This document shows positions 1 through 64,000 of a stretch of 64,000 nucleotides of DNA, piece after piece. The stretch is from contig OX387197.1 in assembly GCA_947561715.1 (NCBI GenBank), forward strand, positions 1,307,001 through 1,371,000, written 5' to 3'. The notes beneath the pieces are model-generated. The model made no database searches. It was not told the DNA's origin and saw nothing but the letters and a program-made list of their open reading frames with translations. This stretch comes from Ascidia mentula (taxonomy: Eukaryota > Chordata > Ascidiacea > Phlebobranchia > Ascidiidae). The first letter of the stretch is position 1; the number at the start of each line of letters is the position of its first letter. The translations under genes were made by a program, and so were the position numbers.

Positions 1-354
1 AAACTTTGGCGATTACATACACCAAGGCCAAATATTTTTTAAAAACCGATCACACAATGAAATAGTTCTCGTTCAATGCTTGAATAATTAAAAGCATCGG
101 CTTGTTTGAAAATTTATGTGTTACTCAATGTTTAATGGTCAAGAACAACCTTTGAATTAATTTAACTGAAAAAAAAATCAAATATTACTTGCTGATCACT
201 CAAGCGTGGTATAAAGGTGGTTTCCCTCCGGTGTGAGATTAGTTTCGTTCTCGGAAATGCTGCAAAAAATCAAAAGAAGTTGCAACCAAACATTTAGGGT
301 TGTACACTAGACCCGGCATTTCATTGACTGTCAGTTTAACTTTTTGTCTTCATC
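1..354 (+). promoter_or_regulatory. 5' flank and probable promoter of KLHL copy 1
   Basis: A block of about 350 bases directly before the start codon is repeated, with small changes, before all five KLHL copies (for example 14290-14610, 26730-27055, 42890-43207, 60060-60400). In this copy it holds TATAAAG at 210-216, about 140 bases before the ATG; the other copies carry altered versions at the same place. A pyrimidine-rich run ending in CAG just before the ATG could be a splice or trans-splice acceptor. No upstream coding exon is visible. Promoter function is inferred from conservation and position only. Confidence 0.4.
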
Positions 355-3300
355 ATGAAGCGAACACAAGAAGAAATAAACTTGCATCACCAGAAAGTGA
401 TGGATTTTTTAAACAAGTAAGTTTAATTCATGGAGATTTACTGAAGTTAAACTATTGATGTTTTAGTGACAGAAAAGAAACAAAACGATTTTGCAACAGA
501 ACACTTTGTTCCCAAGGAGAAAACTATTCAATACATGATGCTGTTGTTTGTTCTATGTCAGATTATTTTAATGCTTTACTTGGTGTTGAGGTAAGTGTGT
601 TTGTTTTGTAGAAATAATATGAAACCTGAGTGTTTGTCGTATAGTTGTCCCCTGTCCGTAAATACATTGCTGCAATCAAGCAAAAAATGTCATTTAGAAA
701 ACAATGACAACAACTCCTTACTTTTTAAAATTAATTTAGTTTGTTGACAAAACTCATAGGTCATGTGGTATAATTTCTCAACAATTGAGCAACAAACCAT
801 AATATTTTGTACCTGTCTTTTATGAACATACGTACCTAGAGTTGTTCATCCCCTTTAGTTTACACCAGGCCTCCATAACGCATGGCTCGATACCGACATC
901 CAGCTCATGTTTTGACACAATTGGCTCAGTTGCAACAGCTTAGTCTAGTGTTTGCATATCTAATAAGCATTTGTTTAAGTTGTTACAATATTAAGGTTTA
1001 AATTTTTAAGATGTTAAGGTGGTTTTTGTTATTACTCGACAATTACATTGGATTAACTTTTGCAACTATGCTAGAATGCAACTTACTAGATTGATTTATT
1101 TTTTGCTATGGCCCTTGTAATGTTTTTGTTTGAACGGGACTGATGTATGTTATTATATGTAAATTACATACCATATTCCTGCACCAGAAAGGTTGTGAAT
1201 TTTGTCAGTTCTTTAGACCGGATTGTGTGTGTTTGTTGTGATTGGTTAACTTTGTTTTCTTATAGATGCGCGAGAAATACTCAGATTTCATCAAGGTTGA
1301 CAATATTCCACCAAAAAGACTGGAAAGTGTATTGGATTATATTTACACTGGTGATATTGAAGTAACAGAGAAAAATGTGTTGGAAGTGTTGGAAGATGCT
1401 GATTATACACAGATGCAAGGTATGCAAGTTTTAATCTTTACTGATGTTAATGTGTTAAGAGTGATTATTTCAATATATATGTTCTACATGTGTATTTATT
1501 TTTTTGCAAACCATGACAATTTTGCATATTTTAGGTTAAAATTTTTGTGTTTGACTATTGTCACGTTGTTGACACCAGGGACAAAACAAATTATTTGTAA
1601 TCAATGGAGCAGTGAGCACAGATATCACTTCTGAATTAGGTGTGGCTGAATTTTGTTTTGTTGACAATTTCAGAGTTGAAGTCATTTTGTTGTCGAGTCA
1701 TCCTTAAAATGACTTCAACAGACAACTGTTTGAAGCTAAGAGCTTATGCTACTCGATACAATCTTACTGATGTGGAAAAGAAAACAAACCAAATGATTGT
1801 TGATAACATTGCAACAGTTGTACAACATGATGATTTCATGCAACTTGATGCTGGTGATATGTCTGCAATTATCAAACAGAGAAACAAAGGGGTAATTATG
1901 ATTAATTTGTATTTTCTGTTTGCATTGTGGAAGAAAATCGTCAAGACTTTTTATTTAAAAGTTAAGGTAAATTAAATGTTGACTATAAAAGGTTGGGTAA
2001 ACTCATCAACAGTTCCTCATCCACAGCCACCAGCTCTGAATGTTGTTTCTTTGTGTTCACACAAAACGAAGTGAATTCCAGCAATAACTGCAGTTAAAAC
2101 TTAACATGTATGTTGCATAACATTTACTGTTTACAAGAATTAGTGAACTGGTAACTTTTACATCATATTTTGCGACAGACATTTTTAGTAGGTTATGGTC
2201 CAGGGGTTCTTAACTGCATGTTTTTTTAACAAACTTACATCAAACCAATAATATCAACCTTTTTGTATTTGTTTTAAGTTGCTTTTGTGGTGATTAAACT
2301 TTTTACGTCACATTTTTACTTTCTATTTGTGTTTTCGGTTTTAATTTACAATTTGATGCAGTCAGATCATGTTAGTAACCTTTTTATGATGTATTTTAAC
2401 AGTTACTTAACTTGTTGTCACAAATTAGTTGTTGAATGCAGACAGAAGAAGCTGTATTTACTGGACTGGTTCGATGGGTTAATTTCAATCCTTCCCATCG
2501 AGAGGATTTGTTTGTGAATCTTTTCTCGCAACTTGATCTTTCATCTATTTCCACTCAGTCTCTTGCAACCACAATAAGAAATGAAGTAAATTGTTTTAGT
2601 TGATTCGCTTATAATTAGTTTATATACATTTAATTCTTTACAGCCTCTTGTAAGAGGTAACATGGATTGTGCCATTGCAGTCATGGATGCTTTTTCAATG
2701 AACTTTGAAAAACCTGGAACAAGTGGAAAAGCAACTTCTGTCAAAAAAGGTGTGATATTTTTTTATATATTGTCACATTATCCACCATATTTATACCACT
2801 GTTATGGACAACATGCTCCCCAGTAAGAAATAATTATTTCCCCCGACCACAGTGATTTTGTTGTGGATGTCTTGTGATGTCACAAACACCTACTATATTA
2901 TGTTCTCCTCATTTCACCGGTATAATGTTGAGATATCTGGTGTAAAGAGCCCAAATTTGTATATGTTTATAATATTCTATTCGAATAAGTTGCACTCCGA
3001 AACTTTTTGAAATCTCACTTTAGGAAACGATTCCAAAACTGTTTAATTGTCAATAAAAGTGCATTTTAAACTTGACCGACCTTATAATACCAGTTGGAGA
3101 ACTGCAAGGTGGGATTAAGAAAGGGATTGAATTCTACAACCACCCTTGTAGCATTTGTACTCCCCTAACTTTAAACCCTACTCAATTTCCCACTTAAGAT
3201 TTACTCGTGGCAAATAATATTGCAAACATGTAGTCAGAATCCAGGAACAGTCAACTACCAACAAGTTAGGGATACAATTCTGTGGGCTGAGATTAAACAA

Positions 3301-6058
3301 ATAAATCAAAACTGACCAATATAGAAAGATTTGCTTCACCAAAAAGCATTAAGAAATACTGGTGTCAAAGCAATTAAATACTTAAATGAAGCTTGTGTAA
3401 ATACTCTGCACAAATACTAACTCCATTCAAAAAGATTGATTAACAAAACAACAACTTAACTTTCATAAAAAAATATGTTACCACTGTTATTACCCCCAAA
3501 AAAATATTTTAAGCAAACAAAACCATAACAAGCAAATGTTTATGTTTCAGATTTGTCAGGATTTCTTCTCATTGGTGGCAATAAATCAAAACGAGATTGT
3601 GTGAAATGGAATGTGACCACAAAACAGCATGAACATTACCCAGTATGCACATTGCTTGCTGTCTTACAGTTTTGCTTTTTAACATACTTTCTCATAACTA
3701 TACATGCTTTTTGTGTGTGCAAGTAAATGTAAATTTTAACTAAAATTAGCAAGACTGCAAAAGTCCAGTAACAGCCAGGATTTATTGCAAAACTTGGACA
3801 CTAATATTTTTTTGTTCATTTGATTGTTCATGAAATAATAATGCAAACATGCCCTGGTATAGTGTAACATGCCAATGACTTAACAAAATATGTTCCATAG
3901 TATGTCATGTTTTTTTCTATTATTCGAGTTACTTGTTTTAAGATAGAGACTTTTCTTTTATTTTGTGAAACATTTTAATCACTTTGCCTTGATGCATTGT
4001 TTCAAAAATTATCAAAATTTGTTTAGAAAATGATCACAGACAGAGTGAACTCAACTTCAGCCAAATTTGGTGAAAATGTTTATGTAATGGGTGGAAATGG
4101 TCCAACACAAAGTTGTGAGATGTTGAATTTGGAAGAACGTAAAAACTGGGTAAAAATTGCTGATTTGTTGGAAGGTCGACGTTGTGCTGCATCGTCTTTT
4201 GTTGGAGGTTGGTGTGGTTATTTCTGAAATTGTTGATTTCTAAACCGGGGGCTGTTCTTTTTATCACTAGTGTGTCTTTGTGTGGTTTATGACTATCTTC
4301 TCATCTCTCAACCAACTCATTCTAGTTGCTCTCCATAAATTTTGTTAGTAATACCCCAAAGAAAATTTGTGTTTTTTTGGACTTGTAACAGTATTACTGA
4401 CAAGTTACCAATTGTTGAACAGAAAGTTGTCCAACTATGTTTTTGGAAACTGATAGTAAATATTTGGTGAATATTTAGATGTTTATCAACAATTATCACT
4501 TTTATGGACGACCTTGTATTCACTAATTACAAACAAATTTAGGTGACTTGTATCTCACGGGTGGTCTTGGAAACCAAGGAACATTCTCATCAACTTTGTG
4601 TTATTCTGTACAAGAAGAGAGATGGAGAAATATTTTCAACATGTTACAACCAAGATATGGGCATGGAATGTGTTCAATTGACAGTAAGAATGCATCTAAA
4701 TTCATTTTTGTATAGGATTAATCTCATAACTGGACCCAGTACCAAATAGTTGGCATGCATCTGAAACAATAACATAATTAACTGGAAACCATAAATTAAA
4801 GTAATCAGTAAATCCACTCTATTTACCCCAACAATATTCACTTTTGGACATGAAAATGTTTTGAAACGCCGGCCTCAAACTTACCAGAAATGCAGGAAAT
4901 ATTCCATCTATATTTTGTAGTTCTTTATTGCATGAATATCAACCATAATATTGATTAATTTCAATTAAAACCTTGATTTAAAGCTGATCGCTTATTTGTA
5001 CGTTAAGAAACGCAGAGCTTACCTCATTGCTTGTTACGTAGCACTACGGCATAATCGTAATATGACGTCACAATAAATATGAACACAAGCGATTTTTCTT
5101 CAGATGTTTTGTTTTCTGTGGGCGGAAGGGATGATGGCGGACAATTCTTACAATCATGTGAATTCCGCGATGTTCGTGTTGGAACCTCCACAAGAATCGC
5201 TTCTCTCAATGAAGCAAGAAGTGATTTAGCATGTGAAGAAATTAAAGGGAAGATCTATGCAATTGGTTAGTGATGAAAAGTTAAGCAATAAAATTAACAG
5301 TAAGTGGTATTTTATGTAAATTTTATAAAATACGAATTCATATTCGTCACCGGTAAATGTATCACGTGATAAATATAATGGAGTTTCCTGAAAAGAATCC
5401 TAAACATAAAAACTGGTAGATATAACTATAAAGTATTAACCTAAAAACAATAAAAAGTTTTACTTTAAATCTGACAGGAGGTTTTCGTGATCGTGGCTTC
5501 CTGCGAACAGTTGAAGAATACGAACCTAGAGTCAACAAATGGAAATATGTTTCTCCTCTCCTAAATACTCGTCACCGTCACTCTGCTTGTGTTATTGATG
5601 GGAGGATTTATGTTGTGGGTGGATGGAGGTAAGAATTACTATTATGACGTCACTATAGTCCACTGTTTCCCGTTTTATGTGAAAATGTAAATGTTGAGAA
5701 ACTGGGACAAGTGGGATATACGTTGTTATACTTGATTAACAACATTCATAAAATGTTTGTTATATTCAAACTTAAAACACTTTGTATTATACAAGGTTGT
5801 ATGTGTGGTTTGGTTTAGTGTTGAAGGAGTCTGCGGGTGTACGTTGGTTTGTTTTTGTTAACTTATAAAATTTACTTTTAGTGAAAAATGTTGTAGAAAA
5901 ACTTGCCTGTGTTTGTGGTGTGCCTGATTCATGAAACTATATCATGTTTGTTTTATAGAATGACATCAGTTGAAGTTTACGATCCAACCTCAGATGTCTG
6001 GACACATGCTTTTGATATTGACAAACCAGTTGATGAGGCGACTGTTGTTGCTGTTTAA
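355..6058 (+). CDS. BTB-BACK-Kelch protein, array copy 1 (12 exons, 544 aa)
   Basis: Probable Cullin-3 ubiquitin-ligase substrate adaptor. My exon model is 355-416, 467-590, 1266-1419, 1674-1891, 2442-2585, 2644-2749, 3551-3642, 4027-4207, 4543-4683, 5104-5265, 5478-5628 and 5959-6058; every junction is GT-AG, phases match, and the sum is 1635 bases with stop. BTB covers about residues 20-120 (HDAVVCSMSDYFNALL is the typical core), BACK about 130-240 (EEAVFTGLVRWVN), and six Kelch blades about 270-544, each with a Gly-Gly (LIGG, VMGG, LTGG, SVGG, IGG, VVGG). Family knowledge: BTB and BACK bind Cullin-3, Kelch binds the substrate. The start is the first ATG, in a context shared by all copies. 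AATAAA lies at 6122. Orthology to a named vertebrate KLHL is not clear. Confidence 0.9.
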
Positions 6059-7740
6059 TATGTTTCTATATTTGGGTGTAGTTGATATTTAACTGAGATT
6101 GATCACCGGCAAAGATGCTCGAATAAAAGTTTTTATGTAAAATATCGTTTTATGCAACTTCAACCAGTTTTATTAAAATCATGTATTTGTGTTTGCAAAC
6201 CGCTGTATTTTGTAATAATAGCAGATATCCGCAAAATAGCAATTATTCTTTTTGTCGATTTCCAACGTGATTCTGCTACGAATTTATAATTCCAATACTA
6301 CAATAGGTGAAGGTGTACATTATGTTCAATGCATGTATGCCTTAAGCATCTTGTTTTCCCTTGTGAATATCAAGTGCTAATCCGCGCTATATGAAGTCCG
6401 TTGCAACCTTCACATGGGCGCCTGACTCGATAACCCTTATGGTTTTATCGATGCCCAAACTATTTTATGTTTCATGTTCATATACGTTGTAACTTGTGAA
6501 AATAAAAATGATTTGATTTTGTCAATAGTTTTGTCTTCGTGGAAGGGAATGTTTTTTTAAGTGCGACCTCTACCAGGCAGGTCTGATTTTGTCAAAATTC
6601 GTTTAAATTTGTTATTGAAAATCCCCCTCCCCCGGAATATAAAATAAAAACAGCCACTACTTGAGGATAAATAAACAAGCATGTATAAAGCAAAATTTAC
6701 GTTTAGCGAATGCATAAATTATCGATGAACATTAGTACGAAACACCAAAAGCAAGAATTTACTTTAAGGCGAGGAAAAACGTGAGGAGTTAACGGCAAAC
6801 CTGGATGTGATGAGAGCTTTTTCTGTGGTCATCAGCCCTTGATCGTGTGGATAATAAATATTTTTTGTACAACTTTACAAAAATCGTAAATATTAATATA
6901 TTTTGCGCGACTTTGTAAACGAACTTAGAGAATTAGGAGAACAAATTTGGTTACATTGCCTTCTGATTCACATGCTGCGATTTCATATATACTTACAAGG
7001 CAAAAAAATTATATTCTTTGACAATTTCTGCTTTGCCTAAACGCAATTAGTTACCGCTTCACTAAACGCGTTTTATTGCAGAACTCCTATCTATAAACAC
7101 CAGCAACGCATTTTCAGCCAATCTTTACATTAAATTGCATGTGACGCGGATAAATAAAACATTTTAATAATTAAACTAAGAGATGGTTATAACTTGAAAG
7201 AAAATTTTTGGTAAAACAAGTAGATTGATACGGCGACCGGCTTTTGAGATACAGCTGATCAAAGTCGCGTTCTTGCCGCTGCGAACGAAATCGCGCGAAA
7301 GCGAGAATATTGTTGGGTGACGTCATAGAAGGCGCTTCAGTCGTGCGAGTGCTGGCAGCAAGCCTTATGCATAGGAATGGAAAACATTGTAAACCAGATT
7401 TAGTATAGTTTTGCATTAAACAGGGGACAACAAGTGAACAAGTGCAGTAAACGGATTTTGATGTTAATTTGAGCTGCAGATAGATGGCCGCTATTTCGAC
7501 CTATGAAGTCTTATGTAGTTGCATAATAATAAAACAGTTACTGGGACAGGGTGTTCTTGTGGTTAAAGCTTTTGTGATTGCTAACGTGATGCATGAACTT
7601 TTAAAAACACTACAGAAACAATAAACCGTCAATTAAGCAAAAGATAGAAGTAATTCTTTGCTTGGCAGTTGCGTTACCTACGAATTCGTGTCATAAATGA
7701 TTAGATTAATTCGCCACAATCAACCACTATAACGCCCGTT
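6059..7740. other. KLHL copy 1 3' flank and spacer
   Basis: No gene is seen. The first 70 bases are 3' UTR with a poly(A) signal at 6122-6127. The rest is non-coding sequence that recurs after KLHL copies 2 (19629-21309) and 3 (32824-33532 and 36245-36820) with high similarity, so it belongs to the duplicated unit. Short open frames on the minus strand near 7171-7416 are not conserved as protein. The left edge of the BEL/Pao fragment to the right is not sharply defined, so part of this stretch could belong to it. Confidence 0.6.
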
Positions 7741-9395
7741 AGATGCTCCCCGGTTCGTGGAGCGGAACGTCACACGAGGGAAAGGTTAAAACGCGCCTCC
7801 TGAACTTCCTCCGAAAATATTCGCAGTTTTTTATTCGGACAAAGAAGACGGTTTCTATACAAAATGCATCACATCAACAAATGTACTTTAGATGTACAAT
7901 CAATATAGGCTCACCAACTGTTTTCGGAACCGGCATGCAAACGAATAAATTGCTAGTTCAGTGTTACGCCTAAACAAAGATGCAATGTATAGTCACAAAT
8001 ACCCGCTACGACGTTACACACAATGCTTACCAATTGTTGTGACAACAAACCACAAACACCACTTGATTAAATGGCACGAACACTCTAAGAATAAACAAAG
8101 CAGTGTAAGTAACTTGTCTTGGCTCATTTACCCAAGGTACAACGAATGGCATCTTAGGCCATTGCGTTCAAATAGCAATCAAGGTTAAAGATAATACAGT
8201 TTATCCAATACGCATAAGCAACTCACCGATAATTAAGCTCTTTGCGACATAGAACCGTGCTCCACGAAAGTGAGACACAAAAAAGGACTTAACCACGTTT
8301 TCAGTCCAACAAAACTACCAGTTAATTGTTACGTCACAAACTACAATAGACTGCAACAATTATAGCAGTGAAAGGAAAAAAGGCACATAAATAGAAATCA
8401 GGCAATTGCTGGCAAATAAGATGTAACATACCCCCCCCACAATGTACGAATCCAAGTAGTACATGTCAACACAACAAACAAACATCGGACAGTAATTGCG
8501 AAAACAGTTCACTCGCAACTAATCACGCATCGCGTCGTCGCGGCACAATAAGCACAATTTTGCGATTGGGCGTCTTAACGCACCAGTGTGAGTCTTCACG
8601 ATCACCTGACGCACAACTCCTTTCCGATCAGGATGTTCCTCAACCACTCGACCCAGGAACCACTTGTTCCGGGGCTGGTTGTCATCTGCCACAAGAACCA
8701 CGTCGTTGACCATAAAATTCGAATGTCCACTTGCCCACTTCGATCTGGGCATGAGCGTAGGCAGGTACACGCGAGACCATCGCCTCCAAAACTGATCGGC
8801 CAGGTATTGTACCTGACGCCACCGGTTTTGATGGTAACAGTCCTTCCCCGTGAACAGTCCTGGTTACATTTTCGGCGCTGCACGTTGCAGCATTAAATGA
8901 TTGGGAGTAAGGGGCTCCTCATCCTTCGGATCGAACGTCACTGGGACCAAGGGGCGGGTGTTTAGGATTGCCTCGACCTCTACCATCAGAGTGCACAACC
9001 GCTCATCAGACAACGTCTGTTCCGAGAGCAGGGCGTTGAGAATTTCGCGCACAGAGCGTAACATGCGCTCCCATACCCCACCCTTGTGGCTGACAGTGGG
9101 GGGATTAAAACTCCATGCAATTTCGCGTTGTTGCAGATATTCGTGAATCTGCCGTTGGTTCCACTTCTTCAGTTCTTATTGCAGGATACGCTCGGCTCCG
9201 ACGAAATTCGTGCCGTTGTCACTGAAGATCTGGTTTGGACGTCCACGACGACCGATGAACCGTCGAAGGGCCCCAATAAAGGAGTCAGTCGACAATGAAT
9301 GGGCTATCTCGATATGTGCGTCCCTGGTGGAGAAACAAGTAAAGATACAACCTCTTTACCTCACTTCGCCCTTGCTTCACAAGAAAGGGTCCGAA
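7740..9395 (-). mobile_element. BEL/Pao LTR retrotransposon 3' fragment, unit 1 (fossil)
   Basis: The minus strand from about 9395 to 8521 resembles the integrase region of BEL/Pao elements plus the conserved C-terminal block that follows it. A poly-C run near 8431 on the + strand is the polypurine tract of the minus strand, and it is followed directly by sequence beginning TGTTACATC, as a 3' LTR should (about 7740-8428; left edge uncertain). No gag, protease or reverse transcriptase is present, so only the 3' end of an element was carried here. It is broken by several changes. It has the same position and orientation in units 1, 2 and 3, so it was inserted before those duplications and then copied with them. 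Confidence 0.75.
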
Positions 9396-9840
9396 TACTG
9401 AATGCATTCTGGCTCTGCTGCCAATTCATCTTTCTGAAACATCGTTTGAGTCGTGTTTTGCTCAGTTTATATCATGAAGACTGGAGCGATTTCAAGCTCA
9501 ATGTGTACTTTTGCCTTAATAAAAAATCACACGCACCGTTTGTATTTTCGCTGTAGCGACACAATTCTATTCTAATGCCGTTATTCGTGAACTAAATTTC
9601 CCTATGTTTGTTTCGTACAATTCCAGTTTCGTGCATATATTCTCATGGCAAAGTTCAATTCCAAGTGCCCTTGTTAAAAGTTTGGTGAAACAAATTTAAT
9701 ATAGGATTCGGTATCGATATTCGGATTCGGTTTGATTCCGAATAAATAATAACCTCGTGTTTTGGCTGATTACCTGAGGTTTGAACTAAGTTGGCTACAT
9801 TTACTATTAACATCTTTTCCTATACTGCTATAATTTAGAG
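9396..9840. other. Unit spacer between the BEL/Pao fragment and the hAT-like element
   Basis: Non-coding. This stretch recurs at 22961-23404, 38479-38910 and, without the BEL/Pao fragment beside it, at 49139-49616. The last eight bases, 9833-9840 (ATTTAGAG), form the left target-site duplication of the next element. Confidence 0.6.
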
Positions 9841-10820
9841 CAGTGGTTCTTAAACTTTCTTGGTCGCGGCCCCAAGACATTTTCTGTTAAATCTTGCGTT
9901 CCCAACTCCACGAAATAATCCTATTCAAAAACATCTTCTTGTTCGTTTTTAATATCACTCATCAATGAGAGGGATGGGGGATGTTTATTACGTGGTTAAG
10001 TGGAAGACAATTCACACCGCGGGTCTGCTGTACAGTCGGGTTTGTTCCGTGCTTTTGTCTTCCCACTCACAAGTGCAAAACAACCAGATATTAATCTAAA
10101 ACTACTATTGTCAACATAATGAACATTATCACGTCATAGTTATTTAAATTTAAGACAATCACTTGCTGGTGGCGCTCCTTCCACAAACCACTGCAGCGAA
10201 ACTTTGTGATTAAATGTCATTTTTGTGTTAAATTGTGAAATTCGATTACTTCGCGTACGTACGCGTCTGTTATTTTTTGGGTTAATCACTTCGTTCTCTA
10301 CGACAGATGGGTTAATCTCGCACATATGTGTTAATCGATTTTGGTTTTAATTTCTCATCGCCGTTTTTTAATAATCCGTCCATATTCGCATTTTTCTCAT
10401 TTCGATGATATTATAAACACCGCCACACGCCCTTAAGCTAGGGAGAGGAAGCGAGAAAACGGACTGAGCGAGACAAAAGCAATTGAAGAATAACTCTCGT
10501 CGTTGCATTTAACGTTGTTTGTTTCAAAACAAGGTATGTTTGTTTAGCGTTTTATGTTTTGATCAAAAAGTCGCAAAGATTTTGGCAGATGTTTTTATAG
10601 TCTTAGGAGTCAGATACACGGCGTGTTCATTTCTCTGCAAACGGTCCCTGCAAGACCAAATCTTCGCTCAAATTAATCGTAAGATTTCTGAAAACTGAAA
10701 TATTAAACATGAATAGATCGCTGCTTGGTCGCTACAGACGGGTATTCGAAAAATATAAGGTCCCCCTTGTCAACCTTCCACGGCCCTCTAGCGGCCGCGC
10801 TCCCAGTTTAAGAACTCCTG
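9841..10820. mobile_element. hAT-like non-autonomous DNA transposon, unit 1 (980 bp)
   Basis: The ends are inverted repeats: CAGTGGTTCTTAAACTTTCT on the left, and CAGGAGTTCTTAAACTGGGA when the right end is read in reverse. Eight-base flanks ATTTAGAG (9833-9840) and ATTTAGAC (10821-10828) are a target duplication with one change. Spacer 4 keeps an uninterrupted site with ATTTATAC at about 49609-49616, which confirms the insertion. TIR sequence type and 8-bp duplication are those of hAT elements. No transposase is readable, so it is non-autonomous. The same element sits in units 2 and 3. Confidence 0.85.
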
Positions 10821-10884
10821 ATTTAGACAATATTACGGCGTGCTATTCAAATTGCTGGGCCGACGTTTGAAAGACGCCTTTTTG

Positions 10885-11603
10885 GACATCGCCAGGTTCA
10901 TCAACATTTGTAGAAACGGACCGGTTGGGTTCAGTGCCTTCAGTAAGTTGTTTATTGACAAACGAATATAAAATACACAAGCATGGATCCAATAATATGA
11001 ATTTTGTGATCATGTCAACCTCAAGTTTGTGAGAATATCATCCTCATCTTCCCATCATCTTCGTTTCAGGGAAAAAGGTGAGTGAGGAACAGGAGACGGA
11101 ACTTTACACGTTCGAACAACATGTCCTCCAGAAGATGATGAAGAAGAAGGAAGAAGAAGACAAAGACGAACATCTCATGACAATGATCGTTGAGCAGTAA
11201 GTTGGTTAGGATTCGAATCCACACAACAATGACTTTAAACCGATTCTTCTGGATCAAACGTTTGCGTTGAAAGAACTTGATTTAATTCCCAACAAATCGT
11301 AAAGATTGATAGGATTTGCTTCAAAAATGATGAATTTCTGCCGCAAAGCCTTAGTCCCACCTTTAATCCCACAAAACAAGTCCTTGCATTGACATATTTT
11401 ATTTCAAGTGGCCGTGGTTCCTATATCATAGAAGATGTTGTTTATGCTTCGATCCCACTAAAAGTTTGATTTGCCCTGTAACTAAATGTATTTATTTCAG
11501 GCAACAGGAATTGCAACTACAAGTGAAGCAATTATTAAACCTTGAGAAAAGCAGAAAAAGTTCGAAACTTCAAAAGGTCACAAGTTGCCCTATTACCACG
11601 TGA
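10885..11603 (+). pseudogene. TRPM channel 3'-terminal exons, unit 1 fragment
   Basis: Copies of the last three exons of the TRPM gene at 52965-58756: part of the post-S6 exon (10885-10942, reading DIARFINICRNGPVGFSAF), the charged cytoplasmic exon (11070-11196, KKVSEEQETELYTFEQ) and the last exon (11501-11603). Splice sites are kept. The fragment begins abruptly inside an exon, so it cannot encode a channel. Its last exon ends in ...VTSCPITT and a stop, which is shared with units 3 and 4 and is probably the ancestral TRPM C-terminus. Confidence 0.85.
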
Positions 11604-12134
11604 GCGATGACCTTGAAGCACAAACGAGGTCAAACAATCGTGTCCAGTGCAAGCATCACATAAATGAGGCAGTTTGTGTATTTGAAATTGCCAAAATGTC
11701 TTTTAGCCTGCGCTTGTATTTCTTTGCCATTTTTCCATTTTCCGTGTTATGTAAAAATGTTTTTTTCATTTGATTGATTTCCATCATTGCTTTTACAGAC
11801 TTTTCTTTATTGTTTCTGCACTGATTTCTTTAAGTTTCGTACCGGCTACATCAGTGCCTTATTGAAAGTAACTGTTTTCAACTTTGCGATTTTGAAATTG
11901 AATGATTTCATAGTTTATTTATTCTGCTTTCCTTTGAAATTCTTTTAAAGCGTGAACTATTTATTTAACCAGATAATAAAAACATGTATTTATCCGCGTG
12001 TATTTATTATCCTGACTGGAATCTAATAATTGATTTATTAACTCTTACAATGGATTAATTACAACACACATACTTCTAGTAGTTGGAAGTTTTGTTTCAT
12101 CGTCTCCAACCATTGCACGTTTACAACGTTTCAA
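11604..12134. other. TRPM-derived 3' flank
   Basis: Non-coding sequence that follows the TRPM last exon in all units (for example 24990-25436, 40681-41201, 52362-52822, 58757-59160). It is AT-rich and contains AATAAA near 11976, a plausible TRPM polyadenylation signal. No gene is seen. Confidence 0.55.
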
Positions 12135-12739
12135 TTATTGCACGTGGGTGATGATAACAACCAATGACCACTGGGGTCGACACAAATTCCACGCTAGACC
12201 ATTCGGAGTACTTCCTGTACATGGACAATAGTACGACACAAAATCATAAGGTGGATAGTAGGATTTTTTCGGATAGAAATCAACTCCAGTGATCGTTGGA
12301 GGAAAACGACATCCTGCAAAAAACCTTGAGATGGTTAAATGTAACAAGAAGTGTGATTACACTGCTTTTACTTAACCTGAAACCTAAGAATACATCTTAA
12401 AACCGATAATATGTTTGCAGGACAATTGTACTACTTCATGCGTGTGTAGTACAACTTACAGCGCAACTATTTGTTTCCCACCTAATATAATATGTTGGAA
12501 CATTACAAGACAAGCTTTCTCAACACGTTTGTTTCAGCCGTCCACGTGGTCAGGTAATGAACACGGTGAACCCCCAGACAAGCAACCCGTTTTCAGAAAC
12601 AGAAAACTTATAGCCACCAATAATGTGACAATAGAAATGGTCGAGTTGTTTATTTATTGGTTTAGTTAAGGTAGGGTTTGCTTACCTTCCACACCGATAA
12701 GTAGAACAGCAACCAGTAGACACGATAATAACGATTCAT
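12135..12739 (-). pseudogene. Small secreted sushi-like gene, unit 1 copy (signal-peptide exon out of frame)
   Basis: Two exons on the minus strand. Exon 2 (12313-12135) is open and begins CRFPPTITGVDFYPKKSYY, then carries YYC, PC and NLC cysteines and PQW before its stop; cysteine, Tyr-x-Cys and Trp spacing resemble a sushi/CCP domain without its last cysteine. Exon 1 (12739-12686) matches the signal-peptide exon of the unit 3 copy but is one base shorter, so the reading frame does not continue into exon 2. Donor GTAAG and acceptor TGCAG are intact. Expression of a correct protein would need another start. The family call is tentative. Confidence 0.55.
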
Positions 12740-12994
12740 TTTCTTCTCTTTACAAGTGGTGATTGAATATTGAAGTTTTACTAAAATCCGAATTGTTTGA
12801 TTATGACTTGAAATAGAATAATTAGATTTTACTAAAAATCAAAAACTTTTAAACATCCATCTTTGCACACTAGCTGTAAAACCAACGGGACGTCAACTTA
12901 TTGATACTAAGGATTTTACTGAGCTTGATATTCTAAAATCCTACGTGGTTTAAAGCAAGCAATTTGCAAACAGATAAAACCTTTCTGTTTTCCT
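12740..12994. other. Upstream flank of the sushi-like gene
   Basis: Non-coding; shared with 41806-42056 in unit 3. The likely promoter of the minus-strand small gene would lie here. Ends with TTTTCCT (12988-12994), the left copy of a 7-bp duplication around the next repeat. Confidence 0.4.
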
Positions 12995-13593
12995 AGGACG
13001 GTGTTTCAAAAATGCACAATGTCGCTAAAGCCGCTAATGCCGCTAAAGCCCGCTTATGCCCCCTTATGTGGCTAATGCCGCTAATGCCGCTAATGCCGCT
13101 AATGCCGCTAATGCCCGCTTATATAGCTAATGCCGCTAAAGTCGCTAATGTCGCTAATGTCGCTAATGTCGCTAATGTCGCTAATGTCGCTAATGTCGCT
13201 AATGTCGCTAATGTCGCTAATGTCGCTAATGTCGCTAATGTCGCTAAAGCCACTAATGCCGCTAAAGCCCGCTTATGCCCCCTTCTGTGGCTAATGCCGC
13301 TAATGCCCGCTTATATAGCTAATGCCGCTAAAGTCGCTATTGCCGCTAATGTAGCTAATGCAGCTAATGTTGCTAATGCCGCTAATTCCGCTAATGTCTC
13401 ATTGGCTCCTTCAGCTATATTAGCGACATAAGCGTCATTACCGCCATTGGCTACACATAAGCGAGTATTAGCGACATTAACTACATAACCGGGCATTAGC
13501 GGCATTAGCGGCATTAGCGGCATTAACTACATAACCGGGCATTAGCGGCATTAGCGCCATTAGCGCCATTAGCGCCATTAGCGCCATTGGGCA
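12995..13593. repeat. Inverted 9-bp minisatellite insertion (GCTAATGCC family)
   Basis: About 390 bases of tandem 9-mers of the type GCTAATGYC (13018-13410), with a core of about eleven GTCGCTAAT copies near 13140-13240, are followed by about 175 bases of the reverse-complement unit GGCATTAGC (13416-13590). The two halves can pair into a long hairpin. The whole block is flanked by TTTTCCT on both sides (12988-12994 and 13594-13600); units 3 and 5 have the empty site with a single TTTTCCT (near 42050 and 59470). It is present only in unit 1. Confidence 0.85.
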
Positions 13594-14610
13594 TTTTCCT
13601 TGGAAGTTATCATAACGACAACGTGGGCATTTCCTGCAATTTATAGTAATTTAAGTGACACGCAAGAATCCAAAACAATGGCAATGACATATGTCATGTG
13701 AGTACAGGGTGCCATGAACATGGCATATGTCATGGACAGACGCGTACATGGAGCATCACAACCCATGCAAGCATAGGGTCCTATGAACGCCATTTGATTG
13801 CTTTGGAACTGAGGAATTTCTATTGAAAGGCATGGTCCTATCCACGTTCTTGCAAAAAATTGGCCTTGTTTTTACAGATAAATATGTATATGTTTGTGAA
13901 GTTTGTTTCACTACAATGTGATCTACCCTCTTCCAAATTTTGCCGTCAATTTCCGAACTTTGTCGTAATTACATCACAACATCAACAGCACAAATGGCAA
14001 CGTTTACATTAGGGTTTAAGAAAGACTGTAAGTTTGCAACACAAGCCAAACAATTCGGCGACATCGCCTGAAGAATTCAAGTTGGATTTATGGACAAGTT
14101 GCTCTGCCACAACCACATCTATATATTTAGTTTCAGATACAATTATTCCCGAAAACGTTTATGTCATTACCTTAATTTTTTATGTCAAAACGTTTATGTC
14201 ATTACCTGGTTGGGATGTACTGTTCTAGTTGAACAAACTCCACATACGTATACATATTTATCTGTAAAAGCTATAAATAGACCAAAGCCAATAATTTTTT
14301 AAAAACCGATCACACAATGAAACAGTTCTCCAACAATGCTTGAATTATTAAAAGCATCGGTTTGTTTGAAAATTTATGTGTCTCTCAATGTTTGATGGTC
14401 AAAATAAATTTTGAATTATTTTAACTTTAAAAAATCAAATATTACTTGCTGATCACTCAAGCGTGGGATAAGGTGGTTCCCCTCCGGTGTGACATTAGTT
14501 TCGTTCTCGGAAATGCTGCAAAAAATAAAAAGAATTAGTTTGCAAAAATTTAGGGTTGTACACTAGACCCGGTATTTCATTGACTGTCAGTTTAACTTTT
14601 TGTCTTCATC
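13594..14610. other. Spacer with a local inversion, then KLHL copy 2 promoter flank
   Basis: Non-coding. 13601-13850 matches 42060-42410 and 59480-59740. About 13850-14200 is inverted relative to 42520-42905, 26210-26500 and 59830-60060. 14207-14225 keeps the right end of the small hAT-like element seen whole at 26506-26664. From about 14230 the sequence returns to the normal orientation and becomes the KLHL 5' flank block. Confidence 0.6.
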
Positions 14611-17600
14611 ATGAAGCGAACACAAGAGGAAATAAACTTGCATCACCAGAAAGTGATGAATTTTTTGAACAAGTAAGTTTGATTTATGGAGGTTTACTGA
14701 AGTTAAACTATTGATATTTCAGTGACAGAAAAGAAACAAAACGATTTTGCAACAGAACACTTTGTTCCCAAGGAGAAAACTATTCAATACATGATGCTGT
14801 TGTTTGTTCGATGTCAGATTATTTTAATGCTTTACTTGGTGTTGAGGTAAGTGTGTTTGTTTTGTAGAAATAATATGAAACCTGAATGTTTGTCGTATAG
14901 TTGTCCCCTGTCCGTAAATACATTGTTGCAATCAAGCAAAAAATGTCATTTAGACAACAACAACAACAACAACTCTACTTTTTAAAATTAATTTAGTTTG
15001 GTGACAAAACTCATAGGTCATGTTGTATAATATCTCAATAATTGACCAACATACCATAATATTTCATACCTGTCTTTTATGAACATACGTACTCAGTGTT
15101 GTTCACCCCCTTTAGTTTACACCAGGCCTCCATACCACATGGCTCGATCCCGACATCCAGCTCATGTTTTGACACAATTGGCTCAGTTGCAACAGCTTAG
15201 TCTAGTGTTTGCATATCTGATAAGCATTTGTTTGAGTTGTTATGATATTTAAGGTTTAAATTTGTAAGATGTTAAGGTGGTTTTTGTTATTACTCGACAA
15301 TTACATTGGCTTAACTTTTGCAACTATTCTAGAATGCATCTTACTAGATTGATTTATTTTTTGCTATGGCCCTTGTAATGTTTCTATTTGAACAGGACTC
15401 ACGTATGTTATTATATGTTAATTACATACCATATTCCAAATGGTAAATTTGTCAGTTCTTTAGACCAGATTGTGTGTGTTTGTTGATTGGTTAACTTTGT
15501 TTTCTTATAGATGTGGGAGAAATACTCAGATTTTATCAAGGTTGACAATATTCCACCAAAAAGACTGGAAAGTGTATTGGATTATATTTACACTGGTGAT
15601 ATTGAAGTAACAGAGAAAAATGTGTTGGAAGTGTTGGAAGATGCTGATTATACACAGATGCAAGGTATACAAGTTTTAATCTTCACTGATGTTAATGTGT
15701 TAAGAATGAATATTTCAATATATATGTTCTACTTGTGTATCATTTTATTTGTCAACCACGATAATTTTGCATATTTTAGGTTAATATTTTTGTGTTTGAC
15801 TATTGTCACGTTGTTGACACCAGGGACAAAACAAATTATTTGTAATCAATGGAGAAGTGAGAACAGATATTACTTCTGAATTAGAGGCGGTTGAATTTTG
15901 TTTTATTCACACTTTCAGAATTGAAGTCATTTTGTTGTCGAGTCATCCTTAAAATGATTTCAACCGAAAACTGTTTGAAGCTAAGAGCTTATGCTACTCG
16001 ATACAATCTTACTGACGTGGAAAAGAAAACAAACCAAATGATTGTTGATAACATTGCAACAGTTGTACAATATGATGATTTCATGCAACTTGATGTTGGT
16101 GATATGTCTGCAATCATCAAACAGAAAAACAAAGGGGTATTTTATGATTCATTTTCTTTGTTTTTTTCCTGAATTTATAATTTATTTGTTTATCTACGCA
16201 AGTTGGCGGGTTTTAAAGTTGGGTCAGTTTCCCACCCACAGATTTTAGTTCTGGATGTTGTTTGTTCTTATTTAGTCACAAATGTAACTTTACAAATGTC
16301 AGTGAACTTTTCTGCATATCTGAGTTCATTTCATGACATGCAGTGATGTGATATTTGCAATAAACCTAGGTTATGATCTAGGGGTTTCTTATCTGCATGT
16401 TTTTCAACAACCTAATATCAAAACAATAATGCAAGTTTTTTTCTGAAACATATTTGTTTTAGGTAATTTTGGAAGTGATTTTTTTGTGACATTTTAAGTT
16501 TCTGTTCATGTTCTTAGGTTTAAATTTACAGTTTGGTGCAGACATATCATATTATTAAGCTTTTCATGGTAGCTTGCCTTTTTATAACATATCGTTTGTT
16601 GAATGTAGATGGAAGAAGCTGTTTTTACTGGAATGGTTCGATGGGTCAATTACAATCTTTCCCATCGAGAGGATTTGTTTGTGAATCTTTTCTCACAACT
16701 TGATCTTTCATCTATTTCCAAAGACTTTATAACAACTACAGTTAGAAATGAAGTAAATTGTTTAGAGTTAGTATAAATATAATTGGTTTAGAGGTTTTAT
16801 TCCTTTCAGCCTCTTGTGAGAAGTAACATGGATTGTGCCATTGCAGTCATGGATGCTTTATCAACAAACATTGAAAAGCCAGGAACAAGTGGAAAAGCAA
16901 CTTCTGTCCAAAAAGGTCTGATGTTAGGAATACTTTTCTGTAGGTTGAGATTAATTAAAGATCTTAAGCTAAATCTAAACTGGCCAATATAGAAAGATGT
17001 GCTTAATCAAAAATGTATTTAGAAATAATGTTGTCAAAGGCAGTGTCCCAATAAGTTTGTTAGTTCCATAAATGTAATTAAAAACTTAACTGAAGCTTGT
17101 GCAACAAACATATTAATGCTATTTAAAAAGATTAATTAACAAAGCAACAACTTCACTTGAATGGGAAATATGTTTCCATTGTTATCACCATAATTATTTA
17201 TTTTACACAATCAAAAACCATAACTAATGTTTATGTTGCAGATTTGTCAGGATTTCTTCTCATTGGTGGAGAAGATTCAAAACGAGATTGTGTGAAATGG
17301 AATGTTGCCACAAAACAACATGAACATTACCCAGTATGTACATTGCTTGCTGTCGTATTGTTTTGCTTATTTAACATATTTTCCCATAAATACACATGGT
17401 TTTTGTATGTTCAAGTAAATGTAAATTTGAACTAAAGTTACCAAGACAGCAAATGTCCATTAACATTCAGGATTTAATGCAAGAAAAATAATGCAACATG
17501 CCCTGGTTTAGTGTCAGTGCCATTGACTCAACAAAATATGTTACTAGTTTTTAGATAGAGACTTTCTATTATTTAGTGAAACATGTAAATCACTTTGCCT

Positions 17601-19628
17601 TGCTGTTTTGGTTTATTGTCATCAAATCTTGTTAAGAAAATGATCACAGACAGAATGAACTCAACTTCAGTTAAATTTGGTGAAAATGTTTATGTAATGG
17701 GTGGAGATGGTCCAACACAAAGTTGTGAGATGTTGAATTTGGAGGAACGTAAAAACTGGGTACAAATTGCTGATTTATCGGAAGGTCGAAGTTATGCTGC
17801 ATCTGCTGTTGTTGGAGGTTGGTGTGGTTATTTCTGAAATTGTTGATTACTAAACCAGGGGCGGTTCCTGGAATAAAGCATTGGGGAAGCCCCCCTCACA
17901 AATTGTCATGGCAATAAAAAGTAACACGGTGGAAGACAAAGGGTTTTGTTAATATTTATTTCCATCCATCACTAGTGCGTCTTTGTGTGGTTTATGACTA
18001 TCTTCTCATCTCTCAACCAACTCATTCTTACTCCTCGCCATAACTTTTGTTAGTAATACCACAGAGAAAAATTGTGGATTCTGCCATGACTACGTCAGCA
18101 AAATCTTTTTGTACTTTTAATATTGTTACTGACACTTTACTGACTTTTCTGGAAAACCTTGTTTTCACTAATTACAAACAAATTTAGATGACGTGTATCT
18201 CACGGGGGGTCTTGGAAACCAAGGAACATTCTCATCAACTTTGTGTTATTCTGTACAAGAAGACAGATGGAGATGTGGTTTCGACATGTTACAACCAAGA
18301 TATGGACATGGAATGTGTCCAATTGACAGTAATAATATGTCTGGGTTCATTTGTGTGAAGATTATTCTCATTACTGGAGACAGGTCTAAATAATTGGCAT
18401 GCATCTAAAACAACAACATAATTAACCAGAAACCATAAATTAAAGTAATCAGTAAATCCACGCTATTTACCCCAACAATATTCACTTTTGGACATGAAAA
18501 TATTGTGAAACGCCGGCCTTAAACTTGCCAGAAATGCAGGAAATATTCCATCTTTATTTTGTAGTTCTTTATGACATGAATTTTGAATTTAATATTGATT
18601 AATTTCAATTAAAACCTCGATTGAAAGCTGATCGCTTATTTGTACGTTAAACGCAGATCTTACCTCATTGCTTGTTACGTAACATTACAACATAATCGTA
18701 ATATGACGTCACAATAAATATTAACTCGACCGGTTTGAAAATTTCTTCAGATGTTTTGTTTTCTGTGGGCGGATGGAATGATGGCGGACAACCCTTACAA
18801 TCATGTGAATTCCGCGATGTTCGTGTTGGAACCTCCACAAGAATCGCTTCTCTCAATCAAGCAAGAGGTTATTTAGCATGTGAAGAAATTAAAGGGAAGA
18901 TCTATGCAATTGGTTAGTGGTGAAAAGTTATGCAATAAAATTAACAGGAAGTGGTTTTTGTGTAAATTTATAAAATACAAATTCATATTCGTCACCGGTA
19001 AATGTATCACGTGATAAATATAATGGAGTTTCCTGGAAAGAACCCTAAACATAAAAACTAGTAGATATAACCTAAAAACAATAAAAAGTTTTACTTTAAA
19101 TCTGACAGGAGGTGGTTATGGTCGTGGCTCCCTGCAAACAGTTAGAAAAACAGAAGAATACGAACCTAGAGTCAACAAATGGAAATATGTTTCTCCTCTC
19201 CTAAATTTTCGTTGCGATCACTCTGCTTGTGTTATTGATGGGAGGATTTATGTTGTGGGTGGAGGGTAAGAATTGCTATTATGACGTCACTATAGTCCAC
19301 TGTTTCCCGTTTTATGTGAAAATGTAAATGTTGAGAAACTGGGACAAGTGGGATATACGATGTTATACTTGATTAACAACATTCATATAATGTTTGTTAA
19401 ATTTAAACTTAAAACACTTTGCTTAAAATTTACTTTTAATGAAAAATGTTGTAGAAAAACTTACCTGTGTTTGTTGTGTGTCTGATTCACGAAACTGTAT
19501 CATGTTTGTTTTATAGAAACTTGGGTGGACTCACATCAGTTGAAGTTTACGATCCAACCTCAGATGATTGGACACTTGATTTTGAACTTGACAGACCAGT
19601 TTGTGGTGCCACTGTTGTTGCTGTTTAA
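14611..19628 (+). CDS. BTB-BACK-Kelch protein, array copy 2 (12 exons, 550 aa)
   Basis: Same architecture as copy 1. Exons: 14611-14672, 14723-14846, 15511-15664, 15919-16136, 16609-16752, 16810-16915, 17242-17333, 17637-17817, 18188-18328, 18751-18912, 19109-19265, 19517-19628; total 1653 bases with stop, all phases consistent. Exon 3 begins MWEKYS rather than MREKYS. Exon 11 carries a nine-base in-frame insertion (RKT) after LQTV, the largest length change in the array. Loops after Gly-Gly read ED, D, L, WND, GYGRG and GNLGG in blades 1-6. Intron 6 is much shorter than in copies 1, 3 and 5. AATAAA lies at 19692. Predicted role: Cullin-3 substrate adaptor with its own substrate preference (inference). 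Confidence 0.9.
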
Positions 19629-21309
19629 TATGTTTCTATATTTGGGTGTAGATGATATTTAACTGAGATTGATCACCGGCAAAGGTGCTCAAATAAATGT
19701 TTTCATGTAAAATATCGTTTTATGCAACTTCAACCAGTTTTATTAAAATCATGTATTTGTGTTTGCAAACCGCTGTATTTTGTGATTATAGCAGATATCC
19801 GCAAAATAGCAATTATTCCTTTTGTGGATTTCCAACGTGATTCTGCTACGAATTTATAATTCCAATACTACAATAGGTGAAGATGTACATTATGTTCAAT
19901 GCATGTGTACCTTAAGCATCTTGTTTTCCCTTGTGAATATCAAGTGCTAATCCGCGCTATATGTAGTCCAATGCAGTCCATTGCAACCTTCACATGGGCG
20001 CCTGACTCGCCAACCCTTTTGGTTTTATCGGTGCCCAAACTATTTTATGTTTCATGTTCATATACGTTGTAACTTGTAAAAATAAAATAGATTTTGTCAA
20101 TAATTTGGTCTTCGTGGAAGGGAATGTTTATTTAAGTGCGGGACCTCTACCATGCAGGTCTGATTTTGTTAAAATTCGTTTAAATTTGTTATTGAAAACC
20201 CCCTCCCCCGGAATATAAGATAAAAACAGCCACTACTTCAGGATAAATAAACAAGCATGTATAAAGCAAAATTTACGTTTAGCGAATGCATAAATTATCG
20301 ATGAACATTAGTACGAAACACCAAAAGCAACAATTTACTTGTAGGCGAAGAAAAACGTGAGGAGTTAACGGCAAACCTGGATGTGGTGAGAGCTTTTTCT
20401 GTGGTCATCAGCCCTTGATCGTGTGGATAATAAATATTTTTTGTACAACTATGAAAAATCGTAAATATTAATATCTTTTGCGCGACTTTGTAAACGAACT
20501 CAGAGAATTAGGAGAACAAATTTGGTTGCATTGTCTTCTGATTCACATGCTGCGATTTCATATATTTAGAAGGCAATAAAATTATATTCTTCGACAATTT
20601 CTGCTTTGCCTAAACGCAATTAGTTACCGCTTCACTAAACGCGTTTTATTGCAGAACTCCCATCTATAAACACCAGCAACGCATTTTCAGCCAATCTTTA
20701 CATTAAATTGCATGTGACGCGGATAAATAAAACATTTTATTAATTAAACTAAGAGATGGTTATAACTTGAAAAGAATTTTTTTGGTAAATGAAGTAGATT
20801 GATAGGGCGACCGGCTTTTGAGATACAGCTGATCAAAGTCGCGTTCTTGCCGCTGCGAACGAAATCGTGCGAAAGCGAGATTATTGTTGCCTGACGTCAT
20901 AGAAGGCGCTTCAGTCGTGCGAGTGCTGGCAGCAAGCTTCAGGCGTCGGAATGAAAAACATTGTAAAACTGGTTTAGTATACTTTTGCATTAAACAGGGG
21001 ACAACAAGTGCAACAAACGGATTTTGATGTTAATTTGAGCTGCAGATAGATGGCCGCTATTTCGAACTATGAAGTCTTATGTGGTTGCATGATAATAAAA
21101 CAGTTACTGGGACAGGGTGTTCTTGTGGTTAAAGCTTTTGTGATTGCTAACGTGATGCATGAACTTTCAAAAACACTACAGAAACAATAAACCGTCAATT
21201 AAGCAAAAGATAGAAGTAATTCTTTGCTTGGCAGTTGCGTTACCTACGAATTCGTGTCATAAATGATGAGATTAATTCGCCACAATCAACCACTATAACG
21301 CCCGTTAGA
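19629..21309. other. KLHL copy 2 3' flank and spacer
   Basis: Poly(A) signal at 19692-19697, then non-coding sequence closely matching 6059-7740. No gene seen. Confidence 0.6.
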
Positions 21310-22960
21310 TGCTCCCCGGTTCGTGGAGCGGAACGTCACACGAGGGAAAGGTCAAAACGCGCCTCCTGAACTTCCTCCGAAAATATTCGCAGTTTTTTAT
21401 TCGGACAAAGAAGACGGTTTCTGTACAAAATGCATCACATCAACAAATGTACTTTACATTTACAATCAATATAGGCTCACTAACTGTTTTCGGAACCGGC
21501 ATGCAAACGAATAAATTGCTAGTTCAGTGTTACGCCTAAACAAAGATGCAATGTATAGTCACAAATTCCCGTTACGACGTTACACACAATGCTTGTCAAT
21601 TGTTGTGACAACAAACCACAAACACCGCTTTATTAAATGGCACGAACACTCTAAGAATAAACAAAGCAGTGTAAGTAACTTGTCTGACGCATTTACTTTC
21701 CAAGGTACAACGAATGGCATCTTAAGCCATTGCGTTCAAATAGCAATCAAGGTTAACCATAATACAGTTTATCCAATACGAATAATTAAGCTCTTTGCGA
21801 CATAGAACCGTGCTCCACGGAAGTCAGACACAAAAAAGGACTTAACCACGTTTTCAGTTCAACAAAACTACCCGTTAACTGTTACGTCACAAACTACAAT
21901 AGACTGCAACAATTATAGCAGTGAAAGGAAAAAAAGGCACATAAACAGAAATCAGGCAATTGCTGGCAAATAAGATGTAACATACCCTCCCACAATGTAC
22001 GAATCCAAGGAGTACATGTCAACACAACAAACAAACATCGGACAGTAATTGCGAAAACAGTTCACCCACAACTAATCACGCATCGCGACGTCGCGACGTT
22101 GCGGCACAGTAAGCACAATTTTGCGATTGGGCGTTTTAACGCACCAGTGTGAGTCTTCACGATTACCTGACGCACAACTCCTTTCCAATCAGGATGTTCC
22201 TCAACCACTCGACCCAGAAACCACTTGCTCCGGGGCTGGTTGTCATCCGCCACAAGAACCACGTCATTTACCATAAAATTCGAATGTCCACTTGCCCACT
22301 TCGATCTGGGCATGAGCGTAGGCAGGTACTCGCGAGACCATCGCCTCCAAAACTGATCGGCCAGGTATTGTACCTGACGCCACCGGTTTTGATGGTAACA
22401 GTCCTTCCCCGTGAACAGTCCTGGTGACATATTCGGCGCTGCACGTTGCAGCATTAACTGATTGGGAGTAAGGGGCTCCTCATCCTTCGGATCGAACGTC
22501 ACTGGGACCAAGGGACGGGTGTTTAGGATTGCCTCGACCTCTACCATCAGAGTGCACAACCGCTCATCAGACAACGTCTGTTCCGAGAGCAGGGCGTTGA
22601 GTATTTCGCGTACAGAGCGTAACATGCGCTCCCATACCCCACCCTTGTGGCTGACAGTGGGGGGATTAAAACTCCATGCCATTTCGCATTGTTGCAGATA
22701 TTCGTGAATCTGCCGTTGGTTCCAATTCTTCAGTTCTTCACGCAGGATACGCTCGGCTCCGACGAAATTCGTGCCGTTGTCACTGAAGATCTGGTTTGGA
22801 CGTCCACGACGACCGATGAACCGTCGAAGGGCTCTAATGAAGGAGTCGGTCGACAATGAATGGGCTATCTCGATATGTGCGGCCCTGGTGGAGAAACAAG
22901 TAAAGATACAACCGTACCTCTTTACCACTTCGCCCTTGCTTCACAAGAAAGGGTCCGAAT
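21310..22960 (-). mobile_element. BEL/Pao LTR retrotransposon 3' fragment, unit 2 (fossil)
   Basis: Best preserved of the three copies. The minus strand reads through an integrase core (SDNGTNF, then GGVWERML) and into the C-terminal block typical of BEL/Pao polyproteins; it then reaches a polypurine tract and LTR-like sequence ending near 21982 on the + strand. It is still only the 3' end of an element, with no gag, protease or reverse transcriptase in the window. Orientation and position match units 1 and 3, so the three copies are duplicates of one insertion rather than separate insertions. Left LTR edge approximate. Confidence 0.8.
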
Positions 22961-23404
22961 ACTAAATGCATTCTGGCTCTGCTGCCAATTCATCTTTCTG
23001 AAACATCGTTTGAGTCGTGTTTTGCTCAGTTTATATAAAGAAGACTGGAGCGATTTCATGCGTAATGTGTACTTTTGCCTCAATAAAAAATCAAACGCAC
23101 CGTTCGTATTTTCGCTGTAGCGACACAATTCTATTCTAATGCCGTTATTCGTGAACTAAATTTCCCTATGTTTGTTTCGTACAATTCCAGTTTTGTGCAT
23201 ATATTCTCATGGCAATGTTCAATTCCAAGTGCCCTTGTTAAAAGTTTGGTGAAACAAATTTAACATAGGATTCGGTGTCGATATTCGGATTCGGTTTGAT
23301 TCCAAATAAATAATAACCTCGTGTTTTGGCTGATTACCGGAGGTTTGAACTAAGTTGGCTGCATTTACTATTAACATCTTTTCCCATACTGCTATAATTT
23401 AGAG

Positions 23405-24387
23405 CAGTGGTTCTTAAACTTTCTTGGTCGCGGCCCCAAGACATTTTCTGTTAAACCTTGCGTTCCCAACTCCACGAAAAAATCCTGTTCAAAAACATCT
23501 TCTTGTTCGTTTTTAATATCGCTCATCAATGAGAGGGATGGGGGATGTTTATTACGTGGTTAAGTGGAAGACAATTCACACCGCGGGTCTGCTGTACAGT
23601 CGGGTTTGTTCCGTGCTTTTGTCTTCCCACTCACAAGTGCAAAACAACCAGACAATAATCTAAAACTACTATTGTCAACATAATGAACATTATCGCGTCA
23701 CAGTTATTTAAATTTAAGACAATCACCTGCTGTTGGCGCTTTTTCGATAAACCACTGCAGCGAAACTTTGTGATTAAATGTCATTTTTGTGTTAATTTGT
23801 GCAATTCGATTACTTCGCGTACGTACGCGTCTGTTATTTTTTGGGTTAATCACTTCGTTCTCTACGACAGATGGGTTAATCTCGAACATATGTGTTAATC
23901 GGTTTTGGTTTTAATTTCACATCGACGTTTTATAATAATCCGTCCATATTCGCATTTTTCTCATTTCGATGATATTATAAACACCGCCACACGGCCTTAA
24001 GCTAAGGAGAGAAAACGAGAAAACGGACTGAGCGAGACAAAAGCAATTAAAGTATAACTCTCGTCGTTGCATTTAACGTTGTTTGTTTTGAAACAAGGTA
24101 TGTTTGTTTAGCGTTTTATGTTTTGATTAAACAGTCGCAAAGATAGTTTTTTGGGAGATGTTTTTCTAGTCTTAGGAGTCAGATACACGGCGTGTTCATT
24201 TCTCTGCAAACGGTCCCTGCAAGACCAAATCTTCGCTGAAATTAATCGTAAGATTTCTGAAAACTGAAATATTATATTTGGATAGATTGCTGCTTGGTCG
24301 CTAGACGGGTATTCGAAAAAATTGAGGTCCCCCTTGTCAACCTTCCACGGCCCTCTAGCGGCCGCGCTCCCAGTTTAAGAACTCTTG
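23405..24387. mobile_element. hAT-like non-autonomous DNA transposon, unit 2
   Basis: Paralogue of the 9841-10820 element with the same terminal inverted repeats and the flanks ATTTAGAG (23397-23404) and ATTTAGAC (24388-24395). No transposase. Confidence 0.85.
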
Positions 24388-24451
24388 ATTTAGACAATAT
24401 TAAGGCGTGCTATGCAAATTGCTGGGCCGACGTTTGAAAGACGCCTTTTTG

Positions 24452-24763
24452 GACATCGCCAGGTTCATCAACATTTGTAGAAACGGACCGGTTGGGTTCA
24501 ATGCCTTCAGTAAGTTGTTTATTGACAAACGAATATAAAATACACAAGCATCGAGCCAATAATATGAATTTTGTGATCATGTCAACCTCAAGTTTGTGAG
24601 AATATCATCCTCATCTTCTCATCATCTTCGTTTCAGGGAAGAAGGTGAGTGAGGAACAGGAGACGGAACTTTACACGTTCGAACAACATGTCCTCCAGAA
24701 GATGATGAAGAAGAAGGAAGAAGAAGACAAAGACGAACATCTCATGGCAATGATCGTTGAGCA
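24452..24763 (+). pseudogene. TRPM 3'-terminal exons, unit 2 fragment
   Basis: Post-S6 exon remnant (24452-24509) and charged cytoplasmic exon (24637-24763). A deletion joins intron sequence near 24887 directly to the middle of the last exon, removing that exon's acceptor and first bases. Not able to encode a channel. Confidence 0.85.
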
Positions 24764-25436
24764 GTAAGTTGGTTAGGATTCGAATCCACACAACAATGAC
24801 TTCAAACCGATTCTTCTGGATCAAACGTTTGCGTTGAAAGAACCTGATTTAATTCACAACAAATCGATAAGATTGATAGGATTTGCTACAAGTGAAGTAA
24901 TTATTAAACCTTGAGAAAAGCAGAAAAAGTTGGAAATTCAAAAGGTCACAAGTTGCCCTATTACCACGTGAGCGATGACCTTGAAGCACAAACGAGGTCA
25001 AGCAATCGTGTTCAGTGCAAGCATCACATTAATGAGGCAGCTTGTGTGTTTGTAATTGCCTAAATGTCTTTTTTGCCTGCGCTTGTATTTCTTTGCCACT
25101 TTTCCATTTTCCGTGTTATGTAAAAATGTTTTTTTTTCATTTGATTGATTTCCATCATTGCTGTCACAGACTTTTCTTTATTGTTTCTGTACTGATTTCA
25201 TTAAGTTTCGTACCGGCTACATCAGTGCCTTATTAAAGGTTACTGTTTTTAGCTTTGAGAGTGTGAACTATTTATTTAACCAGATAATAAAAATTCCGCG
25301 TGTATTTATTATCCTGACTGGAATCTAATGATTGATTTATTAACTCTTACAATGGATCAATTTCAACACACATACTTCTAGTAGTTGGAAGTTTTGTTTC
25401 ATCGTCTCCAACCATTGCACGTTTACAACGTTTCAA

Positions 25437-25615
25437 TTATTGCACGTGGGTGATGATAACAACCAATGACCACTGGGGTCGACACAAATTCCACGCTAGA
25501 CCATTCGGAATACTTCCTGTACATGGACAATAGTACGACACAAAATCATGGGTGGATAGTAGGATTTTTTTCAGATAGAAATCAACTCCAGTGATCGTTG
25601 GAGGAAATCGACATC
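25437..25615 (-). pseudogene. Sushi-like gene, unit 2 copy (exon 2 only)
   Basis: Exon 2 of the small secreted gene, minus strand, with the CRFPPTITGVDFY start and YYCPC and NLC cysteines. A one-base loss and a one-base gain cancel, changing a few residues in between. The signal-peptide exon is gone: sequence jumps from about 25868 straight to the region upstream of the gene in other units. Therefore a decayed copy. Confidence 0.6.
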
Positions 25616-27055
25616 CTGTAAAAAACTTGAGATGGTTAAATGTTGCAAGAAGAGTGATTACAGTGCTTTTGCTTAACCTGAAACCTAAAAAGAATACTTC
25701 TTAAAACCGATAATATGTTTGCAGGACAATTGTACTACTTCATGCGTGTGCAGTACAACTTACAGCGCAACTATTTGCTTCTCACCTAATATAATCTGTT
25801 GGAACATTACAAGACAAGCTTTCTCAACACGTTTGTTTCAGCTGTCCACGTGGTCAGGTAATGAACACATTTCCTGCAACTTATTATAATTTAATTGACA
25901 AGCAGGAAACCAAAACAATAGCAATGTCGTATGTCATGTAAGTATAAGGACCCATGAACATGGCATATGTCATGGACAGACTCGTGCGTGGAGCACCAGG
26001 AGCCATTCCAGTATAGGGACACGCCTATGGAACGGAGGAATTTTCATGGAAAGGCTTGGTCCTATCCTCATTCTTATAAAAAAGATCCTTGCACCGACAC
26101 ATTTTCAATGTCCTGGTGCTTATATTATAAGAGATGTTGTTTGCAAATATGTTCCATTATGTTCTTCATGGAGATTTCACGATGCAAATTGTGACAATGA
26201 CAAGGACGTTTTGGAAATAATTCCACCTGAAACTAAATATATAGATGGGGTTGTGACAGTGCAACTTGTCCATAAATCCAACTTGAATTCTTCAGGCGAT
26301 GTCGCCGAATTGTTTGGATTGTGTTGCATATTTACAGTCTTTCTTAAACCCTAATGCAAACGTTACCAACTTGACTCTATTTTGTCTTTTAACATTTGTG
26401 CTGTTCTGTGTTGCGTAAGTTGTGCTGTTGTTGCTGTGACGTCATTACAGCAAAGTTCGAAACTTGGCGGCAAAATTTGGGGGAGGACAGATCACATTCT
26501 ATTGCACTGCTTCCCAACCTTTTTCAGTTCGCGACCCACTTTTAATGCAAGTTTTATTGTGCGACCCACAATGAGATATGACCAAACGAATGACATGCAA
26601 CAATTTCGTGATCTAATAGAAAACTGTAACATTTAGAAATGCGACCCACTGGTTGGGATGTACTGTTCTAGTTGAACAAACTCCACACACGTATACATAT
26701 TTATCTGTAAAAGCTATAAATAGACCAAGGCCAAATATTTTTTTCAAACCGATCACACAATGAAATACTTCTCGTACAATGCTTGAATAATTAAAAGCAT
26801 CAGTTTGTTTGAAAATTTATGTGTCTCTCAATGTTTGATGGTCAAAATAAATTTTGAATTAATTTAACTGAAAAAAAAATTATTATTACTTTCTGATCAC
26901 TCAAGCGTGGTGTAAAGGTGGTTCCCCTCCGGTGTGACATTAGTTCCGTTCTCGGAAATGCTGCAAAAAATAAAAAGAAGTTGTAAGCAAAGATTTAGGG
27001 TTGTACACTAGACCCGGTATTTCATTGACTGTCAGTTTAACTTTTTGTCTTCATC
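25616..27055. other. Spacer and KLHL copy 3 promoter flank
   Basis: Non-coding. Contains the small hAT-like element listed separately at 26506-26664, the normally oriented version of the segment inverted in unit 1 (26210-26500), and the KLHL 5' flank block (26730-27055). The open frames at 25967-26354 and 26382-26636 are not conserved as protein between units. Confidence 0.55.
26506..26664. mobile_element. Small hAT-like MITE (about 159 bp)
   Basis: Ends ACTGCTTCCCAACC and, read in reverse, AGTACATCCCAACC are imperfect inverted repeats. Flanks TTCTATTG and TTCTAGTTG look like a worn 8-9 bp target duplication. Units 3 and 5 have a shorter sequence at this point; unit 1 keeps only the right end at 14207-14225. 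Confidence 0.65.
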
Positions 27056-30000
27056 ATGAAGCGAACACAAGAAGAAATAAACTTGCATCACCAGAAAGTG
27101 ATGAATTTTTTAAACAAGTAAGTTTAATTTATGAAGATTTACTGAAGTTAAACTATTGATGTTTTAGTGACAGAAAAGAAACAAAACGATTTTGCAACAG
27201 AACACTTTGTTCCGATGGAGAAAACTATTCAATACATGATGCTGTTGTTTGTTCTATGTCAGATTATTTTAATGCTTTACTTGGTGTTGAGGTAAGTGTG
27301 TTTGTTTTGTAGAAATAATATGAAACCTGAGTGTTTGTCGTTTAGTTGTCCCCTGTCCGTAAATACATTGTTGCAATCAAGCAAAATATGTCATTTAGAC
27401 AACAACAACAACTCTTTTCTTTTTAAAATTAAGTTAGTTTGTTTACAAAACTCATAGGCCATGTGGTATAATATCTCAACAATTGAGCAACATACCATAA
27501 TATTTTATACCTGTCTTTTATGAACATTCGTACCCAGAGTTGTTCATCCCTTTAGTTTACACCAGGCCTCCATAACATATGGCTCCATCACGACATTCAG
27601 CTCTTGTTTTGACACAATTGGCTCAGTTGCAACAGCTTAGTCTAGTGTTTGCATATCTGATAAGCATTTGTTTGAGTTGTTACAATATTTAAGTTTAAAT
27701 TTGTAAGATGTTAAGGAGGTTTTTGTTATTACTCGACAATTACATTGGCTTAACTTTTGCAACTATTCTAGAATGCAACTTACTAGATTGATTTATTTTT
27801 TGCTATGGCCCTTGTAATGTTTCTATTTGAACAGGACTCGTGTATGTTATTGTATATAAATTACATACCATATTCCAAATGGTAAATTTGTCAGTTCTTT
27901 AGACCAGATTGTGTGTGTTTGTTGTGATTGGTTAATTTTGTTTTCTTATAGATGCGCGAGAAATACTCAGATTTTATCAAAGTTGACAATATTCCACCAA
28001 AAAGACTGGAAAGTGTATTGGATTATATTTACACTGGTGATATTGAAGTAACAGAGAAAAATGTGTTGGAAGTGTTGGAAGATGCTGATTATACACAGAT
28101 GGAAGGTATGCAAGTTTTAATCTTTACTAATGTTAATGTGTTAAGAGTGATTATTTCAATATATATGTTCTACATGTGTATTTATTTATTTGCAAACCAT
28201 GACAATTTTGCATATTTTAGGTTAAAATTTTTGTGTTTGACTATTGTCACGTTGTTGACACCAGGGACAAAACAAATTATTTGTAATCAATGGAGAAGTG
28301 AGCACAGATATCACTTCTGAATTGGGTGTGGCTGAATTTTGTTTTGTCTACACTTTCAGAGTTGAAGTCATTTTGTTGTCAAGTCATCCTTAAAATGACT
28401 TCAACCGATAACTGTTTGAAGCTAAGAGCTTATGCTACTCGATACAATCTTGCTGATGTGGAAAAGAAAACAAACCAAATGATTGTTGATAACATTGCAA
28501 CAGTTGTACAACATGATGATTTCATGCAACTTGATGTTGGTGATATGTCTGCAATCATCAAACAGAGAAACAAAGGGGTAATTATGATTAATTTGTATTT
28601 TCTGTTTGCATTGTGGAAGAAAATCGTCAAGACTTTTGATTTGAACGATAAGGTAAATTAAATGTCGTCTATAAAAGGTTGGGTAAACTCATCAACAGTT
28701 CCTCATCCACAACAACCAGCTCTCAATGTTGTTTGTTCGTGTTCACACAAAAAGAAATAAATTCCAGCAATAACTGCAGTTAAAACTTAACATGTATTTT
28801 GCATAACATATGCTGTTCACAAGAATTAGTGAACTGGTAACTTTTACATCATATTTTGCGACAGACATTTTTAGTAGGTTATGGTCCAGGGGTTCTTATC
28901 TGCATGTTTTTGTAACGACCTTACATCAAAACAATAATATCAACCTTTTTGTATTTGTTTAAAGTTGCTTTTGTGGTGATTAAACTTTTTATGTGACATT
29001 TTTACTTTCCATTTGTGTTTTCGGTTTTAATTTACAATTTGATGCAGTCAGATCATGTTAGTAACCTTTTTATGATATATTTTAACAGTTACTTAACTTG
29101 TTGTCACAAATTAGTTGTTGAATGCAGACGGAAGAAGCTGTTTTTACTGGAATGGTTCGATGGGTTAATTTCAATCCTTCCCATCGAGAGGATTTGTTTG
29201 TGAATCTTTTCTCACAACTTGATCTTTCATCTATTTCAACTAAGTCTCTTGCAACCACAATAAGAAATGAAGTAAATTGTTTTAGTTGATTCGCTTATAA
29301 TTAGTTTATATATTTAATTCTTTTCAGCCTCTAGTAAGAGGTAACATAGAATGCAGCAATGCAGTCATGGATGCTTTTTCAATGAACTTTGAAAAACCAG
29401 GAACAAGTGAAAAAGCAACTTCTGTCAAAACAGGTGTGATATTTTTTGTGTAATGTCACATTATCCACCATATTTATACCACTGTTATGGACAACATGCT
29501 CCCCAGTAAGAAATAATTATTTCCCCCGACCACAGTGATTTTGTTGTGGACGTCTTGTGACGTAACAAACACCTACTATATTATGTTCTCCTCATTTCAC
29601 CGGTATAATGTTGAGATATCTGGTGTAAAGAGCACAAATCTGTATGTGTTTATAATATTCTATTCGAATGAGTTGCACTCCGAAACTTTTTAAAATTATA
29701 CTTTAGGAAACGATTCCAACTGTTGAATTGTCAATAAAAGTGCATATTAAACTTGACCAACCTTATAATACCAGTTGGAGAACTGCAAGGTGGAGGCTTG
29801 AATGCTGCAACCACCCTTATAGCATTTGTGCTCCTGTAATTTTAAACCCTACTCAATTTCCCACTTAAGATTTACTCGTGGCAAATCATATTGCAAACAT
29901 GTGGTCAGAATCCAGGGACAGTCAACTACCAACAAGTTAGGGATACAATTCTGTGGGCTGAGATTAAACAAATAAATCAAAACTGACCAATATAGAAAGA

Positions 30001-32823
30001 TGTGCTTCACCAAAAAAGCATTAAGAAAGACTGGTGTCAAAGTAATTAAATACTTAAATGAAGCTTTGTGTAAATACTATACACAAATACTAACTCCATT
30101 CAAAAAGATTGATTAACAAAGCAACAACTTTACCTTCATAAAAAAATATGTTACCACTGTTATTACCCCAAAAAAATATTTTAAGCACACTAAACCATAA
30201 CAAGCAAATGTTTATGTTTCAGATTTGTCAGGATTTCTTCTCATTGGTGGCAGTAATTCAAAACGAGATTGTGTGAAATGGAATGTTACCTCAAAACAGC
30301 ATGAACATTACCCAGTATGTACATTGCTTGCTGTCTTACAGTTTTGCATTTTAACATACTTTCTCATAAATATACATGCTTTTTGTATGTGCAAGTAAAT
30401 GTAAATTTGAACTAAAATTAACAAGACTGCAAAAGTCCAGTAACAGCCAGGATTTGTTGCAAAACTTGGACACTAATAATTTTATGTTGATTTGGTTGTA
30501 CATGAAATAATAATGCAAACATGCCCTGGTTTAGTGTAACATGCCAATGACTTGATAAAATATGTTCCATAGTATGCCATCTTTTTTTCTATTATTCGAG
30601 TTACATGTTTTAAAATAGAGACTTTTCTTTTATTTAGTGAAACATTTTAATCACTTTGCCTTGATGCATTGTTTCTAAATTATCAAAATATATTTAGAAA
30701 ATGATCACAGACAGAGTGAACTCAATTTCAGCCAAATTTGGTGAAAATGTTTATGTAATGGGTGGAGATGGTCCAACACAAAGTTGTGAGATGTTGAATT
30801 TGGAGGAAAGTAAAAACTGGGTAAAAATTGCTGATTTGTTGGAAGGTCGAAGTTATGCTGCATCTGCTGTTGTTGGAGGTTGGTGTGGTTATTTCTGAAA
30901 TTGTTGATTACTAAACCAGGGGCTGTTCCAGGAATAAAGGATTGGGGAAGCCCCCATACAAATTGTCATAGCAATAAAAATTAACACGGTGGCAGACAAA
31001 GGGTTTTGTTAATATTTATTTTTGTTTATCAGTAGTGTGTCTTTGTGTGGTTTATGACTATCTTCTCATCTCTCAACCAACTCATTCTTGTTGCTCACCA
31101 TAGCTTTTGTTAGTAATACCCCAGAGAAAATTTGTGAATTCTGCCATGACTGCATTTGCGAATTTTTTTTGTACTTTTAACAGTATTACTGACACTTTGC
31201 TGACAAGTTACCAATTCTTAAACGTTGTTCAACTATGTTTTTGGAAACTTATAGTAAATATTTAGATGTTGATCAACAATTATAACTTTTATGGACAACC
31301 TTGTATTCACTAATTACAAACAAATTTAGATGACTTGTATCTCACGGGTGGTGATGGAAACCAAGGAGCATTCTCATCAACTTTGTGTTATTCTGTACAA
31401 GAAGACAGATGGAGAAGTGGTTTCGACATGTTACAACCAAGATATGGACATGGAATGTGTTCAATTGACAGTAAGAAAACATTTGAGTTTATTTTTGTAT
31501 AGGATTAGTCTTATTACTGGACCCAGTACCAAATAGTTGGCATGCATCTGAAACAACAGCATAATTAACCGTAAACCATAAATTAAAGTAATCAGTAAAT
31601 CCACTCTATTTACCCCAACAATATTCACTTTTGGACATGAAAATGTTGTGAACGCCGACCTCAAACTTGCCAGAAATGCAGGAAATATTCCATCTTTATT
31701 TTGTAGTTCTTTATGACATGAATTTGAACTTTAGTATTGATTAATTTCAATTAAAACCCCGATTGAAAGCTGATCGCTTATTTGTAAACGCAGTGCTTAC
31801 CGCATTGCTTGTTACGTAACATTACGACATAATCGTAATATGACGTCACAATAAATATTAACACAACCGATTTGAAAATTTCTTCAGATGTTTTGTTTTC
31901 TGTGGGCGGACAATACTTACAATCATGTGAATTCCGCGATGTTCGTGTTGGGACCTCCACAAGAATCGCTTCTCTCAATGAAGCAAGAGGGGGTTTAGCA
32001 TGTGAAGAAATTAAAGGGAAGATCTATGCAATTGGTTAGTGATGAAAAGTTAATTAACTGTCAGTGGTTTTTGTGTGAATTTTATAAAATACAAATTCAT
32101 ATTCGTCACCGGTGAATGTATCACGTGATAAATATAATGGAGTTTTCTGAAAAGAATCCTAAACATAAAAACTGGTAGATATAACTATAAAGTATTAACC
32201 TAAAAACAATAAAAAGTTTTACTTTAAATCTGACAGGAGGTGGTCGTGGTCGTGATCTGCGAACAGTTGAAGAATACGAACCCAGAGTCAACAAATGGAA
32301 ATATGTTTCTCCTCTCCTAAATACTCGTTGCCGTCACTCTGCTTGTGTTATTGATGGGAGGATTTATGTTGTGGGTGGAACGAGGTAAGAATTGATATTA
32401 TGACGTCACTATAGTCCACTGTTTCCCGTTTTATGTGAAAATGTAAATGTTGAGAAACTGGGACAAGTGGGATATACGATGTTATACTTGATTAACAACT
32501 TGCATAAAATGTTTGTTAAATTTAAAACACTTTGTATTATACAAGGTTGTATGTATGGTTTGGTTTAGTGGTGTAGGGGTCTGCGGGTGTACGTTGGTTT
32601 GTTTTTGTTAACTTATAAAATTTACTTCTAGTGAAAAACGTTCTAGAAAAACTTACCTGTGTTTGTTGTGTGTCTGATTCATAAAACTGTATCATGTTTG
32701 TTTTATAGGAACTGGGGTGAAGAACTCACATCAGTTGAAGTTTACGATCCAACCTCAGATGTCTGGACACATGCTTTTGATCTTGACAAACCAGTTTATG
32801 ATGCGACTGTTGTTGCTGTTTAA
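27056..32823 (+). CDS. BTB-BACK-Kelch protein, array copy 3 (12 exons, 543 aa)
   Basis: Exons: 27056-27117, 27168-27291, 27952-28105, 28360-28577, 29128-29271, 29328-29433, 30223-30314, 30698-30878, 31330-31470, 31888-32034, 32237-32384, 32709-32823; 1632 bases with stop, GT-AG throughout and phase-consistent. Kelch blade 4 lacks five residues after Gly-Gly relative to copy 1 (GGQYLQ), blade 5 lacks one, and blade 6 reads GGTRNWGEELTS. The loop residue of blade 3 is Asp where the other copies read Leu. The poly(A) signal is altered to AATGAA near 32885. Intron 4 and intron 6 belong to the same long class as copies 1 and 5. Confidence 0.9.
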
Positions 32824-33532
32824 TATGTTTCTATATTTGGTTGTAGTTGATATTTAATTGAGATTGATCACGGACAAACATGCTCGAATGAAAGTTTTTG
32901 TCAAAAATATCGTTTTATGCAACTTAACCAATTGATTTATATTATTGCAACGCTTTCTGAATTTTTTTAATATCATGTATTTGTGTTTGCAAACCGCTGT
33001 ATTTTGTGATAATAGCAGATATCCGCAAAATAGAAATTATTCTTTTTGTCGATTTCCAACGTGATTCTGCTACGAATTTATAATTCCAATACTACAATAG
33101 GTCAATATCAAGTGTGAATATCAAGTGCTAATCCGCGCTGTATGAAGTCCAAAGCAGTCCGTTGCAACCTTCACATGGGCGCCTGACTCGCCAACCCTTT
33201 TGGTTTTATCGGTGCCCAAACTATTTTATGTTTCATGTTCATATACGTTGTAACTTGTAAAAATAAAATAGGTTTGATTTTGTTAATAATTTGGTCTTCG
33301 TGAAAGGGAATGTTTTTTTAAGTGCGGGACCCCTACCATGCAGGTCTAATTTTGTCAAAATTCGTTTAAATTTGTTATTGAATATCCCCTTTCCGGAAAT
33401 GACTCAAGTTAAAACAGCCACTACTTCAAGATAAATAAACAAGCATGTATAAAGCAAGATTTACGTTTAGCGAATGCATAAATTATCGATGAACATTAGT
33501 AGGAAACACCAAAAGCGAGAATTTACTTGTAG
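32824..33532. other. KLHL copy 3 3' flank, left of the composite insertion
   Basis: Non-coding unit sequence matching 6059-6780 and 19629-20345, with a small internal deletion near 33100. It ends with TGTAG (33528-33532), the left target duplication of the 2.7-kb insertion. Confidence 0.6.
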
Positions 33533-34359
33533 ACCGCATATCAGTAATTATATTAAAATAGTTTTGCCCGCGGGGAATGCCCGTCTTGTACTCCTGCGTC
33601 ATAGATAGTCTCAGTTCCGTCACAAGGCAACCGGTGATGCGTTGGGGTCAATTTTCTGGTTGAATGAGCAAGAAGTCACGTGGTGTAGCCAGGGCGATTT
33701 TCAGCGTGTTTGGTGCAGTTTTAGTGCATTTTTTGCTCTTCTCAGTCAGTCAGACGTTTGGTGCAGGGTGCTGTGAAAAGTTTAGTTGAAAAACCACCAA
33801 AATGTTCAAGGGGATGTAGCTCAAAATTGAATCACAGAAGTATACCTTAATTTGTGATTTTATGTTAGGCCCGCCTCTTGGCTACGCAGTAAGGTGAAAA
33901 TTAGTTGCAAGGTAGTTGCTTAAAGCACCACCTAGGGGTCTTTTAGGCCCCCGATTAGTCATTATTTTAGCTAAATTGGCTGCAAAAAAATGTAAGATGG
34001 TTTTGCGAAAAAATGAATCACAAAAACCTCATCCAATTTGCAATTTAATGTTGGCCCTAACCCTTTTCTACGCAATGGCAAAAAAAATTGTCACAGGAAA
34101 GTTGCTTTGGTTGCCCCCTGGGACTGTTTTTGCTATCCTATAGGACAAAAGATCCTCCTGGAGGCTCCTCAGATCCTTGCTGTGTTTTGGCGGATGCAGC
34201 TGCAATCAATTTTTTTTCTCTATGAATAGTACCAGTAGATCTTCATGGGTCACTGACCACAGGAATTGTTGTTGGCAAAAAAGCAAATCACTCAGTATGG
34301 GTATTAATGGTGATAGCCTTCAAAACTAGATTTTTGGGATTTAATACTGATATGCGGCC
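33533..34359 (+). repeat. Left 827-bp direct repeat of the composite element
   Basis: Bounded by ACCGCATATCAG and CTGATATGCGGCC, so it carries its own near-perfect terminal inverted repeats. Flanked by TGTAG on the left and TTAAG on the right. Holds a 75-codon open frame that is identical in the right repeat but resembles no protein known to me. Confidence 0.85.
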
Positions 34360-35417
34360 TTAAGGGAAATTAGCCATTTTGTAAACTGCGCAATGTGTGT
34401 CAAATTTAAGCTTAAATTTGTAAGTTTATGTATTTCGAGGAACATGGAATGGTTTTCAAGCATCTCCAGTCACTTATTGCCACCTAGTGACAAAAAAACA
34501 TTTTTCCAGTGCTTTATGTGCATGAATATGTGTGGCCAGTTCTTCAATCACAGGCATTTAAATGGCCCAAAAAATTGGTTTAAGAGCATGAATTCTATGC
34601 ATGAACGGTCCACAACACATTCCGGGTTGATTTTACCACAGAGCTTTGATGATTTTTCTTCATTTATCATGGCATTTTTGCATAAGCTGTCTTTTTCCCA
34701 ATATCAATTTGGCTTAATAATAACGCTTGCAATTGCTCAAATCAAATGTTACTACACTTTACGTTGTCATAATTAATTAACTAAATTACTTATTTAACTC
34801 TGAGCTATATTTATTACCCCAGAGAGAAGTGGTCCATCACCATATGAATGGTGCTTCATCCGAACAGATTCACTGCTCACGCCATTGAAACCGAAGCAAT
34901 TTTCAACATATTCTGGGTATGTGCTACTATTTTACCAATAAAGTAGCTCCTAGTTTGGTTTATCAATTGATTTTAAGCAAATAAATGCATTGCATGGTCT
35001 TGTATGCAAGTTAATAACACAATTCTCATGTAATTTTCATGGTGTTGAAATGTTCATAATTTCCTGCCACAATGCATGCCCCCTAATTGGCCTTTGGATG
35101 TTGATTAATTAACACCTGTGTCATGTAATTAAGTATTGGACATGCAGATAATTGTTGCATGACTGCCTCGTGATATTTGGTTCCATTCTATGTGACCGGT
35201 TTGGGGCTTGAAGCATCATCCTCTGCCTAACAGTAGTCTTGGCGGTAACTCTGTTGACAAGGCCATTTTCTGTTGTCTAGTGATATTAGTAAAACAGCTA
35301 CAACTCTGGATCCGATGATCAAACAGGTGTGAAACTTCACAATGTAATAGTTGAATGGCTCATGTATTGGACTTCACAGAACAATTGCGATTCTGGGCGG
35401 GTGCGCCACTATTTAAG
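34360..35417. other. Inner 1.06-kb segment of the composite element
   Basis: Flanked inside by TTAAG at both ends. The largest open frame (34393-34776, 127 codons) shows no domain and has composition of random AT-rich sequence. Not repeated elsewhere in the window. Origin unknown. Confidence 0.6.
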
Positions 35418-36244
35418 ACCGCATATCAGTAATTATATTAAAATAGTTTTGCCCGCGGGGAATGCCCGTCTTGTACTCCTGCGTCATAGATAGTCTCAGT
35501 TCCGTCACAAGGCAACCGGTGATGCGTTGGGGTCAATTTTCTGGTTGAATGAGCAAGAAGTCACGTGGTGTAGCCAGGGCGATTTTCAGCGTGTTTGGTG
35601 CAGTTTTAGTGCATTTTTTGCTCTTCTCAGTCAGTCAGACGTTTGGTGCAGGGTGCTGTGAAAAGTTTAGTTGAAAAACCACCAAAATGTTCAAGGGGAT
35701 GTAGCTCAAAATTGAATCACAGAAGTATACCTTAATTTGTGATTTTATGTTAGGCCCGCCTCTTGGCTACGCAGTAAGGTGAAAATTAGTTGCAAGATAG
35801 TTGCTTAAAGCACCACCTAGGGGTCTTTTAGGCCCCCGATTAGTCATTATTTTAGCTAAATTGGCTGCAAAAAAATGTAAGATGGTTTTGCGAAAAAATG
35901 AATCACAAAAACCTCATCCAATTTGCAATTTAATGTTGGCCCTAACCCTTTTCTACGCAATGGCAAAAAAAATTGTCACAGGAAAGTTGCTTTGGTTGCC
36001 CCCTGGGACTGTTTTTGCTATCCTATAGGACAAAAGATCCTCCTGGAGGCTCCTCAGATCCTTGCTGTGTTTTGGCGGATGCAGCTGCAATCAATTTTTT
36101 TTCTCTATGAATAGTACCAGTAGATCTTCATGGGTCACTGACCACAGGAATTGTTGTTGGCAAAAAAGCAAATCACTCAGTATGGGTATTAATGGTGATA
36201 GCCTTCAAAACTAGATTTTTGGGATTTAATACTGATATGCGGCC
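35418..36244 (+). repeat. Right 827-bp direct repeat of the composite element
   Basis: Same length as the left repeat and almost identical (one G/A difference seen near 35796 against 33911). Flanked by TTAAG on the left and TGTAG on the right. The near identity points to simultaneous origin and recent insertion. Confidence 0.85.
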
Positions 36245-36822
36245 TGTAGGCGAAGAAAAACGTGAGGAGTTAACGGCAAACCTGGATGTGGTGAGAGCTT
36301 TTTCTGTGGTCATCAGCCCTTGATCGTGTGGATAATAAATATTTTTCGCACAACTATAAAAAAATCGTAAATATTAATTTCTTTTGCGCGACTTTGTAAC
36401 GTCATAGAAGGCGCTTCAGTCGTGCGAGTGCTGGCAGCAAGCCTTATGCATAGGAATGGAAATCATTGTAAACCAGATTTAGTATAGTTTTGCATTAAAC
36501 AGGGGACAACAAGTGAGCAAGTGCAACAAACGGATTTTGATGTTAATTTGAGCTGCAGATAGATGGCCGCTATTTCGACCTATGACGTCTTATGTAGTTG
36601 CATAATAATAAAACAGTTACTGGGACAAGGTGTTCTTGTGGTTAAAGCTTTTGTGGTTGCTAACGTGATGTATGAACTTTTAAAAACACGACAGAAACAA
36701 TAAACCGTCAATTAAGCAAAAGATAGAAGTAATTCCTTGCTTAGCAGTTGCGTTACCTACGAATTCGTGTCATAAATGATTAGATTAATTCGCCACAATC
36801 AACCACTATAACGCCCGTTAGA

Positions 36823-38478
36823 TACTCCCAGGTTCGTGGAGCGGAACGTCACACGAGGGAAAGGTTAAAACGCGCCTCCTGAACTTCCTCCGAAAATATT
36901 CGCAGTTTTTTATTCGGACAAAGAAGACGGTTTCTATACAAAATGCATCACATCAACAAATGTACTTTAAATTTACAATCAATACAGGCTCACTAACTGT
37001 TTTCGGAACCGGCATGCAAACGAATAAATTGCTAGTTCAGTGTTACGCCTAAACAAAGATGCAATGTATAGTCACAAATACCCGCTACGACGTTACACAC
37101 AATGCTTATCAATTGTTGTGACAACAAACCACAAACACCGCTTTATTAAATGGCACGAACACTCTAAGAATAAACAAAGCAGTGTAAGTAAATTGTCTGA
37201 CTCATTTACTTTCCACGTACAACGAATGGCATCTTAAGCCATTGCGTTCAAATAGCAATCAAGGTTAACCATAATACAGTTTATCCAATACGCATAATTA
37301 AGCTCTTTGCGACATAGAACCGTGCTCCACGGAAGTCAGACACAAAAAAGGACTTAACCACGTTTTCAGTTCAACAAAACTACCCGTTAACTGTTACGTC
37401 ACAAACTACAATAGACTGCAACAATTATAGCAGTGAAAGGAAAAAAGGCACATAAATAGAAATCAGGCAATTGCTGGCAAATAAGATGTAACATACCCCC
37501 CCACAATGTACGAATCCAAGGAGTACATGTCAACACAACAAACAAACATCGGACAGTAATTGCGAAAACAGTTCACCCGCAACTAATCACGCATCGCGAC
37601 GTCGCGGCACAATAAGCACAATTTTGCGATTGGGCGTCTTAACGCACCAGTGTGAGTCTTGACGATCACCTGACGCACAACTCCTTTCCGATCAGGAAGT
37701 TCCTCAATCACTCGACCCAGGAGCCACTTGCTCCGGGGCTGGTTGTCATCCGCCACAAGAACCACGTCATTGACCATAAAATTCGAATGTCCACTTGCCC
37801 ACTTCGATCTGGGCATGAGCGTAGGCAGGTACTCGCGAGACCATCGCCTCCAAAACTGATCGGCCAGGTATTGTACCTCACGCCACCGGTTTCGATGGTA
37901 ACAGTCCTTCCCCGTGAACAGACCTGGGGGCATATTTGGCGCTGCACGTTGCAGCAGTAAATGATTGGGAGTAAAGGGCTCCTCATCTTCGGATCGAACG
38001 TCACTGGGACCAAGGGACGGGAGTTTAGGATTGCCTCGACGTCTACCATCAGAGTGCACAACCGCTCATCAGGCAACGTCTGTTCCGAGAGCAGGGCGTT
38101 GAGAATTTTGCGCACAGCAGAGCGTATCATGCGCTACCATACCCCACCCATGTGGCTGGCAGTGGGGGGATTAAAACTCCATGCAATTTCGCGTTGTTGC
38201 AGATATTGGTGAATCTGCTGTTGGTTCCATTTCTTCAGTTCTTCACGCAGGATACGTTCGGCTCCGACGAAATTCGTGCCGTTGTCACTGAAGATCTGGT
38301 TTGGACGTCCACGACGACCGATGAACCGTCGAAGGGCCCCAATAAAGGAGTCAGTCGACAATGAATGTGCTATCTCGATATGTGCGGCCCTGGCGGAGAA
38401 ACAAGTAAAGATACAACCGTACCTCGTTACCTCACTTCGCCCTTGCTCCACAAGAAAGGGTCCGAATACTGAATGCAT
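36823..38478 (-). mobile_element. BEL/Pao LTR retrotransposon 3' fragment, unit 3 (fossil)
   Basis: Third copy of the same fragment: integrase region and C-terminal block on the minus strand (38478-37583), polypurine tract, and LTR-like sequence ending near 37493. Broken by a few changes. The shared position and orientation with units 1 and 2 mean it was duplicated together with the unit. Left edge approximate. Confidence 0.75.
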
Positions 38479-38910
38479 TCTGGCTCTGCTGCCAATTCAT
38501 CTTTCTGAAACATCGTTTGAGTCGTGTTTTGCTCAGTTTATATCATGAAGACTGGAGTGATTTAAAGCGCAATGTGTAGTTTTGCCTGAATAAAAAATCA
38601 AACGCACCGTTCGTATTTTCGCTGTAGGGACACAATTCTATTATAATGCCGTTATTCGTGAACTAAATTCCCTATGTTTGTTTCGTACAATTCCAGTTTT
38701 GTGCATATATTCTCATGGCAATGTTCAATTCCAAGTGCCCTTGTTAAAAGTTTGGTGAAACAAATTTAACATAGGATTCAGTGTCGATATTCGGATACGG
38801 TTTGATTCCAAATAAATAATAACCTCGTGTTTTGGCTGATTACCTGAGGTTTGAACTAAGTTGGCTACAGTTACTATTAACATCTTTTCCTATACTGCTA
38901 TAATTTAGAG

Positions 38911-39892
38911 CAGTGGTTCTTAAACTTTCTTGGTCGCGGCCCCAAGACATTTTCTGTTAAATCTTGCGTTCCCAACTCCACGAAAAAATCCTGTTCAAAA
39001 ACATTTTCTTGTTCGTTTTTAATATCACTCCTCAATGAGAGGGATGGGGGATGTTTATTACGTGGTTAAGTGGAAGACAATTCACACCGCAGGTCTGCTG
39101 TACAGTCGGGTTTGTTCCGTGCTTTTGTCTTCCCACTCACAAGTGCAAACAACCATACATTAATCTAAAACTACTATTGTCAACATAATGAACATTATCG
39201 CGTCACAGTTGTTTAAATTTACGACAATCCCTTGCTAGTGGCGCTGTTTCGACAAACCACTGCAGCGAAACTTTGTGATTAAATGTCATTTTCGTGTTAA
39301 ATTGTGAAATTCGATTACTTCGCGTACGTACGCATCTGTTATTTTCTGGGTTAATCACTTCGTTCTCTACGACAGATGGGTTAATCTCTGACATATGTGC
39401 TAATCGGTTTTAGTTTTAATTTCTCATCGACGTTTTATAATAATCCGTCCATATTCGCAATTTTCTCATTTCGATAATATTATAAATACCGCCACACGGC
39501 CTTAAGCTAAAGAGAGAAAACGAGAAAACGGATTGAGCGAGACAAAAGCAATTAAAGTATAACTCTCGTCGTTGCATTTAACGTTGTTTGTTTTGAAACA
39601 AGGTATGTTTGTTTAGCGTTTTATGTTTTGATTAAACAGTCGCAAAGATAGTTTTTTGGCAGATGTTTTTATAGTCTTAGGAGTCAGATACACGGCGTGT
39701 TCATTTCTCTGCAAACGGACCCTGCAAGACCAAATCTTCGCTCTAATTAATCGTAAGATTTCTGAAAACTGAAATACTAAATTTGGATAGATTGCTGCTT
39801 GGTCGCTAAACGGGTATTCGAAAAATATAAGGTCCCCCTTGTCAACCTTCCACGGCCCTCTAGCGGCCGCGCTCCCAGTTTAAGAACTCCTG
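38911..39892. mobile_element. hAT-like non-autonomous DNA transposon, unit 3
   Basis: Third copy of the 980-bp element, same inverted ends, flanked by ATTTAGAG (38903-38910) and ATTTAGAC (39893-39900). No transposase. Confidence 0.85.
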
Positions 39893-39956
39893 ATTTAGAC
39901 AATATTACGGCGTGCAATGCAAATTGCTGGGCCGACGTTTGAAAGACGCCTTTTTG

Positions 39957-40680
39957 GACATCGCCAGGTTCATCAACATTTATAGAAACGGACCGGTTGG
40001 GTTCAGTGCTTCAGTAAGTTGTTTATTGACAAACCAATACAAAATACACAAGCCTGGATCCAATAATATGAATTTTGTGATCATGTCAACCGCAAGTTTG
40101 TGAGAATATCATCCTCATCTTCCCATCATCTTCGTTTCAGGGAAGAAGGTGAGTGAGGAACAGGAGACGGAACTTTACACGTTCGAACAACATGTCCTCC
40201 AGAAGATGATGAAGAAGAAGAAAGAAGAAGACAAAGACGAACATCTCATGACAATGATCGTTGAGCAGTAAGTTGGTTAGGATTCGAATCCACACAACAA
40301 TGACTTTAAACCGATTCTTCTGGATCAGATGTTTGCGTTGAACGAACTTGATTTAATTCACAACAAATCGAAAAGCTTGATAGGATTTGCTTCAAAAATG
40401 ATGAATTTCTGCCGCAAAGCCTTAGTCCCACCTTCAAACTCGCTAAACAAGTCCTTGCATCGGCATATTTTATTTCAAAGGGCCGTGGTTCCAAATCCTA
40501 TATCAAAGAAGATGTTGTGTATGCTTCGATCCCACTAAAAGTTTGATTCGCCCTGTAACTAAATGTATTTATTTCAGGCAACAGGAATTGCAACTACAAG
40601 TGAAGCAATTATTAAACCTGGAAAAAAGCAGAAAAAGTTCAAAACTTCAAAAGGTCACAAGTTGCCCTATTACCACGTGA
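39957..40680 (+). pseudogene. TRPM 3'-terminal exons, unit 3 fragment
   Basis: Post-S6 exon remnant (39957-40013, one base shorter than in the other units), charged cytoplasmic exon (40141-40267) and last exon (40578-40680). The last exon ends ...VTSCPITT and a stop as in units 1 and 4. A 5'-truncated fragment, not a working channel gene. Confidence 0.85.
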
Positions 40681-41201
40681 GCCATGACCTTGAAGCACAA
40701 ACGAGGTCAAGCAATCGTGTTCAGTGCAAGCATCACATAAATGAGGCAGTTTGTGTATTTGTAATTGCCTAAATGTCTGTTTTGCCTGCGCTTGTATTTC
40801 TTTGCCATTTTTCCATTTTCTGTGTTATGTAAAAATGTTTTTTTCATTCGATTGATTTCCATCATTGCTGTTGCAGATTTTTCTTTATTGTTTCTGCACT
40901 GATTTCATTAAGTTTCGTACCGGCTACATCAGTGCCTTATTACAATTTCTGTTTTTAACTTTGCGATTTTGAAATTGAATGATTTCATAGTTCTATATTC
41001 TGCTTTCCTTTGAAACACTTTTAAAGTGTGAACTATTTATTTAACCAGATAATAAAAATCCTGCGTGTATTTATTATCCTGACTGGAATCTAATGATTGA
41101 TTTATTAACTCTTACAATGGATTAATTACAACACACATACTTCTAGTAGTTGGAATTTTTATTTCATCGTCTCCAACCATTGCACGTTTACAACGTTTCA
41201 A

Positions 41202-41805
41202 TTATTGCACGTGGGTGATGGTAACAACCAATGACCACTGGGTCGACACAAACTCCACGCTAGACCATTCGGAAATACTTCCTGTACATGGACAATAGTA
41301 CGACACAAAATCATAAGGTAGATAGTAGGATTTTTTCGGATAGTAATCAGCTCCAGTGATCGTTGAAGGAAATCGACATCCTGTAGAAAACTTGAGATGG
41401 TTAAATGCTACTAGAAGTGTGATTACAATGCTTTTGCTTAACCTGAAACCTAAGAATACTTCTTAAAACCGATAATATGTTTGCAGGACAATTGTACTAC
41501 TTCATGCGTGTGCAGTACAACTTACAGCGCAAGTATTCGTTTCTCATCTGATATAATATGTTGTAACATTACAAGACAAGCATTCTCAACACGTTTGTTT
41601 CAGCTGTCCACGTGGTCAGGTAATGAATACGGTGAACACCCAGCTAAGAAACCGTTTTCAGAAACAGAAAACTTATAGCCACCATTATTGTGACAATAAA
41701 AATGGTCGAGTTATTTTTCCATTGGTTTAGTTAAGGTAAGGTTTGCTTACCTTCCACACCGATAAGTAGAACAGCAACCAGCAGACACGATAATAAACGT
41801 TTCAT
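41202..41805 (-). CDS. Small secreted sushi-like protein, unit 3 copy (2 exons, 77 aa)
   Basis: Only copy of this gene that stays open across both exons. Exon 1 (41805-41751) encodes MKRLLSCLLVAVLLIGVEG, a textbook signal peptide: basic start, hydrophobic core, small residues at the cleavage region. Exon 2 (41380-41202) gives a mature part starting CRFPSTITGADYYPKKSYY, followed by YYCPC and a Trp near the end. Donor GTAAG and acceptor CTACAG are intact and the phase matches. Compared with unit 1, a one-base gain and a one-base loss enclose a shifted stretch of about twelve codons that replaces the NLC cysteine. It may therefore be a decaying copy. The sushi/CCP call is tentative; function unknown. 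Confidence 0.5.
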
Positions 41806-43207
41806 TTCTTCTCTTTACAAGTGGTGATTGAATATTGAAGTTTTATTAAAATACCAATCGTTAGATTATGAATTGAAATAGACCAATTACATTTTAGCAA
41901 AAAATCAATACTTTTAAACATTCATCTTCCACACTAGCTGCAAAACCAACGGGACTTCAACTTATTGAAACTGAGGTTTTTGCTGAGCTTGACATTTTAA
42001 ATCCTACGTAGTTTAAAGCAAACCATTCGCAAACAGACGAAACCTTCCTGTTTTCCTTGGAAGTTATCATAACGACAGCGTTGGCATTTCCTGCAACTTG
42101 TAGTAATTTAAGTGACACGCAAGAATCCAAAACAATGGCAATGTCATATGTCATAACCTTTGTGGTTTTATCGGTGCCCATGCCATTTCGTTTCCTTGTT
42201 TTTTGTTCGTCGCGTAGTTGCTTTTCTCGCAAAAATAAACATGATTTGATTTGTCATATGAGTACAGGGTGCCATGAACATGGCATATGTCATGGACAGA
42301 CTCGCGCATGGAGCATCACAACCCATGCAAGCATAGGGTCCTATGAACGCCATTTGATTGCTTTGGAACTGAGGAATTTCTATGAAAAGGCTTGGTTCTA
42401 TCCACGTTCTTACAAAATAGGTGCTTGCATCGACACATTTTCAATGTCCTGGTGCTTATATTATAAAAGATGTTGTTTGCAAATATGTTCCGTTATGTTC
42501 TTCATGGAGATTTCACAATGTAAATTGTGGTAATGACATGGACGTTTTCGGAAATAATTCCACCTGAAACTAAATATATAGATGTGGTTGTGGCAGAGCA
42601 ACTTGTCCATAAATCCAACTTGAATTCTTCAGGCGATGTCGCCGGATTTTTGGATTGTGTTGCAAACTTATAGTCTTTCTTAAACCCTAATACAAACGTT
42701 CCCAACTTGACTCTATTTTGTCTTTTAATATTTGTGCTGTTCTGTGTTGCGTAAGTTGTGCTGTTGTTGCTGTGACGTCATTACAGCAAAGTTCGGAAGT
42801 TGACGGCAAAATTTGAGGGTTGATCACATTGTAGTGGAACAAACTCCACATACGTATACATATTTATCTGTAAAAGCCATAAACAGACCAAGGCCAAAAT
42901 TTCTTAAAAACCGATCACACAATGAAACAGTTCTCGTACAATGCTTAAATACTTAAAAACATCAGTTTGTCTGAAAATTTGTGTGTCACTCAATGTTTGA
43001 TGGTCAAAATAAATTTTGAATTAATTTAACTTAAAAAAATCAATTATTACTCTCTGATCACTCAAGCGTGGTATTGGGTGGTTTCCCTCCGGTGTGACAT
43101 TAGTTTCGTTCTCGGAAATGCTGCAAAAAATAAAAAGAAGTTGCAACCAAACATTTAGGGTTGTACACTAGACCCGGTATTTCATTCACTGTCAGTTTAT
43201 CTTCATC
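41806..43207. other. Spacer and KLHL copy 4 promoter flank
   Basis: Non-coding. Holds the empty TTTTCCT site of the unit 1 minisatellite near 42050, the normally oriented version of the unit 1 inversion (42520-42905), and the KLHL 5' flank block (42890-43207). A 158-codon open frame at 42057-42533 has no conserved protein counterpart in the sister units. Confidence 0.55.
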
Positions 43208-46200
43208 ATGAAGCGAACACAAGAGGAAATAAACTTGCATCACCAGAAAGTGATGAATTTTTTAAACAAGTAAGTTTAATTTATGGAGATTTACTGAAGT
43301 TAAACTATTGATGTTTTAGTGACAGAAAAGAAACAAAACGATTTTGCAACAGAACGCTTTGTTCCCAAGGAGAAAACTATTCAATCCATGATGCTGTTGT
43401 TTGTTCTATGTCAGATTATTTTAATGCTTTACTTGGTGTTGAGGCAAGTGTTTGTTATGTAGAAATATTATGAAACCTGAATGTTTGTCATTTAGTTGTC
43501 CCCTGTCTGTAAATGCTTTGTTGCAATCAAGCAAAAATTTAATTTAGACAACAACAACAACCCTTTACATTTTAAAATTAATTTAGTTTGTTGACAAAAC
43601 TCATAGGTCTTGTGGTATAATATCTCAACAATTGAGCAACAAACCATAATATTTTATACCTGTCTTTTATGAACATACGTACCTAGAGTTGTTCCCTTTA
43701 GTTTGCACCAGGCATCCATAACACATGGCTCAATACCGACAACCAGCTCATGTTTTGACACAATTGTCTCAGTTGCAACAGCGTAGTCTAGTGTTTGCAT
43801 ATCTGATAAGCATATGTTTAAGTTGTTGCAATATTAAGGTTCAAATTTTTAAGATGTTAAGGTGAGTTTTGTTATTACTCGACAATTACATTGGCTTAAC
43901 TTTTGTAACTATGCTAGAATGCAACTTACTAGATTGATTTATTTTTTGCTATGGCCCTTGTGATGTTTTTATTTGAACAGGACTGATGTATGTTATTATA
44001 TGTAAATTGCATACCATATTCCAAATGGTAAGGTTTTGTCAGTTCTTTAGTCCGGATTGTGTGTGTTTGTTGTGATTGGTTAACTTTGTTTTCTTATAGA
44101 TGCGCGAGAAATACTCAGATTTTATCAAGGTTGACAATATTCCACCAAAAAGACTGGAAAGTGTATTGGATTTTATTTACACTGGTGATATTGAAGTAAC
44201 AGAGAAAAATGTGTTAGAAGTGTTGGAAGATGCTGATTATACACAGATGGAAGGTATGCAAACGTTGCAAGTTTTAATCTTTACTGATGTTATTGTATTA
44301 AGAATGATTATTTTAATTATTACACTTTGTTGGAGGGATATTGATATATTTGTACTGTGTAAAATGTGGGACAAAAGAAATTATTTGTGATTAATGGAGA
44401 AGTGAGCACAGATATCACTTCTGAATTTTAGCCCAATTTTGTTTTATTCACACTTTCAGAGTTGAAGACATTTTGTTGTCGAATCATCCTTGAAATGATT
44501 TCAACCGACAACTGTTTGAAGCTAAGAGCTTATGCTACTCGATACAATCTTGCTGATGTGGAAAAGAAAACAAACCAAATGATTGTTGATAACATTGCAA
44601 CAGTTGTACAACATGATGATTTCATGCAACTTGATGTTGGTGATATGTCTGCAATCATCAAACAGAAAAACAAAGGGGTAATTGTGATTAATTTGTTTTT
44701 CTAATATATTTTATGATTAAAATTATTAAGACCAATTTTTTTCAAAATTTTTTTATTTCTATGTTTAAAGAAGCTTAAATAGTGATTTAAACTCTGTGAT
44801 GTTTCACCTTTTATTTCATGTTCTTGTTGTAAATTTAGTATTTGATGTAGTCACCGGTGACATTGATCACTTTGTCGTTTGTTTAAACTGTTACTTGTTA
44901 TTACATATTATTTGTTGAATGTAGATGGAAGAAGCTGTCTTTACTGGAATGGTTCGATGGGTCAATTTCAATCCTTCCCATCGAGAGGATTTGTTTGTGA
45001 ATCTTTTCTCACACCTTGATCTTTCATCTATTTTCACTCAGTTTCTTACAACTACAGTTAGAAATGAAGTAAAAAAAAGTTTATTATTTTTAGCCTTCTG
45101 TTAGTGACTTTTGATATTACTGTGTTTTTTTCAGCCTCTTATGAGGAATAATGTTGAATGCAGCAATGCAGTTTTGGATGCTTTGTCAATGAAATTTGAA
45201 AAACCAGGAACAAGTGGAAAAGCAAGTTCAGTTAAGAAAGGTGCAAGATTTGTTTATATAATGTCACATTCAAAGCAATTTGTTACATCTGCCATATTTA
45301 CACCACCCACATATCCTATAACTTTAACCTCCACTTAAATTTCCCACTTCACATTTACTCATGGCAAATAACATTGGAAATATGTGATCAGAATTCAGGG
45401 TCAGTCAACTACCAACAAGTTAGTGATACTATTCTGTGGGATGTGATTAAACAAAGATCTAAAAATAAAACTACACTGATTAGTACAGAAAGATGTGCTT
45501 CATCATAACTTACAAAATGTGTTAGTTTCGTACTCGTAGTTGTACTTAAAAACTTAACACATTGTTGTTTAACACAAATACAAACTCCAATGAAATAGGT
45601 TGATTTACAAAGCAACAACTTCACCTGAAGAGGGGAAATATGTTTCCATTGTTATCACCATAATTATTTATTTTTCACAAGCAAAAACCATAGCAAGCAA
45701 TGGTTATGTTGCAGATTTGTCAGGATTTATTTTTATTGGTGGAGATAATTCAACACGAGATTGTGTGAAATGGAATGTTACCACAAAACAACATGAACAT
45801 TACCCAGTATGTACATTGTTTGCTGTCATATGATTGTGTTTATTTAAGGTACTTTCCCATAAATATACATGCTTTTTGTGTGTGCAAGTAAATGTAAATT
45901 TTAACTAAAATTAGCAAGACAGCAAAAGTCATGTAACCATAGGCGCCTAATCCAGGGGGGCAGGGCGGCGGCGACTGACACTGGTTGTTGCAACGTCAGT
46001 CTCGCAGTATAATATGCCAACAGGTACTTATTGGTCGTGTCGTAGACCGATCTCGTGTATTCATCGTTACACCGCCCTTTTGGCTAATACACAGTTTTTC
46101 GATACTTGATGACGCCATAATAGCAAATTATGATGTCATAATATAGCCGCCCCCCTTGGAAAAAATGAAAACTAGGCGCCTATGCCAGTAACCTTGAGAA

Positions 46201-48598
46201 TTTAATGCAATATTTGGACACTGATAATTTTTTTTTAATTCAATTGCACAAGAAAATGTAGCAACATGAATCATGCCCTGGTTTAGTGTAACCTGTCAAT
46301 GACTTAACAAATATTCTCCAGAGTAGATCATGTTTTCTGTTATATGTTTTGAGGTAGAGACTTTCTTTTATTTAGAGAAACATGTAAATCACTTTGTCTT
46401 AATGTATAGTTTCATTGTCATCAAATTTTGTTAAGAAAATGATCACAGACAGAGTGAACTCAACTTCAGCCAAATTAGGTGAAAAAGTTTATGTAATGGG
46501 TGGAGAAGGTCCAACACAAAGTTGTGAGATGTTGAATTTGGAGGAAAGTAAAAACTGGGTAAAAATTGCTGATTTATCGGAAGGTCGAAGTTATGCTGCA
46601 TCTGCTGTTGTTGGAGGTTGGTGTGGTTATTTCTGAAATTGTTGATCACTAAACCAGGGGCGGTTCCTGGAATAAAGCATTGGGGAAGCCCCCCTCACAA
46701 ATTGTCTTAGCAATAAAAGTTACGCGGTGGCAGACAAAGTGTTTTGTTAATATTTATTTTTGTTTATCCCTAGTGTGTCTTTGTGTGGTTTATGACTATC
46801 TTCTCATCCCTCAACCAACTCATTCTTGTTGCTCTCCATAACTTTTGTTAGTAATACCCCAGAGAAAATTTTTGAATTCTGCCATGACTGCATTTGCGAA
46901 TTTTTTTGTACTTTTAACAGTATTACTGACACTTTACTGACAAGTTACCAATTCTTAAACAGAAAGTTGTTCAACTATGTTTTTGGAAACTTATAGTAAA
47001 TATTTAGTAAATATTTAGATGTTGATCAACAATTATAACTTTTATAGACAACCTTGTTTTCACTAATTGCAAACAAATTTAGATAACTTGTATCTCACGG
47101 GTGGTCTTGGAAACCAAGGAGCATTCTCATCAACTTTGTGTTATTCTGTACAAGAAGACAGATGGAGAAGTGGTTTCAACATGTTACAATCAAGATATGG
47201 GCATGGAATGTGTTCAATTGCCAGTAAGAATGCATCTAAATTCATTTTTGTATAGGATTAATCTCATTACTGGACCCAGCTCCAAATAGTTGGCATGCAT
47301 CTGCAACAACAACATAATTAACCGTAAACCATAAATTAAAGTAATCAGTACATCCACTCTATTTACCCCAACAATATTCACTTTTGGACGTAAAAATGTT
47401 GTAAAACGCCGACCTAAAACTTACCAGAAATACATGAAATATTCCATCTTTATTTTATAGTTCTTTATTGCATGAATATCAACCATAATATTGATTAATT
47501 TCAATTAAAACCTTGATTTAAAGGTGATCGCTTATTTGTACGTTAAGAAACGCAAAGCTTACCTCAATGATTGTTACGTAACATTACGACATAATCGTAA
47601 TATGACGTCACAATAAATATTAACACAAGCGATTTAAAAATTTCTTCAGATGTTTTGTTTTCTGTGGGCGGAAGTGCTGGTGGACAACTCTTACAATCAT
47701 GTGAATTCCACGATATTCGTGTTGGAACCTCCACAGGAATCGCTTCTCTCAATGAAGCAAGATGGGGTTTAGCATGTGAAGAAATTAAAGGGAATATCTA
47801 TGCAATTGGTTAGTGATGAAAAGTTAAGTAATAAAATTACCAGTGAGTGGTTTTTATGTGAATTTTATAAAATACAAATTCATATTCGTCACCGGTAAAT
47901 GTATCACGTGATAAATATAATGGAGTTTCCTGAAAAGGATCCTAAACATAAAAACTGGTAGATATAACTATAAAGTATTAACCTAAAAACAATAAAAAGT
48001 TTTACTTTAAATCTGACAGGAGGTTGGAATGGTCACTCCCTGCGAACAGTTGAAGAATACGAACCTAGAGTCAACAAATGGAAATATGTTTCTCCTCTCC
48101 TAAAACCTCGTTACCTTCACTCTGCTTGTGTTATTGATGGGAGGATTTATGTTGTGGGTGGATCGGGGTAAGAATTACTATTATGACGTCACTATAGTCC
48201 ACTGTTTCCCGTTTTATGTGAAAATGTAAATGTTGAGAAACTGGGACAAGTGGGATATACGATGTTATACTTGATTAACAACTTGCATAAAATGTTTGTT
48301 AAATTTAAAACACTTTGTATTATACAAGGTTGTATGTGTGGTTTGGTTTAGTGATGTAGGGGTCTGCGGGTGTACGTTGGTTTGGTTTTGTTAACTTATA
48401 ATTTTTACTTAAAATGTTGTAGAAAACTTGCCTTTGTTTGTTGTGTGTCTGATTCATGAAACTGTATCATGTTTGTTTCATAGGATGTTGGTTGGAGGAC
48501 TCACATCAGTTGAAGTTTACGAACCAACCTCAGATGTCTGGACACATGCTTTTGATCTTGACAAACCAGTTTTGGATGCGACTGTTGTTGCTGTTTAA
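43208..48598 (+). CDS. BTB-BACK-Kelch protein, array copy 4 (12 exons, 547 aa)
   Basis: Exons: 43208-43269, 43320-43443, 44100-44253, 44460-44677, 44925-45068, 45135-45240, 45715-45806, 46436-46616, 47083-47223, 47650-47808, 48020-48167, 48484-48598; 1644 bases with stop. Intron 2 starts with GC (GAG/GCAAGT), a GC-AG intron, where the other copies have GT. Introns 3, 4 and 6 are shorter or different in sequence, similar in class to copy 2. Intron 7 carries a 247-bp MITE. Loops after Gly-Gly: DN, E, L, SAGG, WNGHS and SGMLVGG in blades 1-6. AATAAA at 48650. The 3' flank is the most diverged in the array. Confidence 0.9.
45938..46184. mobile_element. MITE in KLHL copy 4 intron 7 (247 bp)
   Basis: Perfect 12-bp inverted ends CATAGGCGCCTA and TAGGCGCCTATG. 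Flanks CATGTAAC (45930-45937) and CCAGTAAC (46185-46192) are an 8-bp duplication with two changes; sister copies have an uninterrupted site (for example near 30435 and 63525). Duplication length suggests a hAT-like element. No coding capacity. Confidence 0.85.
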
Positions 48599-50132
48599 TA
48601 TGTTTCTATATTTGGGTGTAGTTATTATTTAACTGAGATTGATCACCGGAATAAATGTTTTTGTCCAAAATATCGTCTTTACCAATTGTTTCTCCTTTAA
48701 CAGCATTTTCTGAGTGGTATATTTTTTAATAAACGTCATTATAGATTTGTGTATCAGTGTTTTTTTGTGATATGGAAATAGTAATTATCAACGAAATAAT
48801 TCCAATATTCTATTTGTCGTTTTCCAATTCGATCCTTACTTGATTCCCTGCAACAATAAAATTATGACATTGTTCAAACACTGGATGATAGAATTGTTTT
48901 TTTCTCAATACTCATTTTATAATGTATTAAAATCCAAACACAGCGATCTTCAGACAGCTCAGATCGATTTATTTAGAGAAAAATATATTTCGCCTACTCA
49001 TTTTATAATTTTATTTTCCAATTACTTCATCTTCATATTATAAGTGACGAATAATTTACTGTGAGTTAACGACGATTCGTGAATTTGTGTCATTTCTGCC
49101 CCTGCCTTGCCAAGTGTGTGTGTGTTTGTTTGTTTCTTACTGAATGCATTCTGGCTCTGCTGCCAATTCATCTTTCTGAAACATCGTTTGAGTCGTGTTT
49201 TGCTCAGTTTATATCAAGAACACTGGAGCGATTTTCACATGAAACGGAATTCTTCTAAAGCGTAATGTGTACTTTTGTCTTGATACAAAATCACACGCAC
49301 CGTTTGTATTTTCTCTGCAGCGACACAATTCTATTCTAATGCCATTATTTGTGAAATTATTTTCCCAATGTTTGTTTCGTAAAGTTCAAGTTTCGTGCAT
49401 ATATTCTAATAGCAATGTTCAATTCCAAGTGCCCTTGTAAGAAGTTTGGTGAAACAAATAAAATGTAGGATTCGGTTCGATTCCAAATAAATAATAACCT
49501 CGTTTTCTGGCTGATTACCTGAGGTTTGAACTAAGTTGGCTGCATTTACTATTAACATTTACACCAACACTCAAACATAGCCAAGGTATCTTTTCCTATA
49601 TTGCTATAATTTATACATTATTAAGTCGTGTTATTCAAATCGCTGGTCCGACATATGAAAAGACACCTGTTATAGAGTCGTGTCGGCGATGCCTTTAAAC
49701 TTTTTATCGTACAGTGAGCATCTAGTTACCCTTCCTTGGGATTTGTCATTAGACTGCATCAGGTGCTTTACTAGAAACCGTAGACTTTTCCACAAACTTA
49801 TTCTCATATCCCAACATGCTTCTATTGGATGGGAAGCGTTAAAGGCACATGTTTAGGTTTCGACCAGAAGGCTTTGCCTTTTAAGTTACTGATCTGAAAG
49901 TCCAACACAATGGAGAAAACCACTCCATTACAATTTACTTTATCGAAAAACGTTAACCGGTTTTGGGAATCTTTAATATGAACAATATTGCCCATATAGC
50001 TGATGTAAAATTTGCATGGTGGAAGTTTCGATCCTCAATAATTCTCAATCCACAATAAACGAATATAGGCGTGGTTGTGTAAAAATTAATACATTGTTGT
50101 GTTGCCATATAACCTCAGTATTGTCTCTCCAG
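48599..50132. other. KLHL copy 4 3' flank and spacer 4 left part
   Basis: Poly(A) signal at 48650-48655. 48660-49138 is a strongly diverged version of the unit 3' flank, without the BEL/Pao fragment. 49139-49616 matches 9399-9832, and the hAT-like element is absent (empty site about 49609-49616). 49617-49860 is a weak match to the unit followed by sequence not seen elsewhere in the window. 49865-50132 matches the TRPM intron at 56262-56539, so the TRPM duplication begins near 49865. No gene seen. Confidence 0.6.
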
Positions 50133-50316
50133 GCCAGGGAATAGTGTGGTCCTCGGCGTTTGGCGACAACTTATGGTACGCGGGTAAAATATTCCTGTGT
50201 ATTGCTTTGTTCGCAATGTACACAAGGTGTTTCCAAGTCTACCTCGTGTTCAAATACTTCGGGACCAAGGTGTACATGATGAGGAGAATGGTGAGTTGGA
50301 ACGGATATTTTTAACT

Positions 50317-50473
50317 TATGTGAGCAGACATATGGCCACTGTTTCGACCTGTCAGGTCACATCAGTGCAGCCTGGTTTAAAGTTTGGACGACAAGATTGT
50401 CCAAAATCACATCAAGCTGCACTGATGAGACCTGACAAGTCGAAACAGTGGCCATCTGTCTGCAGCTCACATA
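50317..50473. mobile_element. Foldback MITE in TRPM intron, second copy (157 bp)
   Basis: Long imperfect inverted repeats: TATGTGAGCAGACATATGGC on the left pairs with the right end GCCATCTGTCTGCAGCTCAC and beyond, leaving a short loop. The whole element could fold into a hairpin. Also present at 56724-56866, so it was in the intron before the TRPM duplication. Confidence 0.75.
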
Positions 50474-51686
50474 ATTCATGTCATTTTCCTGTTTATATAT
50501 TTTTAACTTCGTTTATCAGACATAAGTTTTATGAAATGCACAAGACAGTTAAGGTGTGTTTGTTTGATCGTCAACCCAATATTTTGTCCGCAGTTGAAGG
50601 ATTTGGTGATTTTCCTTTCCATTATGGGTTTGATATTTCTCAGTTATGGCGTCATTCTTCTTTCCGTCAACAATTATCCAAACCCGACAAAAACGTAAGC
50701 AGTCAGTTTGTACGCGTTAACCAACTGCGCGTTAACTGGAAGTTATTATTTCAAACAAGTCCATTTACTTTCTAGTTACACGAACACATTAAACATTACA
50801 TCGGTTGACACTTTCCTCTTGAGTGTCTACAACAACATTATCAGGGTTCCTTACTGGCAACTTTATGGAAACGAGCTTGGAAATGCGACTGTTGCACAAA
50901 ACAGTAAGTGTCTTAATCATTAACTGTATCTCAAACTCTTTTCTGCACTCCGTGAAGAGCTTGGTAATCTAAAAGCCCTCTTGCAATCGGCATTTATGAC
51001 ACAACAACGTAAGTTTTGTAAATTTTAAATCATCCTCAAAGTGCTTAGGAAATAACCTGACGATATCATAACTGAAGTGAGCACAAAATGTTGACCTGCT
51101 AATTTTTTATTGGAGTCTAATTCAAATTGCAAACGGTATCCAGGGGGCGCTAGTGCCCATTATGCCTCGATTTGTGGCATATCAAATTGCAAACGGTCAA
51201 TGTGGGTTAATTTCCAAAATGGAGTTTGTTTTAAGTTTGCTGTTAATTCCCCAGGTTACGGCATAGTATCGGCTTTGTTGACTTGCTTCTACATGTTATT
51301 CTCGAACATTCTTATGCTCAATCTACTCATCGCCATGTTCAGGTTCGTACTCTTGTGTGGTTAAAAGTATTTGCGTCCACTACTAAAAAACATTTATCTT
51401 GGGTTATTTTGTCGAAATTATTTAAACTCTGTGAACAAGGTCAAGTGAAATGAATGATTTGCAAGTTGTGTAGACGTAAGTTTATGATTTTAAAAGTTAC
51501 ACATTCCAAACGATTGAAGACAGCGCCGGAATATTCTGGAGTTACCACAGATTCGATGTTGTTGAAGAGTTTTGTGACAGACCTTGGCTTCCCGCTCCTT
51601 TTGTTATTCTGGAAGACATCGCCAGGTTTATCAACATTTGTAGAAACGGACCGGTTGGGTTCAGTGGGTTCGGACCGGTTGGGTTC

Positions 51687-51766
51687 ATTATTGGATCCTA
51701 GCTTGTGTATTTTATATTCGTTTATTTACAAACGAATATAAAATACACAAGCATGGATCCAATAAT
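51687..51766. repeat. Inverted-duplication hairpin at the broken TRPM exon
   Basis: Arms 51687-51723 and 51730-51766, 37 bases each with two mismatches, around a 6-base loop. The right arm is normal TRPM intron sequence (compare 58100-58140); the left arm is a reverse-complement copy of it placed over the exon end. Confidence 0.9.
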
Positions 51767-52822
51767 ATGAATTTTGTGATCATGTCAACCTCAAGTTTGT
51801 GAGAATATCATCCTCATCTTCGTTTCAGGGAAGAATGTGAGTGAGGAACAGGAGACGGAACTTTACACGTTCGAACAACATGTCCTCCAGAAGATGATGA
51901 AGAAGAAGGAAGAAGAAGACAAAGACGAACATCTCATGACAATGATCGTTGAGCAGTAAGTTGGTTAGGATTCGAATCCACACAACAATGACTTTAAACC
52001 GATTCTTCTGGATCAAACGTTTGCGTTGAACGAACTTGATTTAATTCACAACAAATCGTAAAGCTTGATAGCATTTGCTTTAAAACTGATAATTTCTGCA
52101 GCAAAGCCTTAGTCCCATCTTTAATCTCGCTAAACAAGTCCATGCCTTGAGATATTTTATTTCAAGTGGCCGTGGTTCCTATCTCATAGAAGATGTTGTT
52201 TATACTTCGATCCCACTAAAAGCTTGATTCGCCCTGTACCTAAATGTATTTATTTCAGGCAACAGGAATTGCAACTACAAGTGAAGCAATTATTAAACCT
52301 TGAGAAAAGCAGAAAATGTTCCAAACTTCAAAAGGTCACAAGTTGCCCTATTACCACGTGAGCGATGACCTTGAAGCACAAACGAGGTCAAACAATCGTG
52401 TTCAGTGCAAGCATCACAGAAATGAGGCAGTTTGTGTATTTGTAATTGCCTAAATGTCTGTTTTGCCTGCGCTTGTATTTCTTTGCCAGTTACCCATTTT
52501 CCGTGTTATGTAAAAATGTTTTTTTCATTCGATTGATTTCCATCATTGCTGTTACAGACTTTTCTTTATTGTTTCTGCACTGATTTCATTAAGTTTCGTA
52601 CCGGCTACATCAGTGCCTTATTAAAAGTTGCTGTTTTCAACTTTGCGATTTTGAAATTGAATGATGTAATACCTTCAACATTCTGCTTTCCTTCGAAACA
52701 CTTTAAAGTGTGAACTATTTATTTAACCAGATATTAAAAATTCCGCGTGTATTTATTATCCTGACTGGAATCTAATAATTGATTTATTAACTCTGGCAAT
52801 GGGTCAATTTCAACACACATAC

Positions 52823-52841
52823 TTTTTTTTTTTTTTTTTTT
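52823..52841 (+). repeat. Poly-T tract at the junction of the two TRPM copies
   Basis: Nineteen T residues. To the left is the 3' flank that follows the TRPM fragments; to the right the sequence changes to TRPM intron. It therefore marks the junction between the duplicated 3' segment and the longer TRPM copy. A homopolymer of this length may also be an assembly artefact site. Confidence 0.7.
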
Positions 52842-52964
52842 CTTTTCAGGTCAATTTTCAGGCCTGTAATAATCGACAAAAAGTTGTAGTTTAGTGTTTG
52901 CTATGTGTGACTTTGTTGGGCCTCATAAGCATGTTTAAATGTTACCAAATTTCTTTCGTTTCAG

Positions 52965-55900
52965 CCTTTGTTCAAAGAGGGTTTCGAAACCCGGGTTTCC
53001 CCCACTCTTCACGGCCTTGTGAACGATTACGGTGACGCAAAAACTCAATTATTACGTCATGTTGGCAAGGCAATCAACATCTTGACACGTTTTCAAGTCA
53101 GCGAGCTTTATTCCGGCCCCACTTACCAGTACTTTGACGCCGCCGGTACGCGTATTAAACTGCCGTTTTCTCGTAACGTAAAAGTGTTGAAGTAAATGTT
53201 TTACTTGGACAGAAATCACCGACTTGCAGAAGAGAGCGACCACTATGATCTCACAAATAGATGACTCCCCGCCTGTTCCACATCCTGAAAGGGATCTCTT
53301 CTTCTGGAGCCTCCTCATGGGTAAGGGGGAGTTGGCTTTATTGTTCTGGAAGGGCGGTCATTCTTTAATGGGTAAGTCAGCCTTTACAAACGTTGCGATT
53401 GTGACGTAACAATGGTACGTTTTTAGCTTCATCTATCGTCGCGAGCGCTATAACACGATCCCAGGCCGTCATGCTCGACAACACATTGCAAGGAAGTGAC
53501 GTAGCTGAGAGTTTATACGATGAATCGAAGTAAGATTTCTATGGTCTGTGTGTTTATCGATAGTGAATTGGCGAATTACAACTTGTGACGTCATTGAGCG
53601 AAAGTTACGATTTTTTTGAAATCAGCCTGATGAAATACCCAACTATACATTTGATCATGTTTTCAATAGTTTGTACAAGACGACAACTGGAAATTCCCTT
53701 TATTATTCACGCTCTATCAGCTTGCATCAAACTCATGTGAAAGTTTTAACTAGTTGCTACATCCAGTTAAAAGGGCAATTCGTGGGATAACCCCTTTTGA
53801 TTTAACCAGCAGACCTCGTCAGGGCACCTAAAAGTTTTTGAGTTATAGTTTTCCTAATAACCAGCTTGCTTGCACATTGATAATTAATGGTTTGAACGTG
53901 CAGTAACGAATTTTGGAGACAGGAGTGCATCGAGAGTCAGTAGTTGTATTGCCCTTATAGTTAATATGTGGTAAAATACCCTGTTTAATTGACGGTTAAT
54001 TGGTATCCAAGGTTTGTAAAAGCACAGAGTCTTAGAATGGAGAGCGTAGAAAAATAAATAACCCTAATCCTGTTCTTTCAGCAAATGGGCTGACAATGCC
54101 GTCGAGTTTTTGACAACGTCCTACAAACTTAACAGATCTTCAACATTGTGCCAACTAACACAAAAGATAGAGGTGGATAATAGTCAATGTTACGTAACTA
54201 TCCCTATAACAATGGGTTTGTTTGTTTGTTTGTTTGTTTGTATGTAACACAGCAATAACTCAATTCGTTTCAATAGACTTACAATACACACAGTATTATT
54301 GTCAGAAAACTTTATTGCTATCTAAGCAACACATAACTTATTTTGAAATAAAGCAAAAAAACAGCGAAATTTCTTACATTAAATAGTTTGGTTTTTATAT
54401 TCTCCCAAAAAAGAAATCATGCCCTTCTCAATTTGAGATGTAACAACCTTCAAAATCATGGGTTAAAAATGTTGTGTTCCTTCAGCAACTTGGAGGTTGT
54501 TCAGTTCTCAACCTTGCGTACGTTTGTAAACATCGTGAGTTCATCGCACAACCGGCCGTTCAAACCGCCCTCGATTACATATGGTATGGAATGACCAAGC
54601 AGGAACAACCCCTCTACAAGGTAAACATGATAGCAAGTAAAATGCAACATCACTAATAATTACAGCACAAACTCATACAAAAAGTTAACAAAGAAATTAA
54701 AATTACCATATACTTCAACTGAAGGGTCGTAATTTTTCGTGTTTGACCTTGAACCACGTGTTTTCGTGCAGGTTGTAATAACCCTGATTTGTCCGATTGC
54801 TGTCCCCTGTCTAAGCGTGATTGAGAGGAAAGACGTTTTCACCACTGACATGTCACAGGTATTCGACTCTCGTTATTATTCGTTGTGAAAAACTCGTGTT
54901 TATTTTTCGGTCGCTTGTGTATTGAAATTTGCCATTGAACAAAGATGTTACATCAGAACTAGTTTGTTGTTTTCTCTAATCTTGTATTTATGCATTTCGT
55001 AGACCTACCGCTCGGTGTACACCGAAGACGCGAATGGCATGGAACAGAATGAAACGGAAGAAGGTGGACATATTAATCCTTTTCATGTTCAGTTTCCGTC
55101 TTTTCATTTTTGGTTTAATTATGAAACGCTGTAGATGTGTTTGAGACGTTATCACGATAAGTTAAAACCCAAACAATTTAGTTTGTTTGTTGGTGATATT
55201 TAATATCGCCCTTGACTACCACAACAAACATGCCGCCCACAATCAAATCAATTTGGTTTTATTTTGTACACAAAGTTACTCCACACATGAACAATAAACG
55301 TCATGCATAAATTGGAATGGGCACCGATATAACCATAAGGTTCATCGAGTCAGGCACCTATGTTGTGCGTAACTGTTCTTTGTTGGTTTCACACTGATTG
55401 GTGCACAGGAATCGGAGGTGTGCTGAGTTTTATTGAGAAGTGGGGGACGAAAGGGGAAGTGACGACACAGCGGAAAACTCGAAATCGTCTCGTGACGGCT
55501 ATGAGGGATACGTACGATTACTTTAACTCGCCCAGGGTCAAGTTTCTTGTTCATTCGGTAAGCGATGGAGGTTTTTTGTTCACTTGCTGTAAGTTGGTGG
55601 GAAATTCTTTTTCTATGGATGTGGTTAGTTTACGTCATTTGTTTTTTAATCTTAAACCGTGGCTTCTCAGACTGTGGTTGCGAAAAAAAACAGTCTTTAA
55701 GCTCGTTTATTGATAAATTGCTATTATTGAGTAACCTAAGTATTTAAGATTATAAACACCACAACACTATATTGGTATTAGACCGGTTTGGTGATGTCTA
55801 TACCGCTAACTATGCCTTCTGCTTGAAACACAGATGATTTTGTCAATCAACATAATCCTTCTAAGTTACTACATCATCTCACAAGATTACTACGTGCAAA

Positions 55901-58756
55901 GATACGACCCTGCACACTTTGCTGTTTCAGTCATTCTTTGCTCCTATTTTGTCGGCTTGGCCGTCGACGAAGTCCGCCAGGTGACCTTTCAACTCTTAAA
56001 TACCCGTTAAATCCAGCTGTTTGTAGTATGTCTTCTACTGATCTTTCTGTTTCAAATACTTTTTTATTTTAACGAAATGTTGCAGATAAGCACGATCGAG
56101 AGCGCCACCTTGCGGGGAAAATTAAAATCGTGGGCGGGAAGTCCATGGAATAAGATGGATTTAGTGTTGGTAACCTGTTACTTTACTGGTATGTTCGTGG
56201 ATTGGTAAACGATAATTTTGCATTGGTTTTAAGATGTTTTCCTCTAATAATAAATTTATTAGACTTTGCCTTTTAAGTTGCTGATCTGAAAGTCCAGTTG
56301 ACAATTTAACAAACACAATGGAGAAAACCCACTCCATTACAATTTACTTTATCGAAAAACGTTAACCGGTTTTGGGAATCTATAATATGAACAACATTGT
56401 ACATATAGCTGATGTAAAATTTGCATGGTAGAAGTTTTGTTCCTCATTAATTCTTAATCCACAATAAACGAATGTAGGCGTGTTTGTATAAAAATTAATA
56501 CATTATTGTCTTGCCATATAACCTTAGTATTGTCTACAGGCCAGGGAATAATGTGGTCCTCAGCGTTTGGCGACAACTTATGGTACGCGGGTAAAATATT
56601 CCTGTGTATTGCTTTGTTCGCAATGTACATCAGGTGTTTCCAAGTCTACCTCGTGTTCAAATACTTCGGGCCCAAGGTGTACATGATGAGGAGAATGGTG
56701 AGTTGGAACGGATATTTTTAACTTATGTGAGCAGACATATGGCCACTGTTTTGACCTGCCAGGTCACATCAGTGCAGCTTGGTTTAAAGTTTGGACGACA
56801 AGATTGTCCAAAATCACATCAAGCTGCACCGGTCGAAACAGTGGCCATCTGTCTGCAGCTCACATAATTCATATGATTTTCCTGTTTATATATTTTTAAC
56901 TTCGTTTATCAGACATAAGTTTTATGAAATGCACAAAGGCTGTTAAGGTGTGTTTGTTTGATTGTCAACCCAATATTTTGTCCACAGTTGAAGGATCTGG
57001 TGATTTTCCTTTCCATTATGGGTTTGATATTTCTCAGTTATGGCGTCATTCTTCTTTCCGTCAACAATTATCCAAACCCGACAAAAACGTAAGCAGTCAG
57101 TTTGTACGCGTTAACCAACTGCGCGTTAACAGGAAGTTATTACTTCAAACAAGTCCATTTACTTTCTAGTTACACGAACACATTAAACATAACATCGGTT
57201 GACACTTTCCTCTTGAGTGTCTACAACAACATTATCAGGGTTCCTTACTGGCAACTTTATGGAAACGAGCTTGGAAATGCGACTGTTGCACAAAACAGTA
57301 AGTGTCTTAATCATTAACTGTGTCTCAAACACTTTTCTGCACTCCGTGAAGAGCTTGGTAATCTAAAAGCCCTCTTGCAATCTGCAATTATGACACAACA
57401 ACGTAAGTTTTGTAAATTTTAAACCATCCTCAAAGTGCACAGGAAATAACCTGATATCATAACTGCAGTAAGAACAAAATGTTGAACTGCTAATTTTTTT
57501 TTGGAGTCTAATTCAAATTGCAAACGGTCCCCAGGGGGCGCTAGTGCCCATTATGAGGACCACTGCCTCGATTTGTGGCATATCAAATTGCAAACGGTCA
57601 ATGTGGGCTAATTTCCAAAATGGAGTTTGTTTTAAGTTTGCTGTTAATTCCCCAGGTTACGGGATAGTATCGGCTTTGTTGACTTGCTTCTACATGTTAT
57701 TCTCGAACATTCTAATGCTCAATCTACTCATCGCCATGTTCAGGTTCGTACTCTTGTGTGGTTAAAAGTATTTCTGTCTACTGCCTGGAACATTACTAAA
57801 AAACATTGATCTTGGGTTATTTTGTCGAATTTGTTTAAACTCCGTGAACAAGGTCAAGTGAAATGAATGATTTGCAAGTTGTGTAGACGTAAGTTTATGA
57901 TTTCTATAGTTACACATTCCAAACGATTGAAGACCGCGCCGGAATATTCTGGAGTTACCACAGATTCGATGTTGTTGAAGAGTTTTGTGACAGACCTTGG
58001 CTTCCCGCTCCTTTTGTTATTCTAGAAGACATCGCCAGGTTCATCAACATTTGTAGAAACGGACCGGTTGGGTTCAGTGCCTTCAGTAAGTTGTTTATTG
58101 ACAAACGAATATAAAATACACAAGCATGGAGCAAATAATATGAATTTTGTGATCATGTCAACCTCAAGTTTGTGAGAATATCATCTTCGTTTCAGGGAAG
58201 AAGGTGAGTGAGGAACAGGAGACGGAACTTTACACGTTCGAACAACATGTCCTCCAGAAGATGATGAAGAAGAAGGAAGAAGAAGACAAAGACGAACATC
58301 TCATGACAATGATCGTTGAGCAGTAAGTTGGTTAGGATTCGAATCCACACAACAATGACTTTAAACCGATTCTTCTGGATCAAACGTTTGCGTTGAAAGA
58401 ACTTGATTTAATTCACAACAAATCGAAACGCTCGATAGCATTTGCTTTAAAATTGATGAATTTCTGCCGCAAAACTTTGTTCCCACCCTTAAACTCACAA
58501 AACAAATCCTTGCATCGACATATTTTATTTCAAATGGCCGTGGTTCCTATGACATAGAAGATGATGTTCATGCACAGATCCCGCTGAAAGTTTGATTCGC
58601 CCTGTAGCTAAATGTATTTATTTCAGGCAACAGGAATTGCAACTACAAGTGAAGCAAAAGCAGAAAAAGTTCCAAACTTCAAAAGGTCACAAGTTGCCCT
58701 ATTACCACGTGAACCATGACCTTGAAGCACAAATGAGGTCAAGCAATCGTGTCTAG
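52965..58756 (+). CDS. TRPM-family cation channel, longest copy, 5' exons not in window
   Basis: Encodes part of the cytoplasmic region before the channel, S1-S6, pore and C-terminal tail. Exons: 52965-about 53172, about 53213-53371, 53427-53529, 54082-54172, 54486-54620, 54772-54858, 55003-55063, 55410-55557, 55834-55980, 56086-56188, 56540-56697, 56988-57088, 57170-57297, 57656-57743, 57910-58085, 58196-58322, 58627-58756. TRPM hallmarks: RDLFFWSLLMGKGELALLFW, CKHREFIAQ, pore PYWQLYGNE, S6 LLTCFYMLFSNILMLNLL, and IFWSYHRFDVVEEF after S6. The pore resembles the TRPM1/3/6/7 type. The first intron would be only about 40 bases. A mini-exon near 57388-57420 is possible. No N-terminal TRPM homology (SLOG) exons appear upstream; the 3' duplicate lies there instead. 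The last exon lacks 17 bases present in the other copies, giving a different C-terminus. It may be truncated or joined to distant exons. Confidence 0.8.
54216..54240 (+). repeat. TTTG microsatellite in TRPM intron
   Basis: Six TTTG units (54217-54240) in the intron after the exon ending at 54172. Not seen in other units because they lack this part of the gene. Confidence 0.9.
56724..56866. mobile_element. Foldback MITE in TRPM intron, main copy (143 bp)
   Basis: Same element as 50317-50473, with part of its right arm deleted. Same intron, same position. Confidence 0.75.
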
Positions 58757-60400
58757 TGCAAGCATCACATAAATGAGGCAGCTTGTGTATTTGTAATTGC
58801 CTAAATGTCTTTTTAGCCTGCGCTTGTGTTTCTTTGCCATTTTTCCATTTTCCGTGTTATGTAAAAATGTTTTTTTCATTTGATTGATTTCCATCATTGC
58901 TGTCACAGACTTTTCTTTATTGTTTCTGCACTGATTTCATTAAGTTCCGTACCGGCTACATCAGTGCCTTATTAAAAGTTACTGTTTTCAACTTTGCGAT
59001 TTTAAAATTAAATGATTTCATAGTTCCTTTGTAATACTTTTAAAGCGTGAACTATTTATTTAACCAGATAATAAAAATTCCGCGTGTATTTATTATCCTG
59101 ACTGGAATCTAATGATTGATTTATTAACTCTGGCAATGAATTAATTACAACACACATACTACTAGTAGTTGGACTTTTTATTGGTTTCTGTCTGCTATTT
59201 ATGATTGTTGTGGTTGCAGAAAAACCGCTACGCAACCTAATACACAAGACGACCAGGAGTGGATTGTCCTGTTGGTTATAAAGTTGGGTGGGCGCGTTTT
59301 TGCCTAGTGGGACGACAGCGCAGGACCAGGCTGCGCACAAGCGGTCGTAACACTAGCTATAAAACCAACGGGACGTCAACATATTGATACTGAGGTTTTT
59401 GCTGAGCTTGATATTTTAAATCCTACGTGGTTTAAAGCAAGACATTTACTATCAGACGAAACCTTCCTGTTTTCCTTGGAAGTTATCATAGCGACAGCGT
59501 TGGCATTTCCTGCAACTTATTATTATTTAATTGACAAGCAGGAACCAAAACAATAGCAATGTCGTATGTCGTGTAAGTATAAGGACCCATGAACATGGCA
59601 TATGTCATGGACAGACGCGTGCGTGGCGCACCAAGACCCGTGCGAGTATAGGGTGTCATAAACGCCATTTGATTGCTTTGGAACTGAGGAATTTCTATGA
59701 AAAGGCCTGGTTCTGTCAACATTCTTACAAAATAGGTCCTTGCACCGACACATTTTCAAGGTCCTGGTGCTTATATTATAAAAGATGTTGTTTGCAAATA
59801 TGTTCCATTATTTTCTACATGGAGAGTGTCCATAAATCCAACTTGAATTCTTCAGGCGATTGTTAGGCTTGTGTTGCAAACTTACAGTCTTTCTTAAACA
59901 CTCCTGTAAACGTTGCCATTTGTGCTGTTGATGTTGTGACGTTATTACAGCAAAGTTCGGAAGTTGACGGCAAAATTTGGAAGAGGGTACATCACATTGT
60001 AGTGGAACAAACTTCACATACAAACATATACATATTTATCTGTAAAAGCAAAACAAGGCCAATTATTTTTTAATACCGATCACGCAATGAAACAGTTCTC
60101 GTACAATGCTTGAATACGTAAAAGCATCAGTTTGTTTGAAAATTTATGTGTCTCTCAATGTTTAATGGTCAAAATAAATTTTGAATTAATTCAGCGGATT
60201 TGAATTAAATTAACTGAAAAAAATCAAATATTGCTTGCTGATCACTCAAGCGTGGGATGAGGTGGTTTCCCTCCGGTATGACGTTAGTTTCGTTCTCGGG
60301 AAATGCTGCAAAAAATAAAATGAAGTTGCAACCAAACATTTAGGGTTGTACACTAGACCCGGTATTTCATTGACTGCCAGTTTAACTTTTTGTCTTCATC
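58757..60400. other. TRPM 3' flank, altered spacer and KLHL copy 5 promoter flank
   Basis: 58757-59160 is the TRPM 3' flank with AATAAA near 59071. 59176-59352 replaces both sushi-like exons found in spacers 1 and 3 with GC-richer sequence not seen elsewhere in the window; a 94-codon minus-strand frame there has no recognisable domain. 59353-59830 rejoins the common spacer, followed by the normally oriented counterpart of the unit 1 inversion (59830-60060) and the KLHL 5' flank block. Confidence 0.55.
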
Positions 60401-63400
60401 ATGAAGCGAACACAAGAGGAAATAAACTTGCATCACCAGAAAGTGATGAATTTTTTAAACAAGTAAGTTTAATTTTTGGAGATTTACTGAAGTTAAAATA
60501 TTGATGTTTCAGTGACAGAAAAGAAACAAAGCGATTTTGCAACAGAACACTTTGTTCCCAAGGAGAAAACTATTCAATACATGATGCTGTTGTTTGTTCT
60601 ATGTCAGATTATTTTAATGCTTTACTTGGTGTTGAGGTAAGTGTGTTTGTTTTGTAGAAATAATATGAAACCTTAGTGTTTGTCGTATAGTTGTCCCCTG
60701 TCCGTAAATACATTGTTGCAATCAAACAAAACATCAATTTAGACAACAACAACAACTCTTTACTTTTCAAAATTAATTTAGTTTGTTGACAAAACTCATG
60801 GGTCATGTGGTATAATATCTCAACAATTGAGGAACATACCATAATATATTATATCTGTCTTTTATGAACATACGTACCCAGAGTTGTTCATCCCTTTAGT
60901 TTACACCAGGCCTCCATACCACATGGCTCCATCACATCCAGCTCATGTTTTGACACAATTGGCTCAGTTGCAACAGCTTAGTCTAGTATTTGCATATCTG
61001 ATAAGCATTTGTTTGAGTTGTTACAATATTTAGGTTTAAATTTTTAAGATGTTAAGGTGGTTTTTGTTATTACTCGACAATTACATTGGCTTAACTTTTG
61101 TAACTATGCTAGAATGCAACTTACTAGATTGATTTATTTTTTGCTATGGCCCTTGTGATGTTTCTATTTGAACAGGACTGTTGTATGTTGCTATATGTAA
61201 ATTACATACATATTCCAAATGGTAAAGTTGTAAATTTTTGTCAGTTCTTTAGACCAGATTGTGTGTGTTTGTTGTGATTGGTTAACTTTGTTTTCTTATA
61301 GATGCGCGAGAAATACTCAGATTTCATCAAGGTTGACAATATTCCACCAAAAAGACTGGAAAGTGTATTGGATTATATTTACACTGGTGATATTGAAGTA
61401 ACAGAGAAAAATGTGTTGGAAGTGTTGGAAGATGCTGATTATACACAGATGCAAGGTATGCAAGTTTTAATCTTTACTGATGTTAATGTGTTAATAGTGA
61501 TTATTTCAATATATATATATGTTCTACATGTGTATTTATTTATTTGCAAACCATGACAATTTTGCTTATTTTAGGTTAAAATTTTTGTGTTTGACTATTG
61601 TCACGTTGACACCAGGGACAAAACAAATTATTTGTAATCAATGGAGCAGTGAGCACAGATATCACTTCTGGATTAGGTGTGGAATTTTGTTTTGTTGACA
61701 ATTTCAGAGTTAAAGTCATTTTGTTGTCGAGTCATCCTTAAAATGATTTCAACCGACAACTGTTTGAAGCTAAGAGCTTATGCTACTCGATACAATCTTG
61801 CTGATGTGGAAAAGAAAACAAACCAAATGATTGTTGATAACATTGCAACAGTTGTACAACATGATGATTTCATGCAACTTGATGTTGGTGATATGTCTGC
61901 AATCATCAAACAGAGAAACAAAGGGGTAATTATGATTAATTTGTATTTTCTGTTTGCATTGTGGAAGAAAATCGTCAAGACTTTTGATTTGAACGTTAAG
62001 GTAAATTAAATGTCGACTATAAAAGGTTGGGTAAACTCATCAACAGTTCCTCATCCACAACAACCAGCTCTCAATGTTGTTTGTTCGTGTTCACACAAAA
62101 AGAAGTAAATTCCAGCAATAACTGCAGTTAAAACTTAACATGTATTTTGCATAACATATACTGTTTACAAGAAATAGTGGTAACTTTAAAATCATATTTT
62201 GCGACAGACATTTTTAGTAGGTTATGGTCCAGGGGTTCTTTAACTGCATGTTTTTTTAACAAACTTACATCAAACCAATAATATCAACCTTTTTGTATTT
62301 GTTTTAAGTTGCTTTTGTGGTGATTAAACTTTTTATGTGGCATTTTTACTTTCTATTTGTGTTTTCGGTTTTAATTTACAATTTAATGCAGTCAGATCAT
62401 GTTAGTAACCTTTTTATGATATATTTTAACAGTTACTTAACTTGTTGTCACAAATTAGTTGTTGAATGTAGACGGAAGAAGCTGTTTTTACTGGAATGGT
62501 TCGATGGGTTAATTTCAATCCTTCCCTTCGAGAGGATTTGTTTGTGAATCTTTTCTCACAACTTGATCTTTCATCTATTTCCAATCAGTCTCTTGCAACC
62601 ACAATAAGAAATGAAGTAAATTGTTGTAGTTGATTCGCTTATAATTAGTTTAAATGTTTAATTCTTTTCAGCCCCTAGTAAGAGGTAACATAGAATGCAG
62701 CAATGCAGTCATGGATGCTTTATCAATGAACTTTGAAAAACCTGGCACAAGTGGAAAAGCAACTTCTGTCAAAAAAGGTGTGATATTTTTTTATATATTG
62801 TCACATTATCCACTATATTTATACCACTGTTATGGACAACATGCTCCCTAGTAAGAAATAATTATTTCCCCCTGACCACAGTGATTTTGTTGTGGTTGTC
62901 TTGTGATGTCACAAACACCTACTATATTATGTTCCCCTCATTTCACCGGTATAATGTTGAGATATCTGGTGTAAAGAGCGCAAATCTATATGTTTATAAT
63001 ATTCTATTCGAATAAGGTGCACTCCGAAACTTTTTGAAATCTCACTTTAGGAAACGATTCTAAAACTGTTGAATTGTCAATAAAAGTGCATATTAAACTT
63101 GACCGACCTTATAATACCAGACTGGTGTCAAAGTAATTAAATACTTAAATGAAGCTTGTGTAAATACTATACACAAATACTAACTCCATTCAAAAAGATT
63201 GATTAACAAAGCAACAACTTTACCCTCATAAAAAATATGTTACCACTGTTATTACCCCAAAAAAATATTTTAAGCAAACAAAACCATAACAAGCAAATGT
63301 TTATGTTGCAGATTTGTCAGGATTTCTTCTCATTGGTGGCCGTAATTCAAAACGAGATTGTGTGAAATGGAATGTTACCACAAAACAACATGAACATTAC

Positions 63401-63967
63401 CCAGTATGTACATTGCTTGCTGTCTTACAGTTTTGCTTTTTAACATACTTTCTCATAAATATACATGCTTTTTGTGTTTGCAAGTAAATGTAAATTTTAA
63501 CTAAAATTAGCAAGACAGCAAAAGTCCAGTAACAGCCAGGATTTGTTGCAAAACTTGGACACTAATAATTTTTTGTTGATTTGATTGTACATGAAATAAT
63601 AATGCAAACATGCCCTGGTTTAGTGTAACATGCCAATGACTTAACAAAATATGTTCCATAGTATGTCATGTTTTTTTCTATTATTCGAGTTACTTGTTTT
63701 AAGATAGAGACTTTTCTTTTATTTTGTGAAACATTTTAATCACTTTGCCTTGATGCATTGTTTTAAAATTATCAAAATTTATTTAGAAAATGATCACAGA
63801 CAGAGTGAACTCAACTTCAGCCAAATTTGGTGAAAATGTTTATGTAATGGGTGGAAATGGTCCAACACAAAGTTGTGAGATGTTGAATTTGGAGGAACGT
63901 AAAAACTGGGTAAAAATTGCTGATTTATCGGAAGGTCGACGTTGTGCTGCATCGTCTTTTGTTGGAG
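60401..63967 (+). CDS. BTB-BACK-Kelch protein, array copy 5 (exons 1-8, runs off window)
   Basis: Exons seen: 60401-60462, 60513-60636, 61302-61455, 61708-61925, 62472-62615, 62672-62777, 63312-63403, 63787-63967. All are open and phase-consistent, so BTB, BACK and the first two Kelch blades are complete; blades 3-6 lie beyond the window. Blade loops read RN and N after Gly-Gly, and blade 2 has GRRC like copy 1 instead of GRSY. Introns 4 and 6 are of the long class shared with copies 1 and 3. Confidence 0.88.
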
Positions 63968-64000
63968 GTTGGTGTGGTTATTTCTGAAATTGTTGATTTC

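What the first reader, a model, noticed from the sequence alone, without database searches (positions are those of the whole stretch)
355..63967. Kelch paralogs vary at the residue after each Gly-Gly, the KEAP1 contact position
Comparing copies 1-4 (copy 5 for blades 1-2): blade 1 after GG reads N/E/S/D/R; blade 2 N/D/D/E/N; blade 3 L/L/D/L; blade 4 R/W/Q/S; blade 5 F/G/G/W; blade 6 W/G/T/S. Neighbouring residues and introns are nearly unchanged. In KEAP1 the residue right after Gly-Gly is Y334, R380, F478, Y525 and Y572, several of which touch NRF2. Diversity placed at the same structural position in all six blades suggests selection to change what each adaptor binds, making the array a diversifying recognition system feeding Cullin-3.
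Basis: partly seen in the sequence, partly recalled or inferred. Interest (0 to 1): 0.88.

Follow-up and report, generated by a model that had tools for sequence, protein, structure and literature searches.

The report
Ascidian Kelch array with hypervariable binding rim
A sea squirt carries a large family of nearly identical ubiquitin-ligase adaptor genes whose protein products differ mainly at the few residues expected to touch the target protein, which looks like a germline-encoded repertoire of protein-recognition modules.

Summary
Confirmed. The window holds five tandem 12-exon BTB-BACK-Kelch genes (the fifth cut by the window end), and the residue after Gly-Gly differs among copies in all six blades as stated. 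Over 31 paralogs (not all complete), mean amino-acid entropy jumps from 0.00 bits at GG to 2.43 at GG+1 (one gene has lost one Gly in blade 5). These are the BC and DA loops that form the KEAP1 pocket. pN/pS is 0.16 in BTB, 0.72 in the Kelch scaffold, 2.25 at GG+1 and 3.73 at R+1,2. M8 beats M7 by 2dlnL 625; all 6 GG+1 and 7 of 12 R+1,2 codons are called. Gene conversion may inflate the likelihood test, not the counts. The genome (ascidian, by its spliced leader) has at least 71 close E4 exons and 109 K4 exons of this family. Best reading: a Cul3 adaptor repertoire under diversifying selection on its target-binding face. Cul3 use, targets and an immune role are inferred. A new variant of a known kind (compare C. 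elegans MATH-BTB and F-box arrays).

The parts
355..6058 (+). Copy 1, BTB-BACK-Kelch gene, 12 exons: E1 355-416, E2 467-590, E3 1266-1419, E4 1674-1891, E5 2442-2585, E6 2644-2749, K1 3551-3642, K2 4027-4207, K3 4543-4683, K4 5104-5265, K5 5478-5628, K6 5959-6058 (stop). 544 aa
   Evidence: open frame through all splices; Pfam BTB 5.6e-19, BACK 1.1e-16, Kelch_1 6.3e-39, all over cut-off
14611..19628 (+). Copy 2, same 12-exon structure, 550 aa
27056..32823 (+). Copy 3, same structure, 543 aa (K6 acceptor as, not)
43208..48598 (+). Copy 4, same structure, 547 aa; E2 donor is GC
60401..63967 (+). Copy 5, exons E1-K2 inside the window; the whole gene was read from locus L022 (same gene, E1 at C1:1367401), 540 aa
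3580..3582 (+). Copy 1 blade 1 GG+1 codon (Asn)
   Evidence: place checked; posterior 0.99
4096..4098 (+). Copy 1 blade 2 GG+1 codon (Asn)
   Evidence: posterior 1.00
4566..4568 (+). Copy 1 blade 3 GG+1 codon (Leu)
   Evidence: posterior 1.00
5127..5129 (+). Copy 1 blade 4 GG+1 codon (Arg), first residue of a BC loop that varies in length in frame
   Evidence: posterior 1.00
5483..5485 (+). Copy 1 blade 5 GG+1 codon (Phe), first residue of a BC loop that varies in length in frame
   Evidence: posterior 1.00
5624..5626 (+). Copy 1 blade 6 GG+1 codon (Trp), just before the K5/K6 junction
   Evidence: posterior 1.00
4045..4050 (+). Copy 1 DA-loop pair (R+1, R+2) after TDR: Val-Asn (least variable of the six pairs)
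   Evidence: not called by M8
4180..4185 (+). Copy 1 DA-loop pair after EGR: Arg-Cys
   Evidence: only R+2 called, posterior 0.99
4656..4661 (+). Copy 1 DA-loop pair after QPR: Tyr-Gly (second least variable pair)
   Evidence: not called by M8
5220..5225 (+). Copy 1 DA-loop pair after NEAR: Ser-Asp
   Evidence: both posterior 1.00
5573..5578 (+). Copy 1 DA-loop pair after NTR: His-Arg
   Evidence: both posterior 1.00
6032..6037 (+). Copy 1 C-terminal DA-loop pair after DKPV: Asp-Glu
   Evidence: both posterior 1.00
1266..1274 (+). Copy 1 Met-Arg-Glu, the phi-X-E Cul3 motif by position (aligned to Met-Val-Glu of a single-exon Kelch protein of the same genome)
   Evidence: alignment; Met and Glu kept in 24 of 24 in-frame E3 exons; motif as described in a PMC6484134 passage

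Best explanation
A lineage-specific, tandemly amplified family of BTB-BACK-Kelch proteins in an ascidian. Each product probably dimerises and binds Cullin-3 through its conserved BTB/BACK part and presents a six-bladed propeller whose substrate rim (first residues of the BC loops, and two residues of each DA loop) is diversified by positive selection, so that each copy captures a different target for ubiquitylation. New rims arise by point changes and in-frame loop indels and are spread between copies by short gene-conversion tracts. Shown here: gene structure, location of the variation, excess of amino-acid over silent change at these codons, conservation of the BTB part and of the phi-X-E motif. 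Inferred: Cul3 binding, target capture, the share of gene conversion, and that the selecting targets are foreign or fast-evolving proteins (pathogen proteins most likely).
For: Mean entropy by offset from GG: 0.00 at both Gly, 2.43 bits at +1; from the conserved Arg/Val: 0.00, then 1.71 and 1.82 at +1 and +2, then 0.25 at +3. pN/pS: BTB 0.16 (0.11-0.23), BACK 0.42, Kelch scaffold 0.72 (0.61-0.85), GG+1 2.25 (1.68-3.59), R+1,2 3.73 (2.69-6.15) (gene bootstrap). At two R+2 codons, K4 and K5, positions 1 and 2 have diversity 0.50-0.65 while position 3 has none in 27 genes. M1a/M2a 2dlnL 594 and M7/M8 625 in Kelch; 13 of 18 rim codons against 5 of 236 other Kelch codons have posterior above 0.95, Fisher 3e-14. 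The KEAP1 pocket is made by the DA and BC loops (PMC4668279 passage) and its listed NRF2-bonding residues include Y334, R380, N414, R415, S508, S555 and S602 (PMC8161161 passage). HMMER alignments to designed propellers (SAKe) put R+1 on the Ser of RSG and GG+1 on the residue after GG. 27 of 27 genes with full K4-K6 have different loop sets. Of 24 genes given the window or a 10-kb stretch, 20 are intact. At least 71 close E4 exons (hand count) and 118 K4 matches, 117 without a stop.
Against: No expression, binding or ubiquitylation data. No structure of the spliced protein was predicted. Gene conversion breaks the single-tree assumption of M2a/M8: five other Kelch codons with only a few states each are also called, and BTB-BACK gives a weak signal (M7/M8 2dlnL 12.0, p 0.002, omega 2.5, five codons above 0.95). 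Five of the 12 R+1,2 codons are not called. Silent diversity is high at two rim codons (K3 R+2 and blade-6 GG+1, pS 0.50 each). In the window copies alone GG+1 pN/pS is 1.52 and the scaffold 0.92. Three of 24 genes are broken, and a fourth (L035, fetched in part) has frame breaks, so some copies are not maintained. I chose the R+1,2 class after seeing the alignment together with the recalled KEAP1 contacts.
Confidence: 0.85

Rival explanations
1. Relaxed constraint: loop residues of the propeller are simply free to drift in redundant copies.
For: They are surface loop residues; the Kelch scaffold itself is not strongly constrained (pN/pS 0.72); some copies are broken.
Against: Drift gives a ratio of about 1 at most; observed 2.25 and 3.73 with bootstrap intervals above 1. 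The next residue of the DA loop (R+3, mean entropy 0.25) is mostly conserved. Position 3 is invariant at two codons whose positions 1 and 2 are highly diverse.
Confidence: 0.06
2. A local mutational mechanism (hypermutation, slippage, or template-directed diversification) makes these codons variable without selection for it.
For: Changes are packed into short patches beside flanks that are on average 91% (K4) and 93% (K5) identical; the loops are built from a small set of codons such as GGT, CGT, GAT, TGG. Two rim codons do show high silent diversity (pS 0.50).
Against: At the R+2 codons of K4 and K5 the third position, inside the patch, does not vary at all in 27 genes. All 27 genes with K4-K6 keep the frame there. 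The residues are rich in Tyr, Asn, Arg, Asp and Trp and nearly lack Lys, Ala and Pro, which random mutation would not give. No template or diversifying enzyme was looked for.
Confidence: 0.07
3. Old diverged copies whose scaffold has been homogenised by gene conversion, with the loops as the unconverted remnant; selection only keeps old differences.
For: Exon neighbourhoods are only loosely correlated across one gene (Spearman 0.08 for E3-K6, 0.29 for K4-K6, against 0.81 for K1-K2). L042 has a K5 loop identical to that of L023 although its nearest flank is L041, which has another loop.
Against: Conversion alone does not stop exactly at GG and at Arg in all six blades; the nearest-flank pairs, at 1-3% divergence, still differ in their loops. 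It is best seen as part of the mechanism, not a replacement for selection.
Confidence: 0.2
4. The selected targets are not pathogens: for example reproductive or allorecognition partners, selfish elements, or rapidly evolving endogenous substrates.
For: Ascidians have polymorphic self/non-self systems; plant self-incompatibility uses arrays of F-box adaptors (both recalled, no call).
Against: Nothing here separates this from an immune role; known ascidian self-sterility factors are extracellular (recalled).
Confidence: 0.35

Closest known systems
C. elegans MATH-BTB and F-box adaptor arrays (Thomas 2006, seen only as described in a PMC4334554 passage)
   Same: Rapidly diversifying ubiquitin-ligase adaptor genes; strong positive selection in the substrate-binding domains and not in the cullin-binding domains; proposed immune role.
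   Different: There the receptors are MATH-BTB and F-box proteins of a nematode. Here it is a six-bladed Kelch propeller in a chordate, and the selected codons form two rings on one face, at the same place in every blade.
KEAP1 and other KLHL proteins
   Same: BTB-BACK-Kelch order; in KEAP1 a pocket made of BC and DA loops; phi-X-E position in the BTB.
   Different: KEAP1 is a conserved adaptor for NRF2. Here 24% identity to a Kelch protein of the same genome, genes cut into 12 exons with about one blade per exon, in many copies with changing rims.
TRIM ubiquitin ligases of primates (PMC3228819, abstract start in a search listing)
   Same: Young, multiplying ubiquitin-ligase genes linked to antiviral defence.
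   Different: Unrelated domains; selection there is in the SPRY loops (recalled).
Plant Kelch-F-box and S-locus F-box families
   Same: Tandem expansions of adaptor genes; potato Kelch F-box family seen in listings only (PMC9063267).
   Different: Cul1-type adaptors in plants; the S-locus comparison is recalled only.

Membership tests
BTB-BACK-Kelch (KLHL) family | BTB, BACK and Kelch repeats in this order | tested here: met
   copy 1: Pfam BTB at 23-124, BACK at 132-230, Kelch matches up to 535, BTB, BACK and Kelch_1 over their cut-offs
BTB-BACK-Kelch (KLHL) family | six Gly-Gly blades | tested here: met
   GG present in 30/30, 30/30, 25/25, 27/27, 26/27 and 27/27 genes for blades 1-6; the exception is L036 blade 5, Gly-Ser
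BTB-BACK-Kelch (KLHL) family | phi-X-E motif for Cul3 | tested here: met
   Met-x-Glu at the aligned position, 24 of 24 in-frame E3 exons
BTB-BACK-Kelch (KLHL) family | binds Cul3 and ubiquitylates a substrate | not testable with these tools
   needs biochemistry
Positively selected ubiquitin-ligase adaptor arrays (MATH-BTB / F-box kind) | tandem amplification within one lineage | tested here: inconclusive
   tandem amplification is met: 71 close E4 exons, 33 of them in one + strand array at C1 1.19-1.785 Mb and 19 in a - strand array at 0.657-0.966 Mb (hand count); that it is confined to this lineage was not tested, no other ascidian genome was searched
Positively selected ubiquitin-ligase adaptor arrays (MATH-BTB / F-box kind) | positive selection in the substrate-binding but not the cullin-binding domain | tested here: met
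   pN/pS 0.16 in BTB and 0.42 in BACK against 2.25-3.73 at rim codons; a weak residual BTB-BACK signal remains in M8
Positively selected ubiquitin-ligase adaptor arrays (MATH-BTB / F-box kind) | role in defence | not testable with these tools
   no expression or infection data held
KEAP1 orthologue | KEAP1 pocket residues kept | tested here: not met
   the equivalent positions vary from copy to copy

The most novel reading that the evidence does not exclude
A chordate has evolved a germline repertoire of on the order of a hundred cytosolic degradation receptors that works like a set of antibodies: one scaffold, a ring of hypervariable contact residues rich in Tyr, Trp, Asn, Asp and Arg on six blades that are spread over six Kelch exons, reshuffled between tandem arrays by short gene conversion, each marking a different foreign intracellular protein for destruction through Cullin-3.
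Probability: 0.35. Interest if true: 0.9.

Novelty: new variant of a known kind. Interest (0 to 1): 0.72.

Why it matters
If right, an invertebrate chordate runs an intracellular recognition system with the design of an antibody repertoire, built from ubiquitin-ligase adaptors. The selected residues are named codon by codon, so the targets could be sought directly by expressing copies with different rims. It would also give a clean natural data set on how Kelch pockets choose their substrates.

Tried and rejected
The organism could not be named; the ascidian assignment rests on the spliced leader (1091 and 1066 exact copies on the two strands, 0 for the backward control; the 16-mer was recalled from Ciona; a search for it, lists three papers, two of which name Ciona intestinalis in the title or abstract start; none was opened).

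Literature, all seen as listings (title and abstract start) unless passages are named: searches (0 papers; 2; 2; 3) on tunicate or ascidian Kelch expansions listed nothing whose title or abstract start describes this family; others (4 papers; 15 shown of 100) listed only other families. Subscription papers are not held, so this is weak evidence of novelty.

Errors corrected on the way: the first K6 model of copy 3 used a non-AG acceptor and was replaced; a one-piece pattern for the loops matched no gene and was replaced. L018 exon K3 was suspected to be an alignment artefact, because a second form of K3 exists (L041, L042), but a frame break remains.

Rows dropped: W5 (same gene as L022) and L040 for E4-E6 (same gene as L041); L040 (E1-E3) and L041 (E4 onward) are two pieces of one gene, so the 32 names are 31 genes. 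L018 K3, L035 K3, L028 E3 and L031 K1 were left out for length; L017 K3, L041 K3 and L042 K3, whose ends could not be mapped, and L035 K6, where no acceptor was found. L017, L031, L035 and L038 have no complete K4-K6 and are not among the 27. L036 (Gly-Ser in blade 5) lacks the second-Gly column and is not in the K4 tree, which has 26 tips. Loop residues of blades 4-6 beyond GG+1 were not used in the codon tests because they do not align. Searches were run before duplicates were removed; repeat the main figures without them.
Full report
What is there. The window is C1:1307001-1371000 of a 195.8-Mb eukaryotic assembly. It carries five head-to-tail copies of one gene on the + strand. Reading the frames and splice sites by eye in copy 1 and transferring them by alignment gives a 12-exon gene: E1-E6 encode BTB, BACK and a linker, K1-K6 the Kelch propeller, about one blade per exon. 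Copies 1-4 are open over 544, 550, 543 and 547 codons; copy 5 is cut by the window end and was read in full from locus L022 (540 aa). Pfam finds BTB, BACK and Kelch above cut-off in copy 1. The BTB keeps a Met-x-Glu at the phi-X-E position that contacts Cul3 in other BTB proteins (alignment; 24 of 24 in-frame E3 exons; motif as described in a passage of PMC6484134).

Organism and family size. The genome holds 2157 exact copies of the 16-base spliced leader recalled from Ciona, with none for the backward control, partly in a tandem array of about 720-bp units, so I take the organism to be an ascidian. A search with the BTB-BACK part lists 71 close places of exon E4 (135 bits or more; counted by hand; a lower bound, since 150 of 603 candidates were scored): 19 on the - strand at C1 0.657-0.966 Mb, 33 on the + strand at 1.19-1.785 Mb (the window's array), 13 at 26.83-27.06 Mb, 3 on C52, 2 at 23.08-23.10 Mb and 1 at 18.86 Mb, plus 13 more diverged places. 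A search with exon K4 gives 118 matches, 109 of them at 73% identity or more (hand count), 117 of 118 without a stop.

Data set. I fetched 28 stretches of this family beyond the window. L022 is the window's copy 5, and L040 and L041 are two pieces of one gene, so with window copies 1-4 there are 31 genes. They give 24-25 rows for BTB, 31 for BACK and E6, 25-30 for the Kelch columns and 27 for all of K4-K6. Of the 24 genes for which I had the window or a 10-kb stretch (copies 1-4 and L015-L034), 20 are intact, three are broken (L017 by an insertion in K3, L018 by a frame break in K3, L028 by one in E3) and one (L031) was not modelled past K1, although K2 and K3 are present further on. L035, fetched in part, also has frame breaks.

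Across the family, mean amino-acid entropy is 0.00 at both glycines and 2.43 bits at GG+1; from the conserved Arg (Val in the last blade) of each DA loop it is 0.00, then 1.71 and 1.82 at the next two residues, then 0.25. One gene departs from GG: L036 reads Gly-Ser in blade 5, which I treated as a loop deletion. Of 521 columns, 11 of the 12 most variable are GG+1 or R+1,2; the exception lies in the BACK-Kelch linker E6, where silent change is also high (pS 0.29). The six DA pairs are not equal: those of blades 4-6 are the most variable, the first (after TDR) and third (after QPR) much less. The BC loops of blades 4-6 also change length, in frame in all 27 genes: 27 genes have 27 different sets of loops and 27, 26 and 26 different BC loops in blades 4, 5 and 6. 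In blade 5 the changes begin at once after an intron-exon boundary that is nearly identical in the 27 genes.

Where these residues sit. A review of KEAP1 structure states that GG ends strand B and that the substrate pocket is made by the loops between strands D and A and between strands B and C (passages of PMC4668279). GG+1 opens the BC loop and R+1,2 lie in the DA loop. A list of NRF2-bonding residues (passage of PMC8161161) holds Y334, G364, R380, N382, N414, R415, R483, S508, Q530, S555 and S602. By the recalled KEAP1 sequence, Y334 and R380 are GG+1, and G364, N414, R415, S508, S555 and S602 are R+1 or R+2: 8 of the 11. HMMER alignments of this protein to designed propellers (SAKe; that they derive from KEAP1 is recalled) set R+1 on the Ser of RSG and GG+1 on the residue after GG.

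Selection. Counting by Nei-Gojobori over all pairs, which needs no tree: pN/pS is 0.16 in BTB (bootstrap 0.11-0.23), 0.42 in BACK, 0.54 in E6, 0.72 in the Kelch scaffold (0.61-0.85), 2.13 in the alignable rest of the BC loops (1.22-7.60), 2.25 at GG+1 (1.68-3.59) and 3.73 at R+1,2 (2.69-6.15). At the R+2 codons of K4 and K5, positions 1 and 2 have diversity 0.50-0.65 and position 3 has none in 27 genes; against this, silent diversity is high (pS 0.50) at the K3 R+2 codon and at the blade-6 GG+1 codon. I wrote site models with one tree per exon, trees built from flanking intron and non-rim codons and kept fixed up to a scale factor. In Kelch, M2a beats M1a by 593.9 and M8 beats M7 by 625.4, with 7.4% of codons at omega near 16. 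Eighteen codons have posterior above 0.95: 6 of 6 GG+1, 7 of 12 R+1,2, and 5 of 236 others (Fisher 3e-14). In BTB-BACK, M8 against M7 gives 12.0 (omega 2.5, p 0.002), with five codons above 0.95. That residual and the five other Kelch codons, which have only a few states each, are what gene conversion can produce under a single tree, so the size of the likelihood ratio should not be taken at face value; the counts do not depend on a tree. On window copies 1-4 alone GG+1 reaches only 1.52, R+1,2 2.45 and the scaffold 0.92, so the window by itself is suggestive rather than decisive.

How it changes. Exon neighbourhoods within one gene are only loosely correlated across genes (Spearman 0.81 for K1-K2 but 0.29 for K4-K6 and 0.08 for E3-K6), as expected if short tracts are exchanged between copies. 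One clear case: L042 has a K5 start identical over the 48 nt printed to that of L023 in the other array, although L023 ranks only 15th of 28 in flank similarity to L042 and the closest, L041, has a different loop. Introns of copies 1-4 are 94-97% identical beside K5, but as low as 73% between E5 and E6.

Mechanism. The best reading is a repertoire of Cul3 substrate receptors: a constant cullin-binding part, a constant propeller scaffold, and a rim of up to 18 alignable residues plus length-variable loops under diversifying selection, reassorted by conversion. The composition of the 18 rim positions (Tyr 13%, Asn 12%, Gly 12%, Arg 9%, Asp 9%, Trp 8%; Lys 0.2%, Ala 0.4%) is that of a binding surface. 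Shown: structure, location, excess of replacement changes, conserved BTB. Inferred: Cul3 use, target capture, and what the targets are. Relaxed constraint is disfavoured by ratios above 1 beside conserved neighbours; a purely mutational cause by the third-position pattern at two codons and by the residue set.

Relation to known systems. The nearest known kind is the MATH-BTB and F-box genes of C. [quoted passage not shown] The present family shares that logic and differs in receptor fold, in being in a chordate, and in the regular two-ring placement on a propeller. Searches of the held library listed no paper whose title or abstract start describes such a family in tunicates (of, 15 of 100 were shown). 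I therefore rate it a new variant of a known kind, with interest 0.72.

Noticed in passing
window 8519-8863, 22062-22940, 37583-38496 (minus strand): Remnants of a retroelement in the spacers between gene copies: DUF5641 over its Pfam cut-off in three spacers, integrase core (rve) below its cut-off in two. Perhaps amplified together with the genes.
   Followed up: partly
G000 C1:15.24-15.30 Mb: Tandem array of about 720-bp units, each with the ascidian spliced leader; 2157 exact copies genome-wide.
   Followed up: no
window 2974 and 63001: One-mismatch copies of the spliced-leader 16-mer inside the E6-K1 intron of copies 1 and 5, not followed by a splice donor at 2974; exact copies also fall within the arrays.
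   Followed up: partly
L041, L042, L018 exon K3: A second, clearly different form of the blade-3 exon (QGGG/QGGD type instead of LGNQG type), open in L041 and L042 and frame-broken in L018.
   Followed up: partly
window 5959-6058 and the K6 exons of the other genes: Exon K6 occurs with 100, 112 or 115 nt; the difference lies at its start, right after the blade-6 GG, so loop length differs.
   Followed up: partly
window 12997-13431: Minisatellite-like open stretch reading NVANVAN repeats.
   Followed up: no
G000 C1:1.0-1.09, 1.93-2.83, 3.0, 5.2, 6.4-7.8 Mb; C52:17.44-17.47 Mb: Many further Kelch matches in clusters, partly other subfamilies; whether their rims are also hypervariable was not tested.
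   Followed up: no
window 43444-43445: Copy 4 has a GC instead of GT donor after exon E2.
   Followed up: no
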